A DNA stretch of 64,000 bases from Bacteroidales bacterium. Lineage in GTDB: Bacteria; Bacteroidota; Bacteroidia; Bacteroidales; Marinilabiliaceae. The DNA lies in the NCBI GenBank assembly GCA_024401295.1, contig JAKSLG010000004.1:62001-126000 (forward strand). Direction: 5' to 3'. Positions 1-64,000 of the stretch are shown piece by piece (the stretch's first letter is position 1; each line of letters opens with the position of its first letter). Under the pieces are notes generated by a model that did not search any database, had not been told where the DNA came from, and saw only the letters and a program-made list of their open reading frames with translations. Position numbers and translations under genes: made by a program.

Positions 1-533
1 TTGTGGTCCATCTTGTCGACGTCGCTCTCCATACTGAAAGCCTTGATAGCCTTTACCTCTTCCTTGTCGAGTTTGAAGGCCAATACCACGCCCTCGATGA
101 CCTCCATTCGACCTTGGATGTTGACATCCATGTCTTTTGAAGACGAGACGCGAAGCATTTCATAGATTCGAACGAAGATAACGGCTTTCTGCTTTCTGAC
201 AACTTCTGGATCCTTTGCAATCTTTGTGCCGTCAGGTCTCTCTTCGTCCTTTTCGAGCTCTTTGCTAATCTTGCGACATGCACCGATAATCTTAACAGAT
301 TCTGACGCCTTTACATCACCCGCATTTTCGCTTTTGATAACATGACCGTTTTCGTCAAGTTTCACCTCAGCGTTCTCGTCAAACTTTTTCAGGTATACGT
401 CAACTTCCTGTTCGCCAATCTGAGACTGAAGAAACGTTCTTACGTATTCACGTTCTTCATCACCCACACCGGCGTCTTGCTTGGCAATAAGACCAAACAA
501 TTTCATCAATGCTTCAAGAATAGCTTCGCTCAT
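1..533 (-). CDS. Partial protein, possibly N-terminal TerB-like region of a larger ATP-binding protein
   Basis: The frame is open from an ATG at 533 to the left edge, giving the first 177 residues with no stop. The protein is acidic, mostly helical by composition, and has no signal peptide or membrane segment. It opens with a helical stretch (MSEAILEALMKLFGLIAK) that reminds me of the TerB-like start of large Bacteroidetes proteins carrying FHA and ABC ATPase domains; this is from memory and uncertain. It lies 62 nt after the SiaC-like gene on the same strand and is probably the last visible member of the long signalling operon. A short frame at 53-283 is a shadow of this gene. Confidence 0.6.
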   Translation of the reverse strand, partial: MSEAILEALMKLFGLIAKQDAGVGDEEREYVRTFLQSQIGEQEVDVYLKKFDENAEVKLDENGHVIKSENAGDVKASESVKIIGACRKISKELEKDEERPDGTKIAKDPEVVRKQKAVIFVRIYEMLRVSSSKDMDVNIQGRMEVIEGVVLAFKLDKEEVKAIKAFSMESDVDKMDH

Positions 534-595
534 AATGTATAGTTAAACCCCAAGTAATGCTTTTCCGGCACTACCTGGGATTCGTTAATGATCAA

Positions 596-988
596 TTATT
601 TCTCGTTCCAATCCTCGTCGCATTCCTTATATTCGAATGGCAACTCAACGATGTCTTCATATTCCTGACCTGCCTCCATGATGTCTTCCTCATCTTCGCG
701 ATAACACCATTTGATGTTCACGTCAGTCTTATCCTTGAGTTCTTCGAACTTGAGCAATACGTCGAGCAAAACCTTAGACGAAGCTGTGTTGAAATATTCG
801 AGCTTGAATGTCATCACAGTCTCCGAATTTGGATCCTCACCATATTCGCCAATCCAATTCAAGATTGGACCATAGAATTCTGTTACGTCTTCTGGCAATG
901 AACGACCCTGAATAAGGAAAATGCCATTATCCTTGTCCATAGTTACGCTAGGCGTATCGTCAGTGCCCTTTATGCTAATTACTTCCAT
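596..988 (-). CDS. SiaC-family regulatory phosphoprotein (DUF1987)
   Basis: A 130-residue protein matching the SiaC/DUF1987 family: a TPxV segment near residue 12, the GRSLPED motif at 28-34, and the FYxPILNWIxEY stretch around 38-49. The segment YFNTASSK puts a threonine at residue 68, the same number as the threonine phosphorylated in Pseudomonas SiaC. In that system SiaB phosphorylates SiaC, SiaA removes the phosphate, and SiaC controls a diguanylate cyclase, SiaD. Homologues of SiaB and SiaA lie directly upstream here, but no cyclase is seen. The frame could open further up at 1042, but that would overlap the SiaB-like stop; the ATG at 988 leaves a 14-nt gap and begins right at the conserved domain. 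Confidence 0.85.
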   Translation of the reverse strand: MEVISIKGTDDTPSVTMDKDNGIFLIQGRSLPEDVTEFYGPILNWIGEYGEDPNSETVMTFKLEYFNTASSKVLLDVLLKFEELKDKTDVNIKWCYREDEEDIMEAGQEYEDIVELPFEYKECDEDWNEK

Positions 989-1002
989 TGTTATCTTTGT
1001 TA

Positions 1003-1575
1003 TTAGTTTCTCGAAATTGTTGTGATAAGGATGAAGAAACACAAATCATCTGTCAAATCCTTGAACTGATAGTCGATCTTGTTTCCACTTTTCTTAGCGA
1101 TATCGATAAAACCAAGTCCAGCACCACCCTTTTCAGAGATATGACCTTCCTTGATCTGCTGCTTATAGAGTGCAGAAAGGCCTTCCTTGTCAAGGCTGTT
1201 GATATGCTCAAGGCTCTTCTCAAGACCCTCACGCTTTGAACGCTTTACAACGTTGCCCGTGATGACATTGTACGACTCTTCGCCATGGCTTACCAATACG
1301 ATGCCGCGACGCTCTTCATCATCATCGTCAGTCATTGGATCGGCATGCTTGCTGATATTCTGCAGACATTCAACCATTACGTTGAAAACCTTTCGCTGAA
1401 CCTGATTAGACTCTTCGGCTTTCACCATGTTCTTTTCGGTCATAGCCGTAAATGTTTTTGTGATTTCCTGTGTTACTACGCCTTCGTATACAAGGTTAAT
1501 CTCGTTTGCCTGCATTGTATGATACAACTGGTAGGCAAACTCCAAGAAATCCTGATTCGCTGCTATTCTTGCCAT
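1003..1575 (-). CDS. SiaB-family protein kinase (DUF6272, GHKL fold)
   Basis: A 190-residue cytoplasmic protein with a GHKL ATPase fold. The N box is visible at about 66-78 (VMVECLQNISKHA, with E69 and N73) and a glycine-rich lid at 149-155 (KGGAGLG). In the Sia system this family phosphorylates SiaC, the product of the next gene. No histidine phospho-acceptor domain is present, which fits a Ser/Thr kinase of the anti-sigma type. It sits 43 nt after the SpoIIE phosphatase gene and 14 nt before the SiaC-like gene, giving the order phosphatase, kinase, target. The partner specificity is inferred from gene order. Confidence 0.82.
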   Translation of the reverse strand: MARIAANQDFLEFAYQLYHTMQANEINLVYEGVVTQEITKTFTAMTEKNMVKAEESNQVQRKVFNVMVECLQNISKHADPMTDDDDEERRGIVLVSHGEESYNVITGNVVKRSKREGLEKSLEHINSLDKEGLSALYKQQIKEGHISEKGGAGLGFIDIAKKSGNKIDYQFKDLTDDLCFFILITTISRN

Positions 1576-1618
1576 AGTGCTCTCTATTAAAAAGTGTGTA
1601 AATTTAGCTAAAATATTT

Positions 1619-4294
1619 TTATAATTCTACTCCTATCAACAAAACATCATCAACTTGTCTTGTTCTGATATCAGCTTCTGTCTCCGCAGGACTCTGACGC
1701 ATCCATACATTGATGAAGTCATCATAAACTTCCTTGTAGATGCCGTTCATATCGCTTTCAACAGTTCTGTCGAGTAGTTCCTTAAATCGTTTTGTCTGGT
1801 ATTTTTTCTTTTTCTGACCATCAAGCTGGTCAGGCAATCCATCTGAGAATACGTAAAATCTGTCACCTGGTTGGTATTCAATGACATTATTTTCAAAATC
1901 AGGTTCTGGACGACCTGGCAACGGTATACCACCGATACCCTTGCGAGAACCTTTGTACTCGGTAAATTCGGCACCTCGCATGTAGTAGAGCGGACGGTGA
2001 GCACCGGCAAATTGAAGTTCGTGCTTTTCCGTATCGATACGGCACAAACCAAGGTCCATACCATCTCGGCCGTTGTCTGGACGATCTGGGTCGTCCTGCT
2101 TGAGAGCTCTTCGCACTGCAGCATGCAGTCTGTCGAGAAGCTGAGCAGCCGTGAGATCATGACCTGTTTCCGCAATGTTATTAAGCAACAATGTACCGAT
2201 AAGTGAAAGCAACGCACCCGGAACACCATGGCCTGTACAATCGACTGCCGCGATGTAATATACATTCTCGTGATGATAGAACCATGGGAAGTCGCCGCTG
2301 ACGGTGTTCTTCGGGAAATACATCATGAATGTCTTCGGGAAGTACTTCTGATAGTCCTTCAAATCTGGCAACAATGCACGCTGGATACGCAAAGCATAGT
2401 TGATACTGTCCTGGATACTCTTGTTCTTCTCCTTGATTTCCTCTTCCTGCTTCTTCATCTGAGTGACATCGTGTGCCTGGAAGAGTATTGATTCCAGTTC
2501 CTCACCCGATTCACCAAATTCAGGGATGGCACGAGCCTCAACGATGCGCGATTCACCTTCAAGCTCTATCTCAATCTCAGATTCAGCCTTGACATGAGTT
2601 TTCTTGAGCTGCTTGAGCGAAGTAATGATAAATTCAACGATGCCCATGCTGCTGTCAAGCTCACTCGTCTTCATGTTCATGAGCTCAATTGCCTCTTTCT
2701 GAAGGAACTTAGAAGCTGCAGGATTGACATATACGATCTTACCGTTAGTACTTGTTCGAATAATCATGTCTGGAGAGTTCTCCGACAATGACTGCATACG
2801 GCTCTTCATGCGTTCCTCACGCTCGGCACGTATACGTTCTGTAATATCACGAGTATTAAAGATAAGTCCGCGTATGGCTGGGTCATGAATCAAGTTCTTT
2901 CCTTGGGTCTCGAGGAATATCTTTTCGCCGTTCTTCTTGAGGTACGTATATTGCACGATCTGCTCGCCACCAGGAGTTTCAAGCAGATAGTCGAACATGC
3001 CCGTAACATCTTTCCATCCACGAGGCGTCATCATATCCTCATCCATACCATGAACCGTATCTGTAGGTTCGTAACCAAGGATTCGCTTGACAGATGGGCT
3101 CTCGAAGACGAGTTGCTTGTCTTCATCATATATTGAGATGAATTCCGATGCATTGGTAAGAAGAGCTTGAAGACGTTTCTGAGCATTTTCAACCTCTTGC
3201 ATCTGCTGCTTGAGATCCTTGTTGGTGCGGTCAAGTTCTTCCTGCTTTTCCATCATCTCAAGAGCATTCTGCTGCAACTGTTCCTCATTCTTCTTGAGTG
3301 TCGAGGTCATTTGCTGTGACTCTCGGAGGAGTTGCGCTGTACGCTCGTTAATCTTGAGGTTATATATTGTCGCACCAATCACTTTACCAAGTTCTTCGGC
3401 AAGTGAAATGTAGTGTTGTGGCAATCTCTTGCGCAAGAACGACAATTCAATGACACCCTGCACCTCATCCTCCTGCATCAATGGAATGATGAGAATGGAA
3501 CGAGGCTTTTGTTCACCAAGAATACCCGAAGTTATCGTGAAATAATCTTCTGGAACCTCTGTCCTATATATAATCTGACGCTCATATGCCGCAGCACCAA
3601 TGAGGCCTCTGCCCATCTTTATCGTCGATGTTTCATAGCGTCGACGATCGTATGCATATTGCGTAAGCGTCCTGAGTTCATCTCCTTCGAGGATAAAGAA
3701 TGCACCTTGAACGGCATCATAATATTCAACCATTCCCTGAAGTGTCTCAACGGCCAAATCCTCGACATTGTTATTCATTCGCAGAATATCAGACACTTTT
3801 TCCTTGCCTCGCGTAACCCATGAAAACTGGTTCTCTTTTTCACGTGTCTCCGTTAGGTTCTTTCCGAGCTTTGCAAGAGTCTTGTGGAGGTCTGAATCTT
3901 TTATAACAACAGAATTTTCCACAGATTGTCCATCACCAATCTTATTGGCCATGTCTATTGAACTGACAATCTGGCTATTGAGACTGCTCACCTCATCGCT
4001 CAGTAGCTTTAAACGGATTCTCTTGAAATTCGCGACATAGAGCGAAAGGACAAGCAACGACAGTACTACAACATCAAAAATCCAAACAAAGAAATATCTG
4101 TGCAGATAAACTATATTGCTCATCGAAACATTGAGTCCGACAAGACCCATTATCGAAGTCCAGCCAATAAGCAGAAATGCGAGCATCACGATCAATGCCG
4201 CATACCACTGCAACTCGCTGAATCCTTTCGGAGAAAGGTACTGCAAGTCTATTGCACTGCTACGTTTCTCTGTATTATCTTTTTTCGATTTCAT
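1619..4294 (-). CDS. Membrane GAF-PAS-PAS-SpoIIE (PP2C-type) phosphatase, SiaA-like role
   Basis: An 891-residue sensor phosphatase. Two membrane helices lie at about 31-53 and 66-88, followed by a linker, a GAF domain at about 175-315, a coiled coil at about 316-380, two PAS domains at about 385-495 and 505-620, and a C-terminal SpoIIE/PP2C domain from about 630. Metal-binding acidic residues of the PP2C fold are visible at D668 (SGDF), D685 (AVDCTGHGVPGAL), D818 (FSDG) and D882 (DDVLLIG), so it should be active. The likely substrate is the phosphorylated SiaC-like protein two genes downstream. Its GAF half is clearly related to the protein at 7447-9327, which has no phosphatase. The signals sensed are unknown. 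Confidence 0.88.
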   Translation of the reverse strand: MKSKKDNTEKRSSAIDLQYLSPKGFSELQWYAALIVMLAFLLIGWTSIMGLVGLNVSMSNIVYLHRYFFVWIFDVVVLSLLVLSLYVANFKRIRLKLLSDEVSSLNSQIVSSIDMANKIGDGQSVENSVVIKDSDLHKTLAKLGKNLTETREKENQFSWVTRGKEKVSDILRMNNNVEDLAVETLQGMVEYYDAVQGAFFILEGDELRTLTQYAYDRRRYETSTIKMGRGLIGAAAYERQIIYRTEVPEDYFTITSGILGEQKPRSILIIPLMQEDEVQGVIELSFLRKRLPQHYISLAEELGKVIGATIYNLKINERTAQLLRESQQMTSTLKKNEEQLQQNALEMMEKQEELDRTNKDLKQQMQEVENAQKRLQALLTNASEFISIYDEDKQLVFESPSVKRILGYEPTDTVHGMDEDMMTPRGWKDVTGMFDYLLETPGGEQIVQYTYLKKNGEKIFLETQGKNLIHDPAIRGLIFNTRDITERIRAEREERMKSRMQSLSENSPDMIIRTSTNGKIVYVNPAASKFLQKEAIELMNMKTSELDSSMGIVEFIITSLKQLKKTHVKAESEIEIELEGESRIVEARAIPEFGESGEELESILFQAHDVTQMKKQEEEIKEKNKSIQDSINYALRIQRALLPDLKDYQKYFPKTFMMYFPKNTVSGDFPWFYHHENVYYIAAVDCTGHGVPGALLSLIGTLLLNNIAETGHDLTAAQLLDRLHAAVRRALKQDDPDRPDNGRDGMDLGLCRIDTEKHELQFAGAHRPLYYMRGAEFTEYKGSRKGIGGIPLPGRPEPDFENNVIEYQPGDRFYVFSDGLPDQLDGQKKKKYQTKRFKELLDRTVESDMNGIYKEVYDDFINVWMRQSPAETEADIRTRQVDDVLLIGVEL

Positions 4295-4312
4295 AATATT
4301 TTCACACCAAAT

Positions 4313-5254
4313 TTAGTCGTCAAGCAACAGATTGTCAATATCTTTCCAGATATCTGCTATTGCCAATTTGTCAAAACTTGTGACTTCTGCCAATGCTACA
4401 ACCTCGCCATTATGCTTTATCGGCAAGATGTATACATTCATTGTCTCTGTCTCACCAAGACCCGACATTATTACAAGACTCTCAGTTGGAACATCCGACA
4501 AACACTGCATCTTGCCAGTCCTAATGACTTCACCAAGAATTGCATCATCTGCAGTGACTTCCTTTATCTGCGACTCATCAACAAGCACACCGACTTTTGT
4601 CGCATATTCACCTGCCAGTTCGAAAACTTGCTCGTTGTCACGTTTCATATAAACCAGACCACAGCAAATGTCCGAACACTGAGCCAACGATTTCAATATG
4701 AATTGGCCCTTTGGCTCGTCAGACGATGCCTGAGCACGGTTTTTCTTGACTGTATCTATCAGAATCTGACTATTCTTTCCAAATGACTGCTGCCTGCGCG
4801 TAGCAATATTCATATCATGAATCTCACGCTTCAAACTCGATATTTCCTGATCTTTCTTCTTGCGCAACTGTTCAGACTCTTCCAATTTTTCGCGACACGC
4901 CGAAATGGTTCTATGTGAAGTAAAAATCACTATACATGTAAACACTGACGAAATGACGACAAGCAAAAGGTTGACCATCACGAACGTTGACTGCATCACA
5001 TTGTATGCCATGAACTGCCAGAAGAGGAAGAAGGCCAAAAAACATGACATCGAAACAAAGACCTTTGTTTCAAGCGAAAGAGACATCACCCAATCGTATA
5101 CCGACCTGCAAACATCTGCCAACTTACGGCCGAATGCCAGCATAGCCGAGACAATTGCAGCCCATATCTTAGCCATAAAAGGAACAAGCAGACCTTTTAT
5201 GTATGCCCATTCACCCTTTAACTTATTTAATATTGCCTCTAAAACACTCTTCAT
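4313..5254 (-). CDS. Membrane-anchored coiled-coil GAF-domain protein
   Basis: A 313-residue protein with hydrophobic helices at about 68-84 and 90-112, a charged coiled coil at about 118-150, and a GAF-like domain filling the rest. The segment SGLGETETMNVYILPI followed by GEVVALAEVTSF parallels the GAF domains of the larger proteins at 1619-4294 and 7447-9327. It ends right after the GAF domain and has no enzymatic output, so it may act as a scaffold or modulator. Its start overlaps the stop of the CheB-like gene by 4 nt (ATGA type), suggesting coupled translation. The function is not known. Confidence 0.75.
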   Translation of the reverse strand: MKSVLEAILNKLKGEWAYIKGLLVPFMAKIWAAIVSAMLAFGRKLADVCRSVYDWVMSLSLETKVFVSMSCFLAFFLFWQFMAYNVMQSTFVMVNLLLVVISSVFTCIVIFTSHRTISACREKLEESEQLRKKKDQEISSLKREIHDMNIATRRQQSFGKNSQILIDTVKKNRAQASSDEPKGQFILKSLAQCSDICCGLVYMKRDNEQVFELAGEYATKVGVLVDESQIKEVTADDAILGEVIRTGKMQCLSDVPTESLVIMSGLGETETMNVYILPIKHNGEVVALAEVTSFDKLAIADIWKDIDNLLLDD

Positions 5255-5814
5255 TGCAAATTATTCAAGAAGTCTAAAATTCCTTCAGGACTCAACACCA
5301 TGTCTGGCTTGACAAGCTTTAGCGCGGCTCTTGGCATTGTTGGCACCTCAGCCGTTGCAGGATCCTGAACAATTGTAAATCCCTTTTTGTCGGCAACATC
5401 CTTAAGACCTTTGGCACCATCCTCGTTGGCACCCGTAAGAATTATGCCGACCATCTTTTCTCTATATGCAATAGCAGCCGATGACAACGTATAGTCGATC
5501 GCCGGACGACACTGAAGACTCATCTCTTCTGTAGAAAGCGATATTGTTCCGTCAAACTCAATGAACATATGATAATTTGCCGGCGCAAGGTATATCTTAC
5601 CCGCCTCAATGCGCTCCTTATCCATCGGCTCGACAACCTTCATGCTCGACTTCATCGCCAAGTTCTCTGCCAAACCCGAGCGAATATGCTTAAGTCTATG
5701 CATACATATAATAATAGGAAGCCCAAAATCCGGTCTGAGCTTCGAAAGCATCTTCAGCACAAGGGCAAAACTGCCAGCCGAACCACCGATAACCACTGCC
5801 TTGTAATTGCTCAT
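5251..5814 (-). CDS. Stand-alone CheB-type methylesterase domain protein
   Basis: A 187-residue protein that is only the CheB methylesterase domain, without a receiver domain. The catalytic triad is visible: S12 in GGSAGS, H39 in CMHRLKH and D132 in GANEDGAKG. Conserved APANYH (77-82) and QDPATAEVP segments support the family. Without a receiver its activity would not be controlled by CheA phosphorylation, unlike the second CheB at 9365-10516. It lies 10 nt after a degenerate CheR-like gene and overlaps the GAF-protein gene. Members of this group can act on chemoreceptors or on other carboxyl-methylated targets; the target here is unknown. Confidence 0.88.
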   Translation of the reverse strand: MSNYKAVVIGGSAGSFALVLKMLSKLRPDFGLPIIICMHRLKHIRSGLAENLAMKSSMKVVEPMDKERIEAGKIYLAPANYHMFIEFDGTISLSTEEMSLQCRPAIDYTLSSAAIAYREKMVGIILTGANEDGAKGLKDVADKKGFTIVQDPATAEVPTMPRAALKLVKPDMVLSPEGILDFLNNLQ

Positions 5815-5824
5815 GTCAGCCTCC

Positions 5825-6607
5825 TTACTTTAGATATATGCTTTCATCTGGCTCAACTGCCTTCAAATCGACAGCAGCAATCAAAGGTTCTTTGATTCCA
5901 AGCGCCAACATACCGCCAGGATTCAAGGAATCAGCCAAGTATGTCACAACTTTCTCATGGAGAGAATAGCTAAAATCCAGCAAGGCATTTCTGAATATAA
6001 CAAGATCATAAGTATCCTTTGAATTTGTTATAAACCAGCCTTTTCTGAACTCAACGCCATCGAGCAAAACCGATTTTGGCTTTGTTCTGCCATCTTCCAT
6101 AATCTCAAAATAATCTTCATAAGAACAATTTGACTCCAGTCGCTCGAAATTCGAACGGTTCACCTCATCGTTCTTTGCCGATATCACAAGAGATTTTATC
6201 TCGTCCAACGTTCTTTTTGAAGAGACGTTGCCAACTATTTTCACATTTTCAATACCCATCATGCGCGTAAGCACAACGAAACTGAAAATCTCATAACCAT
6301 TTGTCAAGTTAGGGAACCAGACAGACAATGATGTCTTTCCAGTTAGACGCTTACGTAACGCACGCCAAAAAGCAGGATCACGAAACATCTCCGTTGCCGG
6401 AACAACCATGTTAAAAGTTATTTCGTCAACCTTGTCCTCATCTTCAAGGGCTTTGTATAAATCCTGAATGCTATGCATATGCATTCTGTCCATGACCAAT
6501 GCCAAACGACGACGGAAAAACGAAATGCCGAATCCTGTATATTCAACACCTATTTTTTCTGTCATCTTTGCAGAAATTTCTCGTATGTCACTGATTGTCA
6601 AGAACAT
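5825..6607 (-). CDS. CheR-like protein, probably catalytically inactive
   Basis: A 260-residue protein with the CheR layout: an N-terminal helical domain, the TEMFRDPAFWRAL segment at 72-84, and a Rossmann-like half ending in FRNALLDF and LNPGGMLALG. The SAM-binding motif, normally like SAACSSGEEPY, reads VWFPNLTNGYEIFS at 96-109, so the small residues and acidic contacts are missing. The GTD/GSD element that binds the ribose reads GNV. I infer a pseudo-methyltransferase acting as a binding or regulatory protein. It follows the second CheR-like gene by 10 nt and precedes the stand-alone CheB by 10 nt. Confidence 0.75.
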   Translation of the reverse strand: MFLTISDIREISAKMTEKIGVEYTGFGISFFRRRLALVMDRMHMHSIQDLYKALEDEDKVDEITFNMVVPATEMFRDPAFWRALRKRLTGKTSLSVWFPNLTNGYEIFSFVVLTRMMGIENVKIVGNVSSKRTLDEIKSLVISAKNDEVNRSNFERLESNCSYEDYFEIMEDGRTKPKSVLLDGVEFRKGWFITNSKDTYDLVIFRNALLDFSYSLHEKVVTYLADSLNPGGMLALGIKEPLIAAVDLKAVEPDESIYLK

Positions 6608-6617
6608 TTGCTATCAA

Positions 6618-7433
6618 TCACATTGATGGTTTCTTTGTATAGTATTGCCCCATTCTAGAAAAACGCGTTTCCATCTGCGACGTCAACGCTTCCTGTTTTC
6701 CCAAAACAAGAGCAGCATTGTCATACATCTTAGAATGTATCATAGATATGATCTGATTCTGCAATTTGTCATTGAAATAAATCATTACATTGCGAATGAA
6801 AACCATATCTACCCTATATGGGAACGGAGCCTTGTCAGTCACCAGATTCTGAACCATAAACTTAGGCCTTTCGAGCAAAAATGGTTTAGCACGCATGGTA
6901 TCGGCCTTTTCATCAATGTCGAAATAATCCTCAAATTTGGCATCAAAACCGCAACCCTTCATGACTGCATCAAAATTGTCGCGGAAAAACATGTTGAACC
7001 TGTATGCATATTCACCATTCCGAGCAATATTGAGCACACGAGGATTTATATCCGTGCCAATTGATCTGCATCGGTCAAGCAGACCCATCTGATGCATCAT
7101 TATAAGATTCGAGTAAGTCTCAAGACCTACAGAACATCCTATATGCCAAAAAGTTATGGTTCCACTCTTCGGCAATTTCTGATAGTGCGTCTTATATAGC
7201 GAAATCCACAACTGCGGATCACGGAAAAGCTCAGTCGTGTTTACCGTTATATCGTCAACAATCTTGTTTTTGAATCCCTCATCAACAGTAACTTTATCAA
7301 GAATCTGCTCAAACGACATCGACGTATCTTCAACAATGCGCTGAAGACGACGCGAAATCGAACTATCGCAATAATCACAGAAATCATATTGCGTACGATT
7401 CTTAAATTCTTTCAGAAACTGCTTGAAATCCAT
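6618..7433 (-). CDS. Divergent CheR-type methyltransferase
   Basis: A 271-residue CheR-family protein. It has the NTTELFRDPQLW segment (65-76), a SAM-binding motif at 96-108 that is recognisable but altered (WHIGCSVGLETYS, where the family reads close to GCSTGEEPYS), the GTDIN element at 126-130, and FIRNVMIYF, so SAM binding is plausible. It differs clearly from the canonical CheR at 11967-12827. The frame can be read from 7460, but that overlaps the upstream stop; ATG 7433 leaves a 13-nt gap and starts at the family's first helix. It may methylate the same receptor at other sites, or another protein. Confidence 0.8.
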   Translation of the reverse strand: MDFKQFLKEFKNRTQYDFCDYCDSSISRRLQRIVEDTSMSFEQILDKVTVDEGFKNKIVDDITVNTTELFRDPQLWISLYKTHYQKLPKSGTITFWHIGCSVGLETYSNLIMMHQMGLLDRCRSIGTDINPRVLNIARNGEYAYRFNMFFRDNFDAVMKGCGFDAKFEDYFDIDEKADTMRAKPFLLERPKFMVQNLVTDKAPFPYRVDMVFIRNVMIYFNDKLQNQIISMIHSKMYDNAALVLGKQEALTSQMETRFSRMGQYYTKKPSM

Positions 7434-7446
7434 CGCACACAATCGT

Positions 7447-9327
7447 TTAGAACAATTCAACTTCTACCTTCTGGATGAATGCTGTAAACGAATGTTCCTC
7501 ACCAACTTCAGCCTCAGAAAGCATCATCAATACTGGCTCTTCTTCGCCAAACTTGTTCTTGATAGGAACCTCTCGACGTTCGCCAACAATCTTCTTGCCT
7601 TCCGGCGTTACAAGCATCTTTATGAATTCGTTATTCTGCGCACTTTCTGCTGAGAAGAGCATCGAAATGTTCTGACCCATGACAGCCGAACGTTCGAAGC
7701 CCCAAAGCTGCTCTGCTGCTGCATTGAAAAATTCAATTACGCCATCATTATTTGTGGTGAAGATAGCATCAAGCGAACCTTCAAGTGTCTTTTCGTTTCG
7801 AATCTTAACAGCCTCAATCTCCTTGAACTGCTCCTTCATTTCATTGCGTGTATCGCGCAAAAGAATATCAACCTCATCCTTACTCTTCTTCATCTCTTCC
7901 TCGAGCTTAACCTGCTCTGCAATGTTCGTCTCGAGACTCTTGATGTAGAGAACCTCTCCGTCATCATCAACTACTGGTGAGTATGTTGAAAGAAGCCATA
8001 TCTCTTCACCTCGCTTGTTACGACGACGAACACGTCCACTGAATGTCTCGCCATTCTGAAGTGTTGAAAGAATGTCGTCGAGCTGATTGAGATCTTCCTT
8101 GAAGAAGAACACCTTCATGCTCTGGTTTTCAATTTCTTCAGGCTTATAGTTGAATGTCTTGAGGAAGTTCTCATTAACAGTCTTGATAATACCATCTGTA
8201 TAGAATTCGGCACTGATTGATGCGTGGTTGATGGCTTCGAGAATACCCTTCATCTCGACCTGACGACGTTGGTTCTCCTCTTCTGTTGCACGCATCTCTT
8301 CCATATTCTGTCGGAGTGTCTCTTCCTGAGTGTGCATCTTCTGAGCCTGCTCCTGAGTTTCGGTAAGAAGCTTACGCGTTCTGATGTTGTTCTGAACATT
8401 GGCAATTGTAATACCAATACTCTCGGCCGTTTTCTCGACAAACTCAATCTCAAATTCCTTGAACTCCCTGAACGATGCCATTTCAAGGGCACCATAGATG
8501 CCATCGGTTGTCTTCAGAGGAACAATGAGAAGCGATCGCGGACCACCATCGCCAAGACCAGATGTAACAGTGATATAGTTTTGTGGAATATCTGTCATGT
8601 AGATTGTCTCTTTTTCGAGACCGCAACGGCCGATAAGACCTTCACCCCACATGATTTTCTTGTCGGTGAATTTCTTTCTGTCGTATGCTACATGACCTGT
8701 AAGTTCGAAAAATTTATTGTTATGTTCGTCCTCGTTCAAAATGAAGAAACCGCCCTGATTGATTTTCATGTAATCTACCAGTTCGCGGATGACTGTGTAT
8801 GACAACTCCTCCATGTTGTCTTGGTTGCGACGGAGGATCTCACCAAATTTCGCCAAACCATTTGTTACCCATGTTCGCTGTTCCTCTTCCTCACGACGTT
8901 TTTCCTCTTCTTCCTTATTCTTCAAGAGCGTTTTACGCAAATCATCAAGCGAATGGATAAGTTCGTCATCTGCACGTTCTGCATCACTATCAAACTCATC
9001 GTAGCAACCCTGACCCAATGCTTCAACGACTGTAAGGATATCTGACGACCGTCGTTCCTCTTCCTTCATCTGCTTATTCTGCTTGCGAATAATAGATCCC
9101 ATGTTGCGGGCAATGAGAAAACCAGCCACACCACATAGGAATGGGAATAGGATAATAACCCATACGCCAGGGAATATCCTGATGAAATCGGCAATAGTGC
9201 GATCGCTATCGTGATATACATTCGAGTCTGCGGCCAACAGTAATGTCAGCAACGAAACAACTAAACCAAATATAAATCCACGCAATGCGTACATTCGCAC
9301 CATGTGATTCAATTTCTTATTCTTCAT
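7447..9327 (-). CDS. Membrane GAF-PAS-PAS sensor protein without output domain
   Basis: A 626-residue protein. Two hydrophobic segments lie at about 11-32 and 50-70, then a coiled coil, a GAF domain at about 165-310, a long coiled coil at about 315-365, a PAS domain at about 365-470, another coiled coil, and a second PAS domain at about 510-615. There is no kinase, phosphatase or cyclase domain. The GAF region matches the SpoIIE phosphatase closely in layout: WVTNGL, VAYDRKKF, GEGLIGR, YITVTSGLG, PRSLLIVPL correspond to WVTRGK, YAYDRRRY, GRGLIGA, YFTITSGIL, PRSILIIPL. It probably arose by duplication and may form mixed assemblies with the phosphatase. Confidence 0.82.
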   Translation of the reverse strand: MKNKKLNHMVRMYALRGFIFGLVVSLLTLLLAADSNVYHDSDRTIADFIRIFPGVWVIILFPFLCGVAGFLIARNMGSIIRKQNKQMKEEERRSSDILTVVEALGQGCYDEFDSDAERADDELIHSLDDLRKTLLKNKEEEEKRREEEEQRTWVTNGLAKFGEILRRNQDNMEELSYTVIRELVDYMKINQGGFFILNEDEHNNKFFELTGHVAYDRKKFTDKKIMWGEGLIGRCGLEKETIYMTDIPQNYITVTSGLGDGGPRSLLIVPLKTTDGIYGALEMASFREFKEFEIEFVEKTAESIGITIANVQNNIRTRKLLTETQEQAQKMHTQEETLRQNMEEMRATEEENQRRQVEMKGILEAINHASISAEFYTDGIIKTVNENFLKTFNYKPEEIENQSMKVFFFKEDLNQLDDILSTLQNGETFSGRVRRRNKRGEEIWLLSTYSPVVDDDGEVLYIKSLETNIAEQVKLEEEMKKSKDEVDILLRDTRNEMKEQFKEIEAVKIRNEKTLEGSLDAIFTTNNDGVIEFFNAAAEQLWGFERSAVMGQNISMLFSAESAQNNEFIKMLVTPEGKKIVGERREVPIKNKFGEEEPVLMMLSEAEVGEEHSFTAFIQKVEVELF

Positions 9328-9364
9328 TTATATAAAACTCTTTGTTCGAACTAAGTTTCTTTTT

Positions 9365-10516
9365 TTATTGGCCCACTTGAACAAGATGCTCAGTAATCTT
9401 GTTGAGCGGAAGCACCTTATCGATAGCTCCTGCCTTGAATGCCTCTTTTGGCATGCCATACACAACGCAAGACGCTTCGTCCTGACCAATTGTGTATGCA
9501 CCGGTATCGTGCAACTCCTGCATACCTTTGGCACCATCGTTGCCCATACCTGTCAATATCACGCCAATGGCATTTCTGCCTGCATAGCGGGCTGCCGAAC
9601 GGAAAAGTACATCGACAGATGGACGATGTCTGTTGACAAGCGGACCCTCTTTAACCTCAACGATATATTCTTTTCCAACACGCTTCAAAAGCATGTGTTT
9701 ATTACCTGGAGCAATCAAAACGCGACCTCGGATGACTTTGTCACCATTCTCAGCCTCTTTGACATCAAGCTTAGAAATCTGATTGAGACTATTTGAGAAC
9801 GATTTCGTAAACCCTTCTGGCATGTGCTGTACAATCACAATGCCCGGCATATCGGCTGGCATCGTTTTGAGCAGAACGCGGATTGCCTCTGTTCCACCAG
9901 TTGACGCACCCAACACGATAACTTTTTCTGTGCTTACAATGACATCGTTCGTATTACCCTTTTCAATCACGACGTCTGCCGTATACTTAGGAGCAACCGA
10001 AGGCATACCAGCTGCAACAACAGGCTTTTTCACCGGCTCAACCTTCACAGCAGGTTTTGGTGCCGTTGATTCGTCCTGCTGCTTGAATTCTTCTGGATTC
10101 TTACGCTTAAGTTTCGACATGGCTGCAGCCTTAACCACATCGCACAACATGATGTGTGACTCCTGAAAGAAGACATCAGGATTCATTGACGGTTTGCCAA
10201 TGATTTCGCTTGCACCATATTCAAGAGCCTTCATTGCAACCTCAGTACCTTCTGTGGTTAGCGATGAAATGACAACAACAGGTATCGGATGCTGCGCCAT
10301 AATCTTTCTAAGGAACGTCAAACCGTCCATGCGCGGCATCTCAACATCAAGCGTAATCACGTCAGGAACTTCCTTCATGATCTTCTTGACGGCAATAATC
10401 GGATCGGCCGCCGTGCCCATCACCTCTATCTCCGGATCTTTCTCAAGAATCGAAGAGAGCGACTGGCGAACTACAGCCGAATCATCAACCACCAATACTC
10501 TTATCTTGTTTCCCAT
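9365..10516 (-). CDS. cheB: CheB, receiver-methylesterase
   Basis: A 383-residue two-domain CheB. The receiver domain (about 4-120) has D11, D12, the phospho-acceptor D57 and K108. A charged, proline-containing linker (about 140-190) leads to the methylesterase domain with S205 (GASTGG), H231 (VQHMPEGFT) and D327 (GMGNDGAKG). It should remove methyl groups from chemoreceptor glutamates when phosphorylated by CheA. It lies 42 nt after cheD. It is the canonical CheB of the operon, in addition to the receiver-less copy at 5251-5814. Confidence 0.95.
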
Positions 10517-10558
10517 TGCGGTTAACTCTTTTTATTTTCTCAAACAAGCGGTTATCTT

Positions 10559-11038
10559 TCAGATTTCACGCTTCTCCAAGAATTTATGTCGTACCTCACC
10601 AGTATCGGTAAGATATAGAATTTTTCTTCCTCGCTTGCCTCCCAGACTCTGTGCAACGACAGGAATCTTGTAGCTGTCAAGCATTGATTTGGCAATCTGG
10701 ATATTGCGCTCACCAATCTGAGTAGCAGACTTGCCTCCACCAACATCGAGCAACTCACCACCACCAAACAATTTGGCTTCGAGATCTTCTATACGGCTTC
10801 CCATAACACGCATCTTCTCTATCAGCTTGTCAATGGCTATATTGCCATACTTCGGCGATGCCAAATCATTACCGTTCCATGTCGGAAGCATATAATGATT
10901 TATGCCACCAAAATGAAGACGTTTATCCCACAAGCATACTGCCACACACGAACCCAATACTGTCTTGACTACATATGGCTCCTTGCTGGCAAAGAACGAC
11001 GAAGGATACAGAAAATGCTGCGAATAGTCCACCGTCAC
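10559..11038 (-). CDS. cheD: CheD, chemoreceptor glutamine deamidase
   Basis: A 159-residue CheD-family protein. The catalytic cysteine C31 lies in VLGSCVAVCL and the histidine H48 in GGINHYMLP; the KYGNIAID and AKLFGGGE segments are also typical. CheD deamidates glutamines in receptor signalling helices and often works with CheC phosphatases, but no cheC is seen in this window. The gene sits between the histidine-kinase-like gene (6 nt upstream) and cheB (42 nt downstream). Confidence 0.93.
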   Translation of the reverse strand: MTVDYSQHFLYPSSFFASKEPYVVKTVLGSCVAVCLWDKRLHFGGINHYMLPTWNGNDLASPKYGNIAIDKLIEKMRVMGSRIEDLEAKLFGGGELLDVGGGKSATQIGERNIQIAKSMLDSYKIPVVAQSLGGKRGRKILYLTDTGEVRHKFLEKREI

Positions 11039-11044
11039 TGAATA

Positions 11045-11953
11045 TTAGAACAAGTCAACATCATCATCGCCACCTTCATCGCCAAATGGATCATCGAACA
11101 CATTGTCGATAATCACTTCCGACTCAGGTATAGTTACAACAAACGTTGTGCCTTCGCCCTTCTGGCTCTTAACGTCGATTCGACCATTGAGCACATTGAC
11201 AAGTGCTTTCGTGATTGACAAGCCAAGGCCGTGACCCTGATTGATTGAATTGATACTTGTTTCGAGACGCTTGAATCTCTCGAAAATAATATTCTGATTC
11301 TTTTCAGAAATACCTGTTCCAAAGTCTTGAATAGAGATGTTCAACTCGTCGTCTTCAACCCAGACTCTTATGATGACTTTGCTGTCCTTATAGCTATACT
11401 TAATAGCATTGTTAAGGATATTGTTAAGAATCTGCTTGAGTTTTTCCGAGTCAGTCTTATAATAGAAATTCTTACCATCGAGACCAAACTCAATCTGATA
11501 ATCGAGTTCGATTTCAATATTCATCTTGCGGGCAACAACAATGAATCCCTCAATGACACCCTGAATCAACGTACGGATATTAACCTTCGAAATATTCGGG
11601 CTCGACATTTCACCAGCCTCAATCTTGGCTGCTGTAAAGATGTTCTTGAGCTGAAAATCAAGGTTAAACGCTTCGTTATGAATGAGGGCAACCATTGAAA
11701 CAACTTTCTTCCAGTCCTGCTTCTCAACCGTAAGGATTGATTTCGAGAGACCGATGATAGACGTAAACGGATTCACAATTTCATTCGTCACATTCGAAAT
11801 GAAGTGTCCCTTCAGCGCCTCTGAATCTTTTAGGCGCTTACACACCTGCTGATACTCGCTGTTGAGAATCTCGATTCGCTCTTCAAGTGCCTTGCGTTCG
11901 TCAAGACGCGCCTTAAGCTCTTTCAACAGTTGTTTGTCCGATGAATTATTCAT
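11045..11953 (-). CDS. Histidine-kinase-like protein with Asn in place of the phospho-acceptor His
   Basis: A 302-residue soluble protein: N-terminal coiled coil (about 8-48), a HisKA-like dimerisation helix, and a complete HATPase domain with N box (about 185-200), G1 (DFGTGISEKN) and G2 (GHGLGLSITKALV). The tail is acidic (GGDDDVDLF). The H box should read like SHELRTP, but reads TNEIVNP, so N57 stands where the phospho-acceptor histidine belongs. I checked this codon on the reverse strand (AAT). The rest of the ATP site looks intact, so it may bind ATP and act as a pseudokinase, a modulator of CheA, or a kinase on a residue elsewhere. It has no sensor domain. Confidence 0.8.
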   Translation of the reverse strand: MNNSSDKQLLKELKARLDERKALEERIEILNSEYQQVCKRLKDSEALKGHFISNVTNEIVNPFTSIIGLSKSILTVEKQDWKKVVSMVALIHNEAFNLDFQLKNIFTAAKIEAGEMSSPNISKVNIRTLIQGVIEGFIVVARKMNIEIELDYQIEFGLDGKNFYYKTDSEKLKQILNNILNNAIKYSYKDSKVIIRVWVEDDELNISIQDFGTGISEKNQNIIFERFKRLETSINSINQGHGLGLSITKALVNVLNGRIDVKSQKGEGTTFVVTIPESEVIIDNVFDDPFGDEGGDDDVDLF

Positions 11954-11966
11954 AATCTCTATTCTA

Positions 11967-12827
11967 TTATATTCTTTTAAACATTGTGGGCTTTATATTT
12001 TTCAGCGGCAAATCCATGTTTGCAATTGATTCCGAATGACCGATCATCAGATAGCCACCTGGCGACAAATGCCTGCACAACTTGCCTACGACTTTTTCCT
12101 GCGTTTCATGGTCGAAATAGATCAACACATTGCGACAGAAAATGACATCGTATTTTTCTGTTATATCGTAAACCTTATCCATAAGGTTAAGGTATTTCAA
12201 AGAAATATTTTGCTGAAGTTGCTTTGTGACCTTCACAGTCGGGTTCACGCGGTCCTTGCTTCGCAGGAAATATTTCTTTTTCAGGTACAGTGGAATGACA
12301 TCAACCGATTTCTCAGGATACACGCCTCTGACCGCTTTGTCGAGCACATTATTCGAAATATCACTTCCCAAAATGGAAAACGAAAATTCCGGATGCTGTT
12401 CCTTGAACTCGTTAAGCACGATGCTTATCGTATATGGTTCCTCACCACTGGAACATGCTGCACTCCACACTTTTATGTTTCTTCGTCCTTCTGCAAGAAA
12501 CTCCGGCAAGACTTCATGCGACAAAAAGTCGAAGTGTGCCGATTCTCTGAAGAAGTCCGTCTTGTTCGTTGTCACAACGCTCAAGAAATTATATATCTCG
12601 TTTCGTTGTCCCTCTTCGCTGAAGAAGTACTTTTTATATTCAGCATATGACGACATCTTGAGTTCACGAATACGCTTGAGCAGGCGGCCCTGAAGCATAA
12701 CTCTCTTGATGTCTGGCATTTTTATGCCGAATTCGCTGTAGATATAGTCGCTGAAAGCTTTGAAATCACTTTGCGATAACTCAGCCTTGAAACAATCAAG
12801 ATCTGATACTTTTTCTATCTCAGCCAT
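11967..12827 (-). CDS. cheR: CheR, chemoreceptor methyltransferase
   Basis: A 286-residue CheR with all expected features: helical N-terminal domain, TTNKTDFFRE at about 86-95, the SAM-binding motif VWSAACSSGEEPYT at 120-133, GSDIS for the ribose contact, FCRNVLIYF, and the LSPGGYLMIGHSES segment. It should use SAM to methylate glutamates on the chemoreceptor encoded seven genes upstream in the same transcript. It is 10 nt after a cheW gene and 13 nt before the histidine-kinase-like gene. Of the three CheR-type genes here this is the only fully canonical one. Confidence 0.94.
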   Translation of the reverse strand: MAEIEKVSDLDCFKAELSQSDFKAFSDYIYSEFGIKMPDIKRVMLQGRLLKRIRELKMSSYAEYKKYFFSEEGQRNEIYNFLSVVTTNKTDFFRESAHFDFLSHEVLPEFLAEGRRNIKVWSAACSSGEEPYTISIVLNEFKEQHPEFSFSILGSDISNNVLDKAVRGVYPEKSVDVIPLYLKKKYFLRSKDRVNPTVKVTKQLQQNISLKYLNLMDKVYDITEKYDVIFCRNVLIYFDHETQEKVVGKLCRHLSPGGYLMIGHSESIANMDLPLKNIKPTMFKRI

Positions 12828-12837
12828 TGCCTTTAAC

Positions 12838-13305
12838 TTACTTGCCCATTATCTGCAGAAGTGATATCACTTCCGTGTCGTTAAACACTTTATCAGCATC
12901 GATAAACATGACAAATTCGTCATTCATACTTGCCGCAAAAGAGACATATCCAGGCTTATAGTTTGTTTCTATAAACTGGCGCGACTCCTCGCTGACTTCA
13001 ACAACATCACTCACCTGGTCAACCATGAGAGCAATGTCAAATGCCTTGTCTGCACCATTGATTGACATCACAATGCAGCAAGTCTGATCGCCTACCTTTA
13101 TCGGATCAAGTCCAAACTTCAATCCGGCATCAATAAGCGGAACAATACCTCCACGATGGTCAACAAGACCCTTCATGAAAGGCAAAAGTGACGACTGTGA
13201 CTTAGGTTCCTCATATTCAACAATTTCGACCACATGCTCTACATGGATGCCAAAAGTGTTTTCTCCCACCTTGAAAGTCAAATATGTGTTCTTTATCTCG
13301 TCCAT
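12838..13305 (-). CDS. cheW: CheW-like coupling protein (second copy)
   Basis: A 155-residue single CheW domain (TYLTFKVGENTFGIHVEHV at the start, LVDHRGGIVPLIDAGLKFG in the middle). Such proteins link CheA to receptors. The frame extends 2 codons further to a GTG at 13311, but ATG 13305 follows a strong GGAGG sequence by about 8 nt and leaves 2 nt after the preceding stop, so I prefer it; this ribosome site is unusual for the window. It lies directly downstream of a second, distinct cheW. Confidence 0.9.
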   Translation of the reverse strand: MDEIKNTYLTFKVGENTFGIHVEHVVEIVEYEEPKSQSSLLPFMKGLVDHRGGIVPLIDAGLKFGLDPIKVGDQTCCIVMSINGADKAFDIALMVDQVSDVVEVSEESRQFIETNYKPGYVSFAASMNDEFVMFIDADKVFNDTEVISLLQIMGK

Positions 13306-13307
13306 TA

Positions 13308-13760
13308 TCACTCCTCCACAACTTTTGCCAATTCGTCAAGACTGACCATATAGATGAATTTATCGCCAATGTGCAATGTGGCACTCAACGCCTTCTGCAA
13401 CAAACGGCTGACCTGAATTACCACACCAGAAGTATATTGGTCCTCGCTATAGTCAAACACTTCATCAACTTCGTCAACCTTTACACCAAGATAACCTTCG
13501 TTTGTTCCATCGACAGACACAACAATAATCGAAGCTTCAGGTAGATTTTCCTCAGTTGGCAAACCCAACATCTTGCGAAAATCAACAACAGGAATCATAT
13601 TACCATGGTTGTTGATAACACCAAGCACAAAATCTTTTGACAGCGGCACGTGTGTCGGATCCGTCATTTCAAGAATATGGCGTATCTTAAACGTCTCGAA
13701 ACAAAAATATTCGCCTCCCACCTTGAATGAGGTGACTGATGTCATTTCCTTCTCTTCCAT
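13308..13760 (-). CDS. cheW: CheW-like coupling protein (first copy)
   Basis: A 150-residue CheW domain protein (FKVGGEYFCFETFKIRHI near the start, GVINNHGNMIPVVDFRKML in the middle). It starts 2 nt after the cheA stop and ends 2 nt before the start of the other cheW. Two CheW proteins beside one CheA suggest different positions in the array, such as linking to CheA and forming CheW-only rings, but this is inference. The two copies differ strongly in sequence, so it is not a recent duplication. Confidence 0.9.
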   Translation of the reverse strand: MEEKEMTSVTSFKVGGEYFCFETFKIRHILEMTDPTHVPLSKDFVLGVINNHGNMIPVVDFRKMLGLPTEENLPEASIIVVSVDGTNEGYLGVKVDEVDEVFDYSEDQYTSGVVIQVSRLLQKALSATLHIGDKFIYMVSLDELAKVVEE

Positions 13761-13762
13761 CG

Positions 13763-15913
13763 CTACGCCTCCTTCTCCTTTGTGTCTTTGCGATATCGCA
13801 ACTGATTATAGTAATTGATCAGACGTGTCGTATCAACTATGAGCGACAACGAACCATCACCCATGACTGATGCACCTGAAATCATATCTATCCTTCTCAT
13901 AAAACGGCCGAGCGGCTTCACAACTATCTGATATTCACCGATAATCTGATCAACCACAATACCTACGCTCTTTTCGCCAGTATGAACCATGATGATTTTT
14001 GCCGTAGCAAAATCCGATTCCTTACTGTAGAACATAGAATTAAGTTGAATATATGGCACCTGCTGACCATTATATACAAACACATTGCCAACGCCACTCT
14101 GGCTAAATTCTACCTCTTTAGCAGAGATGACACGGTCAATATTTGAAAGTGGGAATATAAATTGCTCACCATTCACTTTTGTCAACAGACCATCGATAAT
14201 CGACAACGTCAACGGCAAGTCAAGCGTGAATGTTGTTCCCTTATCTATTTCGGAATCAATAGAAACCTCACCACGTATTTCGGCTATTTTGCTCTTCACA
14301 ACGTCCATTCCGACACCTCGTCCCGAAACGTCACTGACCTTTTCTGCAGTAGAGAATCCACTGGCAAAAATAAGATTGAGCGTCTCCTTCTTTGTCAGAT
14401 TAGTACCTGGATCGACAAGACCTTTTTCGACAGCCTTATTGAATATCTTGCTTGGATCCATGCCCTTTCCGTCATCAGAAAGCTGAATGATAACAGAGGA
14501 ACCGGAATAGAATGCCTTGAGAAGAATCGTTCCCTTAGGGTCCTTGCCCTTGGCAATACGTTCTTCTGGCATTTCAATGCCATGGTCGCCAGAATTTCGA
14601 ATCATGTGCATCAATGGGTCAGTCAAATGCTCAATGATATTCTTATCGAGCTCAATTTCACCACCCTCAACAACAAATTCAAGCTGTTTGTGCAGATTAT
14701 TCGAAAGGTCACGTACAAGACGCTGGAAACGAACAAGCTCACCACCAAGTGGAATCAAACTCAGCGAGAATGCATTTTCACGGAGCGTTCTTGTTGTCTT
14801 TTCCATCTGCTCGGCAATTGCCTGAAGAGCAGGAATGCCTTGTTTTTCAGACAGAAGATTGAGCTGCGCCTGCATCGTGACAAGCTCGCTCACTGCATTG
14901 ACAAGCTCATCAATCTTCGACGACGCAACACGCATCGTAGCAATCTTTGCCTCCTGAACCTTTGGAGCCGCATTATTGTTATTAGCAGCTTTCTTGACTT
15001 CTGTCTGATTCGATGAAGAAGAATCAACAGTTGGCTTATTTTCTTCAACAGGAGCTTTAGCTGCCTGCTTAAACTGTTCAAAATCAGCCTCTGTCAGTGG
15101 CTTATTGTTTTCCGACGCACTCTTTACAAGAGCATCGAGAGCCGAATCATTGTTTTTGATATAATCGCCCGCTGGCAAATTGACAATATCAACCTTGCAC
15201 TCATCTTCGATGAAGATGAAATTATCCTTGATATCATTTACAGCATCCTGCTCCGTGTGGAGAAGCACCTGCCAATTCACACGCATGGCAAGCGGCTTGA
15301 ACTCACCGAAAGGCTCAACCTTGTCAGTGAATGCAATCGTCTTCCATTCGCCAAGCGTCGTAAGGTCATCGACTGTGTAGAGCGGATTCGTTCCGTTCTC
15401 CAAAAGCGATTCCATTGGCTCGATGGTCACAAGATAGTTCTTAGGACCGCCAGCTGCAGCCTCAGCCTCACGCTTTGCCTTTTCCTCTGCTTCACGCTCT
15501 GCCTTTCCTTTTGTGAGCGTTGTACCCTCTGGGAAATGCTTTGTTATGCGAGCAATGAATTCGTTGAGCTGAGCAATATCGTCAGGATTAGTCAGCTTGC
15601 CTTCACCGATATCGAGGAGTTTCTTGATATAGTCGAGCGATTCAAAAGACAAATCCACAATCTCCTTTGTCACCTTCAACTTATCGTTGCGGACAAGGTC
15701 GTAGATTGTCTCGAAATTATGAGTAAACCTACTTAGGTCATCAAAGCCGAACATCATGCCACTACCTTTGATGGTATGCATGCTGCGGAAGATGCGCTGA
15801 ATTAGTTCAGGGTCATAGCTATCCATATTGCCCTCAAGCTCAAAGAGATTCTCTTCGAGCTGCTCGACGTTGTCTAGCGCTTCCTCAACGAATTTCTGTT
15901 GAAACTGATCCAT
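13763..15913 (-). CDS. cheA: CheA, chemotaxis histidine kinase
   Basis: A 716-residue CheA. The Hpt domain (1-105) carries H46 in SMHTIKGSG. A low-complexity Lys/Glu/Ala linker (about 140-160) leads to a P2-like domain (about 160-270), then a long Asn/Pro/Ser-rich linker to the P3 dimerisation helices (about 335-395), the P4 ATPase (HMIRNSGDHGIE, DDGKGMD, GRGVGMDVVK) and a CheW-like P5 at about 575-705. All catalytic motifs look intact. It should phosphorylate CheY at 16009-16374 and the CheB receiver. It lies 95 nt after cheY, the largest gap inside the operon; I saw only a weak small hairpin there. Confidence 0.96.
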   Translation of the reverse strand: MDQFQQKFVEEALDNVEQLEENLFELEGNMDSYDPELIQRIFRSMHTIKGSGMMFGFDDLSRFTHNFETIYDLVRNDKLKVTKEIVDLSFESLDYIKKLLDIGEGKLTNPDDIAQLNEFIARITKHFPEGTTLTKGKAEREAEEKAKREAEAAAGGPKNYLVTIEPMESLLENGTNPLYTVDDLTTLGEWKTIAFTDKVEPFGEFKPLAMRVNWQVLLHTEQDAVNDIKDNFIFIEDECKVDIVNLPAGDYIKNNDSALDALVKSASENNKPLTEADFEQFKQAAKAPVEENKPTVDSSSSNQTEVKKAANNNNAAPKVQEAKIATMRVASSKIDELVNAVSELVTMQAQLNLLSEKQGIPALQAIAEQMEKTTRTLRENAFSLSLIPLGGELVRFQRLVRDLSNNLHKQLEFVVEGGEIELDKNIIEHLTDPLMHMIRNSGDHGIEMPEERIAKGKDPKGTILLKAFYSGSSVIIQLSDDGKGMDPSKIFNKAVEKGLVDPGTNLTKKETLNLIFASGFSTAEKVSDVSGRGVGMDVVKSKIAEIRGEVSIDSEIDKGTTFTLDLPLTLSIIDGLLTKVNGEQFIFPLSNIDRVISAKEVEFSQSGVGNVFVYNGQQVPYIQLNSMFYSKESDFATAKIIMVHTGEKSVGIVVDQIIGEYQIVVKPLGRFMRRIDMISGASVMGDGSLSLIVDTTRLINYYNQLRYRKDTKEKEA

Positions 15914-16008
15914 GGCTTTGTTTACTTCATAACTCTACTTTTCCTTTCTCATCACGGAAAGGACATCATCTTGCGATTTAATATCGCCGTACTATATTTA
16001 TATACCTG

Positions 16009-16374
16009 TTAACGCACGACCTTTGCAATCGCACTCAGCAATTTAGCAGGAACGAATGGCTTGATAATCCAGCCAGTTGCACCAGCTTCCTTTGCTTCCA
16101 TCTTCTTCTCAGTCTGAGACTCTGTTGTAAGGAAGAGAATTGGAATATGCTTGTATGCATCGATCTCGCGAACCTTGCGAATAAGGCCCAAACCATCAAG
16201 ATTTGGCATATGAAGGTCAGTAATCACAATGTCAATTGTACGACCATCAAGATACTTGAGTGCATCCATACCGTCAACACCAACCAATACCTCGTAACCT
16301 TCGTTCTGCAAGGTAAAGTTGACTACTTCGCGGATACTCTCAGAGTCATCTACAATAAGGACTGTCTTTGCCAT
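16009..16374 (-). CDS. cheY: CheY-like single-domain response regulator
   Basis: A 121-residue receiver domain with D9, D10, the phospho-acceptor D53 (IVITDLHMPNLDG), a conserved threonine (FLTTES) and the lysine of IIKPF. It has no DNA-binding or enzymatic output, so it should work by protein binding like CheY. No flagellar switch gene, gliding gene or pilus motor gene is in the window, so its target cannot be named. It lies between the STAS-like gene (27 nt upstream) and cheA. Confidence 0.93.
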   Translation of the reverse strand: MAKTVLIVDDSESIREVVNFTLQNEGYEVLVGVDGMDALKYLDGRTIDIVITDLHMPNLDGLGLIRKVREIDAYKHIPILFLTTESQTEKKMEAKEAGATGWIIKPFVPAKLLSAIAKVVR

Positions 16375-16401
16375 ATTTCAATATTTTATTATATTCTGTT
16401 T

Positions 16402-16713
16402 TTAGTAATTCAATTCTTTTTCGAGACCTGTCTTGATCATGAGCTGTTTCAAATCTTCTTTCAATTCAGACTTTACATGAAACTCGCTTCCTTTTGCTTT
16501 CCACTTGTGCTTGACAGAAATAACCATCTGCACAAAAGCAATATCAAGATTTTCCGGATTGTTTATAATAAATGTAACAGGCTGTTCCGGAGTGATAAGT
16601 TCCTGCATCTCTTCATAAATCTTTTCGATGTGATTTATTATGAGATTGCCACTGAAACTCACTTCCATTGTGCCATTCTTGTCGATGGCTGCTATTGTAT
16701 AAGGATTACTCAT
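16402..16713 (-). CDS. STAS-like domain protein lacking the phosphorylatable serine
   Basis: A 103-residue protein with a STAS/anti-sigma antagonist outline: a beta-rich start (MEVSFSGNLIINHIEKIY), a loop NPENLDIAFVQMVISVKHKW and a C-terminal helix ending LMIKTGLEKEL. In SpoIIAA-type proteins the loop holds an Asp-Ser pair and the serine is phosphorylated; here it is D57-I58, so a classical switch is not possible. The frame could open at a TTG at 16731, but ATG 16713 fits better. It sits between the chemoreceptor and cheY. A STAS protein beside a SiaB-type kinase system in one operon is suggestive, but interaction is inference. Confidence 0.65.
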   Translation of the reverse strand: MSNPYTIAAIDKNGTMEVSFSGNLIINHIEKIYEEMQELITPEQPVTFIINNPENLDIAFVQMVISVKHKWKAKGSEFHVKSELKEDLKQLMIKTGLEKELNY

Positions 16714-16745
16714 AGTTTTGCCTGCATACAATTATCATTCAATAA

Positions 16746-18530
16746 TCAGAACTTCTCGTAGTTGTCAATGTCATACTCCTTGGTTGAACCCAGATTGATA
16801 GTAGCACCCTTGTGATGATCATTTGACGGCTGCTCCTGAGCTGGTTCTTCATGATTTTCTACCTTGGCAGTTTTCTTGTTTGACTCGTTCTTTGTGCTTG
16901 ACTTAACAGGGCTCTGGCTCTCTACGTTGCGCTCTGCGCTTTCGTCGAGTTTGAAGAAGCTTACAGCCGCCTTCAAATTAGACGCAAGTTCGCTCAACTG
17001 AACAGAGCTGTTTGTAAGCTCGTCTGCTGCCGATGCATTTTCCTGTGTAATAACATTGAGGTTCTGCATTGCCATGTTAATCTGTTCGGCACCAGTTTTC
17101 TGCTCAATAGAAGCAGCAGAGATTTCCTTAATGAGGACTGTTGTCTTCTCCATTTCAGGAACAAGGTCTTTAGCCTTATCACCAGCCAACTGCGAAACCT
17201 TCATACCACGAGCCACGAGGCTTACAATTTCGTTAGCAGCCTGCTTGCTTCGTTCTGCAAGTTTGCGGACCTCAGCAGCAACAACTGCGAAACCTCGTCC
17301 GTGCTCGCCTGCTCTCACAGCCTCTACGGCAGCATTGAGCGCAAGAATATTTGTCTGGAATGCGATATCGCTGATGATTGTGATCTTCTGTGATATCTGG
17401 CTCATTGCTTCTGCAGCCTCGTTTGAATACTGGCTTGAGAGTGTTACGTTCTCCACTGTTGCTGCCGTAATCTTCTCGGTTGCAATTGCATTCTCCGTAT
17501 TCTGATCGATGTTGGCAACCATCTCTTCGATGGCTGTAGAAACCTCTTCAGCACTAGCAGCCTGTTCAGAAGCACCCTTATTAAGTTTAAGTGAGTTTGA
17601 CTTAAGTCCATCGCCACTGTCAACAAGGTCGTTGGCATTTCTCTCGATGCTCAACACGATGTTACGTACGTTTGTAACCATCTCAGTCAAAGCCTCTGAC
17701 AACTGACCCAACTCGTCCTTGCTGTCAACTTCTACTGAAACTGTAAGGTCACCGTCACCGATAGCCTTTGCAAATGCAACGCCCTTCTTCAATGGAGCGA
17801 CGATTGTCTGATAGAGCATCCATCCAACGAATACTGACATTGCCATCACGATAAGGCTGAACAATATTACGAACATGAGCTGAACAGCTGACCAAAGGCT
17901 GATGCTCGATGCAATTTCCTCACACTTAACATTGCAGATTTCGATAAGTCTGTCCATCAAGACATTGATGTCGGCTGTAATGACGTTCACTTCACCATCG
18001 ACACCAACAAGTTCCTGGCTTCCGAATGTTGCCATGACGTCGTTATAGCTGTCGAAACTTGAAAGGTTTTCCATGATGGTTCTTTCATAGTCGAAAAGTT
18101 CAAGAACTTTTGTATTGACAGTGTCAAGAGTGCAGATGAAAGTAGAGTCCCAACCGCCTGTCTTCTTCTGAACCTCCTCATAGACAGCATAGAACTCTGT
18201 GTCAACAATGGCACGCAATCTGACCTTATATTCAAGATCTGGATTTGGTTCACCATATGCCCAGTTGAATGACAAACGGCTCGACTCAGTGACAAGCATC
18301 TGCATCTGGTTGAGATCTTCTCTCATTGGTATGTACTCTTCTGCCTCAACACTCTGCTGAACTCGCGTATAAACGTGAATTGCAACAGTGAAAACTGCAT
18401 TAAGTAAAATGAAAGCACAAATGATGCCGAAGCCCGTCAGCAATTTTCTTGCTATCGACATGTCGCTTGACATAAACTTGTTGATAAAAGCAAACCCCTT
18501 CATTGCGGGTTTATTTCCGCTATTTGCCAT
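16746..18530 (-). CDS. Methyl-accepting chemotaxis protein with C-terminal pentapeptide
   Basis: A 594-residue chemoreceptor: membrane helix at about 33-53, a helical periplasmic sensor domain of about 150 residues, a second membrane helix at about 208-232, HAMP at about 233-285, and the cytoplasmic signalling hairpin with the conserved tip ([20 protein letters not shown]). After the hairpin comes a flexible charged tail of about 80 residues ending in NYEKF. This fits the tether consensus (any, aromatic, two any, aromatic) by which receptors dock CheR or CheB. It is the only receptor in the window and lies 21 nt after the YfiR-like gene. The ligand is unknown. Confidence 0.95.
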
Positions 18531-18551
18531 CGTATATTGTATTATTAATTT

Positions 18552-19061
18552 TTACAAAACTATCGCTGCAGTCATCGTTTCGAGCTTCGCACCGAATTGT
18601 ATGCCTGCATATGAAGCATTCTTTTTCGACAATTCGAATTTCAACTTTTCGTCGCGAACAACGAAGTTGATCATCGAACCATTATTCGCCGCTCCTTCCT
18701 GCTCGGTGATAATCAGCGTTCCTTTGCCAACAGTAGAAATGATCTTCTCTGAAACGCGGCCGAAACTAACCGAACTTGAGCAGTAGATAACCTGACACTT
18801 CTCAACCTCTTCTGCGCTCTTGAACTCCTTGATGACAACATCCTGGAATCCGAATTTCTTACCCGCAGACTGAGTACGCAACTGGTTTGCCAAATCCTTG
18901 TCGCGAATAACTCCGATAACGAAATCACCCTGCTTAGCCTCGTCTGACCAACCAATATAGCGTATGAAATTAAGCGTAAGCATTGCCTTCGCTTTTGTAA
19001 CCTGAGCCTGAGCTACAACTGGCAGAAGCATTACTGCCATTATGACTAACAACTTTCTCAT
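18552..19061 (-). CDS. YfiR-family periplasmic protein (DUF4154), first gene of the chemosensory operon
   Basis: A 169-residue protein with a signal peptide (cleavage likely after AQA near residue 19) and a YfiR/DUF4154 domain (KAMLTLNFIRYIGWSDE, GDFVIGVI, CQVIYCSSS, GTLIITEQ, INFVVRDEKLKFELS). In Pseudomonas YfiR is a periplasmic repressor of the YfiN diguanylate cyclase. Here the adjacent membrane partner is the chemoreceptor encoded 21 nt downstream, so a periplasmic accessory of that receptor is a plausible role. It follows the best promoter candidate of the operon. Confidence 0.82.
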   Translation of the reverse strand: MRKLLVIMAVMLLPVVAQAQVTKAKAMLTLNFIRYIGWSDEAKQGDFVIGVIRDKDLANQLRTQSAGKKFGFQDVVIKEFKSAEEVEKCQVIYCSSSVSFGRVSEKIISTVGKGTLIITEQEGAANNGSMINFVVRDEKLKFELSKKNASYAGIQFGAKLETMTAAIVL

Positions 19062-19122
19062 ATTCGTAAAGTTTTGTTTTTCAATTCTACAACACGTTTA
19101 TACACGCGTTTTCACCAGAGTT

Positions 19123-19154
19123 CAAAGTTACAGATTTTAACAATAATACGCAAA
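19123..19154 (-). promoter_or_regulatory. Promoter candidate for the chemosensory operon
   Basis: On the minus strand a TTTG (19151-19154) is followed after 20 nt by TAACTTTG (19123-19130), matching the Bacteroidetes TTTG/TAnnTTTG pattern. The predicted start is about 55 nt upstream of the YfiR-like ATG. It overlaps the end of ribF. Downstream gene spacing is tight through to the left edge, so it may drive the whole operon. Confidence 0.6.
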
Positions 19155-19158
19155 CATT

Positions 19159-20103
19159 TTAGAGTGTTTTTGTTCTCATAGCCAAAGACACGAAATAGCT
19201 TTCTGATTCTTCCACGTCTTTAACTATTTGATTCTCCAACTCTTTTAACGTTGCGAAACGCTTCTCGTCTCTTATACGTGAAAAAAATAAAATGGTCATT
19301 TTTCTACCATAAATTTTTTCAGAAAAGTCGAGTAAATGCGCTTCAATGCGTTGTTCGCGACCATCAATGGTTGGTCTCATGCCAATGTTTACGACTGCCT
19401 TGATCTGTTTTTCGGCAACTATCGCCATCGCGGCATAGACACCATTTGCTGGCAAAAGCTTGCTCTTTTCAGCAACGGACAAATTGGCCGTTGGAAATCC
19501 GATTGTGCGCCCAATGCCATCGCCATGTACAATTTCTCCCTCGAGTTCGTATGGTCGTCCAAGGAGATTGCAAACAGCGTCGATTGCTCCCGATTCGAGA
19601 TGACGGCGTATTTCTGAAGAGCTGCACGCACCACTTTCTGCAGATTCAAATTGCTCGCCCCGCGACGAAGAAAGATGCTCGCTTTCGCATATTGCCTGCA
19701 ACTCATCGAGAGTGCAGTTTCCAGAGCCAAAATGATGATTGAACCCCATGTGGAAATGCCTTGCATTCAGCTGTCCTACAAGGACTTCGCGCACGAAACG
19801 CGTCGGAGTCAGCATTGCAAATTGCTTTGTAAAATCAAGAATTACAAATGCATCTACACCAAGTTTTTCAATCTCGCGAGCCTTCTCGTCAAGAGTGCTT
19901 AGAAGTGAAACATCTCCTTTGCCAAGGACCAATTTCGGATGCGGCCAAAGAGTGACAACAACAGACTGAAGATGTTTGGTTTTTGCAATTGCGACCAGTT
20001 CTGAAATGAGTTTTTGATGTCCTTTATGAACGCCATCAAACATTCCGACAGTCACGGCACATTCGCCAAACTTAATGTTATCTATCTGTCTGTAAATTTG
20101 CAA
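19159..20103 (-). CDS. ribF: Bifunctional riboflavin kinase / FAD synthetase
   Basis: A 314-residue RibF. The N-terminal FAD synthetase domain shows AVTVGMFDGVHKGHQ near residues 16-30 and a GFNHHFG segment; the C-terminal riboflavin kinase domain shows GRTIGFPTANL and the VNIGMRPT segment. It converts riboflavin to FMN and then FAD in the cytoplasm. It follows the LRR gene by 36 nt on the same strand and may be co-transcribed with it, but no functional link is apparent. Length is normal for the family. Confidence 0.95.
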   Translation of the reverse strand: MQIYRQIDNIKFGECAVTVGMFDGVHKGHQKLISELVAIAKTKHLQSVVVTLWPHPKLVLGKGDVSLLSTLDEKAREIEKLGVDAFVILDFTKQFAMLTPTRFVREVLVGQLNARHFHMGFNHHFGSGNCTLDELQAICESEHLSSSRGEQFESAESGACSSSEIRRHLESGAIDAVCNLLGRPYELEGEIVHGDGIGRTIGFPTANLSVAEKSKLLPANGVYAAMAIVAEKQIKAVVNIGMRPTIDGREQRIEAHLLDFSEKIYGRKMTILFFSRIRDEKRFATLKELENQIVKDVEESESYFVSLAMRTKTL

Positions 20104-20139
20104 TTTGGCTCTCTTTTTAATAATGTTTAGACGGCAAAG

Positions 20140-21216
20140 TTATTGGTTCTCAGGCGAAATCTCGACATTTTCAGCATTATTCTCATCGATGACAGCCATT
20201 GTCATGACGTCATAGCTGTATCGCTTGCCCCACGTTGAACGATACGAATCTTTTGATTCTTCGTCTTTTACCTGAATTGAACGAATAGTCGTGTTCAGAA
20301 ACGCATAGCGTTCGAGTTGTGGTGCTACGACGGGCTTTGCATCAATCGTCTGAAGACTTCTGCATCCGTCGAAGGCATGAGAACTTATCTTGACGACAGC
20401 TTCGCCCAAAGTGAGCGAATTGAGGGAAACCATTCCGACACATACGTAAGGTGGAATGACCGTTATCGTATCGGGTGTCGATATTTCGGTAACTTCGCTA
20501 TCGCCAATGTAAAGATGGCCTGCATATTTGAGAGGATTGGAGTTATCACTCTGGAAATCAATGACAAACCAATCGTCAGTTGTGCCGTTGAACAGCACTT
20601 TGCGTAGTCCAAGACATTGATAGAAGGCACTTTTTTCGATTGTTGCCATTTTGCGTCCGAATGAAACTTTTTTTAGTCCATTACATCCGCTGAATGCTCC
20701 AAGCGAAATTGTCGAGGCATTGGGCATTTCGATTGAATCGAGTTTTACGCACCAGTAAAACGACTCACGTCCTATTGTTTCGAGCGACTCGGGAAGAATC
20801 ACTGTCTTCAGTTCCTTGAATCCTTTGAAAGCATTATCGCCTATCGAAGTAACGCCCTCTTCCACAACAACTTGCGTAATGTATGAACGATAGTCGAACC
20901 AAGGAATGACATGGTCAAAATTGTCCTCGACAAAGCCTTTTTTTCTGGCCTTGGCTTTTTTCTTGAGTTCTTTCTTTCGCAGTTTGGCTTTCTCCTTTTC
21001 GCTGAGTTCGATTTGCTCGCCAAATTCATCGACATCACCCATGTCGTCTGAACCGACGTAGCGCGTCGTAAAATTACTCATTGGACCATTGCCACTAATG
21101 ATAACCGTGGAGCCTTGCATACGCCATGTCAGACCATCACCACAAGAGCCCGACCTGTCTTGAGCAAGGACATAACTTGCCATAGAACAAAGGAATATGA
21201 GCAAAAGCATTTTCAT
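20140..21216 (-). CDS. Secreted BspA-type leucine-rich repeat protein
   Basis: A 358-residue protein with a signal peptide (cleavage likely after VLAQ near residue 19). A charged Lys/Glu stretch at about 74-95 precedes several BspA-like LRR_5 repeats (GVTSIGDNAFKGFKELKTV, SLETIGRESFYWC, TISLGAFSGCNGLKKV, MATIEKSAFYQCLGLRKV, VVKISSHAFDGCRSLQTI). Such repeats usually mediate binding at the cell surface. The ATG follows the stop of the TylF-like gene with no gap, so the two are translationally coupled. The ligand is unknown. Confidence 0.85.
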   Translation of the reverse strand: MKMLLLIFLCSMASYVLAQDRSGSCGDGLTWRMQGSTVIISGNGPMSNFTTRYVGSDDMGDVDEFGEQIELSEKEKAKLRKKELKKKAKARKKGFVEDNFDHVIPWFDYRSYITQVVVEEGVTSIGDNAFKGFKELKTVILPESLETIGRESFYWCVKLDSIEMPNASTISLGAFSGCNGLKKVSFGRKMATIEKSAFYQCLGLRKVLFNGTTDDWFVIDFQSDNSNPLKYAGHLYIGDSEVTEISTPDTITVIPPYVCVGMVSLNSLTLGEAVVKISSHAFDGCRSLQTIDAKPVVAPQLERYAFLNTTIRSIQVKDEESKDSYRSTWGKRYSYDVMTMAVIDENNAENVEISPENQ

Positions 21217-21960
21217 CTATAACTGCGAATTTTTCTTGTTTTTAATCATTATGACTGAACCATACATGTCTGGCAGCCACAAGAAATTTTCAGCAATTGA
21301 AGCTTCAAATGCATCGACACTGCGACGAACAGAATCCCAATTGTGGTTATAGTCATGTACAATCATCATGCCACCTTCAGACATGCGGGCATAACTATTT
21401 TTCATCACAGACGAAAGTTCTTCAGAATCAACGGTATCGATTACTGCGAGAGCTATTTTTTTTGAATCATCGGCGATTGTCTCGGCAGGTTTTCCAACGT
21501 GATATGTTACCTCGGATTCGCCAATTCGCTGTTTAAGTTTCTCAAGGTCAACGCCTTCGATGTGTATGACCTGTCGTGAGATTTCACCCTGACAGTTTTC
21601 ACGCACGATTTCGACATCACGATTTGCGAAACTATCGAATATGGCGATTTTTCGTTCGGGACTATGCATTCGCACGACGACTGGCATTTCAGCATCTTCG
21701 AGCGAAGCAAAAACCACACTGCCTTCGACATTATTCGTGTCGATTTGCTCAAGAGCAAACCAGAGCGAATAGAAACGTATTTTATCTTGTGTATGGCTTT
21801 CGGCACGTTCAATTTCACTTGGCAACTGTTTGCGTTTGCGCATCTCGAGCCATAACCAAGGCTTGAAAACCTTGAAATTCCAACCGCTCCAAAAATAGCT
21901 CAATGCCAGAATAACAATGACATTGACTATGATGATATTTAAAATTGTTATCAACGACAT
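21217..21960 (-). CDS. Membrane-anchored TylF-like methyltransferase-fold protein
   Basis: A 247-residue protein with one N-terminal membrane helix (about 6-25) and a cytoplasmic domain resembling the TylF/macrocin O-methyltransferase family: YSLWFALEQI, VEGSVVFASLEDAEMPVVV where the family has its glycine-rich SAM motif, KIAIFDSF, LAVIDTVDSEE, and GGMMIVHDYNH with the metal-binding DY. The glycine-rich motif is not well kept, so activity is uncertain. It is directly coupled to the secreted LRR gene. The substrate is unknown. Confidence 0.6.
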   Translation of the reverse strand: MSLITILNIIIVNVIVILALSYFWSGWNFKVFKPWLWLEMRKRKQLPSEIERAESHTQDKIRFYSLWFALEQIDTNNVEGSVVFASLEDAEMPVVVRMHSPERKIAIFDSFANRDVEIVRENCQGEISRQVIHIEGVDLEKLKQRIGESEVTYHVGKPAETIADDSKKIALAVIDTVDSEELSSVMKNSYARMSEGGMMIVHDYNHNWDSVRRSVDAFEASIAENFLWLPDMYGSVIMIKNKKNSQL

Positions 21961-22012
21961 AATCTAAACATGTATCGTCATATACGCAAAGAGGCCGATA
22001 AGTTTCAAAAAA

Positions 22013-23458
22013 CTATTCACCAATTTTCACGAGAGTCTTCTCCTGTGTGACACACGAAGGAATCTCGTGACGATAATGAGTCACATAAATGAGTGTTACT
22101 TCGGGCGACGAACAATATTGTTCAATAATGGCTTTTGCGAGTCTTTTCTTACCGATATCAAGACCATGAAGCGGCTCATCGAGAATGAGAAGCGAAGGCG
22201 TTTTGACAAAAACTCGTGTCAACATCACAAGACGCTGTTCGCCGTATGAAACTGTCAGGAAAGAGCGATTTGCAAGATGCTCTGCACCAAACGATTTCAT
22301 CCATTCCATCGCAAGCTTTCTCTGTTCGTCGTTAGGCTTTCTATAGAGACCGACTGTGTCGAAAAATCCAGATGCGACAACATCTATACATGGTATGTCT
22401 GCCTGATAATATGTGTGCATATCCGGCGACAGATAGCCGATATGGCTTTTGATTTCCCATATTGACTCGCCTGTTCCTCGTTTACAATCGAAGAGCGTGA
22501 TATCGTTTGCGTAGGCTTGTGGATTATCGCCACACACGAGCGAAAGAAGCGTAGATTTTCCGCAACCGTTGCGACCGAGAAGCGCCCATTTTTCGCCTCG
22601 ACGCACCGTCCAGTCAAGATCTTTAAGAATCTGCTTTGTAAAATAGCGTACATTGACCTTGTTCATGATAACGGCATTTTCGTATGGCCTTTCGAGTTGT
22701 CTTGCAGTCGTTGTCGGGAGCGTAAACTGCGGATCAGCAGCGCCAAAAAGTCGTTCATGCAACTGCTTGTCAACCATAAACTTATCAGTAGGAACAGCAC
22801 CCAGACAACACATTTTCTCAACAGGCACCACAGTCTGAACCATTGGAGGAATGTCGGCTGGATTACAAAGTACGAGAATGACCTGAATGCCTTCAGCAGA
22901 GATTTTTTTCAGGAGTTCATTGACGACATCGCGACTCTCTGCATCGAGACCGATGTAAGGATTGTCGATGACTATCAACTTTGGCATTCCAAGCAAAGCT
23001 CTGAAAATCTGCATCTTTCGAGTTTCGCCAGACGAAAGGAGAATGAGTCGTTTTTCGAGAATTCCACCTATGGCGAGGCTTTCGATGAGATCAGCATGAC
23101 GTTTGCAGTTTTCGCTGCCAAGAATGTCGATAACCATCGGCGTCTCTTCGTTTTCAGTTGCGTTCCAACGCTGTTGGTAATAAGTCGGCTTATTGTCAGC
23201 CATCGAATAGATGTCGCGAAACGACATGTATTTTATCTGGTCAGAAGGCAATTCGACATCACCGTCGGTAATGCTGACGAGCGAACCTTTACGGCATAAT
23301 TTGCTTCCTATGATTATATCGACAAGAACGGACTTGCCCGCACCATTAGGGCCTATGATGGCCACATTATTATCTTTTGGTATATCGAGGTTGATTGGTT
23401 CGCTGAAACGATAATCGGGATGTCCAGGAACAGCATCACGAAGTGTAATCTTTGCCAT
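22013..23458 (-). CDS. Soluble ABC ATPase with two nucleotide-binding domains (ModF-like)
   Basis: A 481-residue protein made of two ABC ATPase domains and no membrane segments. The first has a Walker A at about 36-43 (GPNGAGKS), a signature close to LSSGETRK and a Walker B VIDNPYIGLD, in which the usual catalytic glutamate after the Asp is N. The second has GRNGCGKS, a signature SYGEQRL and Walker B LILDEPLHGLD, which looks complete. This asymmetric layout matches the ModF/PhrA group, whose role is poorly known. It may be involved in molybdate-related or photorepair-like functions, but nothing nearby supports either. A TAACTTTG element lies at 23490-23497. Confidence 0.8.
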   Translation of the reverse strand: MAKITLRDAVPGHPDYRFSEPINLDIPKDNNVAIIGPNGAGKSVLVDIIIGSKLCRKGSLVSITDGDVELPSDQIKYMSFRDIYSMADNKPTYYQQRWNATENEETPMVIDILGSENCKRHADLIESLAIGGILEKRLILLSSGETRKMQIFRALLGMPKLIVIDNPYIGLDAESRDVVNELLKKISAEGIQVILVLCNPADIPPMVQTVVPVEKMCCLGAVPTDKFMVDKQLHERLFGAADPQFTLPTTTARQLERPYENAVIMNKVNVRYFTKQILKDLDWTVRRGEKWALLGRNGCGKSTLLSLVCGDNPQAYANDITLFDCKRGTGESIWEIKSHIGYLSPDMHTYYQADIPCIDVVASGFFDTVGLYRKPNDEQRKLAMEWMKSFGAEHLANRSFLTVSYGEQRLVMLTRVFVKTPSLLILDEPLHGLDIGKKRLAKAIIEQYCSSPEVTLIYVTHYRHEIPSCVTQEKTLVKIGE

Positions 23459-23731
23459 TAGAATGCTTTATATTGATATATTCTGGGCGCAAAGTTACGA
23501 AAAAACAATGCTCATAGCTGATGAAATGAATAATTAACGTCGGTCCAATACGTGAAAAACATCATGCGAAAAAGAGATGCTCGCCGAAAAAGTGCCGGAC
23601 ACGCAATTGACTTTAGACATAGATACTGATAATCTGCACTAAAATACAATTTATTGAGTTTTGAAGTCGGATAAGGCAGATATTCCTTTGAGCAAAACAA
23701 GCAGTCTCTTTACGAGTTTTATTAACAAAAG

Positions 23732-23762
23732 TTTGCACTATGTAAAACTTTTTATATCTTTG
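23732..23762 (+). promoter_or_regulatory. Promoter candidate P1 upstream of dnaE
   Basis: TTTG at 23732-23735, exactly 19 nt, then TATCTTTG at 23755-23762. This is a full match to the Bacteroidetes TTTG-N19-TAnnTTTG pattern. Transcription would start near 23768, about 140 nt before the dnaE start and upstream of a hairpin at 23819-23847. Confidence 0.65.
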
Positions 23763-23818
23763 CATTGCTAAAAGAGACAAACCTTTCCATAAATCCATAT
23801 ATACCTTATTAGAAATAC

Positions 23819-23857
23819 ATTGCGGATGCGTTGATGCGTTCCGCAATTTTTATTTTT
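23819..23857 (+). terminator. Terminator-like hairpin in the dnaE leader
   Basis: An 8-bp perfect stem, ATTGCGGA (23819-23826) with TCCGCAAT (23840-23847), is followed by a T-rich run to 23857. On the plus strand it looks like an intrinsic terminator or attenuator placed between the two dnaE promoter candidates. Confidence 0.5.
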
Positions 23858-23886
23858 GCGGACAACCATTTTTTTGCTTACTTTTG
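23855..23886 (+). promoter_or_regulatory. Promoter candidate P2 for dnaE
   Basis: TTTG at 23855-23858, 20 nt, then TACTTTTG at 23879-23886. The predicted start lies about 15-20 nt before ATG 23909, which supports that start codon over the upstream ATG at 23831 in the same frame. Confidence 0.5.
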
Positions 23887-23908
23887 CCAACAACAATTCC
23901 CGAACAAT

Positions 23909-26900
23909 ATGTTTGCTCATCTTCACGTTCATACTGAATTTTCACTTCTTGACGGACAGTGTAAAATCGCCAATTTATTCGACAAAGCTGCTGCCGACGG
24001 AATGCCTGGACTTGCCATCACTGACCATGGCAATATGTATGGCATCAAGGACTTTTTCGATTTGTCGAACAAGAAAAACAAAGACCGCGAGAAGGAAGGT
24101 TTGCCTCGTGTCAAGCCTATTTTCGGATGCGAAGTGTACGTTGCACGTCGTGGACTTGAGCGCAAGGATACCAAAGAAGATCTGGGCGGCTGGCACCTCA
24201 TCCTGCTGGCAAAAAACAAGAACGGCTATCAGAACCTTATCAAACTCGTTTCAATTGGATGGGTTGATGGTTTATATATGCGTCCGCGTATCGACCACAG
24301 TGTTCTTGAAAAATATCATGAAGACATTATCTGCTGCTCGGCATGTATTGGTGGCGAGGTTGCAAAGAAATTTGAGAGCGGAAATATAGAAGAGGCCGAA
24401 AAGGCTATTCTGTGGCACAAGTCACTCTTTGGAGATGACTATTATCTTGAACTTCAGAGACATATATCGCAAGATCCGCTTTTCAATCCGGAATGTTATG
24501 AAAAGCAGAAGCCATACAATGAGTTTCTGGTTGAAATGTCGAAAAAGCATGGCATCAAACTGATATGTACGAACGATGTCCACTTTGTTGATGAGGAGAA
24601 TGGCGAGGCACATGACCATCTTATATGCCTCAATACAGGCAAAGATCTTGACGATCCGAAGCGTATGCGCTACACGAAGCAAGAGTGGTTTAAGACGACA
24701 GCCGAAATGAGTGAGCTCTTTGCTGATATTCCCGAAGCGCTCGAAAACACAGTTGAAATCGTCAATAAATGCGTCGAATATAATATCGAGAATGGTCCTA
24801 TCATGCCGAATTTTGAAATTCCTGCTGAATTCGGATGCGAGGAGAACTATCGCAAAACCCTGACTGAAGAGGACCTTTTCAACGAATTCACGCAGGACGA
24901 GAATGGCAACGTCGTGATGGAAAAAGAGGATGCCGACAAGAAGATAAAGAAGCTTGGCGGATACGACAAACTGTATCGCATCAAATTCGAAGCAGATTAC
25001 CTGCGCCATCTGGCCTTGCAAGGAGCGCGTAAGCTATACTTGATTAAGGAATATGGACATGAGGAATCTGATGCCGACAATAATCTGACGGACGATGAGA
25101 TTGCCGCTTCACTTCGAAGTGACGTATGGGAACGAATCAAGTTTGAACTTCACATCATGAAGACCATGGGCTTCCCGGGTTACTTCCTCATTGTGAGCGA
25201 CTTTATCCGTGCATGCAGTGAAGAGCTCAACGTCTCGGTAGGTCCTGGCCGTGGTTCGGCAGCTGGTTCAGCAGTTGCATATTGCCTCGGCATCACGAAA
25301 ATTGACCCTATCAAATACGATTTGCTTTTCGAACGTTTCTTGAATCCAGACCGTATCTCACTTCCCGATATCGATACTGACTTTGACGATGATGGCCGAG
25401 CACGAGTGATTGAATGGGTTCAACAGAAATATGGTGCAGACCGCGTAAGCCACATCATCACTTATGGTACAATGGCCACGAAAATGGTCATCAAAGATAT
25501 GGCGCGTGTTGAAAAAGTGCCTATTCCTGAGGCAAACCGATTGGCTGGTTTGGTCCCAGACCGTATGCCGGAGGAGAATGGCAAGGCGCTGAAATGCAAT
25601 TTGAAAAACTGCATCAAGGTAGTTCCCGAACTGAAAGCCGCATGCGATAGTCTAGATCCTCACGTTCGAAATGTGATGAAACTTGGACAGATGCTCGAAG
25701 GCAACGTGCGCGGAACAGGTGTCCATGCCTGCGGTATGATCATCGGACGCGACCCGATTGATACCGTCGTGCCTGTTTCGATTGTTGATGACCATGGAAC
25801 AAAGCTGCTCGTGACACAATATGATGGTCACGTAATCGAAAGTACCGGACTCATCAAGATGGACTTCCTTGGTCTGAAGACACTTGGCATCATCAACGAG
25901 GCTCTCGATAATATCAAGGAGACACGAGGTGAAACCATCAACATCGATAAAATCCCGATTGATGATGAACTGACATACAAACTTTTTGCTTCTGGACGTA
26001 CAGTTGGAACATTCCAGTTTGAATCGCCTGGCATGCAGAAATACCTACGTGAACTTAAGCCAGACTGCATTGGAGATATTGTTGCGATGAACGCACTCTA
26101 CCGTCCAGGTCCAATGGATTATATTCCGGCCTTCATTGCCCGAAAGAACGGACGTGAACCTATCACCTACGATATTCCTATCATGGAAAAATACCTGAAG
26201 GATACGTATGGCATCACTGTTTATCAGGAACAGGTGATGCTCTTGTCGCGTCTTTTGGCCGATTTCACTCGTGGCGAATCCGATGCCTTGCGTAAGGCAA
26301 TGGGTAAGAAAAAGAAGGACATTGTTGATGCGATGAAGCCAAAATTCATAGATGGCGGCAAAAAGAACGGACATGATCCGAAGGTTCTCGAAAAAATATG
26401 GGCAGACTGGGAGAAATTTGCATCATACGCATTCAATAAGTCTCATGCCGTTTGCTATGCATGGGTAGCATATCAGACAGCGTATCTCAAGGCCCACTAC
26501 CCTGCCGAATATATGAGTGCCGTTCTCTCACGTTCGCTCAACGACGTCAAGGAACTTGCCAAGCAGATGGATGAATGCAAAGCAATGGGTCTTTCGGTTA
26601 AAGGTCCGGACATCAATCTTTCGCGCCAACGCTATTCGGTTGACAAAGAAGGTGCTGTGCGTTTCGGTCTTGCCGGCATAAAAGGTTTTGGCGAAGGTGC
26701 TGCCGATGCCATCGTTCGCGAACGCAATGCCAATGGCCCATTCAAAGACATATACGACATCGTCGAACGTATCGATTCCGGATTTATCAACCGCAAAGCA
26801 CTTGAATCACTCATACTTGCCGGAGCACTCGACTCGTTCGGCAATATCCGCCGCGAACAGTATATGGACGAAAACGAAAAAGGTGAAGCCTTTCTCGATC

Positions 26901-27883
26901 TTCTGATACGATATGGACAGCGATACAAGGCCGATAAGGAGAACAATGAATGTAACCTGTTTGGCGAATCTATCAATATGGATGTGCAGATTGCACGACC
27001 ACAGATTCCAAGCAACAGCATTTCATGGAGCACCATCGAACGACTCAATCAGGAAAAAGAGCGCGTCGGACTCTTCCTGTCTGCACATCCACTCGACGAC
27101 TATAAACTGCAGTTGCTCTATGCATGCAACACACAAATGGCCGAACTTGAGCGCATTCCTAATCCACGCACAAAGGAAGAAAGCGTTGCACTGCTCAAAG
27201 ATCTTCAAGAAAACAAACCAAGCGAACTTGCTTTCATCAACCAAGTGACAAGTAAGGATATCGTATGCGGTGGAATAGTCACAGACTGGGTGGATGCAAC
27301 ATCAAAAGCCGGTAACCAATATGGTATTCTGACAGTTGAAGATTACTCCGGACCACATAAATTCTTCCTCTTCGGAGCTTCATATCCTCAGTGGCGTGGC
27401 TATGGAGTTGTCGGAATGTATCTCTACATTCAGGCAAAATATGTTCCAAAAAGATTTGTCCGTACACCAAACAGCTTTCTCGACTTGGAGTTCCAAATCC
27501 AAAAAATCGACCAGCTCAATCAGGTTGCGAACCGTTTGCTTGAAGACATCACAATCATGATCGACCACAAAAAACTATCGTCGGCAAACATCAACATGAT
27601 TCAAGATGTTCTAAGCAAAGAGAAAAACCACGTCAGCGATGTCGACGACAAACTCTCCGACGTATATTTCGAGCTCATCGATAATACAAGAAACATGTCT
27701 GTACGACTGCATTCACGAACAAACCAAGCCAAAATCACACCCGAGCTTGTTGATATTCTCAATTCGCAAGACAGCGTCATTGGATGCAAAATCAATAATC
27801 AGATGATTGCTGATGTAACCAATAGCGATGCACAGCAGGATGTGATGGAGGAAGAACCTGTTGATATGCTGTTAGACGACTAA
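23909..27883 (+). CDS. dnaE: DNA polymerase III alpha subunit
   Basis: A 1324-residue replicative polymerase. It opens with a PHP domain (FAHLHVHTEFSLLDGQ, then ITDHGNMYG) and continues with the polymerase core: GPGRGSAAGS at 445-454, PDIDTDF at 486-492 holding two catalytic aspartates, the fingers region with YQEQVMLLSR and ALRKAMGKKK, a helix-hairpin-helix region (LAGIKGFGEGAADAI) and a C-terminal OB-type domain. The frame continues upstream to an ATG at 23831, but the protein family begins at MFAHLHVH, and a promoter candidate lies between the two. It is the only essential replication gene in the window and is flanked by unrelated genes on the other strand. Confidence 0.96.
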   Translation: MFAHLHVHTEFSLLDGQCKIANLFDKAAADGMPGLAITDHGNMYGIKDFFDLSNKKNKDREKEGLPRVKPIFGCEVYVARRGLERKDTKEDLGGWHLILLAKNKNGYQNLIKLVSIGWVDGLYMRPRIDHSVLEKYHEDIICCSACIGGEVAKKFESGNIEEAEKAILWHKSLFGDDYYLELQRHISQDPLFNPECYEKQKPYNEFLVEMSKKHGIKLICTNDVHFVDEENGEAHDHLICLNTGKDLDDPKRMRYTKQEWFKTTAEMSELFADIPEALENTVEIVNKCVEYNIENGPIMPNFEIPAEFGCEENYRKTLTEEDLFNEFTQDENGNVVMEKEDADKKIKKLGGYDKLYRIKFEADYLRHLALQGARKLYLIKEYGHEESDADNNLTDDEIAASLRSDVWERIKFELHIMKTMGFPGYFLIVSDFIRACSEELNVSVGPGRGSAAGSAVAYCLGITKIDPIKYDLLFERFLNPDRISLPDIDTDFDDDGRARVIEWVQQKYGADRVSHIITYGTMATKMVIKDMARVEKVPIPEANRLAGLVPDRMPEENGKALKCNLKNCIKVVPELKAACDSLDPHVRNVMKLGQMLEGNVRGTGVHACGMIIGRDPIDTVVPVSIVDDHGTKLLVTQYDGHVIESTGLIKMDFLGLKTLGIINEALDNIKETRGETINIDKIPIDDELTYKLFASGRTVGTFQFESPGMQKYLRELKPDCIGDIVAMNALYRPGPMDYIPAFIARKNGREPITYDIPIMEKYLKDTYGITVYQEQVMLLSRLLADFTRGESDALRKAMGKKKKDIVDAMKPKFIDGGKKNGHDPKVLEKIWADWEKFASYAFNKSHAVCYAWVAYQTAYLKAHYPAEYMSAVLSRSLNDVKELAKQMDECKAMGLSVKGPDINLSRQRYSVDKEGAVRFGLAGIKGFGEGAADAIVRERNANGPFKDIYDIVERIDSGFINRKALESLILAGALDSFGNIRREQYMDENEKGEAFLDLLIRYGQRYKADKENNECNLFGESINMDVQIARPQIPSNSISWSTIERLNQEKERVGLFLSAHPLDDYKLQLLYACNTQMAELERIPNPRTKEESVALLKDLQENKPSELAFINQVTSKDIVCGGIVTDWVDATSKAGNQYGILTVEDYSGPHKFFLFGASYPQWRGYGVVGMYLYIQAKYVPKRFVRTPNSFLDLEFQIQKIDQLNQVANRLLEDITIMIDHKKLSSANINMIQDVLSKEKNHVSDVDDKLSDVYFELIDNTRNMSVRLHSRTNQAKITPELVDILNSQDSVIGCKINNQMIADVTNSDAQQDVMEEEPVDMLLDD

Positions 27884-27903
27884 ATGATAAATCATGAAAT
27901 ATC

Positions 27904-27940
27904 AAAAGGCGCATAGATATGAGAGTCTATGCGCCTTTTG
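27904..27940. terminator. Bidirectional terminator between dnaE and the lipoprotein gene
   Basis: A perfect 14-bp inverted repeat (27904-27917 and 27926-27939) with an 8-nt loop. Its arms begin and end in A and T runs, so it can act on both strands. It lies 20 nt after the dnaE stop and 22 nt from the convergent lipoprotein stop. Confidence 0.85.
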
Positions 27941-27961
27941 TTAATACTATATTCGTAATTT

Positions 27962-28678
27962 CTACTCCTTATCCTCCTCAAACGTCTGGGACTTTCTTGC
28001 AATCGTCTTAAATTCACTTTCGCGATATACTGCCACTTCATTAGATGTATACACTTGAACTCGAACCGAATCAGATGTAAGATTTAATACCGACGAGAAA
28101 GGAACAGACATCGACAACTTCCCGTTTTCATATGCAGGTCTCATCGTAAACACCTGATATGTGTTGTAGATTCGCAATGGACTTTTATCCTTGTTAAAAG
28201 CATTAAAGATGAAACCAACGCTATTGATAGAAGATTTTTTCTCCTTAATGACGGCACGAATGTAATCGCCATCATAAGTGAACGACAACAATTCTATCTC
28301 TGGCAAAGTATCTTTCGTTTCACACTTCAACGTAATAGCATCAAGAGTTCTCTGTCCCTTCTTTGCACGTGCATCTATCGTAATTTTTCCAGACAATTCG
28401 TTGAGCGACTTGAAACTCTGCGAATAGTCAGTTACAAAACCATAGTCGCTTATTCGTTTCAAATTCAACTTAATATCACCACTCAACTCAATTGTATCGA
28501 GAGCAAAATCAGTATAGTTAGACGTAAAGAAGATGTATGGCGTGAATTTGTCAGAACTCTCCTGAAGCACATAGCCTCTTGTTGTTACTCCAAAGTCAGG
28601 CGTCTTCTCCTCTTCGTCAATACATGATGACATCATTGCCATCAAAGCTGTAATTACAGCTAATAATCTGATTTTCAT
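27962..28678 (-). CDS. Lipoprotein of unknown function
   Basis: A 238-residue protein with a lipoprotein signal peptide (MKIRLLAVITALMAMMSSC) and no membrane helices after it. The mature part is predicted mostly beta with alternating hydrophobic residues. The layout recalls NigD-like Bacteroidetes lipoproteins, but I cannot assign it firmly. The frame opens at 28693, but ATG 28678 places the signal peptide directly at the start. A TATATTTG element lies upstream on the minus strand near 28712-28719. Confidence 0.7.
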   Translation of the reverse strand: MKIRLLAVITALMAMMSSCIDEEEKTPDFGVTTRGYVLQESSDKFTPYIFFTSNYTDFALDTIELSGDIKLNLKRISDYGFVTDYSQSFKSLNELSGKITIDARAKKGQRTLDAITLKCETKDTLPEIELLSFTYDGDYIRAVIKEKKSSINSVGFIFNAFNKDKSPLRIYNTYQVFTMRPAYENGKLSMSVPFSSVLNLTSDSVRVQVYTSNEVAVYRESEFKTIARKSQTFEEDKE

Positions 28679-28734
28679 GTTTATTTTTACCATTTTTTTT
28701 ATTTACGTGTGCAAATATACACAAAATGGTACAA

Positions 28735-29523
28735 TCAAACACGCTTGAGCGGATATTTCATGCCTGAGTATGAAGTGAGCTCGCAAACGAATGAACCAAC
28801 GGCAAGATCGAATTTGATTCGCATTGGGACATGATTGTCGTCGCATGAAATCCATACGTGCATATCATCATTGCTTTTGAACGAACGGCCTTTTTCAGTA
28901 ACAGGCGAAAACTTATAGCAAAGAATCTTGCCAAGTTTTGTGTTGATAACCTCCTTGCCCATGTAACGGATAACAAGAGGATAGAGCTTGCCCGAAAAGA
29001 AAGTATCGTATTTGATTGTATCGCCTACTTCGAGATTGTCGTTGAAAGTATTATTGCGTGCATGATAGAATGCAGAAACCATGTCGAGTGTATTCATTGG
29101 TACATCAGATGTACCAATGCGTGACGATGTAACTTTCTGAGCATCACGATCATAAGTAACTTCCTCATATCTCTTGTATCGACCTTCGCTAATATTGCGT
29201 ACGGCAAGAACAGGCAATTGAGTATCCTTGTCGATATAGCTTTCGTATGCATCACGAACCTTATAGACAACGTCAGCCAATCCTGTCGTTTCACCTCTGA
29301 CAACAACATGGTTTGTGTTAATACCATTTATCGTAGTGTCGCGAACTGTAAAATAGCCCTTACCACCTGTGATGAAACCATACTTGACGGTATATTCGAG
29401 CGACTCGCCATTTTGATAAGCGATATGTCCTGTATTTGTATCGGCTGTGTAAAGTCTCTGTGCCTGAGCAGCGATGCCAAAAACCGAAATGGCAGCGATT
29501 GCTATTGTAATTCTGAGTTTCAT
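28735..29523 (-). CDS. Secreted DUF3108 domain protein
   Basis: A 262-residue protein with a signal peptide (cleavage likely after AQAQ near residue 22). The mature part matches DUF3108: ESLEYTVKYGFITGGKGYFTV near the start, a VVRGETTG segment, DMVSAFYHARN, and VWISCDDNHVPMRIKFDL near the end. Proteins of this family are found in the envelope and their role is unknown. It is a single gene between the lipoprotein and the acyl-activating fusion gene. Confidence 0.8.
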   Translation of the reverse strand: MKLRITIAIAAISVFGIAAQAQRLYTADTNTGHIAYQNGESLEYTVKYGFITGGKGYFTVRDTTINGINTNHVVVRGETTGLADVVYKVRDAYESYIDKDTQLPVLAVRNISEGRYKRYEEVTYDRDAQKVTSSRIGTSDVPMNTLDMVSAFYHARNNTFNDNLEVGDTIKYDTFFSGKLYPLVIRYMGKEVINTKLGKILCYKFSPVTEKGRSFKSNDDMHVWISCDDNHVPMRIKFDLAVGSFVCELTSYSGMKYPLKRV

Positions 29524-29581
29524 GGCTTTGCGTTTTTAAGAGTTATACTTCTACCCTATTCATCTCAAACATTGTGCCAAA

Positions 29582-29620
29582 AAACAAAAAGAGACTGACA
29601 GATTTGCATCTGACAGCCTC
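29582..29620 (-). terminator. Terminator of the acyl-activating fusion gene
   Basis: On the minus strand a 13-bp stem with one mismatch and one G-U pair (29608-29620 with 29591-29603) is followed by a U-rich run with a single G interruption. It lies about 30 nt after the stop at 29652. Confidence 0.75.
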
Positions 29621-29651
29621 ATATTTATATAAATATCTAATCTATTGAGAT

Positions 29652-32147
29652 TTACGCAATATCAGCCAATTTTTGATTTTCCTCAATTGTTTTGTAAACA
29701 TCATCCGTCAACTTCTCATAAGTCTGCTTTTGCGGATAAATTGGCTCAAGGAATTCCACCTGCACCTTATGCGGACGTGGCAGAATCGAGCCTTTTGGCA
29801 TTGCATCGAAAGCGCCTTTTATTGAAACAGGAATGACCGGCACATTGAGTTCACGGCTGAGAATTGCAAATGTCTTCTTGAATTCACCAAGTTTTCCGTC
29901 AGTGGTGCGAGTGCCTTCTGGGAAAATGATGATGTTTTTCTTTTTCTTGAGGGCTTCACCAAGTTTCTGGATCGAGTCTTTGAGGTTGCTCATATCCATG
30001 ATTATGACATTATGACGATTCGCAATAAACTTCAGAATAGGACGTTTGACGTGCTGTTCTTTTGCGTAGAAATATGTGTTTTTGATTGTACGCAGTTTCA
30101 AGAACGACATGACGAACATGCCATCGAGAAAACTTTGGTGATTTGGCGCGATGATGACAGGACCATTGTCCGGAATGTTTTCAACACCTTTGCCTGTAAG
30201 CTTGAAGAAGAGCTTGAAAAAGAGTTTGGAAATCTTCACAAAAATTCCACCCGTGAACCAAGTCTGAGGAAGTTTGAGATTTGTATGTTCGCGAAGAATC
30301 TTCTTCCAATCAATTTTCTCTACTTCAATTCGTGTTTTGTAGTCGGCAACATATTCGGCCATATCCGAAACAGACTTGAACGATGTAATCTGGTCTGTTG
30401 TAATGTCCATTCCGAACGTGCTCGAAATAAAGACCTGCAAACCTACTTTATCGAGCGAGTCGAATGCAAGATCGAGTTCGATATGGTCTGTTGGTCGCAC
30501 TTTGCATCGTTTCTCGTCAGTGATATAACGTTTGATGATACGGTATTCCTCAAGATCAGGATCAACAATTTTGTCGTCATCATTTGCATTATGAACATCA
30601 CTTGCAAGAAGAGAAGGCAACTTGAAGCGCTGAAGTTTATCGAGTTTTGTTCGTGGCAAATCGCCATGATACACAAAAAGACTCATAAGCTTCTTGTATG
30701 GCGCAACGCTAAGATTGTATGGTTCAAGCACTTCGCGTTTCAACTCCTGTTCAATCTGTTCATCTGTCTTGCCATCCGCAAAATCTTTCTGAGGAACGAT
30801 TATGGCGCGAAGCATATCGCCGTCCTGAATGACACCAACCTCTTTTACATAAGATGAATATTCCTCTATCTTGAATTCAATCTCGTTAGGATTGACATTC
30901 TTGCCATTTGAGAGGACTATAATCTCTTTACGACGACCTGTTATGATAAGACGGCCTTTTTCATCGAGATAGCCAAGATCGCCAGTATAGAGCCAACCAT
31001 CTTTGAGCACCTGTTCTGTCTCTTCTGGGCGATTGTAGTAGCCCTGCATGATGTTGCGACCCTTTGCGCACACCTCGCCATTACGTATTTCAACAGTTAC
31101 AGCAGGCATAGGCTGTCCCGAAGCACCCGGACAAATGTCGTCTGGACGCGTGAACGAAATCATTGGTGCGGCCTCTGTCATGCCGTAGCCTTCAAGCACG
31201 TCGAGACCTATTGTCTTAAGTCCGATAGCAATCTCCTTGTCGAGAGCAGCACCACCACATACGCAATATGTAATTTTGCCACCCATCTTCGTACGTACAC
31301 TCTTGAAAATTGTACGTGAAAGAGTTCGACTGCCAACAGTCTTACACAGTTTGAAGAGCATTCGCGTAATGAAATTCGCATCAATCTTACTCTTTATGCC
31401 TTTATAAAGTGTTGACCAAAGACGTGGAACGCCAATGATTATGGCAATTTTGTTATTCTGGAGTGTGGCCATTATGTCGCCTGCAGCCATTGAAGGCGCA
31501 AAAGCAACACCACCACCAGCAAAAATTGGTGCAAGAAGCGAACCGACAAGCGGCAGAACATGATGAAGTGGCAAAAGGATCATCGTCTTGCGTTCCTCAT
31601 TGAATATAGGAACATCTACCGATACCGATTTGATGTTTGAGTTTATATTCTCAAACGAAAGCATAACGCCTTTTGGCGAACCTGTCGTACCTGAAGTATA
31701 AATTATGACAGCAGTGTCTTTCTCGTCATATTCAATGTTAACCTTGTCACCTTCGAGGGCAATTCGCTCATAGTCATCAATTACATTGACACTCTTGATA
31801 GAACAACTGCCATAGACACTCATAGCTTCAGCAATTGCATCTTCTGCCTCTTGCTTTTTGCTGCTAGAAACCCATATACATTCTGGTTGACAATCATTTA
31901 TGATATATGCGACATCGTGAACAGTAGAAGTTGCATCAACAGGTACGGCTATGCCTTTGTTGTTCCAAATAGAGAAAAAGGCATAAGCCCAGCCTTCACG
32001 GTTTTCTGAAAAAATAACTGTTTTTGCACCCTTATCCTTAGGAGTAATTCGAGCAAACATGCCTATTCGAACAAGCAGTTCTGAATAGCTTATATGGTGA
32101 TCACCAGCCGTAATGGCTATCTTGTTAAAGTCTTTAATCATAATCAA
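29652..32147 (-). CDS. Fused AMP-dependent acyl ligase, acyl carrier domain and acyltransferase
   Basis: An 831-residue three-part protein. Residues 1 to about 520 form an AMP-binding acyl-activating enzyme (YTSGTTGSPKGVML at 150-163, GYGMTEAAP, YTGDLGYLDEKGRL, GRRKEIIVLSNGKNVNP). A carrier-like domain follows, with the phosphopantetheine serine in AFDSLDKVG near residue 562. The C-terminal 200 residues form a PlsC-type acyltransferase with NHQSFLD near 667 and FPEGTRT. It could activate a free fatty acid, hold it on its own carrier domain and pass it to a lysophospholipid, resembling the Aas idea. The TAACTTTG at 32170-32177 is a possible -7 element. Confidence 0.85.
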   Translation of the reverse strand: MIMIKDFNKIAITAGDHHISYSELLVRIGMFARITPKDKGAKTVIFSENREGWAYAFFSIWNNKGIAVPVDATSTVHDVAYIINDCQPECIWVSSSKKQEAEDAIAEAMSVYGSCSIKSVNVIDDYERIALEGDKVNIEYDEKDTAVIIYTSGTTGSPKGVMLSFENINSNIKSVSVDVPIFNEERKTMILLPLHHVLPLVGSLLAPIFAGGGVAFAPSMAAGDIMATLQNNKIAIIIGVPRLWSTLYKGIKSKIDANFITRMLFKLCKTVGSRTLSRTIFKSVRTKMGGKITYCVCGGAALDKEIAIGLKTIGLDVLEGYGMTEAAPMISFTRPDDICPGASGQPMPAVTVEIRNGEVCAKGRNIMQGYYNRPEETEQVLKDGWLYTGDLGYLDEKGRLIITGRRKEIIVLSNGKNVNPNEIEFKIEEYSSYVKEVGVIQDGDMLRAIIVPQKDFADGKTDEQIEQELKREVLEPYNLSVAPYKKLMSLFVYHGDLPRTKLDKLQRFKLPSLLASDVHNANDDDKIVDPDLEEYRIIKRYITDEKRCKVRPTDHIELDLAFDSLDKVGLQVFISSTFGMDITTDQITSFKSVSDMAEYVADYKTRIEVEKIDWKKILREHTNLKLPQTWFTGGIFVKISKLFFKLFFKLTGKGVENIPDNGPVIIAPNHQSFLDGMFVMSFLKLRTIKNTYFYAKEQHVKRPILKFIANRHNVIIMDMSNLKDSIQKLGEALKKKKNIIIFPEGTRTTDGKLGEFKKTFAILSRELNVPVIPVSIKGAFDAMPKGSILPRPHKVQVEFLEPIYPQKQTYEKLTDDVYKTIEENQKLADIA

Positions 32148-32196
32148 AATATGTTGACAAAAACTGCGGCAAAGTTAGCAATAATATATGAATATA

Positions 32197-33099
32197 TCAC
32201 CTTGCCAAGAACTTCAACTGAACCTCAAGCATCTGCATTTGATGCATGATAAATCCGTGATTATGTGCTATTTGAACTGGACGAGTATAAAGATAGTTGA
32301 TTTCCATCGGCCTATGAAAATCAAAGTCCAGTTTCATTGAAGGCGAATATGGAACCATGTCAAGAGTACTTTTTATCATTGCATCTGCAAAATTCTCGCT
32401 AATATTCTCAACACCGCAAGCCCAGGCTGCATGAATAACCTCAAGCATCTGATTATGCACAATCCGACGCATTTCCGGAACAGATAAAAGATTGCTTGTC
32501 TGAGTATTCATGACGACCGTCATACCATTGAAAGGCATGTTCCATACGGCCTTTCTCCATCGCGCTTCATTATATTCAACATTGCGCACACTCACTCCGG
32601 AATCCTCAAAATCAGCAAGCATCATCTCATAGCGTTTAATGTCGCGACAAGAATAATTACCAATATTGATGCTTCCATAAAACTGATGATTGACAACGCC
32701 AGGCTCCGTCTTTGCCGAACAGATAAACGCCAAACCTGCTGCAAGTTGCACGCCTGGAAACATTGCTTGCACATCATCTTCAACGCCAATGCCATTCTGA
32801 ATCAGCAAAACAATGGTATCTTCCTTCAACAAGGACGGCAAAAGCGACGGCAATAACGCATTGTTGGTCGTCTTCAAACCCACAATCACAACATCAACCT
32901 TCGGCATCTCAAGTGTACTATTATAGGCTTTTACATCGTCAATATGAAAATCACCATTACATGATTTGACGTGAAGACCATGCTGACACACATAGTCATA
33001 ATCATTATGGAACAAAAAATGAACTTCATGACCGCCACGAGCAAGCATTGCACCATAATATCCGCCAATGGCACCTGTTCCTATAACAGCATATTTCAT
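32197..33099 (-). CDS. 2-dehydropantoate 2-reductase (ketopantoate reductase family)
   Basis: A 300-residue protein with an N-terminal NADPH-binding Rossmann motif (AVIGTGAIGGYYGAMLARGGH), LLIQNGIGVED, and a C-terminal helical domain with KAVWNMPFNGMT and PSMKLDF. The family reduces ketopantoate to pantoate in pantothenate and CoA synthesis. The panE assignment is by family; related enzymes with other substrates exist. It is 22 nt downstream of the formate/nitrite-type channel gene. Confidence 0.85.
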   Translation of the reverse strand: MKYAVIGTGAIGGYYGAMLARGGHEVHFLFHNDYDYVCQHGLHVKSCNGDFHIDDVKAYNSTLEMPKVDVVIVGLKTTNNALLPSLLPSLLKEDTIVLLIQNGIGVEDDVQAMFPGVQLAAGLAFICSAKTEPGVVNHQFYGSINIGNYSCRDIKRYEMMLADFEDSGVSVRNVEYNEARWRKAVWNMPFNGMTVVMNTQTSNLLSVPEMRRIVHNQMLEVIHAAWACGVENISENFADAMIKSTLDMVPYSPSMKLDFDFHRPMEINYLYTRPVQIAHNHGFIMHQMQMLEVQLKFLAR

Positions 33100-33121
33100 T
33101 GTCTATCAGATTTATATAAAA

Positions 33122-33721
33122 TCAATCACGCCAAACTGCCCGATATAAATTACAACCAACAAAGTTTCCAATAACAATGCTGACATAAAATATCATTGTA
33201 TCCAATGCATTCTCGGCAAGGAAAGAAACCGGAACGCATAAATAATAGAAAGCATCGGCCACACAGTGTGGGAAACCGCACATGATAAAGAGAGGTACAC
33301 CAAAAATGAGTGGCAAATTTTGCCCCTTGCGCGCAAAAGTTACAGCCGTAGTCATTATGAAACCACAACCAATCGCCAAAACACCGCCAAAAAAAGGTCC
33401 TGTCTGGAGTCGTCCTTCCAAAATCTTCTGAGCCGTATCCTGCAATGGCATCGGCGAGCAGCGGACCATCATTGCTACAGCTAAACATCCAATGATGTTG
33501 GCAAACAGAACCAACATAAGCGTGGCAACTTCACCACGCTTGATAAAACCTGCAGTGCCTGTATAGAGTTTCAGACCGTAGTGGACAACCGTCAGAAGAC
33601 CAAAGGCAAACATAACTGCACCGATTATGCTTTTTTCTGCCAGATAGCCAAATCCTGCTATGCCAATACAAACGCCTGCCAGAAAACTTGAACGTATGAT
33701 TTTAATAATGTCATTATTCAT
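33122..33721 (-). CDS. Short formate/nitrite transporter family protein
   Basis: A 199-residue membrane protein with about five or six hydrophobic helices. It shows family-like segments such as FGLLTVVHYGLKLYTGTAGF, where FNT proteins have an LFTGN-type motif, and GNFVGC near the end, where they have GNxxGG. It is shorter than the usual 250-280 residues of FocA/NirC. I read it as a distant FNT-family channel for small anions; the substrate is not predictable. Confidence 0.7.
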   Translation of the reverse strand: MNNDIIKIIRSSFLAGVCIGIAGFGYLAEKSIIGAVMFAFGLLTVVHYGLKLYTGTAGFIKRGEVATLMLVLFANIIGCLAVAMMVRCSPMPLQDTAQKILEGRLQTGPFFGGVLAIGCGFIMTTAVTFARKGQNLPLIFGVPLFIMCGFPHCVADAFYYLCVPVSFLAENALDTMIFYVSIVIGNFVGCNLYRAVWRD

Positions 33722-33794
33722 AACAAATCAGTATTTCAAAGTTCAAAATTAAATTATTTTCAATGATTATGGTGCAAAAGACGAATATATCAAT

Positions 33795-33838
33795 CACATA
33801 AAAACAAGAAACGGCCGTACAAAAAGTACGACCGTTCC
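33795..33838 (-). terminator. Terminator of secDF
   Basis: On the minus strand an 11-bp stem with one G-U pair (33826-33836 with 33810-33820, AAAAA/TTTTT loop) is followed by a U-rich stretch. It lies about 28 nt after the secDF stop. Confidence 0.7.
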
Positions 33839-33863
33839 CAATTATAGAGAGAAATCTAATTGA

Positions 33864-36803
33864 TTACTTCTTGCGATTCAAAAGGTCATACGCAATAGGT
33901 GATGCGATGAACACTGATGAATATGTACCGACGATTGTACCGAGCAAGAGGCCGAATACGAATCCACGGATAACTTCGCCACCGAAGATGAAGATCACGA
34001 GCAACACGAAGAATGTTGTGAGTGATGTGTTAATCGTACGCGAAAGCGTTGAGCTGATGGCACCATTGACATTTGTCTTCAAATCGCTCTTTGGATGGAG
34101 ACCGATGAACTCACGGACACGGTCGAATACGACCACTGTATCGTTGATAGAGTAACCTACGATTGTGAGGATTGCTGCAATAAACGACTGGTCAATTTCC
34201 ATTGAGAATGGCATGATCGAGCTGAAGATTGAGAACATACCCAATACGATAACTGTATCGTGAATAAGCGCAACAGTTGCACCCATACCATACTGCCAGT
34301 TCTTGAATCGGATGAGGATGTAGAGGAACATAACTACAAGTGACAAAATAATTGCGATTGTAGCAGATTCCTTAATATCGTCAGCAATTGTTGGACCAAC
34401 CTTCTGAGAACTCATGCGATAGTCTGAGAGGAACTCCTCACGATCAACGTTCTCTGGCAAGAATGCCTTAACGCCTTCGTAGAGTTTAGTTTCGATTTCT
34501 TCCTGTGCATTTTCGCCTGTGTTCTTGAGACCATAGTTTGTTGCGATGCGAACCTGATTATCAGTACCGTATGTCTTAACCTCAACATTAGCCTCTTCGA
34601 ACTGTGCGAGGAGTGAGTTCTGAATGTCAACAGATGAAACCGGCTGCTGGAAACGAACTACGAATACCTGACCACCAGTGAAGTCGATACCCCAGCTCAA
34701 ACCGCGTACTGCGAATGAGCAGATGCTGATGAGAATTACAGCGCTTGAAAGGATATAATAGATCTTCTTCTTACCGATGAAGTCGATGTGAACATTCTCC
34801 AAGAAGTGCTCTGTGAGTTTGTTGCCAAACTTCATGTTCTCGTCCTTCTTAGCAAAGTACTCGATGAACAAGCGGCTCATGAATACTGCAGTGAAGAATG
34901 AAGAAACCACACCAATCATCAATGTTGTAGCGAAGCCCTTGATAGGACCTGTACCAACGAGGAAGAGGATAAGTGCTGTGAGGAATGTTGTTACGTTTGC
35001 ATCGACGATTGCCGACATAGCGTTTTCATAACCTGCAGAAATTGCATTGGCAACGTTCTTGCCTGATCTCATCTCTTCCTTGATACGTTCGAAGATGATC
35101 ACGTTAGCATCGACTGCTGTACCAATTGTAAGCACGATACCTGCGATACCTGGCAATGTCAATACTGCACCAAATGATGCGAGTACGCCTGCGAGGAAGA
35201 AGAGGTTTGCAATAAGTGCGAGGTCGGCAACAGCACCAGCCTTGAAGCCATAGAAGAAGATCATGTAGAGAAGTACTACGACGAAAGCGAAGAGGAATGA
35301 CCACAAACCGCTTTCAATTGCTTCCTGACCAAGTGATGGACCTACGACGTTGTCTTCAACGATTGTTGCAGGTGCAGGGAGTTTACCAGACTTGAGCACG
35401 TTAGCCAAGTCCTGTGCCTCCTCAGTTGTGAAGTTACCAGTGATCTGGCTTGAACCGCCTGTGATCTCTGACTGAACTGTTGGGAAGCTATAAACATAGC
35501 CATCGAGAACGATTGCGATGCAACGACCGAGGTTTGCCTTTGTGAGCTGAGCCCACTTACGTGCACCCTCGCTGTTCATATTCATCGAAACTTCGTATGA
35601 AGCGCTGTTCTGTGCAACGTTAGATTTTGCGTTTGTGATAACATCACCCTCGAGTGGAGCGCGACCATTGTTTGAAGTAGCCTTGATTGCCACGAGTTCA
35701 TAAACCTGCTCTTTTGGATTGATAGGCTGCTGGAAATATGGCTGAGCCTGAGCACCTGAAGTTGCCTTAACAGTCCACATGAGCTTGAGGTCGCGTGGCA
35801 AGATGCGGCGAACCTTATCGCTGTTGAGATATGCATCGATTGTTGACATATCCTTAGCAAGAGCGAAACCTACAACTGGACCATAACCTGCTGGTGTTGG
35901 GTGGAGGTATGTGAAGAGCGACTTATATTCAGACTGTGCAGCGATTGCTGTAGAATCTGCATTTTCGCCCATGATATCGTTGAAGTTGCTTGCTGTTGTA
36001 TCGGCAACGGCATTTGTGCTGACAACCTCACGAGTTGCAGCCTCTGCTTCGAGGAGAGACTGAAGAATCTCCTGATTGTTATATGTCTCCCAGAATTCGA
36101 GGTTTGCAGTGCCCTGGAGGAGCTTGCGAACACGAGCAGGCTCTGTTACGCCAGGAAGCTCGACAAGAATACGGCCAGCCTTATCCTGAAGACGCTGGAT
36201 GTTTGGCTGAGTTACACCGAAACGGTCGATACGTGTACGAAGTACGTTGAATGCATTACTGATAGCGTCTTCTGTCTCCTTTTGAAGAACATTGATAACT
36301 TCTGAGTTAGACATATCGCGAGTGATGCGGTCCTTAAGGTCAACTGTTGCGAAAATAGTTGCGAGCTGACCATTTGGATTAACCTTCTCAAACTCTTCAC
36401 GGAATACTTTGAGGAAATCCTCGTTTGAACCTTCAGTCTCACGTGCGATTGCATTGTCCATTGCCTGAGTGAAAGTTGGATCTGTGCTGTAGTTTGAAAG
36501 AGCCTTCACGATATCAGAAACCTTAACTTCGAGGATAAGGTTCATACCGCCCTTCAAGTCAAGACCGAAGTTGATTTCATTGCTCTTACACTCCATGTAA
36601 GTGTACTTCTTGAGATACAAGAAGTTGTAAACAGGTTCGTTGGCGATGGAATCGAGATAAGCCGACTCCTTCTGTGCATCGCCATTAGCGAAAGTCTTCG
36701 CATCACTTTCCACCTTCTTGGTGAAGTAGGTGAACGATAGTTGGTACAGGCATACCAGAGCCAGAAGAATGGCAAATGTCCGTACTGCGCCTTTGTTTTG
36801 CAT
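33864..36803 (-). CDS. secDF: Fused protein translocase subunit SecDF
   Basis: A 979-residue inner-membrane protein combining SecD and SecF, as is common in Bacteroidetes. It has an N-terminal membrane helix, a large periplasmic SecD part starting with FGLDLKGGMNLILEV, membrane helices around 505-660 with the GTAVDANVIIFERIKEE motif, and a SecF half with GIDFTGGQVFVV and YSINDTVVVFDRVRE. It uses the proton gradient to aid SecA-driven export. A TATCTTTG element on the minus strand at 36886-36893 is a likely -7 site, about 85 nt upstream. Confidence 0.96.
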   Translation of the reverse strand: MQNKGAVRTFAILLALVCLYQLSFTYFTKKVESDAKTFANGDAQKESAYLDSIANEPVYNFLYLKKYTYMECKSNEINFGLDLKGGMNLILEVKVSDIVKALSNYSTDPTFTQAMDNAIARETEGSNEDFLKVFREEFEKVNPNGQLATIFATVDLKDRITRDMSNSEVINVLQKETEDAISNAFNVLRTRIDRFGVTQPNIQRLQDKAGRILVELPGVTEPARVRKLLQGTANLEFWETYNNQEILQSLLEAEAATREVVSTNAVADTTASNFNDIMGENADSTAIAAQSEYKSLFTYLHPTPAGYGPVVGFALAKDMSTIDAYLNSDKVRRILPRDLKLMWTVKATSGAQAQPYFQQPINPKEQVYELVAIKATSNNGRAPLEGDVITNAKSNVAQNSASYEVSMNMNSEGARKWAQLTKANLGRCIAIVLDGYVYSFPTVQSEITGGSSQITGNFTTEEAQDLANVLKSGKLPAPATIVEDNVVGPSLGQEAIESGLWSFLFAFVVVLLYMIFFYGFKAGAVADLALIANLFFLAGVLASFGAVLTLPGIAGIVLTIGTAVDANVIIFERIKEEMRSGKNVANAISAGYENAMSAIVDANVTTFLTALILFLVGTGPIKGFATTLMIGVVSSFFTAVFMSRLFIEYFAKKDENMKFGNKLTEHFLENVHIDFIGKKKIYYILSSAVILISICSFAVRGLSWGIDFTGGQVFVVRFQQPVSSVDIQNSLLAQFEEANVEVKTYGTDNQVRIATNYGLKNTGENAQEEIETKLYEGVKAFLPENVDREEFLSDYRMSSQKVGPTIADDIKESATIAIILSLVVMFLYILIRFKNWQYGMGATVALIHDTVIVLGMFSIFSSIMPFSMEIDQSFIAAILTIVGYSINDTVVVFDRVREFIGLHPKSDLKTNVNGAISSTLSRTINTSLTTFFVLLVIFIFGGEVIRGFVFGLLLGTIVGTYSSVFIASPIAYDLLNRKK

Positions 36804-36958
36804 TTTGATTTTTATTTTCTTTTGTTAATTATTCTATGTTCATAAGTCGTAGCTGGCATAAGTGCCCACTTTCGACAATTGCGCGCAAAGATACGCATTT
36901 TTCTACAAATGACGTTAAAAAATGAAAAATCTTTGGCACAGCAATAGCTCAGAAGGAA

Positions 36959-37906
36959 TCAATATATCTGTTTAGCAACGGCATAGACGCTGTCGGTGGC
37001 CATCAGAGTATAGAAATGTATGTCTGGAACACCGTGCGCAATGAGTTCTTTGCTCTGCATTGTCATCCACTCGATACCAACCTGTTTGACGGCTGCGTCA
37101 TCCTTGCATGCCTCGATGGCCTTGACCAAATCGTTTGGCATGTCACACTTGAAAGTGCGCGGAAGCACTGTCAGCTGGCGTTTTTTCGAAATAGGTTTCA
37201 AGCCTGGAATTATCGGTACATTGATGCCGGCTGCACGACAACGATCGACAAAATCAAAATATTTGGCATTATCGAAAAAGAGCTGCGTGATAATATATTC
37301 GGCACCCATATCAACTTTCTGCTTCAAATAGCGGATATCCGAATCGATATTCGGAGCCTCTTCATGCTTCTCAGGATAACCGGCCACGCCGAACGAGAAA
37401 TTATGCTCGAGCGGATCGTTAAGTGTGCCATCAAGGAATTTTCCTGCGTTGAGGTCGTTAATCTGACCTATGAGATCTGACGCATGCAAGTGGCAATCCG
37501 CAAAATCCACTCGCGACTCCTTATCGAGGTCGCCACGCAAAACGAACACATCGTGAATTCCCAGGAAGTTGAGGTCAATCAACATGTATTCCGTCTCGCT
37601 TCGCGTGAAACCCTGGCAAATAACATGCGGCACGGTAGGGATGCCATAGCGTTGCTGCAAAGCGGCTGCAACAGCAACCGTTCCAGGACGTTTGCGAACA
37701 AACATTTTCTTGTATGAACCATCTGGCGACGATTCATAAATTGCTTCCGAATGGTGTGTTGTTATGTTTATGAATAGTGGATCGAATTCTCGCAATTTAT
37801 CGATGCTGTTGAATGTCTTTTGCAAACTGCTACCCTTTGCCGGTGGCAAAACTTCAATCGAAAAACCGGTTGTTTTGCGATCACGCAAAATTTCTGCTAC
37901 TGTCAT
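36959..37906 (-). CDS. metF: 5,10-methylenetetrahydrofolate reductase
   Basis: A 315-residue MetF-family protein (FSIEVLPPAKGSS near the start, ITTHHSEA, DVFVLRGDLDKE, FSFGVAGYPEKHEEAP, GAEYIITQLFFDNAKYF, VPIIPGLKPI). It reduces methylene-THF to methyl-THF for methionine synthesis, in the cytoplasm with FAD. It lies 28 nt downstream of the PaaK-like gene on the same strand, so the two may be co-transcribed, though no functional link is clear. No SAM riboswitch-like structure was seen upstream. Confidence 0.95.
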   Translation of the reverse strand: MTVAEILRDRKTTGFSIEVLPPAKGSSLQKTFNSIDKLREFDPLFINITTHHSEAIYESSPDGSYKKMFVRKRPGTVAVAAALQQRYGIPTVPHVICQGFTRSETEYMLIDLNFLGIHDVFVLRGDLDKESRVDFADCHLHASDLIGQINDLNAGKFLDGTLNDPLEHNFSFGVAGYPEKHEEAPNIDSDIRYLKQKVDMGAEYIITQLFFDNAKYFDFVDRCRAAGINVPIIPGLKPISKKRQLTVLPRTFKCDMPNDLVKAIEACKDDAAVKQVGIEWMTMQSKELIAHGVPDIHFYTLMATDSVYAVAKQIY

Positions 37907-37934
37907 TGTTCTGTACTGTTTATTTAATGCAAAA

Positions 37935-39230
37935 TTATCGCAAATCCATGAATTTGATTGGTTTACGACTCATTTCTGGAAACTGCAATTTATTGATATA
38001 CTCTGGTGAATCAAAACTGATTTGAGGCGCAACACGCACTTTTGAACGGAATATGTCTTTTATCTCCTTGCCAAATGCCTCGTCGCTTCTGTGCGATCCG
38101 ATGCGCACTTTGATGTCGTCTGTGCCAAGTTCATTCGTATAGACCTCAACGACATAATTCTTTACATCGGCAATGCCGTCAAGAATATCAAAAAGCGCTG
38201 GCGGATAAAGTGTTGTACCTTTATATTTGATCATCTGACCCTTACGGCCAATCACCGAACTCAACCTCATCGTGTTTCGACCACATTTACATTGCTCTGT
38301 TGAATGGTAGCAGATGTCGCCTGTCTTGAAACGCAGAAGCGGCATTCCTTCAACACCAAGCGATGTGATCGTCACCTCACCCGCCTCGTTTTCGCCAACC
38401 GGCTGATTGTTTTCATCAAGGAATTCGACGATTATGAGCTCTGGCTGCAAATGTCCGCCATTATGATACTGGCAATCAGTGAACGAAGCCTGCATTTCAG
38501 TCGAAGCATATGTTCCATATAGTTCAATCTCAGGCCAACGCTCCGAAATCTTTTGTCCCAAAGTCGAAAACTGACCATTCGGTGAACGAAGCGCTTCACC
38601 TATGCAGACACATTTGCGGAGTGATGACGCGTGATGATCAATGCCATTCTTTTCAGCAAAATCAATTATCTTCATCAAAAATGAAGGGACACACATGCAT
38701 AATGTCGGACGGATGCGATTGATAGTGTCCCACTGCAATTCAGGAATGCCATTGCCAACACGTGCCACGCCCATTCCCAACTCACGTGCACCCAGGAAAT
38801 AGGCCAAACCGGCCATAAAACGACGGTCAATTGTCACCATCTCCTGCATCACATCATCGGCTGTGCATCCGGCAGTGTCAAACGAGAGATGCTCGTTATA
38901 TGCCAAACGGTCAAGGTCGCCTTCAGTCAGCATGAAGGTGACAGGATTACCCATCGTTCCCGATGTCGTGACGTAATCGACAATTTCTCGCTTGTCAACA
39001 CACAGAAAATCATCGTTATGCTGTTGAAGATCATCCTTTGTCGTGACAGGTATATTCCTCAAATCATCGACACATCTTATCGACTTCGGATCAATGCCAT
39101 TTTCTGCAAACATGCGTTTGTAGAACGGCGATTTCTCGGCCAGATAAGCAATTGCCTTGCGCAACGCTGCATCTTGCCAAGCACGAATCTCGTCGGCCGA
39201 CTTATACTGTAGAGTCATGTCTCGTTTCAT
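37935..39230 (-). CDS. Phenylacetate-CoA ligase-like (PaaK-type) AMP-forming enzyme
   Basis: A 431-residue adenylate-forming enzyme of the PaaK group: a start like RKAIAYLAEKSPFYKRM, a P-loop-like segment VTTSGTMGNPVTFM, the motif GTYASTEMQ, the LLRFKTGDICYH segment and a CKCGRN cluster, then IGRKGQMIKYKGTTLYP. The TSGTMGNP loop is close to the PaaK consensus TSGTTGxP. No phenylacetate degradation genes are nearby, so the acyl substrate is unknown. Bacteroidetes often carry such stand-alone ligases. Confidence 0.8.
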   Translation of the reverse strand: MKRDMTLQYKSADEIRAWQDAALRKAIAYLAEKSPFYKRMFAENGIDPKSIRCVDDLRNIPVTTKDDLQQHNDDFLCVDKREIVDYVTTSGTMGNPVTFMLTEGDLDRLAYNEHLSFDTAGCTADDVMQEMVTIDRRFMAGLAYFLGARELGMGVARVGNGIPELQWDTINRIRPTLCMCVPSFLMKIIDFAEKNGIDHHASSLRKCVCIGEALRSPNGQFSTLGQKISERWPEIELYGTYASTEMQASFTDCQYHNGGHLQPELIIVEFLDENNQPVGENEAGEVTITSLGVEGMPLLRFKTGDICYHSTEQCKCGRNTMRLSSVIGRKGQMIKYKGTTLYPPALFDILDGIADVKNYVVEVYTNELGTDDIKVRIGSHRSDEAFGKEIKDIFRSKVRVAPQISFDSPEYINKLQFPEMSRKPIKFMDLR

Positions 39231-39337
39231 CTATGTTTTTCCTCGCAAAATTCCGACAAAAAGTTTAAATTTTCGTCACAAAGTTTAATTTATAACGTTT
39301 AATGATTAGTTTTTCGGTGCAAAATTAAGACGAATCA

Positions 39338-39368
39338 TGTGTTATTCAAAACAAAAAATGTATCTTTG
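39338..39368 (+). promoter_or_regulatory. Promoter candidate for the lipoprotein gene at 39413
   Basis: TATCTTTG at 39361-39368 is a full -7 match. TGTG at 39338-39341, 19 nt upstream, is a partial match to TTTG. The predicted start lies about 35-40 nt upstream of the ATG. Confidence 0.5.
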
Positions 39369-39412
39369 CCCAAAACTTTGGAACCAAAAACAAACCAGAC
39401 ATAAGTCAAATT

Positions 39413-40210
39413 ATGAAAAAAACAATTATTTCGGCCATTGCGGCTCTTGCTCTTGTCGCATGCGGCCAGCAGAAGCAGAACAACAACGCAATCATCACAA
39501 AAGAGAACGTTGCCGAAGAAGTTCGTGATTTCGTATATCCTCTGCCAACGGCATTCCAGATAACTGACATGCTCAACGAAATCGGTGCAGACTACATGAT
39601 CACACTCTGCAACGATGAAACAGCTGTTGACAAATACCTCACTGAACAGAAGCGTGCAATCAACCTCGGTATCTACAGTGCCGATGTTTGCTATGCATCA
39701 ACTTACAATCAGCATCACACAGTGATGATGTACATGGACGTCATCCGCAAGCTCATCGACGAGCTCGACATGACACAGTCTGTTGATCCTGAGCTCCCAA
39801 CAAAGATTGAGAACAGCGAAAACAACAAAGACGAGCTCGTTAAGCTCATCACAGAATCGTTCTACGACTCATACGAATACCTCAACCAGAACGACCGCGG
39901 TCCTGTTTCGCTCCTCATCGTTTCCGGCAGCTGGATTGAGGGTCTCTTCCTCGCTACACACATCACAGAATATACCTTTAATAACAAGGAGATGGTGAAA
40001 ATCATCATGACGCAGAAGGAACCTCTCGACAAGCTTATCGCTCTTCTCGACAAGTACAAGGGCATCGCAAGCATCGACGACATGCGTGCTGATCTCTCAC
40101 CACTTCACACTGTCTTCTCTAAGATTGAAGAAGGCGGCATCTCTGAGGCACAGAGCGAACAGATTCGCAATGAGATCGAAGAGATTCGTAACAAGGCTGT
40201 AAACTTCTAA
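39413..40210 (+). CDS. Helical lipoprotein of unknown function
   Basis: A 265-residue lipoprotein (signal peptide ending in the lipobox LVAC, cysteine 17). The mature part is rich in helix-forming and charged residues, with no recognised catalytic motif. Segments such as AVDKYLTEQKRAINLGIYSAD and LLIVSGSWIEGLFLATH suggest a conserved family in Bacteroidetes, but I know no function. It stands alone between its own promoter candidate and a strong terminator. Confidence 0.75.
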   Translation: MKKTIISAIAALALVACGQQKQNNNAIITKENVAEEVRDFVYPLPTAFQITDMLNEIGADYMITLCNDETAVDKYLTEQKRAINLGIYSADVCYASTYNQHHTVMMYMDVIRKLIDELDMTQSVDPELPTKIENSENNKDELVKLITESFYDSYEYLNQNDRGPVSLLIVSGSWIEGLFLATHITEYTFNNKEMVKIIMTQKEPLDKLIALLDKYKGIASIDDMRADLSPLHTVFSKIEEGGISEAQSEQIRNEIEEIRNKAVNF

Positions 40211-40238
40211 TATATAAGTACAGCGTGGATGTATATTT

Positions 40239-40271
40239 GAGACTTCGCTTTTGCGAGGTCTCTTTTTTTTT
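40239..40271 (+). terminator. Terminator of the lipoprotein gene
   Basis: A 10-bp stem with one G-T pair (40239-40248 and 40253-40262, TTTT loop) followed by a run of nine T. It lies 28 nt after the stop. Confidence 0.85.
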
Positions 40272-40297
40272 GACGCATATTTCATCAAATACATTTG
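40269..40297 (+). promoter_or_regulatory. Promoter candidate very close to the prolyl-tRNA editing gene
   Basis: TTTG at 40269-40272 and TACATTTG at 40290-40297, spaced 17 nt. The -7 element ends only 6 nt before ATG 40304, so the transcript would be leaderless or nearly so. The TTTG is within the T run of the preceding terminator. Confidence 0.35.
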
Positions 40298-40303
40298 CAA
40301 AAT

Positions 40304-40795
40304 ATGATTGGACAAGAGAAAGTTTTCGAGACTCTTTCGGCCTTAGGAATTGAATATCAATATATTGAACATCCGGAAGCTCCGACAATTGAAATTGCAC
40401 GTCAGTATTGGAAAAACCTTGACAGCACACACTGCAAAAACCTCTTTTTCCGCAATCACAAAGGCAATAAACATTATCTCGTCATCGTACATTGCGATTT
40501 CAATCTTGACATCCACGCACTCGAAAAAGTGCTTGGTGAGGGAAAGCTGAGTTTCGCTTCGCCCGAAAGAATGATGAAATATCTTGGGCTTAAGCCTGGC
40601 TCTGTCAGCCCATTCGGACTTGTCAACGACGAGAACCACGAAGTCTTCGTCTTCTTTGACGAAAATCTGCTGAAAGCCGAACGACTGTCATTTCATCCCA
40701 ATGACAATCGTGCATCGCTGAGCATTGCACTCGACGACTTCAAGCGTTATATGGATTGGACCGGCAATCGCTATGAATGGCGAAGTCTTATATGA
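40304..40795 (+). CDS. Prolyl-tRNA deacylase-like editing protein (ProX/YbaK family)
   Basis: A 163-residue protein of the YbaK/ProX group. The family lysine is likely in CKNLFFRNHKGNKHYL, and the conserved GLKPGSVSPFGLVND segment is present. Such proteins hydrolyse Ala-tRNA(Pro) or similar mischarged tRNAs in trans. The frame opens at a TTG at 40295, but ATG 40304 with MIGQEKVFETLSALGI is the normal start of the family. Confidence 0.88.
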   Translation: MIGQEKVFETLSALGIEYQYIEHPEAPTIEIARQYWKNLDSTHCKNLFFRNHKGNKHYLVIVHCDFNLDIHALEKVLGEGKLSFASPERMMKYLGLKPGSVSPFGLVNDENHEVFVFFDENLLKAERLSFHPNDNRASLSIALDDFKRYMDWTGNRYEWRSLI

Positions 40796-40827
40796 TGACA
40801 GATAAATAATCTTCTATATACATAAAC

Positions 40828-40872
40828 AAAAAGAGATGCCACATTTTTGTGTGACATCTCTTTCTTTTTTTG
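40828..40872. terminator. Bidirectional terminator between the editing gene and the SusCD operon
   Basis: Inverted repeat AAAGAGATG (40829-40837) with CATCTCTTT, extended inward by CACA/TGTG around one mismatch. T-rich runs follow on the plus strand and A-rich sequence precedes it, so it can serve both convergent units. Confidence 0.8.
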
Positions 40873-40886
40873 ACTTCGTCTACAGA

Positions 40887-41663
40887 TTATTCTTCATCAG
40901 AAGCAAATCCTGTATAGCGATATCCATGAATGAGATACTTTGCATATCCAAAAGCATCTGGATAAGGATCGTCGTCAAACGAAACATATAATGCGATTGA
41001 ATCGGCAGGCATTCCGCTTGGTGTTGTTGCTGCATTATACATGATAGAACCATTTTCAACAATGATGTTGCAGGTATTGCTCATATCCTCTTCTGCATCA
41101 TCAGTTTCAGGATCTTCATCACCATCAACGGCACCAATCTCAAAATGTCGGCCTGCTGTCACATATATACCTGATGAAATGGTATCTGGAGCAATCTTGA
41201 AATAGTCATCAAGAGTTATCTTCTTTGCTTTATATTCATCCCAAGCCTCCTGATTGAATTCCTTCGCTGAAAAAGAATAGTTGTTATACGTAGATATTAC
41301 TTCGCCACTTTCCTTATCTGTCAAAGTAGCATAGATATACTTTTCAACGTCAGATATTCCAAATGTACCAGTAGCCTTGTCGAAGTCTGTCTTAACCTTA
41401 AACTCCCAGAAAGATCCAAGGTCATCAACAAAAAGCTGGTTGTCATTGTTTGCTGATGCATTATAGGTCAGCAAGTGGAATTTTCCAATGCCAAAGAGAT
41501 CGGCATCTTCATAAACAATTTCGCCATTCTCATCAACAGCGTCCACTACGACATACCAGTCACCAGCTAAGCCAACTGTGGCTGTTTCGCCAATATCCTC
41601 TTTCTCGCAACCTGCAAAGGCTACGCAAAGAAGCATTGAGGCAAGATATATAAGCTTTTTCAT
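40887..41663 (-). CDS. Lipoprotein of the SusCD operon, unknown function
   Basis: A 258-residue lipoprotein (MKKLIYLASMLLCVAFAGC, lipobox FAGC). The mature part is acidic (an EDPETDDAEEDMS stretch near 190) and carries segments such as GLAGDWYVVVDAVDENGE that recall lipocalin-like starts. It is the last gene of the SusC-SusD operon, 6 nt after the BT_2262-like lipoprotein gene, and probably sits on the cell surface to help bind the substrate. This role is inferred only from the operon. Confidence 0.75.
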   Translation of the reverse strand: MKKLIYLASMLLCVAFAGCEKEDIGETATVGLAGDWYVVVDAVDENGEIVYEDADLFGIGKFHLLTYNASANNDNQLFVDDLGSFWEFKVKTDFDKATGTFGISDVEKYIYATLTDKESGEVISTYNNYSFSAKEFNQEAWDEYKAKKITLDDYFKIAPDTISSGIYVTAGRHFEIGAVDGDEDPETDDAEEDMSNTCNIIVENGSIMYNAATTPSGMPADSIALYVSFDDDPYPDAFGYAKYLIHGYRYTGFASDEE

Positions 41664-41669
41664 TGTTCT

Positions 41670-42359
41670 TTAGTTTTTAGTCAATGTGATATAGAATGTC
41701 ATCTGGCCAGCATAATCCACTTCAAGAGTGAACGATTTTTTCGAAGCATCGTATGAACCGCGCACATCGTCGGCAGAATCATCCCATCCGGCAACGTAAG
41801 TGTCGTATGCTGTAACGGAGTTGTCATCTTCGATGCCGATGTATGCTTCCATCGCATAGGCTGAACCATAGCCTGCACGCTGGTCGTAGTAGCCACCAAT
41901 GAGATCTGAGAACTTGTAGGAACCGTCTTCTTCATCAATGACAAGGATTTCGTAACCGCCATATTCTGTGATTGTTCCATCCATGTCGCGGTAGCTGTCT
42001 TCAGCAACAGTATATATACCTTCGATATCGTTTTCAGGATCGAGAACAATTACCTTTCGGTTAACTGTAGATGTGAAACCGTCGGCATTTGTAACCTTAT
42101 ACGAAACGTTATATACGCCAGATTTGTTTGTGTCGACATTTGAGCTTACGGTTACCTGCGATGTGACGTCTTCACCTTCGAGCACTGCACTATAGCCCGG
42201 GTCAACAAATGAGGAACCTTTGTCAACGACCATTGTCTGCTCGCCTTCGATGTTCAGCACAGGATAATAAGTGATGCCTGTAACACCCTCGGTCTCCTTG
42301 TCGCAACCGACAAAAGCAACGGCTGCGAATGCTAATGCGAATAATGATTTATATTTCAT
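41670..42359 (-). CDS. Surface lipoprotein with Ig-like (DUF5011) domain, BT_2262-like
   Basis: A 229-residue lipoprotein (lipobox FVGC at about residue 19). Residues about 35-110 form an Ig-like DUF5011 domain (VDPGYSAVLEGEDVTSQV, GVYNVSYKVTNADGF). The C-terminal half (DIEGIYTVAEDSYRD, GGYYDQRAGYG, FTLEVDYAGQMTFYITLTKN) matches the BT_2262-like pattern often found directly after SusD. It probably binds substrate at the outer surface. The gene is 26 nt downstream of susD-like. Confidence 0.8.
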   Translation of the reverse strand: MKYKSLFALAFAAVAFVGCDKETEGVTGITYYPVLNIEGEQTMVVDKGSSFVDPGYSAVLEGEDVTSQVTVSSNVDTNKSGVYNVSYKVTNADGFTSTVNRKVIVLDPENDIEGIYTVAEDSYRDMDGTITEYGGYEILVIDEEDGSYKFSDLIGGYYDQRAGYGSAYAMEAYIGIEDDNSVTAYDTYVAGWDDSADDVRGSYDASKKSFTLEVDYAGQMTFYITLTKN

Positions 42360-42385
42360 TTTCTTCTGTCTCTGTTAAGTTCAAC

Positions 42386-43894
42386 TTACTTTGCCCAGAA
42401 CACTGGCGCTGTATAACCAGGGAATTCAGGTGTGTTGCTATTGCGCGATGAAGACTTTTCTGCGTATGGGAAACGCTCGAGAATCTTTCCATCGCCAACC
42501 TGTCCGAAGACGCTGATTGGTGAATAGAGTGTGCCTGGCTTATACTTCTCTGGCTTATATGAGGCATCGTTCTTCAAATCGTACAAATCCGATCCCTTGA
42601 CTGCTCCGAATTCAGGATAGCGCAAACGACGAAGTTCGCACCATGCTTCGAATGAGTTATAACCGGCAAGGTCAATCCATTTTGCAATGCCGATGCACTT
42701 CTTGTAGTTTGCATTGTCGTATGGGAACTGAGCGATGAAATCGTCCGCGCCATCAGCCTCAACTGCTGCAAATGAAGCTTCAACTGCTGCAACATAGTGA
42801 GCTTCTGCTTCGGCAGCTGAACCATATCGGGCATAGTATTCAGAAATGAAGAATTCTACCTCGGCAACCGACATAAGAGATACCGGACTTGTAGGACCAA
42901 TTGCCGGACGGCACCAGTATGCTGCCTTATAAGCGTTTGAAGTAGAAAAGTTTGTTCCAGAAATAGATCCTGTGAAATCTCCCTTTTCATTTGCATTGAA
43001 ATATGATGCAAGACGGCCATCTTCAAAGATCACATTACCCTCATTGTCTTTCTGGAGCATTGTGCCGACAATTGCGAGATTGGCAATAATGTTCTTCTGC
43101 ATGCCAGGAGCATCGTCGTTGGCATAGATTGGATTCCATGAGCCACTCTCATCTCGGAAGCAACCATCAAACTGAACGTCCTCAACAGGGAAATTGCCTT
43201 CTTCGATGAGTGAAGCAAGCTGCGACTTGACATCTTTCACTCCACTCTCACGCATCAGGATGCGGAGCTTGAGCGCATTGGCAAACTTGATCCAGCTATC
43301 GGCCTTGTCACCTGGGAAAAGGAAATTTGTGCAGACACTTTCTCCACCATTAACCTTTGAAAGAGCATTGTCGAGTTCAGCGATGATACCATCGTATACA
43401 GTCTGGCCATCATCGTAGCGCGGAGTCAAATTGTTTGCGTCTATTGCATCACTGTATGGAGTCTCGCCGAAACAGTCGATAAGCATCTGGAATGTGAACG
43501 CACGGAGTGTTGTGCATGCCAGATATGTGCCCCATTCTTCTGACTCTTCCGCCTTTTCGATAGCATCTTTGAGGTTTGACAAAACGCGTGCATAAGCATA
43601 GTCATATACATATCCGCCACGTGTTGCGCTTACCTGGAACTGCGAGAAGTCAAGATAGTTCGATGTTCCGAAATACTGAGAATAATGCTGCGAAAGATAA
43701 CCGCCGATTGTTCGGAGGTCGCTTCCGTATGTAGCAGCCAGCTGCATCTCGACACCAGGCATGAGCATTGATGGTGTGATATCAGAGATTGCTGGCGAGT
43801 TTGGATCTGAGTTGATGTCGAGATAATCGTCGCACGAAGCGAGACCAAGTACAGCAACAGAGGCAAGAGCCGATATAATAAATCTGTTTTTCAT
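42386..43894 (-). CDS. SusD/RagB-family outer-membrane lipoprotein
   Basis: A 502-residue lipoprotein (lipobox LASC at residue 21, followed by DDYLDINSDPNSP). It fits the SusD-like_2 branch: SMLMPGVEMQLAATYG, a TPR-type helical core (TTLRAFTFQMLIDCFGETPYS), and FILAK-type end region with RNSNTPEFPGYTAPVFWAK. SusD proteins cover the SusC channel and bind the nutrient. It starts 18 nt after the susC-like gene. The substrate cannot be told, as no glycoside hydrolase or peptidase is in this operon. Confidence 0.93.
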   Translation of the reverse strand: MKNRFIISALASVAVLGLASCDDYLDINSDPNSPAISDITPSMLMPGVEMQLAATYGSDLRTIGGYLSQHYSQYFGTSNYLDFSQFQVSATRGGYVYDYAYARVLSNLKDAIEKAEESEEWGTYLACTTLRAFTFQMLIDCFGETPYSDAIDANNLTPRYDDGQTVYDGIIAELDNALSKVNGGESVCTNFLFPGDKADSWIKFANALKLRILMRESGVKDVKSQLASLIEEGNFPVEDVQFDGCFRDESGSWNPIYANDDAPGMQKNIIANLAIVGTMLQKDNEGNVIFEDGRLASYFNANEKGDFTGSISGTNFSTSNAYKAAYWCRPAIGPTSPVSLMSVAEVEFFISEYYARYGSAAEAEAHYVAAVEASFAAVEADGADDFIAQFPYDNANYKKCIGIAKWIDLAGYNSFEAWCELRRLRYPEFGAVKGSDLYDLKNDASYKPEKYKPGTLYSPISVFGQVGDGKILERFPYAEKSSSRNSNTPEFPGYTAPVFWAK

Positions 43895-43912
43895 ATTCTT
43901 ATTCTCCCTTCA

Positions 43913-46900
43913 TTAGAATTTAATGTTAAGGTTGAGACCCCATGTGCGGCACGATGGGTTGCTATAGAGTTCACCGAACTGTGCTGCAAGGTCACCCCAG
44001 CTATCCTGTTCGATTGTTGTCGTCTCAGGATCGAGGTATCGGTTGCTCTTTGCAGTCCACATATAAACGTTGTTGCAGAAGAGCGTAAGAGCAAAATCGT
44101 GAATGCCCATAGCGTTGATAACTTTCTTAGGCAAGTTGTAGCTGAGGCTGACGTTACGAAGCTTTGCAAACGAACGATCAACGAGATATGCCTCGCCACC
44201 CAGGCCGTAGCCATAATCGTTGAAGTAATTCTGATAGCTGCTGTTGCTCAGGTAGAGTGGAGTTGTATTCTCTGCATATACTCCTTCTCCAACCTCGACA
44301 ACTGAGTTTGGAATCACAAACGGACGACGGTCGTTATAGAGCGTGATATCACCGTTACCGGTAAACTGCATAAGGTTGCGTGTGCGTGAGAACATGTAGC
44401 CACCATAGCGAACATCAAGCTGAGCACTGAGTGTCAGACCGTATGCCGACACTGATGTATTGACACCACCAGTCCACTTGTTGTTCATGTTCTTGCCCGT
44501 ATCCTTGACTTCAGTTGTCAGCACAGGAAGACCATTTTCGTCAACAATAAGCTCGCCATTGTTATTGTATGTAGGCAGATAAGTATAATACTGACCCATC
44601 TGCTTGCCCTCTTCAGCATACATGTATACAGCATCGTTGCCGGCAGAGAAATCATAGATGGAAACGCGGCCGCCCTCGAGCGATTCAGGAAGCGAAACGA
44701 CTTTGTTTCTGTTGAGTGCAAAGTTGAAATCAAGATCCCACTTGATCTTGTTTGTTCTGACTGGAGTTGTAGAGAGAACGAACTCGACGCCCTTGTTGTT
44801 TACCTCGCCGAAGTTTGTTATCTCATAGAAATAACCAATGGCCGGGTCAACTGGCAATTCGAAGATCTGATCGTCTGTTGTACGATTATAGAATGAAGCG
44901 TCGATACCGAAACGGTCGTTGAAGAACTTGAGGTCGAAACCAAGCTCGAACTCGCGTGTCATTTCTGGACGCAAGTCTGAACTGCCGATTGTGTTGTTGC
45001 GACGGAACGAGTTCACACCATTGTTAGGGAAAGTATAGTTCTCTTCGTAATAAACACGCGATGCAGTCTGGCTATATGCAGCTGATGTCTGGTAAACATC
45101 TGCGTCATTACCTGTCTTACCATAAGCGACACGAACCTTTCCAAACGAGAGTGCTTTGTTCTCAGGCAATACATTTGTGAAGATCCAGCTGAGTGTCACA
45201 CCTGGATAGAAGAAATTGTTGGCATTCAATGGCAATGTCGACGACCAGTCGTTGCGGGCTGTCACATCGAGATAAACCATATCGTCCCAACCCAATGTGA
45301 GATCGCCGAACAGACCTATAAGACGACGCTTCCACTGGTTCTCTTCAATCGTCTTCTTTACAGAACCATTCGAGAGATCCCAGAAGCCGGTGTTGAATGA
45401 CAACTTGTCTGTCTCTGTCTCAATCTTTGTAGATGCACGCTCGTTGACATTCAAACCGAGTGTCAACCCAAAGTCGAGACGATTATCAACAAACTTGCGA
45501 GTATAATTTGCAAGAACATCATTGTTTATCTCATAATTGCGTCTGTATGTTGCCTCAACATCACCGTCCTGGTTCATTGTTGATGGAGCATAGCCCATGT
45601 CATCGTCGATGAGAGCATCATCAAGATCAATCTGAGGGAAACCTATCTTGTTGTCGTAGTCGGCATAGTCGAAGCCGAAACGATATGTAAGTGTCAAATT
45701 GCTGATAGGCTTGATATCAGCCTGGAGCTTACCATAGATCTGCTTTGCATCCGTATGGTCATAGCTGTTCTTCATCGACCAATATGGATTTGTGATGCCA
45801 TAAGGTGTGAGATATGCCTCAGGAGTGTTGAACGCTATGTCTGTATTCTCAAGGTCGACGATAGAAATGTCACGAGGGAACTCGAGGAGACCATCGATAA
45901 CGGTTGTACCCTGATCTGTTGCAACAACGTCTGTTGATGTACGAGCGAAGTTCACAGAACTTGAAACCTTCAGCCATTCTGCTGCATCGTATGTGTTGCG
46001 GAATGCAAGAGTGTGACGCTTATAGAGGTCGGCATCTGTCGGAATGATACCATTGTCACGCGAATATGAATATGACAAATAATATGTCATATCGCCACTG
46101 TTCGAAACGCCGCTGATTGCAATGCTATGGTTCTGGCTCCAACCCACATCGAAAAAGTCCCTAAGGTTATTCTTCTTAGCCGAATACTCATGGATACGTT
46201 GTGAGTGATTCCAGACAGGACCATAAACCTGAGTTGAACCATCCATGACAGGACCCCAAGAACCATTCTCGATAAACGTCTGCTGGCCGTTCCAGCCCTG
46301 ACCGAACTTGTTCTGCATCAGAGGAAGGAAAGACACCTGACGAGCTTCGATGCTTCCGCTATAGTCGATCGTGAAATTACGCTTATCAGTCTTCTTGCCC
46401 TGCTTTGTTGTAACGATGATAACACCGTTGGCAGCACGCGAACCATAGAGAGCCGTTGCAGCAGCGCCCTTGAGAACTGTCATGCTTTCGATATCTTCAG
46501 AAGACACATTGGCAATACCGCCAGTTGCAATATTGTGACCGCCTGCAGAACGCATTGTGTTCTGCAAAGGCACACCATCGACAACATAAAGTGGCTGGTT
46601 CGAACCGTTGATAGAGCTGATACCACGAATCACAATGTTCGATACTGCACCTGGGTCAGACGATGTCGTGTTGACAGTCAAACCGGCAATCTTGCCGTTG
46701 AGCGCGTCGGCAACATTTGTCGTACGAGCTTTCACAAGTTCATCTGACTTCACAGCTGTTGCTGCATAACCAAGCGTCTTTTCTGCACGGGAAATGCCCA
46801 TTGCCGTAACGACAACCTCATCGATTTCCTTTGCATCTGACTCAAGAGTCACGTCGATTACTGTTCGACCAGCTATCTGCTGCTCTTGATCAGCCATGCC

Positions 46901-47125
46901 AACAAAACGGAAGACAATTGTCTCCTGTCCGTCGGGTACATTCAGACGGTACTTTCCGTCCATGTCGGTGACAGTACCTGTCGAGGTGCCTTTCACCATT
47001 ACGGCTGCACCCGGAATTGGCAGCCCGTCGTCACCGATAACAGTACCGGAAATGGCTTTCTGCTGCGCAAACATGCTCACACAGCTCAAAACCAAAAACG
47101 ACAATAAAAATAATAGTTTTCGCAT
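43913..47125 (-). CDS. SusC/RagA-family TonB-dependent outer-membrane transporter
   Basis: A 1070-residue TonB-dependent receptor. After the signal peptide (cleavage near residue 21) comes a carboxypeptidase-regulatory domain (ISGTVIGDDGLPIPGAAVMV), the plug (VVVTAMGISRAEKTLGYA, then QPLYVVDGVPLQNTM, typical of SusC), and a large beta barrel ending in an aromatic-rich strand (WGLNLNIKF). It should import a glycan or peptide together with the SusD-like lipoprotein. No linked sigma/anti-sigma pair or hybrid regulator was seen. A TATATTTG element at 47263-47270 (minus) may be its -7 site, leaving a leader of about 135 nt. Confidence 0.95.
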   Translation of the reverse strand: MRKLLFLLSFLVLSCVSMFAQQKAISGTVIGDDGLPIPGAAVMVKGTSTGTVTDMDGKYRLNVPDGQETIVFRFVGMADQEQQIAGRTVIDVTLESDAKEIDEVVVTAMGISRAEKTLGYAATAVKSDELVKARTTNVADALNGKIAGLTVNTTSSDPGAVSNIVIRGISSINGSNQPLYVVDGVPLQNTMRSAGGHNIATGGIANVSSEDIESMTVLKGAAATALYGSRAANGVIIVTTKQGKKTDKRNFTIDYSGSIEARQVSFLPLMQNKFGQGWNGQQTFIENGSWGPVMDGSTQVYGPVWNHSQRIHEYSAKKNNLRDFFDVGWSQNHSIAISGVSNSGDMTYYLSYSYSRDNGIIPTDADLYKRHTLAFRNTYDAAEWLKVSSSVNFARTSTDVVATDQGTTVIDGLLEFPRDISIVDLENTDIAFNTPEAYLTPYGITNPYWSMKNSYDHTDAKQIYGKLQADIKPISNLTLTYRFGFDYADYDNKIGFPQIDLDDALIDDDMGYAPSTMNQDGDVEATYRRNYEINNDVLANYTRKFVDNRLDFGLTLGLNVNERASTKIETETDKLSFNTGFWDLSNGSVKKTIEENQWKRRLIGLFGDLTLGWDDMVYLDVTARNDWSSTLPLNANNFFYPGVTLSWIFTNVLPENKALSFGKVRVAYGKTGNDADVYQTSAAYSQTASRVYYEENYTFPNNGVNSFRRNNTIGSSDLRPEMTREFELGFDLKFFNDRFGIDASFYNRTTDDQIFELPVDPAIGYFYEITNFGEVNNKGVEFVLSTTPVRTNKIKWDLDFNFALNRNKVVSLPESLEGGRVSIYDFSAGNDAVYMYAEEGKQMGQYYTYLPTYNNNGELIVDENGLPVLTTEVKDTGKNMNNKWTGGVNTSVSAYGLTLSAQLDVRYGGYMFSRTRNLMQFTGNGDITLYNDRRPFVIPNSVVEVGEGVYAENTTPLYLSNSSYQNYFNDYGYGLGGEAYLVDRSFAKLRNVSLSYNLPKKVINAMGIHDFALTLFCNNVYMWTAKSNRYLDPETTTIEQDSWGDLAAQFGELYSNPSCRTWGLNLNIKF

Positions 47126-47524
47126 AATTTAATAGAGGTATTTGATTTTCTTCTAATTGTTACTGATTATTGCAAAAATCGTTTATTTAGTTTCAAAATG
47201 TAATTAAAACCTTTTATTTTGGTGCAAGAATAACACTAACCAAAAATAAAAATTTACAATTGCAAATATAAGATTTCTCTACGTAGTTTATGCCGTTTTT
47301 CACTCATTTTTTACATAGTATTTTGTATAATTACGATGATATTCTGTCAATTGCCAACAGACATGAGAAAGACAGTTTGCTAAAAACACAAGTATACTAT
47401 CCACAATGACAGCAAAAAGAGCGTTGCGTAATCGAAAATAAATAACTTTGTGAATATTATGAAATACAAAGGAGCAACTGTCTTGTATTAATGAAATGCT
47501 AAGACTGCCGCTCCTGTCGTCTAA

Positions 47525-47803
47525 CCCTTAGAAGCGGTAATCGGAAAAAATGCAATCTCAGCAGCAGGAACGGACGAATTTGCTGTCTTTGTCTATTCGG
47601 GAAGGAAATACAATGACATTAAGATTTTCGGCGGAACGAACCTACTTTTGTACAAATGGGATGGAACTCCGTATTTACGAATGGAAATAGAAGACAATGT
47701 CACGAGTATCTATTATGACAAAGACAGAAATGTCATAGCAGGAATATCATACAATCCTGAAGCCAAGCTTGTTGAGTATGACTTGAATGAAATATTGAAC
47801 TGA
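47525..47803 (+). pseudogene. C-terminal remnant of a beta-propeller lipoprotein gene
   Basis: An open stretch of 92 codons with no start codon at a sensible place, preceded by an in-frame TAA at 47522. It translates to FAVFVYSGRKYND, then LLYKWDGTPYLRMEIEDNV, and VIAGISYNPEAKLVEYDLNE before TGA. This is the typical end of Bacteroidetes 6-bladed beta-propeller lipoproteins (BF3164/TolB-like). A TAACTTTG element and a short ATG frame just upstream (47443-47490) may be the relics of its original promoter and start. I read it as a gene whose 5' and middle parts were deleted. Confidence 0.6.
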
Positions 47804-47848
47804 GCATACATGACAACAAGAGTAGTGTTTTTATGTTTGTGGAATATG

Positions 47849-47882
47849 AAAAAATCTGGTACAGAGACGAATCTGCACCAGA
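47849..47882 (-). terminator. Terminator of the aroK operon
   Basis: On the minus strand an 11-bp stem with one G-U pair (47872-47882 with 47855-47865, 6-nt loop) is followed by six U. It lies 30 nt after the aroK stop and marks the end of the ten-gene operon that starts at 55609. Confidence 0.85.
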
Positions 47883-47911
47883 TGACTAAGGTTTGTTTCG
47901 GCGAGAAAAAA

Positions 47912-48439
47912 CTAATTCAACTCGTCTTCAGGAAACATTTCAATCAGAGTTTTGTAGGTTGAAAACGGAAGATGCTCGCCATCAACGATAAGGTGCGCCT
48001 GACGATAGAATCCTTCGCGTTCGCCAAGCTTCGATTCGATATAAGCAAGAAGTTCCTCATCGGTCTTATCGGCCAGAAGCGGACGATTCTCCTTTGCATT
48101 TGACAATCGCTTTGCCAAATCGGCTGGTTCGACATTCAAATAGATTGTCAATCCGGCCTTGCGCATGAGTTCCATGTTGTTGTAGAAGCATGGTGCACCT
48201 CCACCCGTTGCAACTATAACATCTTGTTTTTCACACAGTTCGGCAACCACTTCGTTTTCCGCCTTGCGGAATCCATCTTCGCCATGAAGTGCAAAATATT
48301 GCTTGATCGTGCAATTGTGTTTTTGCTCGAAATAGTCATCCATATCAACAAAAGTCAAGTTCATGTCGTGTGCAATGAATTTGCCGATTGTCGTCTTGCC
48401 AGATCCCATGAAGCCGACAAGAAAAATGCGTCTGATCAT
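47912..48439 (-). CDS. aroK: Shikimate kinase
   Basis: A 175-residue shikimate kinase. It shows the P-loop GFMGSGKTTIG (residues 9-19), the shikimate-binding DMDDYFE segment near 32-38, the FRKAE motif near 57-61, and VATGGGAP. It phosphorylates shikimate in the aromatic amino-acid pathway. It is the last gene of a fatty-acid-like operon, 18 nt after the TSCPD gene; a link may exist if the product needs an aromatic starter, but this is speculation. Confidence 0.95.
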   Translation of the reverse strand: MIRRIFLVGFMGSGKTTIGKFIAHDMNLTFVDMDDYFEQKHNCTIKQYFALHGEDGFRKAENEVVAELCEKQDVIVATGGGAPCFYNNMELMRKAGLTIYLNVEPADLAKRLSNAKENRPLLADKTDEELLAYIESKLGEREGFYRQAHLIVDGEHLPFSTYKTLIEMFPEDELN

Positions 48440-48457
48440 AGTCTGATTATTAGGATG

Positions 48458-48715
48458 TTAAACTTGTGCCTGGTTTTTTACCGATTTCAACGCACAACTG
48501 AGTTGATCTGGACATGACGTGCCTTTCATGCCGCAGTTTATGCCTTCAAGACGATTGATAACTTCATCGACGCTCATGCCTTCGACAAGTTTTGAAATGC
48601 CTTGCAAATTGCCCATGCATCCTCCCATGAACTGAACTGAATGAACTTTTCCGTCTTCAATTTCAAATTCTATGATGCGGCTGCATGTTCCTTGTGTCTG
48701 ATATTGATATCTCAT
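48458..48715 (-). CDS. TSCPD domain protein (TIGR03905 family)
   Basis: An 85-residue protein that is just a TSCPD domain: TCSRIIEFEIEDGKVHSV, GGCMGNLQGIS, and the name-giving GTSCPDQLSCAL near the end. It has five cysteines (10, 33, 61, 68, 74) that could bind metal. TSCPD domains occur at the end of class II ribonucleotide reductases and as free small proteins of unknown role. It lies between a polysaccharide deacetylase gene and aroK. Confidence 0.85.
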   Translation of the reverse strand: MRYQYQTQGTCSRIIEFEIEDGKVHSVQFMGGCMGNLQGISKLVEGMSVDEVINRLEGINCGMKGTSCPDQLSCALKSVKNQAQV

Positions 48716-48745
48716 GATATAAAATGTTTTATATTATCTTGATAA

Positions 48746-49426
48746 TTAATATTTTATAGCCTCCTGTGGCGTTGCAAACGACAGATTTCTGCTATGTGCG
48801 AAGAGAATGACTTTTTCTGTCAACCAATCTGCTTCGTGCATTCTGTCATGCATTAGAATTATGCTGTTCGGTTGTAGTTGACTGCAAATGCGATTGAGGA
48901 CTTCCTGGCGCGGCGTTTTGCGCGTATCGAATGAACGAATTGACCATGCGACAACGTGATAGTTCATTTTATCGATGGCTTTTCGAATCATTGCATTTGT
49001 GATGCCGAGAGGTGGTCTGAATAGTTTCGTGCTGATATTCAAGCTTTTGAATACCTCATCGGCACGTTTCAGTTCCTTGAAATATGAATCAGAGGTTTTG
49101 AATGCCATGAAAGGATTGTGGCTGTATGTATGCGAGCCAATGGCGTGTCCTTCATTCAATATTCGCCGGATGATTTCCGGATGTTGCTCGGCATTTTTTG
49201 CGATGATGAAAAAGAGTGCTTTGACATTGTATTTGCTCAATATATCAAGCACTTTTGGTGTGTTTTCAGGATCTGGTCCGTCATCGAATGTCAGCAGGAT
49301 GCCATTGCAGTCTGAAACGGATTGTGCATTGACATAAAAGCCTTTTTGAATGTGTGTTGCAGCATAAACTTCGCGTGCGATGATTGCGGCGAATGCAAAA
49401 ATTAATATGACGACAAATGCTGTCAT
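48746..49426 (-). CDS. Membrane-anchored polysaccharide deacetylase (NodB fold)
   Basis: A 226-residue protein with an N-terminal hydrophobic anchor (about 3-20) and a NodB domain: LTFDDGPDPENT with the metal and catalytic aspartates near 47-48, the zinc motif HAIGSHTYSH, LFRPPLG, and a C-terminal ILMHDR. It should remove acetyl or similar groups from a sugar polymer or glycolipid in the envelope. The gene overlaps the stop of the ketosynthase-like gene by 4 nt (ATGA type), placing it firmly in the biosynthetic operon. Confidence 0.88.
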   Translation of the reverse strand: MTAFVVILIFAFAAIIAREVYAATHIQKGFYVNAQSVSDCNGILLTFDDGPDPENTPKVLDILSKYNVKALFFIIAKNAEQHPEIIRRILNEGHAIGSHTYSHNPFMAFKTSDSYFKELKRADEVFKSLNISTKLFRPPLGITNAMIRKAIDKMNYHVVAWSIRSFDTRKTPRQEVLNRICSQLQPNSIILMHDRMHEADWLTEKVILFAHSRNLSFATPQEAIKY

Positions 49427-50064
49427 CGCGTTGCAAGTTGCATGAGATCGCTGGCTTTAGCCTTAAGATTGCTGAGGTCAAGGCCAGTTATTTCGCTTAT
49501 TGTTGAAGCGCTTTTTTCATTGGACAGAACGAAGAAAACGGCGCCGTCATAAAGCGGTAATTCTGGAGCTTTATGTCCCATTCTCGCGATGATTTTTTCA
49601 AGCGTTGGCGTTGTTTCATCCGCAAGTCCGAGCAATACGTTTTTCCTGCCTTCGGCAATTAGCATGCAAGCGTCGAGAAGAGCCGAAGAGAATGAATCCT
49701 GTCTGTTGACGAATGTCATGTTGTATTCATGACAATTCGTGAGGATGGCAATGTGGCTACCGATAGTGTTGAAAGTCGATTGGATGAATGGTGTCGGTGG
49801 AAGCATTGCCTCGTCCGAAGCAATGGCCTGAGCAAGGAATTTCTCGCTGTCGGCCAAACATCCGTAGGCTGTTGACGTGACAATGGCTTCTGGCGTTTTG
49901 ACTTGTGCCGTTTCAAGGCATTTCATAGCCGTGGCAACTCCCATTTTGACGATGCGGCTCATTCGTCGGCGCATGTTGGCATCTGGGATGAGCGTTTTCA
50001 AATCCCAATCGGCCGAGAACGAAGCAGCGGCGTTGACAAAGATCGTTGTGTTTAATGCGCTCAT
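49423..50064 (-). CDS. Beta-ketoacyl synthase-like chain-length-factor protein (PF13723 type)
   Basis: A 213-residue protein resembling the shortened ketosynthase family with AAASFSADWDLKTLIPDANMRRRMSRIVKMGV at its start. No active-site cysteine is present; the equivalent region reads NRQDSFSSALLDAC. Such proteins occur in aryl-polyene and flexirubin-like loci and are thought to pair with true ketosynthases. The frame can be read from 50106, but ATG 50064 lies 11 nt after the preceding stop and begins at the conserved region. Confidence 0.75.
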   Translation of the reverse strand: MSALNTTIFVNAAASFSADWDLKTLIPDANMRRRMSRIVKMGVATAMKCLETAQVKTPEAIVTSTAYGCLADSEKFLAQAIASDEAMLPPTPFIQSTFNTIGSHIAILTNCHEYNMTFVNRQDSFSSALLDACMLIAEGRKNVLLGLADETTPTLEKIIARMGHKAPELPLYDGAVFFVLSNEKSASTISEITGLDLSNLKAKASDLMQLATR

Positions 50065-50075
50065 TTTATGTATGT

Positions 50076-51239
50076 TTAGATGCGTTTGAAGACGAGTGAA
50101 GAGCAATTGCCACCAAAACCGAATGAATTTGAAACAACGACATTGACGTCGATGTTCGCAGTGTGACGAAGCGGTGAAGTGCCTTCAATTGGGTTGCTGA
50201 CATTGACGTTAGCCCATGCCTGATTGTTGATGATGGCCAGGACGGAGAAGACCGCCTCGACGGCTCCTGCGGCAGCGAGCGTATGTCCCGTAAATGCTTT
50301 TGTTGAGCTTAGTGGCGGCATTTTGCTGCCCCAGATGGCTTTTATAGCTGTTGTTTCTGAAGCATCGTTATTTGGTGTTCCAGTGCCATGAAGGTTGATG
50401 TAGCTGACATCTGACGGACTGCATTTGGCCATTTCGAGTGCGCCACGCATAGCCATTTGTGGACCATAGCCATCGTCGCTGACGGCAGTCTGATGGAAAG
50501 CATCATTGGCATTGGCATAGCCAGCGAGAGCACAATATGATTTCTTTGCCACCTTTGGATTCTGGAGTACGACAAAGGCTGCACCTTCGCCCAAATTGAG
50601 TCCCGAACGACTTTGGTCGAGAGGTCGGCATGGCGATTCATCGAGAATCATGAGCGACTTAAAACCATCAATCGTATAGGCACATAAAGCATCGATTCCA
50701 CCACAAACGACAGTGTCAACAAGGCCATGTTCAATCATCCGGGCTCCCATCATCATGGCGTTGGCAGCCGATGAACACGCAGTGCTGATAGCCGTGCGAA
50801 AACCTCCTATGCCACAATTCTGTGCGATAGCATCGGTCGATGATGCACAATCGTGTTGTGCAACGTTGCGCAGGCGGCCTTTGCTTGCGTCGGCCATGAA
50901 TTCACGATAAAATGTTGGCGTCAAATCCATACCTCCGACTGTTGTCGAAGAGATGAACGCGACATCTCCTGCATCGGAAATCTGTGCATCGGCAAGAGCT
51001 TCGCGACATGCTGCTATGCCAAGCAAAGTTGTGCGCGACACGGGCTGACGGGCAATGTTGAGCTTCTGGCAAAGCTCGTCGTTGCTCATTGCAACTTCGC
51101 CGACAGGCACTTTGACCTGAGTCGTGAAATGCTGTGGCAAATGCATTGGCGATACCTCGCGACGCAAGCCCTCAAGATTTTGTGCCACGCCTTCGCCAAG
51201 TGCTGAAATAATGCCTATGCCGCTGACAACTACCATCAA
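50076..51239 (-). CDS. Beta-ketoacyl-ACP synthase (FabF-like)
   Basis: A 387-residue ketosynthase of the FabB/FabF type. The catalytic Cys is C155 (ISTACSSAAN), the two histidines are H284 (LHGTGTPNND) and H319 (FTGHTLAAAGA), and the lysine of SSTKAFTGH is present, so it should be active. It condenses malonyl-ACP with an acyl chain. It lies 6 nt after the ACP gene and 11 nt before the chain-length-factor-like gene. A second ATG directly follows the first. Confidence 0.92.
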   Translation of the reverse strand: MMVVVSGIGIISALGEGVAQNLEGLRREVSPMHLPQHFTTQVKVPVGEVAMSNDELCQKLNIARQPVSRTTLLGIAACREALADAQISDAGDVAFISSTTVGGMDLTPTFYREFMADASKGRLRNVAQHDCASSTDAIAQNCGIGGFRTAISTACSSAANAMMMGARMIEHGLVDTVVCGGIDALCAYTIDGFKSLMILDESPCRPLDQSRSGLNLGEGAAFVVLQNPKVAKKSYCALAGYANANDAFHQTAVSDDGYGPQMAMRGALEMAKCSPSDVSYINLHGTGTPNNDASETTAIKAIWGSKMPPLSSTKAFTGHTLAAAGAVEAVFSVLAIINNQAWANVNVSNPIEGTSPLRHTANIDVNVVVSNSFGFGGNCSSLVFKRI

Positions 51240-51245
51240 TGAATG

Positions 51246-51500
51246 TTATTTGCGATTGGCAGCTACAAATTCCGCCAAAGCGTTGATTGACTTGAAGATA
51301 GGACGTGCTTCAGCAGGATTGCTGATATGAATGCCGTGATGACGTTCGAGCACGAGGATGATTTCGAGTGCATCAATCGAATCGAGTCCCAAACCTTCGC
51401 CAAAGAGCGGAGCCTCATTGTCAATGTCGGCCGGAGTGATGTCTTCGAGATTGAGTGCATCAATAATCTGCTGCTTAAGTTGAGTCTTAAGTTCTTCCAT
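51246..51500 (-). CDS. Acyl carrier protein
   Basis: An 84-residue acidic carrier protein with the phosphopantetheine serine S41 in GLGLDSIDALEI. It is a dedicated carrier of this operon, placed between two ketosynthase genes (13 nt and 6 nt gaps), and differs from typical housekeeping AcpP which would lie beside fabF. It carries the growing chain as a thioester. Confidence 0.93.
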   Translation of the reverse strand: MEELKTQLKQQIIDALNLEDITPADIDNEAPLFGEGLGLDSIDALEIILVLERHHGIHISNPAEARPIFKSINALAEFVAANRK

Positions 51501-51513
51501 TTATTCTTAATTT

Positions 51514-53217
51514 TTATTGTTTTTTCATGTAAAGTGTGGCATCAAAAACATAATCATCGCCCGATTTTTCAATCCATGCAACGACAGTTTTTGGATATTT
51601 CGAAAGCAACATCTTTGCATATTCATTTGCCGTATCAACCTGATTATCAACAAAGAATATAGTTTCGCCCTTGATTCCAAAACGTATTGCAACTTCGCCT
51701 AAAACGATGTTTGGCAATGTATAGACAAACGCTCCCGGACTTGCTTCGCCTTCGTTGAAGATCCGCCAGTGTTTCAAGTCGGCTTCGAGCGACGACGACC
51801 TGTTGGCCATGACAATCGCAACGTCGTATGGCTCATAACTGATGCCTTTCAAAAGGTGATGCATGGCAACATAGCCCAAACGACATAAATCGCTCATCTT
51901 CGAGAACTTAATGCTATATTTTGCGTCACTTTCAACCGCGTGATAAGCTTCGCGAACAAACTGCGAAAAATCTGCTGAATGCGAAGAAAAAACGTCTGAA
52001 CCGTCAACACTAATTACACCATTTTTGACATGACATTTTCGTGTACAAACCTCATCGGTAACGCTTTCATTTTTTGCATGGTCAACCTCATCGGCCATGA
52101 CCACAACAGAGGCATTGCAACCTCCGAAGCCAGATGCTGTTTTGACAAAACACGTCCCTTCGACAGGTCTGTTTTGAGCCGATACATTGAGCGGCATTGG
52201 CGTTCCAAGTGACTGATAGCCAAGCGTTCCAAGCAAAGTATGATGGCGCAATTCCTCTATTCCGATAACCATTTCGATAACACCCGACGCTCCAAGCGTA
52301 TGACCGAAATATGGCTTCAGACTGTTGATCGGTTTTTCGCTTAGTCCAGCCAACGAGATGGCTTTCGACTCCATTTCGTCGTTATACAGCGTCGCCGTTC
52401 CATGCGCATTGACGAAGGCAACATCTGAAATTTCTGCTCCAGCTTCGGCCATCGAAGTTCTGATCGCTTCGGCAAGCGGTTCGCCTGTGCGCGAAGGACC
52501 TGAGATATGGTTGGCATCGTTCGTCATCGCGCCACCCGCAATGTGATAACCTTGAGACAGCATCTTGTTGTTAGTCAACAAGATAGCAGCGACAGCCTCG
52601 CCAAGCGACAGTCCATCACGACTAGCATCATAAGGACGGCAAGGATTTTGACTGACAGACTTGAATGCCAAAAAGCCTGAAGTCGTGAAATCTGTCACTT
52701 CGTCGCCGCCAACAACAACCACATTGTCATATTTCCCGCATTCGATCATTCGTTGTGCTGCTATGACAGCCGACACACCCGATATGCAGGCATTGGAAAT
52801 GACGATTGGTTTTGTCTGAAAATCAAGTGATTGCGAAACACGCATCGCCATATTGTAGAGATAGATGCGCGAACCATTTTCAGGCATTTCTGTTGTCAGG
52901 TCAGCAATATTGCCTTTCGTTGTCGCAAAGACAATCACATTACGCTGACTTCTGACGTCAATGCCAGTTTTTTCGACGATGTCGGCCACGCATTTGTGCA
53001 TCAGCGATTCGAGTCGCGACAAGTTTTCGTGTCGATATTCGTCGGCAATTTTCTGGATAGGCAAAGATGTTTCGCATACGTTTGGCATATTGACAAACTG
53101 CAATCCTGAACGTCCTTCGAGCATTGCCGCATACGTCTGTGACGCACCGACACCCAAAGCGCTCACGATACATGTGTTGCCAATATAGGCCTTCGTAATG
53201 CTCACTTCTTCAGCCAT
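51514..53217 (-). CDS. Beta-ketoacyl-ACP synthase fused to a second ketosynthase-like domain
   Basis: A 567-residue protein. Residues 1 to about 390 are an intact FabF-type ketosynthase with C144 (SNACISGVSA), H272 (AHGTATLYND) and H306 (FGHTLGASG). After a short linker, residues about 410-567 form an extra domain (LCRLGYVAMHHLLKGI, DVAIVMANRSSSLEADL, GAFVYTLPNIVLGEVAIRF) that looks like a small inactive ketosynthase half, which in related loci I recall as a separate gene. The fused part has no catalytic cysteine and may help heterodimer formation. The start overlaps the thioesterase stop by 16 nt. Confidence 0.85.
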   Translation of the reverse strand: MAEEVSITKAYIGNTCIVSALGVGASQTYAAMLEGRSGLQFVNMPNVCETSLPIQKIADEYRHENLSRLESLMHKCVADIVEKTGIDVRSQRNVIVFATTKGNIADLTTEMPENGSRIYLYNMAMRVSQSLDFQTKPIVISNACISGVSAVIAAQRMIECGKYDNVVVVGGDEVTDFTTSGFLAFKSVSQNPCRPYDASRDGLSLGEAVAAILLTNNKMLSQGYHIAGGAMTNDANHISGPSRTGEPLAEAIRTSMAEAGAEISDVAFVNAHGTATLYNDEMESKAISLAGLSEKPINSLKPYFGHTLGASGVIEMVIGIEELRHHTLLGTLGYQSLGTPMPLNVSAQNRPVEGTCFVKTASGFGGCNASVVVMADEVDHAKNESVTDEVCTRKCHVKNGVISVDGSDVFSSHSADFSQFVREAYHAVESDAKYSIKFSKMSDLCRLGYVAMHHLLKGISYEPYDVAIVMANRSSSLEADLKHWRIFNEGEASPGAFVYTLPNIVLGEVAIRFGIKGETIFFVDNQVDTANEYAKMLLSKYPKTVVAWIEKSGDDYVFDATLYMKKQ

Positions 53218-53651
53218 TTATCTTTCCACTTCGTATAGAATTCAGGACACGTGAATTGCATCTCGCCATCATAAGTTGTGAAAACCTGAATGGTTTCGGC
53301 CGTTGCCATCACTGCCATGTCCGACGCTCTATAGATGATATATTCAAATATGATTTTTGCTGCTTCAGTTGGAATGTAGCGCACTTCAACAATTGCATCA
53401 TCGCCACAGCGCAGCGACTGCTTGTAGTTGATTTGAAGGCTCACAACTGGTGCAACATAGCCCGAGCGAAAATAATCGGCATAACCCAAACCTTCAGGAT
53501 ACTGAATGCCAAAGGCTTCGCGACCATCTTCAAGATATGCCACGTATGAACCATGCCATGCTACCTTCATCGCGTCAACATCGCTGAAACGCACGTGAAA
53601 CTGCGTACGACAGATGAGTGCTGGCTCCGGATTGCGTTTTTTGCCTTTCAT
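53202..53651 (-). CDS. Acyl-CoA/ACP thioesterase (4HBT hotdog family)
   Basis: A 149-residue hotdog thioesterase of the 4-hydroxybenzoyl-CoA type: FHVRFSDVDAMKVAWHGSYVAYLEDGREAF with the typical aspartate, and LQINYKQSLRCGDDAIVEVRY. It probably releases or trims an acyl chain from ACP or CoA. The frame extends to 53690, but ATG 53651 lies 5 nt after the upstream stop and begins the family region. It overlaps the next ketosynthase gene by 16 nt. Confidence 0.88.
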   Translation of the reverse strand: MKGKKRNPEPALICRTQFHVRFSDVDAMKVAWHGSYVAYLEDGREAFGIQYPEGLGYADYFRSGYVAPVVSLQINYKQSLRCGDDAIVEVRYIPTEAAKIIFEYIIYRASDMAVMATAETIQVFTTYDGEMQFTCPEFYTKWKDKWLKK

Positions 53652-53656
53652 TGTGC

Positions 53657-54085
53657 TTACTGTTCTTTGGTTGCCACCTTCATTTTGCATGTTGCCACAA
53701 CCTCATCGGCCGATTTGACTGTTGCGCCAATGAGTGTGACATCACCAACCTGTGCTTCGAAAACGATGGTTGTCATCAATGTCTCGCCAATATTTGGCAA
53801 ACGATTGATTGTCAGCTTATTGACAGAACCAATGAAACCCAATGGCACCTTCTCGCCTCGTGAAATGCTCTCATAGCCGATCTGCATTGCACCACTTTGG
53901 GCAATGTGTTCGATGATTCCGCTGTCAACGAGTTTGCCGTTTTCAACAAAAAGATTGTCGGCAGCAATGGTCAGTGAACTGACCGACGAATTGCCTTCGA
54001 TGCCATAGAAACCATCGAGCATGACAATCGGCTGACGTTGTGGTATGTAGTTGCAAATATCTGCTCCCTTTACGATTGGTTGCAT
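53657..54085 (-). CDS. 3-hydroxyacyl-ACP dehydratase-like hotdog protein (ApeP/FabZ type)
   Basis: A 142-residue hotdog protein: YIPQRQPIVMLDGFYGIE near the start and SGIIEHIAQSGAMQIG at 55-70, where H60 and E59 are in the area of the catalytic helix, then GEKVPLGFIGSVNKLTI. It should dehydrate hydroxyacyl-ACP intermediates, as in the aryl-polyene pathway or fatty-acid synthesis. It lies 12 nt after the LeuA-type gene and 5 nt before the thioesterase. Confidence 0.82.
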   Translation of the reverse strand: MQPIVKGADICNYIPQRQPIVMLDGFYGIEGNSSVSSLTIAADNLFVENGKLVDSGIIEHIAQSGAMQIGYESISRGEKVPLGFIGSVNKLTINRLPNIGETLMTTIVFEAQVGDVTLIGATVKSADEVVATCKMKVATKEQ

Positions 54086-54097
54086 ATACCTAAAATA

Positions 54098-55609
54098 TTA
54101 AATTTCAATGATATTAAGCATTTTCAGTGTAGCCTTGATGGCTGCTTCAGTCTGGTCGGCATCCAAACCGCGTGTACGCAATTCCTGGCCGTTGTTGTTC
54201 CATGAGATAACCGTCTCAACGAGCGCATCGGTCTTGCCTCCTGGAGGAATCGAAACTTTATAGTCGGTCAAAACAGGATGTGTCTTGCCCAATCGCTCAT
54301 AGATCTTCCAAAGAGCCTTCATGAATGCATCATACTGACCGTCACCAGCCGATGTCTCCTCATACTCCTTGCCATGAATGCTTATCTTGACATTGGCAAC
54401 AGGCTTGAGACCACGCGCCAGATTAAGGCTATAGTTCACGATGTGAATATTCTCTTTCGCAACCGTCGCTCCACGCATGATATCCGAGATGATGAAAGGC
54501 AGATCTTCAGTCGTCACATTCTCCTTCTTGTCGCCAAGCTCAATGATACGCTGAGTGACAAGTTTTATCTGTTCAGGACTCAAGTGGATGCCAAGCTCTT
54601 CAAGGTTCTTGTTGATATTTGCCTTGCCAGATGTCTTGCCGAGCGCATATTTACGCACGCGGCCAAATCGCTCTGGAAGCAATTTGTTGATGTATAGATT
54701 GGCCTTATTGTCGCCATCGGCATGAATGCCAGCACACTGCGTGAAGACAGAATCACCAACGACAGGCTTATTGTCCGGTATTCTGATGCCGCTCAATGTC
54801 TCGACCATTCGGCAGAGATATGTCAGTCTATGTTCATCAAGACTGTTTTCTTCATTCAAATGATCATTCAAGATGCCGATGACACTTGCCAAAGGTGCGT
54901 TTCCTGCACGCTCGCCAAGTCCGTTGACGGTTGTGTGTATGCCAGTGAAACCGGCCTTTACTGCCGAATAGACATTCGCAACGGCCATGTCATAATCATT
55001 ATGAGCATGAAAATCGAATTTCAAGTCGGGATATATTTCAACCATCTGCTTGCAGAACGTCAGTGTCTGATCCGGACAAAGGATGCCAAGCGTATCTGGC
55101 AGCATGAAATGACGTATTGGATATTTGCGCAGATGATCAATCATGTAACGCACATAGTCCGGCGAATGAAGCATGCCATTCGACCAGTCTTCGAGATAGA
55201 TATTGACTTCAAGACCTTTGCGCGTGGCCATTTCAATATTGCGGACAATGTCGGCAACATGTTCTTCAGGCGTCTTCTTGAGCTGCATCGTCACATGTCT
55301 CAACGAGCCTTTCGTCAGCATGTTGATAACCTTGCCGCCAGCGTTGGCAATCCAGTCAATCGACACGCCATCATCAACAAAACCAAGTGCTTCAATGCGT
55401 CCCAAATGACCATTCTGCTGTGCCCACGAACATATTCCCTTGAAAGCTTCAAGTTCACCTTGCGAAACGCGTGCCGAAGCCACTTCGATGCGGTCAACAT
55501 GCATGTCGTCGAGCAACAATTTTGCAATCGTCAACTTCTCATTGGCATTAAACGAGACACCTGCAGTTTGCTCGCCATCGCGCAATGTTGTATCTAAAAT
55601 CTCTATCAT
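54098..55609 (-). CDS. 2-isopropylmalate/citramalate synthase-family enzyme (LeuA-type)
   Basis: A 503-residue enzyme: an HMGL-like TIM barrel with LDTTLRDGEQTAGVSF near residue 5, FDFHAHNDYDMAVAN with the metal histidines, NGLGERAGNAPL, and a C-terminal LeuA dimer domain (about 380-500) for amino-acid feedback. It joins acetyl-CoA to a 2-oxoacid: 2-oxoisovalerate in leucine synthesis, or pyruvate in the citramalate route. leuB lies 7 kb away in the window, but leuC and leuD do not. Placement at the head of a fatty-acid-like operon is odd. A TATATTTG element lies at 55634-55641 (minus), about 25 nt upstream. Confidence 0.85.
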   Translation of the reverse strand: MIEILDTTLRDGEQTAGVSFNANEKLTIAKLLLDDMHVDRIEVASARVSQGELEAFKGICSWAQQNGHLGRIEALGFVDDGVSIDWIANAGGKVINMLTKGSLRHVTMQLKKTPEEHVADIVRNIEMATRKGLEVNIYLEDWSNGMLHSPDYVRYMIDHLRKYPIRHFMLPDTLGILCPDQTLTFCKQMVEIYPDLKFDFHAHNDYDMAVANVYSAVKAGFTGIHTTVNGLGERAGNAPLASVIGILNDHLNEENSLDEHRLTYLCRMVETLSGIRIPDNKPVVGDSVFTQCAGIHADGDNKANLYINKLLPERFGRVRKYALGKTSGKANINKNLEELGIHLSPEQIKLVTQRIIELGDKKENVTTEDLPFIISDIMRGATVAKENIHIVNYSLNLARGLKPVANVKISIHGKEYEETSAGDGQYDAFMKALWKIYERLGKTHPVLTDYKVSIPPGGKTDALVETVISWNNNGQELRTRGLDADQTEAAIKATLKMLNIIEI

Positions 55610-55782
55610 CTATTTTCTGTGCAATTCAAGACGCAAATATATGCAAAATACTTGAGATTTTGGCTCTTGACGTCCCTTGACTTATCCCTTTCGCATGACT
55701 ATGACCACATCTATTCATTCAACCTCATTTTTGAACTGCTTTTTTTGCATCTCAAGCACCTAAAACTCCCTTTCAAAAAAGT

Positions 55783-55820
55783 CACAAAAAAAGGCAAGAC
55801 AGTATAAAACCGCTTGCCTT
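55783..55820 (-). terminator. Terminator of the Spy/CpxP-like gene
   Basis: On the minus strand an 8-bp stem (AAGGCAAG at 55813-55820, CTTGCCTT at 55791-55798) is followed by a run of U. It lies about 24 nt after the stop of the gene at 55845. Confidence 0.7.
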
Positions 55821-55844
55821 AATAACCTTAGAACCAGCTGTTAA

Positions 55845-56204
55845 TTAAAAGCCGCCCATATTTCTGCGCATTTCCTGCATGTGCTCATCCCACTTCTTGA
55901 ACTGCTCTTCAGTCAAAACTTCCTTGAGCTTCTTGTTCTGATCTTCCTGAAGCTTGCCAAATGCACTGAAATCTGGCTGACCTTCCTGGAACAACTTTTG
56001 CATCTCTTCGCTCTGCTCTTTGCAGATTACGAGAACCTTTGCATACTGTTCTTCAGACAGACTTACTGTCTCTTTCATCTGATCTGCCTGCATCTTAGCC
56101 ATCTCTTCTGGACTTGGCATCTGACCGAACTGTGCATTTGCTGCACAAAAGCTGAAAACTGCCATAAAGCAAGTTACAGCCCATTTCAAAAGGTTTCTTT
56201 TCAT
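55845..56204 (-). CDS. Spy/CpxP-like small periplasmic protein
   Basis: A 119-residue protein with a signal peptide (cleavage after ANAQ near residue 25). The mature part is all helical and charged, with two LTxEQ-like motifs (LSEEQYAKVL and LTEEQFKKWDEHMQ) typical of the Spy/CpxP and DUF4890 group of periplasmic chaperone or sensor-like proteins. The frame can be read from 56246, but ATG 56204 directly precedes the signal peptide. It stands alone, with its own terminator. Confidence 0.8.
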   Translation of the reverse strand: MKRNLLKWAVTCFMAVFSFCAANAQFGQMPSPEEMAKMQADQMKETVSLSEEQYAKVLVICKEQSEEMQKLFQEGQPDFSAFGKLQEDQNKKLKEVLTEEQFKKWDEHMQEMRRNMGGF

Positions 56205-56365
56205 AATTAATTTTTGTTGGTTAATACTATTATGTTTAATTCTCAAATAGTTTCAAGGTCTCAATAAACAATCACAAATATAGTGATTTATTTCAATCGT
56301 GTTCATCACATGGCAAGTTTTCTTTATCATGAAAGGACCATCAAAACTTTTTCTGCAAAAAACAC

Positions 56366-56373
56366 TACCTTTG
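56366..56373 (+). promoter_or_regulatory. -7 element within the upstream frame of the YejM-like gene
   Basis: TACCTTTG matches the TAnnTTTG element. No clear TTTG lies 19 nt upstream. Its position, 25 nt before ATG 56398, supports that start codon rather than the in-frame ATGs at 56299 or 56329. Confidence 0.35.
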
Positions 56374-56397
56374 TTTTGCAATTATGTACAGAAAAAT

Positions 56398-58203
56398 ATG
56401 AAACGCTTCTTTTGCTATCTGCTATCAACAGCACTGCTATCAATCATGTTCATCGTCTTCACCATCGCAAGAATGGATACAATGGACACAATCTCATGGA
56501 TATATCTCATCTTCTCAAGCATATCACACGCATCAATGGTCATGCTGATACCTTTGGTTCTGAGCTTTATCCCAAACATTTTTTGCAATAAAAAGAGCAA
56601 CATTCCTTTCTGGACAATGATTGCACTCACGGCACTGCTTTTCATCCTTGTCTTCATAGATGCCAATGTCTATGACCTCTATCGTTTCCACATCAACGGA
56701 ATCGTGGTTTCTATGCTGTTGGGACCTGGTGCCAAGGATATCTTCAATTTTGAAGCTTCAATGGTTGCAATTTTCGTTATTAAAGGATTGATTTTCACTT
56801 CTTTATTCATTGCAACCGGATTGGCGGTTTTGAAGTTTGAAAAGAAAATCAACATCAGAAAACTTCCTGTTATTCTAACATTGATAGCAATAACACTCGT
56901 TGCACAAGGCTTGAATGTCTATGCTCAGGCTGTCCGACATAGCCTTTGCATTGACTGCTGCGAAAATCTTCCACACTACTATCCGTTGAGCGCAAACAGA
57001 AAACTCGAAAAATGGGGCATCATCAACACATCAAATCGCCCACAGATAAACCTGTCGTCTGGCAAACTCAAATATCCATACAAGGAACCATCGTTTGCCG
57101 ATCCGGATACACTCTACAACTTTTTATGGATCATGATAGATTCATGGAACGTGCGCAGCTTCGACGAAGAGACGACACCTGCCATCTACAATTTTTCGAA
57201 GCATTGCGACGTATACAAGAACCACAAAAGCAGTTCCAATGGCACAATCAGTTCCATCTTCGGAATTTTCACTGGAATAAGCGACTATTTCCGAACGGAC
57301 TTTGAACTTTCCAACTGCAATCCACTGCTTATAGACAGATTGCAGACATTGGACTACAACATACAGTTCTACCCTTCTGCCTCACTCGACAATCCTCCAA
57401 TTGCCCGCACATTATTCTCCAAGATTGACAATTTAAGACGTGAAACTGCAAAGGGCAACAGCTATGACAATGACTGTCAGATTGCCAACGACTGCTGCAA
57501 TTTCCTGGAAGAGGCTTCAGCGCAAGACAAACCGTTTTTTGCATGGTGCTTCTTCGATATGCCACATGCATTGTTTCAGCCTGACGGCGTTGACAAGAAA
57601 TTTGAACCTGCATGGAATGCTGCTGACTATACAAGTCTCAACAACGACCTTGATCCAACAGAATTCTGGAATCTCTACCGCAATAACGTATATGTGGCCG
57701 ATTCGCTTATTTCGTCTATTCTTTCCACACTTGAAAAAAGTGGATTGATGAAAAATACCGTTGTGATGATTACCGGCGACCATAGCCAGGAGTTTAACGA
57801 AAACCATAAAAACTTCTGGGGACATAATGGAAACTTCTCTCCTTCGCAGATTCAGATTCCTATGATGATATACTATCCTACGCTGACACAGCCACAGCAA
57901 TTCTCACATCTCACAACCCATTATGATGTGTCATATACGATGCTGAGCAAATTCCTGGGCCTGACCTCAAATGCCTCTGACGTTTGCATGGGTCACCTGA
58001 TGTCGGAACCATCGGATAAGCAATTCTTCATTACTGGTTCAAAACAGAATTATGCTCTTGTCAGCGATGAATTCATTGTCGAAAAACGTCCTGGAGGAAA
58101 TATAAAGGTAACAGACCAAAACCTTAATCCTATAGATGAAAGCAATGTGGATTTCGGAGCAATAAGCCGATATCTGACCGACTTGAATATGTATTATAAA
58201 TAA
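56398..58203 (+). CDS. YejM/PbgA-like inner-membrane protein with sulfatase fold (DUF3413)
   Basis: A 601-residue protein with five predicted membrane helices in the first 190 residues and a periplasmic sulfatase-like domain: WIMIDSWNVRSFDEETTP near 245, NHKSSSNGTISSIFGIFTGI, and ITGDHSQEFNENHKNFWGHNGNFSPSQ split over residues about 460-490. It resembles YejM/PbgA of Gram-negatives, which senses LPS to control LpxC. The usual nucleophile residue of true sulfatases is replaced by the GTIS segment, so activity is unlikely. The frame opens at 56299, but ATG 56398 fits a promoter-like element and the family start. Confidence 0.82.
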   Translation: MKRFFCYLLSTALLSIMFIVFTIARMDTMDTISWIYLIFSSISHASMVMLIPLVLSFIPNIFCNKKSNIPFWTMIALTALLFILVFIDANVYDLYRFHINGIVVSMLLGPGAKDIFNFEASMVAIFVIKGLIFTSLFIATGLAVLKFEKKINIRKLPVILTLIAITLVAQGLNVYAQAVRHSLCIDCCENLPHYYPLSANRKLEKWGIINTSNRPQINLSSGKLKYPYKEPSFADPDTLYNFLWIMIDSWNVRSFDEETTPAIYNFSKHCDVYKNHKSSSNGTISSIFGIFTGISDYFRTDFELSNCNPLLIDRLQTLDYNIQFYPSASLDNPPIARTLFSKIDNLRRETAKGNSYDNDCQIANDCCNFLEEASAQDKPFFAWCFFDMPHALFQPDGVDKKFEPAWNAADYTSLNNDLDPTEFWNLYRNNVYVADSLISSILSTLEKSGLMKNTVVMITGDHSQEFNENHKNFWGHNGNFSPSQIQIPMMIYYPTLTQPQQFSHLTTHYDVSYTMLSKFLGLTSNASDVCMGHLMSEPSDKQFFITGSKQNYALVSDEFIVEKRPGGNIKVTDQNLNPIDESNVDFGAISRYLTDLNMYYK

Positions 58204-58206
58204 TCA

Positions 58207-58245
58207 AGAAAGCCCATCCGACATTTCGAATGGGCTTTCTTTTTT
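58207..58245. terminator. Terminator after the YejM-like gene
   Basis: An 11-bp perfect inverted repeat (58207-58217 and 58230-58240) followed by TTTTT on the plus strand. It lies 4 nt after the stop and 16 nt before the convergent plug-domain gene end, so it may serve both. Confidence 0.85.
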
Positions 58246-58260
58246 GCACTAAGTCAATGC

Positions 58261-58965
58261 TTAGAACTTATTCTTGTTTCCTCTTGTTCGAACAATAATC
58301 ACACCATTGGCACCTTTAGCACCATACATCGAACCATCCTTGAGCACCTCTACGTTTTCAACACTTTCTATAGAAATACTATTAAGATTATCTACTTCCA
58401 CATTATCGACAAGAAACAACGGATCTGTCTTGTCGCTATTCGTACTAAGGCCACGAATGGTAACTCGTGTCTGACCATTGATGTTGTAAAACGACATGCC
58501 CGGAACCAATCCAATGAGCGCTTCAAGAACATTTGTTGCATTTGTCCTGCGAATCACGTCACCTGAAATGCCGTTGCTGATATCCAACGACTCACGACGC
58601 TTGACATATCCAAATCCTACACCAACAAGATCCTGATCCTCTTCCGCCTCAAATTTGGCATATTTATCCAACTGATCGGCTAGTTTTATTTTAATACTCT
58701 TCTTACCATCTACCGGAATGTAATAAATCTTCTTCTGATAGACGATTTTAAGTGTGTCTGTCGGCTTTACATCGGTCAGACCAAATCGTCCCTTTTTATC
58801 GCTATGTGAAATATAGTTTTTATCAACGTAGATCTTTGCTTTCTTAACTGGATTTCCCAAGAAATCACTGAGCATTCCATTGAATGGAACACCTTGATTC
58901 TTCTGCGCGAAAAGGGCTGAACCACAAATGAAAAAGATTATGAGCGTTAACAATATTCTTTTCAT
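58261..58965 (-). CDS. Stand-alone TonB plug-domain protein with carboxypeptidase-regulatory domain
   Basis: A 234-residue protein with a signal peptide (cleavage after LFAQ near residue 21). Residues about 27-95 form a carboxypeptidase-regulatory-like domain (GMLSDFLGNPVKKAKIYV), and about 125-230 a TonB-receptor plug (VLEALIGLVPGMSFYNINGQTRVTIRGL, LFLVDNVEVDNLNSIS, GAKGANGVIIVRTRG). The protein stops there with no beta barrel, and the DNA after the stop shows no continuation, so this is not a fresh frameshift. It may be a plug-like regulator or periplasmic partner. A TATATTTG element lies at 59018-59025 (minus). Confidence 0.8.
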   Translation of the reverse strand: MKRILLTLIIFFICGSALFAQKNQGVPFNGMLSDFLGNPVKKAKIYVDKNYISHSDKKGRFGLTDVKPTDTLKIVYQKKIYYIPVDGKKSIKIKLADQLDKYAKFEAEEDQDLVGVGFGYVKRRESLDISNGISGDVIRRTNATNVLEALIGLVPGMSFYNINGQTRVTIRGLSTNSDKTDPLFLVDNVEVDNLNSISIESVENVEVLKDGSMYGAKGANGVIIVRTRGNKNKF

Positions 58966-59085
58966 AATATATTGTTTTATAAAGTATTACATGTATATAG
59001 TATCACAATAGTCACGACAAATATACGTTTTTCTGTAATATAATTAGCACGAAACGCACAGTAATTGCCAAAACGGAAAAAAACT

Positions 59086-59129
59086 AAGCCAAATAACAAT
59101 CACGAAAAATCGTAACTGATATTTGGCTT
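59086..59129 (-). terminator. Terminator of the sialate esterase-like gene
   Basis: A long imperfect hairpin (AAGCCAAATA at 59086-59095 with TATTTGGCTT at 59120-59129, extended by ACGA/TCGT around an AAAA loop). On the minus strand it is followed by AG and a U run. It lies 24 nt after the stop. Confidence 0.75.
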
Positions 59130-59152
59130 GTTTATGGCTTATCTATCAAAAC

Positions 59153-60016
59153 TTAATCGTGCTTGATACCCATGAGATCAAGCATTTTGAGCGCATAACG
59201 CTCGCCCATCTTTTCGTAACCGGAATGGTTGAAATGAATATTGTTGTTGTTTTGTGCATCGCCAGGACAACCATCAGATGGTATCACGTATGAGTTTACA
59301 ATATAGTTCGGAATGTTCTTGATACACTGATTGCCATTGCCAGTTACATTGCCAGCGAGCAACGGCACTTTGGTTTCATCAAGACCAAGTTCGTTGATAA
59401 TCATATCATAAACTCGCTTAACCTTCTTGTTCCACTCTGCACTATAGGCATCCGTCTCACCCTGATGGAAGAGAATGCCTTGAATAGTTCCCTCTTTCTG
59501 GGCAATCTTTGCTACCTCGAGAAGGCGCGCCATTGGGTCATTATTATAACACTTGTAATAACCTTGAAGCCAATCTTTAGCACCCTTGATATAGTTATCT
59601 TTGAGGTCTGGAAGAAAACCATCGATAGCTGTGCCGCCAAGTGCCACAACAGCAACTCTAACAGTCTCATCTTCAGGCAAATATTTCACCATTGTACGAC
59701 CAAAATAATCGGTCACACCAATGCCACCCATCTGACCAGCACGGCAAAGTGGTGGAACGGCCGAACGAAGGTCGCCAACCTCATATTTCTGGCCAGCATA
59801 ATTGCCGGCATAGCATACATAGCTTTGAAAACGAGGATCAACCGTTTTGTCTTTAGTCTGAATGGCAGCATTGCCCTCCATATTGCTCTGTCCTATGCAA
59901 AGGAACACATGGTTTTTTTCTTTTGGATCTGACTTGTCTTCATCGTCGCATGAGCTAAATCCAAGCACAACCGCAATTGACATTGTGGCAACTCTGATGA
60001 AATGGTTGAGTTTCAT
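59153..60016 (-). CDS. Sialate O-acetylesterase-like (SASA domain) lipoprotein
   Basis: A 287-residue lipoprotein (lipobox FSSC at about residue 23) with an SGNH-like SASA domain: FLCIGQSNMEGNA holding the nucleophilic serine, ALGGTAIDGFLPD, ILFHQGETDA and a C-terminal HFNHSGYEKMGERYA with the histidine. It should remove acetyl groups from sugars such as sialic acid or xylan-type glycans at the cell surface. It stands alone with its own terminator, so the target sugar cannot be inferred. Confidence 0.87.
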   Translation of the reverse strand: MKLNHFIRVATMSIAVVLGFSSCDDEDKSDPKEKNHVFLCIGQSNMEGNAAIQTKDKTVDPRFQSYVCYAGNYAGQKYEVGDLRSAVPPLCRAGQMGGIGVTDYFGRTMVKYLPEDETVRVAVVALGGTAIDGFLPDLKDNYIKGAKDWLQGYYKCYNNDPMARLLEVAKIAQKEGTIQGILFHQGETDAYSAEWNKKVKRVYDMIINELGLDETKVPLLAGNVTGNGNQCIKNIPNYIVNSYVIPSDGCPGDAQNNNNIHFNHSGYEKMGERYALKMLDLMGIKHD

Positions 60017-60261
60017 AATTATTAATGTGAATTTTTGAGGTTTTTAATTTCTAACTGTCATAATCTCACGACGTTGCAGAAAATTTCTGCTCATCCGCCC
60101 AAAAGACTACGTTCACAAAAATAACCATTGTTTCCATAATGACAAAGACATTACCATCCTACAGCTAATTTAAGTGAATTATGTCACAACAGTTTTTGAA
60201 TTATTACTTTTCATGTATAGAGCGAAAAGGTTTTATTGAATTGATCATCTCTTTTTGTATA

Positions 60262-60292
60262 CAAAAAAAGCCCGTCCAAATGGACAGGCTTT
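60262..60292 (-). terminator. Terminator of the beta-propeller gene
   Basis: On the minus strand an 11-bp stem with one G-U pair (60282-60292 with 60268-60278, 3-nt loop) is followed by a U run. It lies 21 nt after the stop at 60314. Confidence 0.85.
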
Positions 60293-60313
60293 ATTATCAT
60301 ATGTAAGTAAGCA

Positions 60314-62191
60314 TTAGAGCTTCTTTGCACAAATCTTGCCGTTATCGATGTAGTAGATAACATTTGCGTTTGTGTCAATCTCGTAGATGACAGCAGGATC
60401 CTTGCTGAATTCAACTTCGCGCAATTCCTTACCTGTATTCTTGTCAACTACGGCAATTGCAACTTTACCGCCCTTTTCGCTAGTGAAGAAAAGGGCATTG
60501 TTCTCGCCGCTTCTCACACCCTTCTTCAACTTGTTGTTAGCTTTCAACTGTCTTGCAAGTTCAATGCTGTTGTCAGATGCTACGCGGTTTGCTTTAGCTT
60601 GATCAACATCGCAGAATACACCTGCAACATCATTGCCGTTACCATCAACAAAAGTAGTTGAACCAATAGCCTTGCCTGCTGCATAAAGATTGAGTGCAAC
60701 GTTGAGCGCACGACCTGTCTTCACTTGTGGATATACCTTCTGAGCAGCAATAGTCTTGTCATTGTTAACCATGACATATTCCTTCAAACCATAGATGAAG
60801 TATCCGTTTTCACCAACATTATAACCAACAATCTCCTTTGGAGAGTCGATTTTTGCTTCTGCTGGTTTTGGGCTCTTTGCATCATTGTCAGGATCTATCA
60901 CATAGATCTTCTTGCCAGATACAATAACAATCTTGTTGTGGTTTTCGTCGAATGCAACTCTGTCTTTATCAGAGAGAGAGAAAGACCACTTTTTCTTGTT
61001 GTCTGCATTGTTGTAAACTGCAAGTTTCGAATTGGAAAGTGCAATCCAGCTATTTGCATATTCCTTGATGTAGAGTGACTTAATGTCCTCTTCGTCGATT
61101 CCGTCCATTTCGACAGGCTTCTTCCAGACCTTTTCGCCAGTTGAAGTGTTTACGAGCATAATCTTATTGCCATAATAAGCCTTGATGCCTTCTGCTGTCA
61201 GTTCAATCTCACGAATGTCTTCCTTGAATGGCTTTTTCCAGAGCTTGTCTGCTGTCTTGATGTCATAGAGCATTACGCTTTCGTCGCATGCCAATGCTAC
61301 CTGGTCATTGCTGACAATAGCGTAGTCTACGAAATCACCACCTAGTTCGAGCTGCTTTGCCCATACGTTCTTACCTGTCTGAGCATCAATGCACATTACA
61401 TTCTCGGAGAATGATTTTGACGACAAACCGCCAGCTCTTTCAACAACAAGAATGTATTTGTTGTCACTGCTGTTGATAATCATGCCAGGCTTGCATTCAT
61501 TCTTCCATTTCACGCTGCCGTTCTTGACATCGATAAGATAGAGGTCGTTTGCATGAGCATACACGATGTCGCCTGTGCTGCAGAGACGTGGAGCCATGCG
61601 CTTGATTTCAAATGTAAGACCCTGCGAAGCGAAGATAGCCTTAGCTACATTCTTGCCGTTTGATGCCTCGGCAATTGTTGAAGACCAGATAACCTTGTTG
61701 GCTGCGATATCAACGCAATGGAGAACAACCGATGTTTCAGTCTGAACCTTGACAAGGATGATGTTGAGCGAAGGAATGATGTCGTAGTTCTCAAGTTTCT
61801 TGAACTCTGAACCCTCATTGCCAATGATGACCTGACCTGTAGTCACATCTATCACCATGTCATTAACACGAGCGAAATGTGTGTCGTCAAGTTCCTGATA
61901 GTCCAAATCAATGAAACCACTTGCAACATTGTTCTTCTGACCTGCCAATTTCGAAGCGACAGAAACGGCCTTCAAAGCTGCATTTCTCTTTGAGATGTCA
62001 ATGCTCCACAATTCCTTGTGGCCTTCGGCATCGAGACCATAATACTTCTGTGATGTTTCCAAAATAGGAGTTTGAGTGTAGGTATTGAAGAAGATAGACT
62101 TTGCATCTCCCTCAAAGTTAACACTCCAGTCTTGAGCATTTGCGCTTGCTGCAAACGCTACAGCTGCTACGGCAGCAAATCTGAAATTCAT
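60314..62191 (-). CDS. Secreted PQQ-type beta-propeller protein
   Basis: A 625-residue protein with a signal peptide (cleavage after ANAQ near residue 20). The rest is a series of PQQ/quinoprotein-like propeller blades with repeated endings of the type YDIKTADKLWKKPF, VNTSTGEKVWKKPV, IDAQTGKNVWAKQL, IDVKNGSVKWKNE. No PQQ-dependent dehydrogenase catalytic motif is visible. It resembles BamB-like or structural propellers of the periplasm, but it lacks a lipobox. It may organise protein partners; the function is unknown. Confidence 0.82.
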   Translation of the reverse strand: MNFRFAAVAAVAFAASANAQDWSVNFEGDAKSIFFNTYTQTPILETSQKYYGLDAEGHKELWSIDISKRNAALKAVSVASKLAGQKNNVASGFIDLDYQELDDTHFARVNDMVIDVTTGQVIIGNEGSEFKKLENYDIIPSLNIILVKVQTETSVVLHCVDIAANKVIWSSTIAEASNGKNVAKAIFASQGLTFEIKRMAPRLCSTGDIVYAHANDLYLIDVKNGSVKWKNECKPGMIINSSDNKYILVVERAGGLSSKSFSENVMCIDAQTGKNVWAKQLELGGDFVDYAIVSNDQVALACDESVMLYDIKTADKLWKKPFKEDIREIELTAEGIKAYYGNKIMLVNTSTGEKVWKKPVEMDGIDEEDIKSLYIKEYANSWIALSNSKLAVYNNADNKKKWSFSLSDKDRVAFDENHNKIVIVSGKKIYVIDPDNDAKSPKPAEAKIDSPKEIVGYNVGENGYFIYGLKEYVMVNNDKTIAAQKVYPQVKTGRALNVALNLYAAGKAIGSTTFVDGNGNDVAGVFCDVDQAKANRVASDNSIELARQLKANNKLKKGVRSGENNALFFTSEKGGKVAIAVVDKNTGKELREVEFSKDPAVIYEIDTNANVIYYIDNGKICAKKL

Positions 62192-62330
62192 AAATAAGAG
62201 GTTTTTTCTGTATTGAACAGATGTTAATTAATTATTTTCAAATGACAAATATACTTTTTTTTACAATTAAGCGCGTATTGTCCGCAAAAAAATCACGGTG
62301 TTTATCTTGTTATGCTTCATTGACGAATAT

Positions 62331-62366
62331 AAAAAAAGTCCACCCTTCTTATGAGGATGGACCTTT
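62331..62366 (-). terminator. Terminator of leuB
   Basis: On the minus strand an 11-bp stem with two G-U pairs (62355-62365 with 62335-62345) is followed by a U run. It lies about 25 nt after the leuB stop. Confidence 0.75.
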
Positions 62367-62389
62367 GGCTTATTGATATTTTGTTGGAA

Positions 62390-63469
62390 TTATGCCTTCT
62401 TGATGTAATCTACGATCCAAGCACCAACTTCCTTTGTACCATACTTGCCAGCACCTTCAACCTGAATTTCCGGTGTGCGGACATTAGCGTCGAGCGATGC
62501 GTCAACAGCCTTGCGAACCAATGCGCCTTCCTCTTTGAGGTCGAAATATTCGAAGAGCATTGCAACAGAAAGAATCTGTGCAAGTGGGTTTGCAATATTG
62601 AGACCCTTGCCCTGTGGCCATGAACCGTGAATTGGCTCGAACACTGGAGTTGAAGAACCTGTTGAAGCTGATGGGAGAAGACCCATTGAGCCTGTGATGA
62701 CAGAACCTTCGTCGGTAAGGATATCGCCGAAGGTGTTCTCTGTTACCATAACGTCGAAGAACTTAGGATCCTGAATCATGCGCATTGCTGCGTTGTCAAC
62801 ATACATGAAGTCTGTTGTAACGTCTGGATACTGTGGTGCCATTTCCTGAGCGATTTTTCTCCAGAGGCGTGATGAAGCGAGCACGTTTGCCTTGTCGACA
62901 ACAGTGAGGTGCTTGTTGCGCTGACGAGCATATTGGTAGCCAACCTTGAGGATGCGCTCCACTTCTGGACGGCTGTAGTAGTTTGTATCGAGTGCGTCTT
63001 CAACACCATCGGCGTTGATAGATGGTTCCTGCTTTTTGCCGAAATACATACCACCAGTGAGCTCGCGGATGCAGATGAAGTCAGCACCACGAACGATTTC
63101 GTCCTTGAGTGGCGACTTGTGGATGAGGCAGTCGAATGTTGTTACAGGACGGATATTTGCGTACAAACCAAGTTTTTTGCGCATTGCAAGAAGACCCTGC
63201 TCTGGGCGTACCTTGGCTGTTGGGTTGTTGTCGAACTTAGGATCGCCTACGCTTGCAAAGAGAACTGCATCAGCCTCTTCACAAACTTTGAAAGTCTCTT
63301 CTGGGAAAGGATCACCTACCTCATCGATTGCGTGTGCACCACAGAGAGCTTCCTTATAAGATACTTTATGACCGAATTTTTCGGCTACGGCCGACAAAAC
63401 AGCAACGCCCTGTTCCATGATTTCAGGACCGATGCCATCACCTGCTAAAACTGCAATTTTCAGTTCCAT
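62390..63469 (-). CDS. leuB: 3-isopropylmalate dehydrogenase
   Basis: A 359-residue LeuB of normal length: [16 protein letters not shown] at the start, [17 protein letters not shown] with substrate-binding arginines, [51 protein letters not shown] and a C-terminal [11 protein letters not shown]. It oxidises and decarboxylates 3-isopropylmalate with NAD in leucine synthesis. leuC and leuD are not in the window. A TAACTTTG element (63505-63512, minus) is a likely -7 site, about 35 nt upstream of the ATG. Confidence 0.95.
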
Positions 63470-63598
63470 TGTTATATTTTTTGTTGCTTTTTATTTCTGG
63501 GGCACAAAGTTACAAAACTAAATGTGATTTTATCGATTTTTGGTCATAAATGAGATAATGCAACACACATTGCGCTCCATTCGATAAATATATTTCAC

Positions 63599-63606
63599 TA
63601 TCTTTG
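63599..63606 (+). promoter_or_regulatory. -7 element of the LytTR-type gene
   Basis: TATCTTTG matches TAnnTTTG and lies 18 nt before ATG 63625. No clear TTTG stands at the usual distance upstream. Confidence 0.4.
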
Positions 63607-63624
63607 CAGAGTAATAAAGAAAAC

Positions 63625-64000
63625 ATGGATTTTTCGACTCGCATACCACATTATCTTCAAACAAAGGAGAACACGATTAAGCTTGTTGTGTTGACGGCAA
63701 TTTTTTCGCTTGCCTTCATCAACATTTTCGAGCCTTTCAATTCGCGCGCGTGGTTGCCAGACATGAGCGATACCAAATATTTTATCCTTTCGACAATTCT
63801 TGTCCTGCTCGGAATGACTGTCGTGGCTATCAGTCGCGTGATTCTCTACAAGAAATTTGGTTCGCGCAGCCGTCGTCTGCATCTTTGGCAATATCTGTTG
63901 TGGATTGCTGCCGAGATTCTGGCTATGGCATTCACTTTCAGCATTTTCGAAATGACAGCCATCAAGGATCCACGTCCGTGGGTCTTGCTTCTGCATATTG
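63625..64000 (+). CDS. Partial membrane protein, probably N-terminus of a LytTR-family regulator
   Basis: The frame is open from ATG 63625 to the right edge (125 codons). It starts MDFSTRIPHYLQTKEN and has hydrophobic helices at about 18-35, 50-70, 88-107 and from about 118. This layout, four helices after a short cytoplasmic start with INIFEPFNS, is what I recall from Bacteroidetes membrane proteins that end in a LytTR DNA-binding domain. The DNA-binding part lies beyond the window, so this is inference. A minus-strand frame at 63598-63996 is its shadow. Confidence 0.65.
   Translation, partial: MDFSTRIPHYLQTKENTIKLVVLTAIFSLAFINIFEPFNSRAWLPDMSDTKYFILSTILVLLGMTVVAISRVILYKKFGSRSRRLHLWQYLLWIAAEILAMAFTFSIFEMTAIKDPRPWVLLLHI

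Follow-up and report, generated by a model that had tools for sequence, protein, structure and literature searches.

A chemosensory array joined to a SiaA/SiaB/SiaC-like phosphorylation switch with a candidate ABC transporter target in Marinilabiliaceae

The Sia genes of Pseudomonas follow the order siaA, siaB, siaC and then the gene of the target, an order matched by the cluster described here, and SiaC-family (DUF1987) proteins are said to be widespread. According to the available parts of two articles, SiaA and SiaB of P. aeruginosa act on residue T68 of SiaC (PMC7647112), and the phosphorylation of T68 blocks the binding of SiaC to SiaD, the authors also suggesting that DUF1987-type proteins modulate adjacent proteins (PMC8457831). 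Upstream of the PP2C partner switch of Bacillus cereus, RsbM has been described to methylate the S-helix of RsbK (PMC4574943). In the literature searched, one paper names DUF1987, while DUF6272, "SiaB family" and "SiaC family" go unnamed in it.

The window analysed here is a stretch of 64,000 nucleotides from a Bacteroidales genome of the family Marinilabiliaceae, and at its left end some 22 genes form a cluster. Nineteen of these are complete in the window, a twentieth is cut by the left edge and two lie beyond it, so that the count of 20 genes given in an earlier note holds for the window and falls two short for the cluster. As that note had claimed, every gene from the YfiR gene (18552–19061) to the left edge lies on the minus strand, with intergenic gaps of −40 to +95 nt as called; the 40-nt overlap of SiaC and SiaB disappears if SiaC starts, at about 988, with the Met that is conserved in the alignment. 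YfiR is the first cluster gene in relatives too. The gene before it (19159–20103) shares its strand at a distance of 97 nt, and in 8 of the 10 relatives read a divergent gene takes this place.

The Bacteroidota promoter motif is TTTG-N17-23-TAnnTTTG. Its sole full match in positions 1–20200 is found upstream of YfiR, at 19154–19123 on the minus strand, which agrees with the promoter candidate previously placed at the operon head; across the whole window there are eight matches against 2.2 expected. The shorter TAnnTTTG occurs upstream of the MCP and SpoIIE genes and is absent upstream of the other 16 genes, SiaB included. TAnnTTTG precedes SiaB in 37 of 111 cases, against a background of 8.7%, so an internal promoter before SiaB is likely in some relatives. 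The number of terminator-like sites, 19 against 14.9 expected, is close to chance, and a sigma-70 scan (61 matches, 36.5 expected) was judged uninformative for Bacteroidota. We infer that the cluster is read as a single transcript.

Eleven genes would make up a first module, a chemosensory array, in which MCP, CheA, CheW and CheY occur together by Pfam. Following the YfiR/HmsC-like protein (PF13689, E=4e-28), it comprises an MCP with HAMP and MCPsignal domains (16746–18530; PF00015, E=3.5e-31), a STAS-like protein (16402–16713; PF13466), CheY (16009–16374; PF00072), CheA with Hpt, dimerisation, HATPase and CheW domains (13763–15913), two CheW proteins (13308–13760 and 12838–13311; PF01584), the canonical CheR1 (11967–12827; PF01739, E=2.7e-60; motifs intact), a pseudo-histidine kinase (11045–11953), CheD (10559–11038; PF03975) and a CheB with a receiver domain (9365–10516; PF00072 and PF01339), all on the minus strand. 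CheY is 88–91% identical in the family genomes read. The pseudo-histidine kinase retains its ATP-binding part and has Asn in place of the phospho-His, with NE[IV]xNPF in 12 of 12 length-filtered orthologs (distinct sequences). At the aligned position which we take to be the phospho-acceptor, the STAS-like protein of the window shows Ala and all nine family relatives compared show Thr, leaving STAS unsupported as the switch phosphoprotein in the window.

The second module would be a partner switch, likewise on the minus strand. It contains a membrane GAF-PAS-PAS protein (7447–9327; Pfam), the putative methyltransferase CheR2 (6618–7433; PF01739, E=3.9e-29), the degenerate CheR3 (5825–6607; PF01739, E=3.9e-10), the putative stand-alone methylesterase CheB2 (5251–5814), a small membrane GAF-like protein (4313–5254), a SiaA-like membrane GAF-PAS-SpoIIE (PP2C) phosphatase (1619–4294), a SiaB-family kinase (1003–1575), SiaC (596–988), and a TerB-ABC transporter, a lipoprotein and a small exported protein. 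Pfam thus places the proteins that the earlier note had listed: MCP, CheA, CheY, two CheW, CheD, CheB, a receiver-less second CheB, three CheR-type proteins, SpoIIE, SiaB (DUF6272), SiaC and the YfiR/HmsC-like protein. The pseudo-histidine kinase was absent from that list, and two of its identities, STAS and the small GAF protein (GAF_2), score below the Pfam cut-offs. The latter evolves fast, with 20–30% identity in the family genomes read.

The switch proteins retain their catalytic motifs, counted here, as for the pseudo-histidine kinase and the transporter, over distinct sequences. The phosphatase matches PF07228 above cut-off, with PP2C motifs in 84–94 of 94 sequences, and reaches 156.5 bits with the SiaA equivalog model, below the cut-off of 700. 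SiaB matches PF19788 (E=3.9e-43) and the NCBIfam model NF038262, "SiaB family protein kinase", with 174.8 bits against a cut-off of 85, and its motifs are found in 107–109 of 110 sequences. SiaC matches PF09345 above cut-off (E=1.3e-37) and scores 84.2 bits with the SiaC equivalog model, below the cut-off of 150. The window copy reads YFNTASSK, its Thr aligning with T68 of P. aeruginosa (PDB 6kko); YFNTxSSK is present in 106 of 110 SiaC sequences and a phosphorylatable Thr in an N-T-[AS]-S motif in 107 of 110.

The two modules are co-conserved as one cluster in the window's family, a point that the earlier note had raised: a fixed spacing of 13.3–14.7 kb separates CheA from SiaB in 41 of the 71 genomes, or in 41 of the 53 in which the two share a contig. 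The 41 include G203, where the SiaB is a 56% identical copy and the transporter was not seen beside it. The spacing analysis covered 72 of 145 SiaB rows; the other 73 change nothing, four of them sharing a contig with CheA, all far off. In the split family genomes read (G167, G155, G189 and G207), the break falls between SpoIIE and SiaB, the phosphatase staying with the che genes and SiaB/SiaC going with the transporter; a further split, in G160, was seen from the Sia side only. None of the 14 genomes of genus g138 was seen joined, with CheA and SiaB on different contigs in five, which is not decisive. Elsewhere in Bacteroidales, CheR-CheR-CheB-GAF-SpoIIE-SiaB-SiaC-transporter usually has no adjoining CheA. 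The natural unit is therefore not the che part plus the sia part, as had been proposed, but CheR2, CheR3, CheB2, small GAF and SpoIIE travelling with SiaB-SiaC-transporter in many Bacteroidales. The earlier note would have given up the union if the parts stood apart in most relatives; they do so outside the family and in g138, so the Che-Sia union looks lineage-specific.

Such separation, together with three PorP/SprF-type T9SS matches above cut-off in the source genome, would suit a reading without cross-talk, in which the array drives gliding or T9SS-based motility, the Sia module separately governs the transporter, and the two are co-located since both matter in surface life. We regard this as possible but doubtful, as it sits poorly with the fixed spacing and with the phosphatase remaining beside che where the family cluster breaks. 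Moreover, the parts are joined in a different arrangement in L227, in G054 some 20 kb separates them and they lie on opposite strands, and CheA co-occurs with a close transporter across the order sample (33 of 41 CheA-positive versus 11 of 108 CheA-negative genomes; Fisher p=2.6e-16, kinship not corrected), 8 of the 41 being without one. That the joined modules form one signalling-to-export pathway is a reading to which we give even weight for and against.

The output of the cluster had been called unknown, and a look for an effector left of the window had been suggested. A candidate is found there: directly after SiaC, a protein of 1135 aa combines a TerB-like N-terminus (1–533 in the window), an ABC ATPase and an ABC-2 membrane part (the rest at G000:C34:59126-62533), followed by the lipoprotein (L004:16208-17119) and the small exported protein (L004:15755-16183), both outside the window. 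PF00005 precedes PF01061, both above cut-off, as in ABCG/White-type transporters, and the Walker A, signature and Walker B motifs are present in 104, 109 and 100 of 109 sequences. The TerB match of the window copy is below cut-off (E=0.025); among seven members all but one match at E<=1, the best at 1.7e-11. An FHA domain suspected by eye was dismissed, as the seven members gave no Pfam FHA match at E<=1 and no PDB sequence relative was found at E<=10. The lipoprotein and the small exported protein had no convincing Pfam or PDB relative (PPC matched 2 of 27, with E=0.0059 at best).

Where a related locus leaves room, the gene immediately before the transporter is SiaC in 74 of 76 cases, the second one SiaB in 72 of 74 and the third one SpoIIE in 59 of 69. 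These counts come from 80 fetched loci, closest relatives by design, of which 79 were analysed, L210 being left out because the ORF caller chose an antisense ORF; loci and genomes overlap in part, some proteins being 100% identical. From the 150 transporter rows listed, a wider sample of the order used 79, alongside 79 SiaB rows chosen among the matches listed, and the other 71 transporter rows were checked separately. Transporters were called close at E<1e-75, a cut set after seeing a gap from 3.9e-76 to 8.9e-65, and at least 40 of 44 close ones have SiaB immediately upstream among the matches listed. In a second transporter subfamily the SiaB-SiaC pair is convergent, in at least 16 of 35 rows among the matches listed; this arrangement was read in the sequence of eight loci, six belonging to the 16. 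At least one of the 71 more distant rows has SiaB within 6 kb, and at least 17 of 106 paralog rows overall have it nearby, both among the matches listed.

From this adjacency, the transporter is the likely target of the phosphorylation switch. A diguanylate cyclase of the SiaD type was not found as output: GGDEF, absent from the operon as the earlier note had stated, was detected in none of the 71 family genomes (the control was positive in 8 of 14), which rules out a c-di-GMP output and a cyclase as the switch target. It might instead be held that SiaC acts on an unlinked target, such as a sigma factor or another enzyme, with the transporter a mere neighbour, since partner switching is classically tied to sigma factors (PMC7647112, in the part available). 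Most of the distant transporter paralogs have no SiaB nearby among the matches listed (lower bounds), which would fit this, and so would the tandem SiaC copies of the source genome, for which the 18-kb stretch that was read contains no TerB-ABC gene. We consider it improbable in view of the SiaC-transporter adjacency, which recurs in the rearranged second subfamily, of the lack of any sigma-factor match among the cluster proteins (Pfam) and of the GGDEF result. The second TerB-ABC gene of the source genome has no Sia neighbour, and neither have L326 and L327. A single genome may carry up to 18 SiaB homologs, so most would serve other targets; a plasmid search for SiaB returned 15 records.

The three CheR proteins are unequal, CheR1 belonging with the array, CheR2 with the switch module and CheR3 being degenerate. 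At positions that we take to be the SAM site and the CheB triad, and in counts that were not deduplicated, the SAM-site Asp is present in 78% of 32 CheR2, and with RN..IYF in 100% of 61 CheR2a; CheR3 of the window has lost SAM-site residues, the Asp among them, and a residue other than Asp is the most frequent one both in 26 CheR3 and in 49 CheR2b. In the window CheR2 mostly retains its SAM-site motifs. CheB2, with 187 aa matching PF01339 alone and no N-terminal receiver, keeps the triad, as do its relatives (Ser in 98%, His and Asp each in 100% of 83).

All 11 transporter carriers without any CheW domain have a CheR, and in 10 of them CheR and CheB2 lie inside the Sia operon. This is the case in 7 of 8 Bacteroidales carriers without a CheA, MCP or CheW-domain match, and in 3 of 3 f127 genomes without a CheW-domain match (MCP not searched); in G402 the operon CheR is the sole CheR match of the genome. 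Since the switch part is found in bacteria without a detected chemotaxis core, the CheR/CheB-type enzymes of the cluster probably act on a substrate other than a chemoreceptor. That CheR2 and CheB2 are instead extra adaptation enzymes of the MCP array, unrelated to the phosphatase, is unlikely: the array is present in the window and these families act on MCPs in textbook cases, but the enzymes sit in the Sia operon of the core-less Bacteroidales carriers and CheW-less f127 genomes just counted. Glu493 of SpoIIE was considered as a methylation site. Between loci with and without CheB2, 27 SpoIIE columns differ, 15 of them in PAS1 and linker (416–498), including Glu493, which is Glu in 73 of 73 CheB2 loci and in 3 of 14 clean CheB2-less loci (L227, L281 and L298; L211, truncated, and L181 and G207, judged ORF-caller misses, were left out). 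The 11 losses are contiguous in tree leaf order and parsimony gives six changes of the CheB2 state, so the site gains no independent support.

The earlier note had proposed one pathway meeting on a SiaC switch; the conserved cluster and the lack of GGDEF in the family speak for it, while the existence of an output candidate, the unit and the CheR roles depart from it. In our proposal, the conserved Thr of SiaC would be phosphorylated by SiaB and dephosphorylated by the SpoIIE phosphatase under GAF/PAS gating, and dephosphorylated SiaC would bind the TerB-ABC transporter and change its transport, presumably export. CheR2 and CheB2 would form an adaptation loop that needs neither MCP nor CheA, by reversible methylation of signalling helices in the GAF/SpoIIE proteins. 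In Marinilabiliaceae, the upstream array would let the phosphatase integrate GAF signals with the state of CheA/CheY. Tentatively, a Bacteroidia CheR/CheB pair without a chemotaxis core may reversibly methylate a GAF-PAS-SpoIIE phosphatase, an adapting non-MCP sensor driving a SiaB/SiaC-gated ABC exporter, to which Marinilabiliaceae would add a full array, with export controlled by protein contact rather than by c-di-GMP or a motor. The transporter would represent a second testable class of SiaC-adjacent target, in a family without detected GGDEF, and a candidate for what Bacteroidales chemosensory arrays control. Furthermore, the CheR/CheB pair of CheW-less genomes makes CheR/CheB action beyond chemoreceptors directly testable, with candidate substrates in the same operon.

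With SiaABCD of P. aeruginosa, the cluster shares a membrane PP2C phosphatase, a SiaB kinase and the SiaC phospho-Thr motif (PMC7647112, PMC8457831). However, the next gene there encodes the cyclase SiaD and here an ABC transporter, in a family with GGDEF in 0 of 71 genomes, and the present cluster has GAF input, CheR/CheB genes and a Che array in addition. Che1-CrsR-CrsA of Shewanella oneidensis is likewise a chemosensory locus with partner-switch genes, but its switch controls RpoS availability, and SiaB/SiaC or a transporter go unmentioned in the available part of the article (PMC9855816). The RsbK-RsbM-RsbY system of B. cereus offers a methyltransferase acting on the signalling helix of a GAF-containing sensor, with a PP2C switch downstream, as is proposed here. 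RsbM has been called an orphan that lacks a cognate methylesterase, whereas here a CheB-type enzyme is paired and one GAF protein itself bears the phosphatase; the output there is sigma-B (PMC4574943, in the part available). Finally, Rv1747/PknF, so far as its available description goes, joins a putative exporter in one operon with a modulating Ser/Thr kinase; FHA domains and PknF serve there, and a TerB-like N-terminus with SiaB/SiaC stands in their place here.

As described in the earlier note, all of the genes from position 19061 leftward to the edge of the window lie on the minus strand, never more than 95 nt apart, and their identifications were borne out by Pfam and NCBIfam (the source genome, of 2.3 Mb, is 75% complete). 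Within the che cluster, the histidine-kinase-like protein at 11045–11953 is a pseudo-histidine kinase and is conserved as such: Asn replaces the phospho-His in 12/12 length-filtered orthologs, and the ATP site is retained in 11/12. The protein also occurs in G054, a genome from another family. A longer hybrid kinase of genome G090 has His at this position and is, in our view, not an ortholog. The STAS protein between MCP and CheY (16402–16713) carries Ala where nine of nine family relatives have Thr.

Across 71 Marinilabiliaceae genomes, CheA was found in 69 and SiaB in 70, both on the same strand and 13.3–14.7 kb apart in 41. They stand apart on a common contig in 12 genomes (9 of the 14 of genus g138, two from the same genus as the window, one from g148); the remaining 18 have the two genes on different contigs or gave no match for one of them. 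In four split genomes (G167, G155, G189 and G207), the che part terminates with SpoIIE, and the second part comprises SiaB, SiaC, the transporter, a lipoprotein and an exported protein; in G160 the che stretch that was read ends at CheR2 and the Sia side alone is visible. SiaB–SiaC–transporter is likewise separate from SpoIIE in five Carboxylicivirga-titled loci (L165, L166, L167, L180 and L187). In a congener (G203, locus L159, 1369–4064), SpoIIE is accompanied by a SiaB copy of 56% identity, after which an unrelated 609-aa gene replaces SiaC–transporter.

Beyond the family, the scan of named genomes covered the best 80 of more than 548 loci, closest relatives by design rather than a random sample. 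Most of these loci outside Marinilabiliaceae show the run CheR–(GAF-PAS)–CheR–CheB2–GAF–SpoIIE–SiaB–SiaC–transporter–lipoprotein–exported protein, with no CheA alongside; CheB2 is a stand-alone CheB lacking a receiver. Among the 65 of the 80 with at least 9 kb upstream, the run included CheB2 in 49, CheB2 without a receiver-type CheB in 36, and CheA in one (L227); the CheA of the Marinilabiliaceae loci sits past the 10-kb flank. Locus L227 (1–13354) unites the two parts differently: CheA–CheW–CheR–pseudoHK–CheD–CheB continues directly as GAF–SpoIIE–SiaB–SiaC–transporter, without CheR2 or CheB2.

In an even sample of 149 Bacteroidales genomes, CheA was found in 41, SiaB in 64, MCPsignal in 50 and the transporter N-terminus in 68, 44 of them below 1e-75. 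Such close transporters occur in 33/41 CheA-positive versus 11/108 CheA-negative genomes, a statistic that ignores kinship; in 31 of the 44 (all 11 CheA-negative and 20 of the 33 CheA-positive), the stretch read contained no CheA. The phylum sample gave transporter matches in 9/296 genomes and four strong matches outside the order, three with CheR–CheB2–GAF–SpoIIE–SiaB–SiaC–transporter and the fourth (L325) in a convergent arrangement. The CheR/CheB–SpoIIE–Sia–transporter module is a more widespread unit than the che–sia union. The cluster proposed earlier as a single pathway is real and conserved, and the union stands within the family, at a fixed spacing in the 41 genomes, but looks like a fusion, with a lineage-specific joint; in most of the loci read beyond the family the module has no CheA beside it.

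The earlier note left the output of the SiaC switch unknown and pointed to the genes left of the window, where a candidate was indeed found. The gene cut by the edge encodes 1135 aa in full and combines a TerB-like N-terminus with an ABC ATPase and an ABC-2 membrane domain. After it come genes for a lipoprotein of 303 aa and an exported protein of 142 aa, whose signal sequences were recognised by eye; neither had convincing relatives in Pfam and PDB searches. The ATPase signature is retained in 109/109 distinct sequences, and at least 90% of the 28 lipoproteins aligned keep the lipobox Cys. Among the matches listed, the named loci nearest to this transporter carry the labels Marinilabiliaceae, Carboxylicivirga, Natronoflexus, Alkaliflexus, Geofilum, Labilibacter and unclassified Bacteroidales; the closest, with 83% identity in its best segment, is a reindeer MAG under the Marinilabiliaceae label. 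These labels point to Marinilabiliaceae as the probable family of the window.

The switch itself is preserved, with YFNTxSSK in 106/110 distinct SiaC and D[CS]TGHG in 94/94 distinct SpoIIE sequences. The Thr of the window SiaC aligns with P. aeruginosa T68, which, in the available text, is phosphorylated by SiaB and dephosphorylated by SiaA (PMC7647112); phosphorylation there is described as blocking SiaC–SiaD binding (PMC8457831). No GGDEF protein was found in the family as a SiaC target, and the transporter lies directly downstream of SiaC in 74/76 loci (from the best 80 of more than 548). A second transporter subfamily has a convergent SiaB–SiaC pair in at least 16 of the next 35 matches, as read in eight loci. 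Because of this combination, SiaC is inferred to gate the TerB-ABC transporter, the candidate output. The proposal would hold for this transporter and not for every TerB-ABC transporter: some paralogs, one of them in the window's own genome, have no Sia neighbours, and SiaB lies within 6 kb of at least 1 of 71 more distant transporters among the matches listed.

In L302–L309 and L325, the convergent pair stands opposite the second-subfamily transporter; in L302, L303, L305, L306 and L325 this transporter is flanked on the far side by a lipoprotein gene and a gene of ~140 aa. The own-genome paralog (L321, 8097–11174) adjoins no Sia gene. Elsewhere in this genome (L006), two small SiaC genes lie in tandem (8307–8687 and 8677–9039) with no SiaB, flanked by outer-membrane receptor-like genes and a permease that looks, by eye, YjgP/YjgQ-type.

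Since SpoIIE stays with the che part when the cluster breaks, the simplest way for the array to reach the switch would be CheY or CheA acting on SpoIIE. Gliding is a possible output of the array, the genome carrying T9SS genes. An internal promoter, which the earlier note had counted, together with a terminator, against its proposal, is probable before SiaB in some relatives, judging from the motif TAnnTTTG (37/111 upstream regions versus 8.7% background, and 7/12 where SiaB stands without SpoIIE); in the window, this short motif precedes SpoIIE and MCP.

An input to the module could come from methylation. In eight carriers neither CheA nor MCP was matched; seven of these, all but G066, retain CheB2 and a CheR-type gene as members of the operon. 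A separate search for the CheW domain gave no match in any of the eight, nor in three near-complete genomes from a different order of the class (0 of 11; control positive in 7/14), while CheR was found in 11/11. At what we take to be the catalytic positions, the Ser/His/Asp of CheB2 are retained in 98/100/100% of 83 sequences and the SAM-site motifs in 61 sequences of CheR2a, the module CheR, but not in the second CheR (CheR3/CheR2b), none of these sets being deduplicated. CheR3 (5825–6607) and its extra-family counterpart CheR2b are degenerate methyltransferases kept next to an intact one, perhaps as a regulatory subunit. Where CheW is missing, a CheR/CheB pair cannot be working for an array coupled to CheA; the substrates to consider first are therefore the GAF/SpoIIE proteins that its own operon encodes.

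Among the papers listed in searches of the open literature (subscription papers lying mostly outside them), none deals, judging by title and opening of the abstract, with Sia proteins with a transporter, with CheR/CheB in such an operon or with chemosensing in Marinilabiliaceae; the cluster is rated as a variant of the Sia partner switch whose output and input were not found among these papers. The nearest precedent for methylation above a PP2C switch, in the available text of PMC4574943, is RsbM of B. cereus, whose methylation target is the S-helix of RsbK, a GAF-containing kinase. However, RsbM is called an orphan without a cognate methylesterase by its authors, whereas in the module described here CheB2 is paired with CheR.
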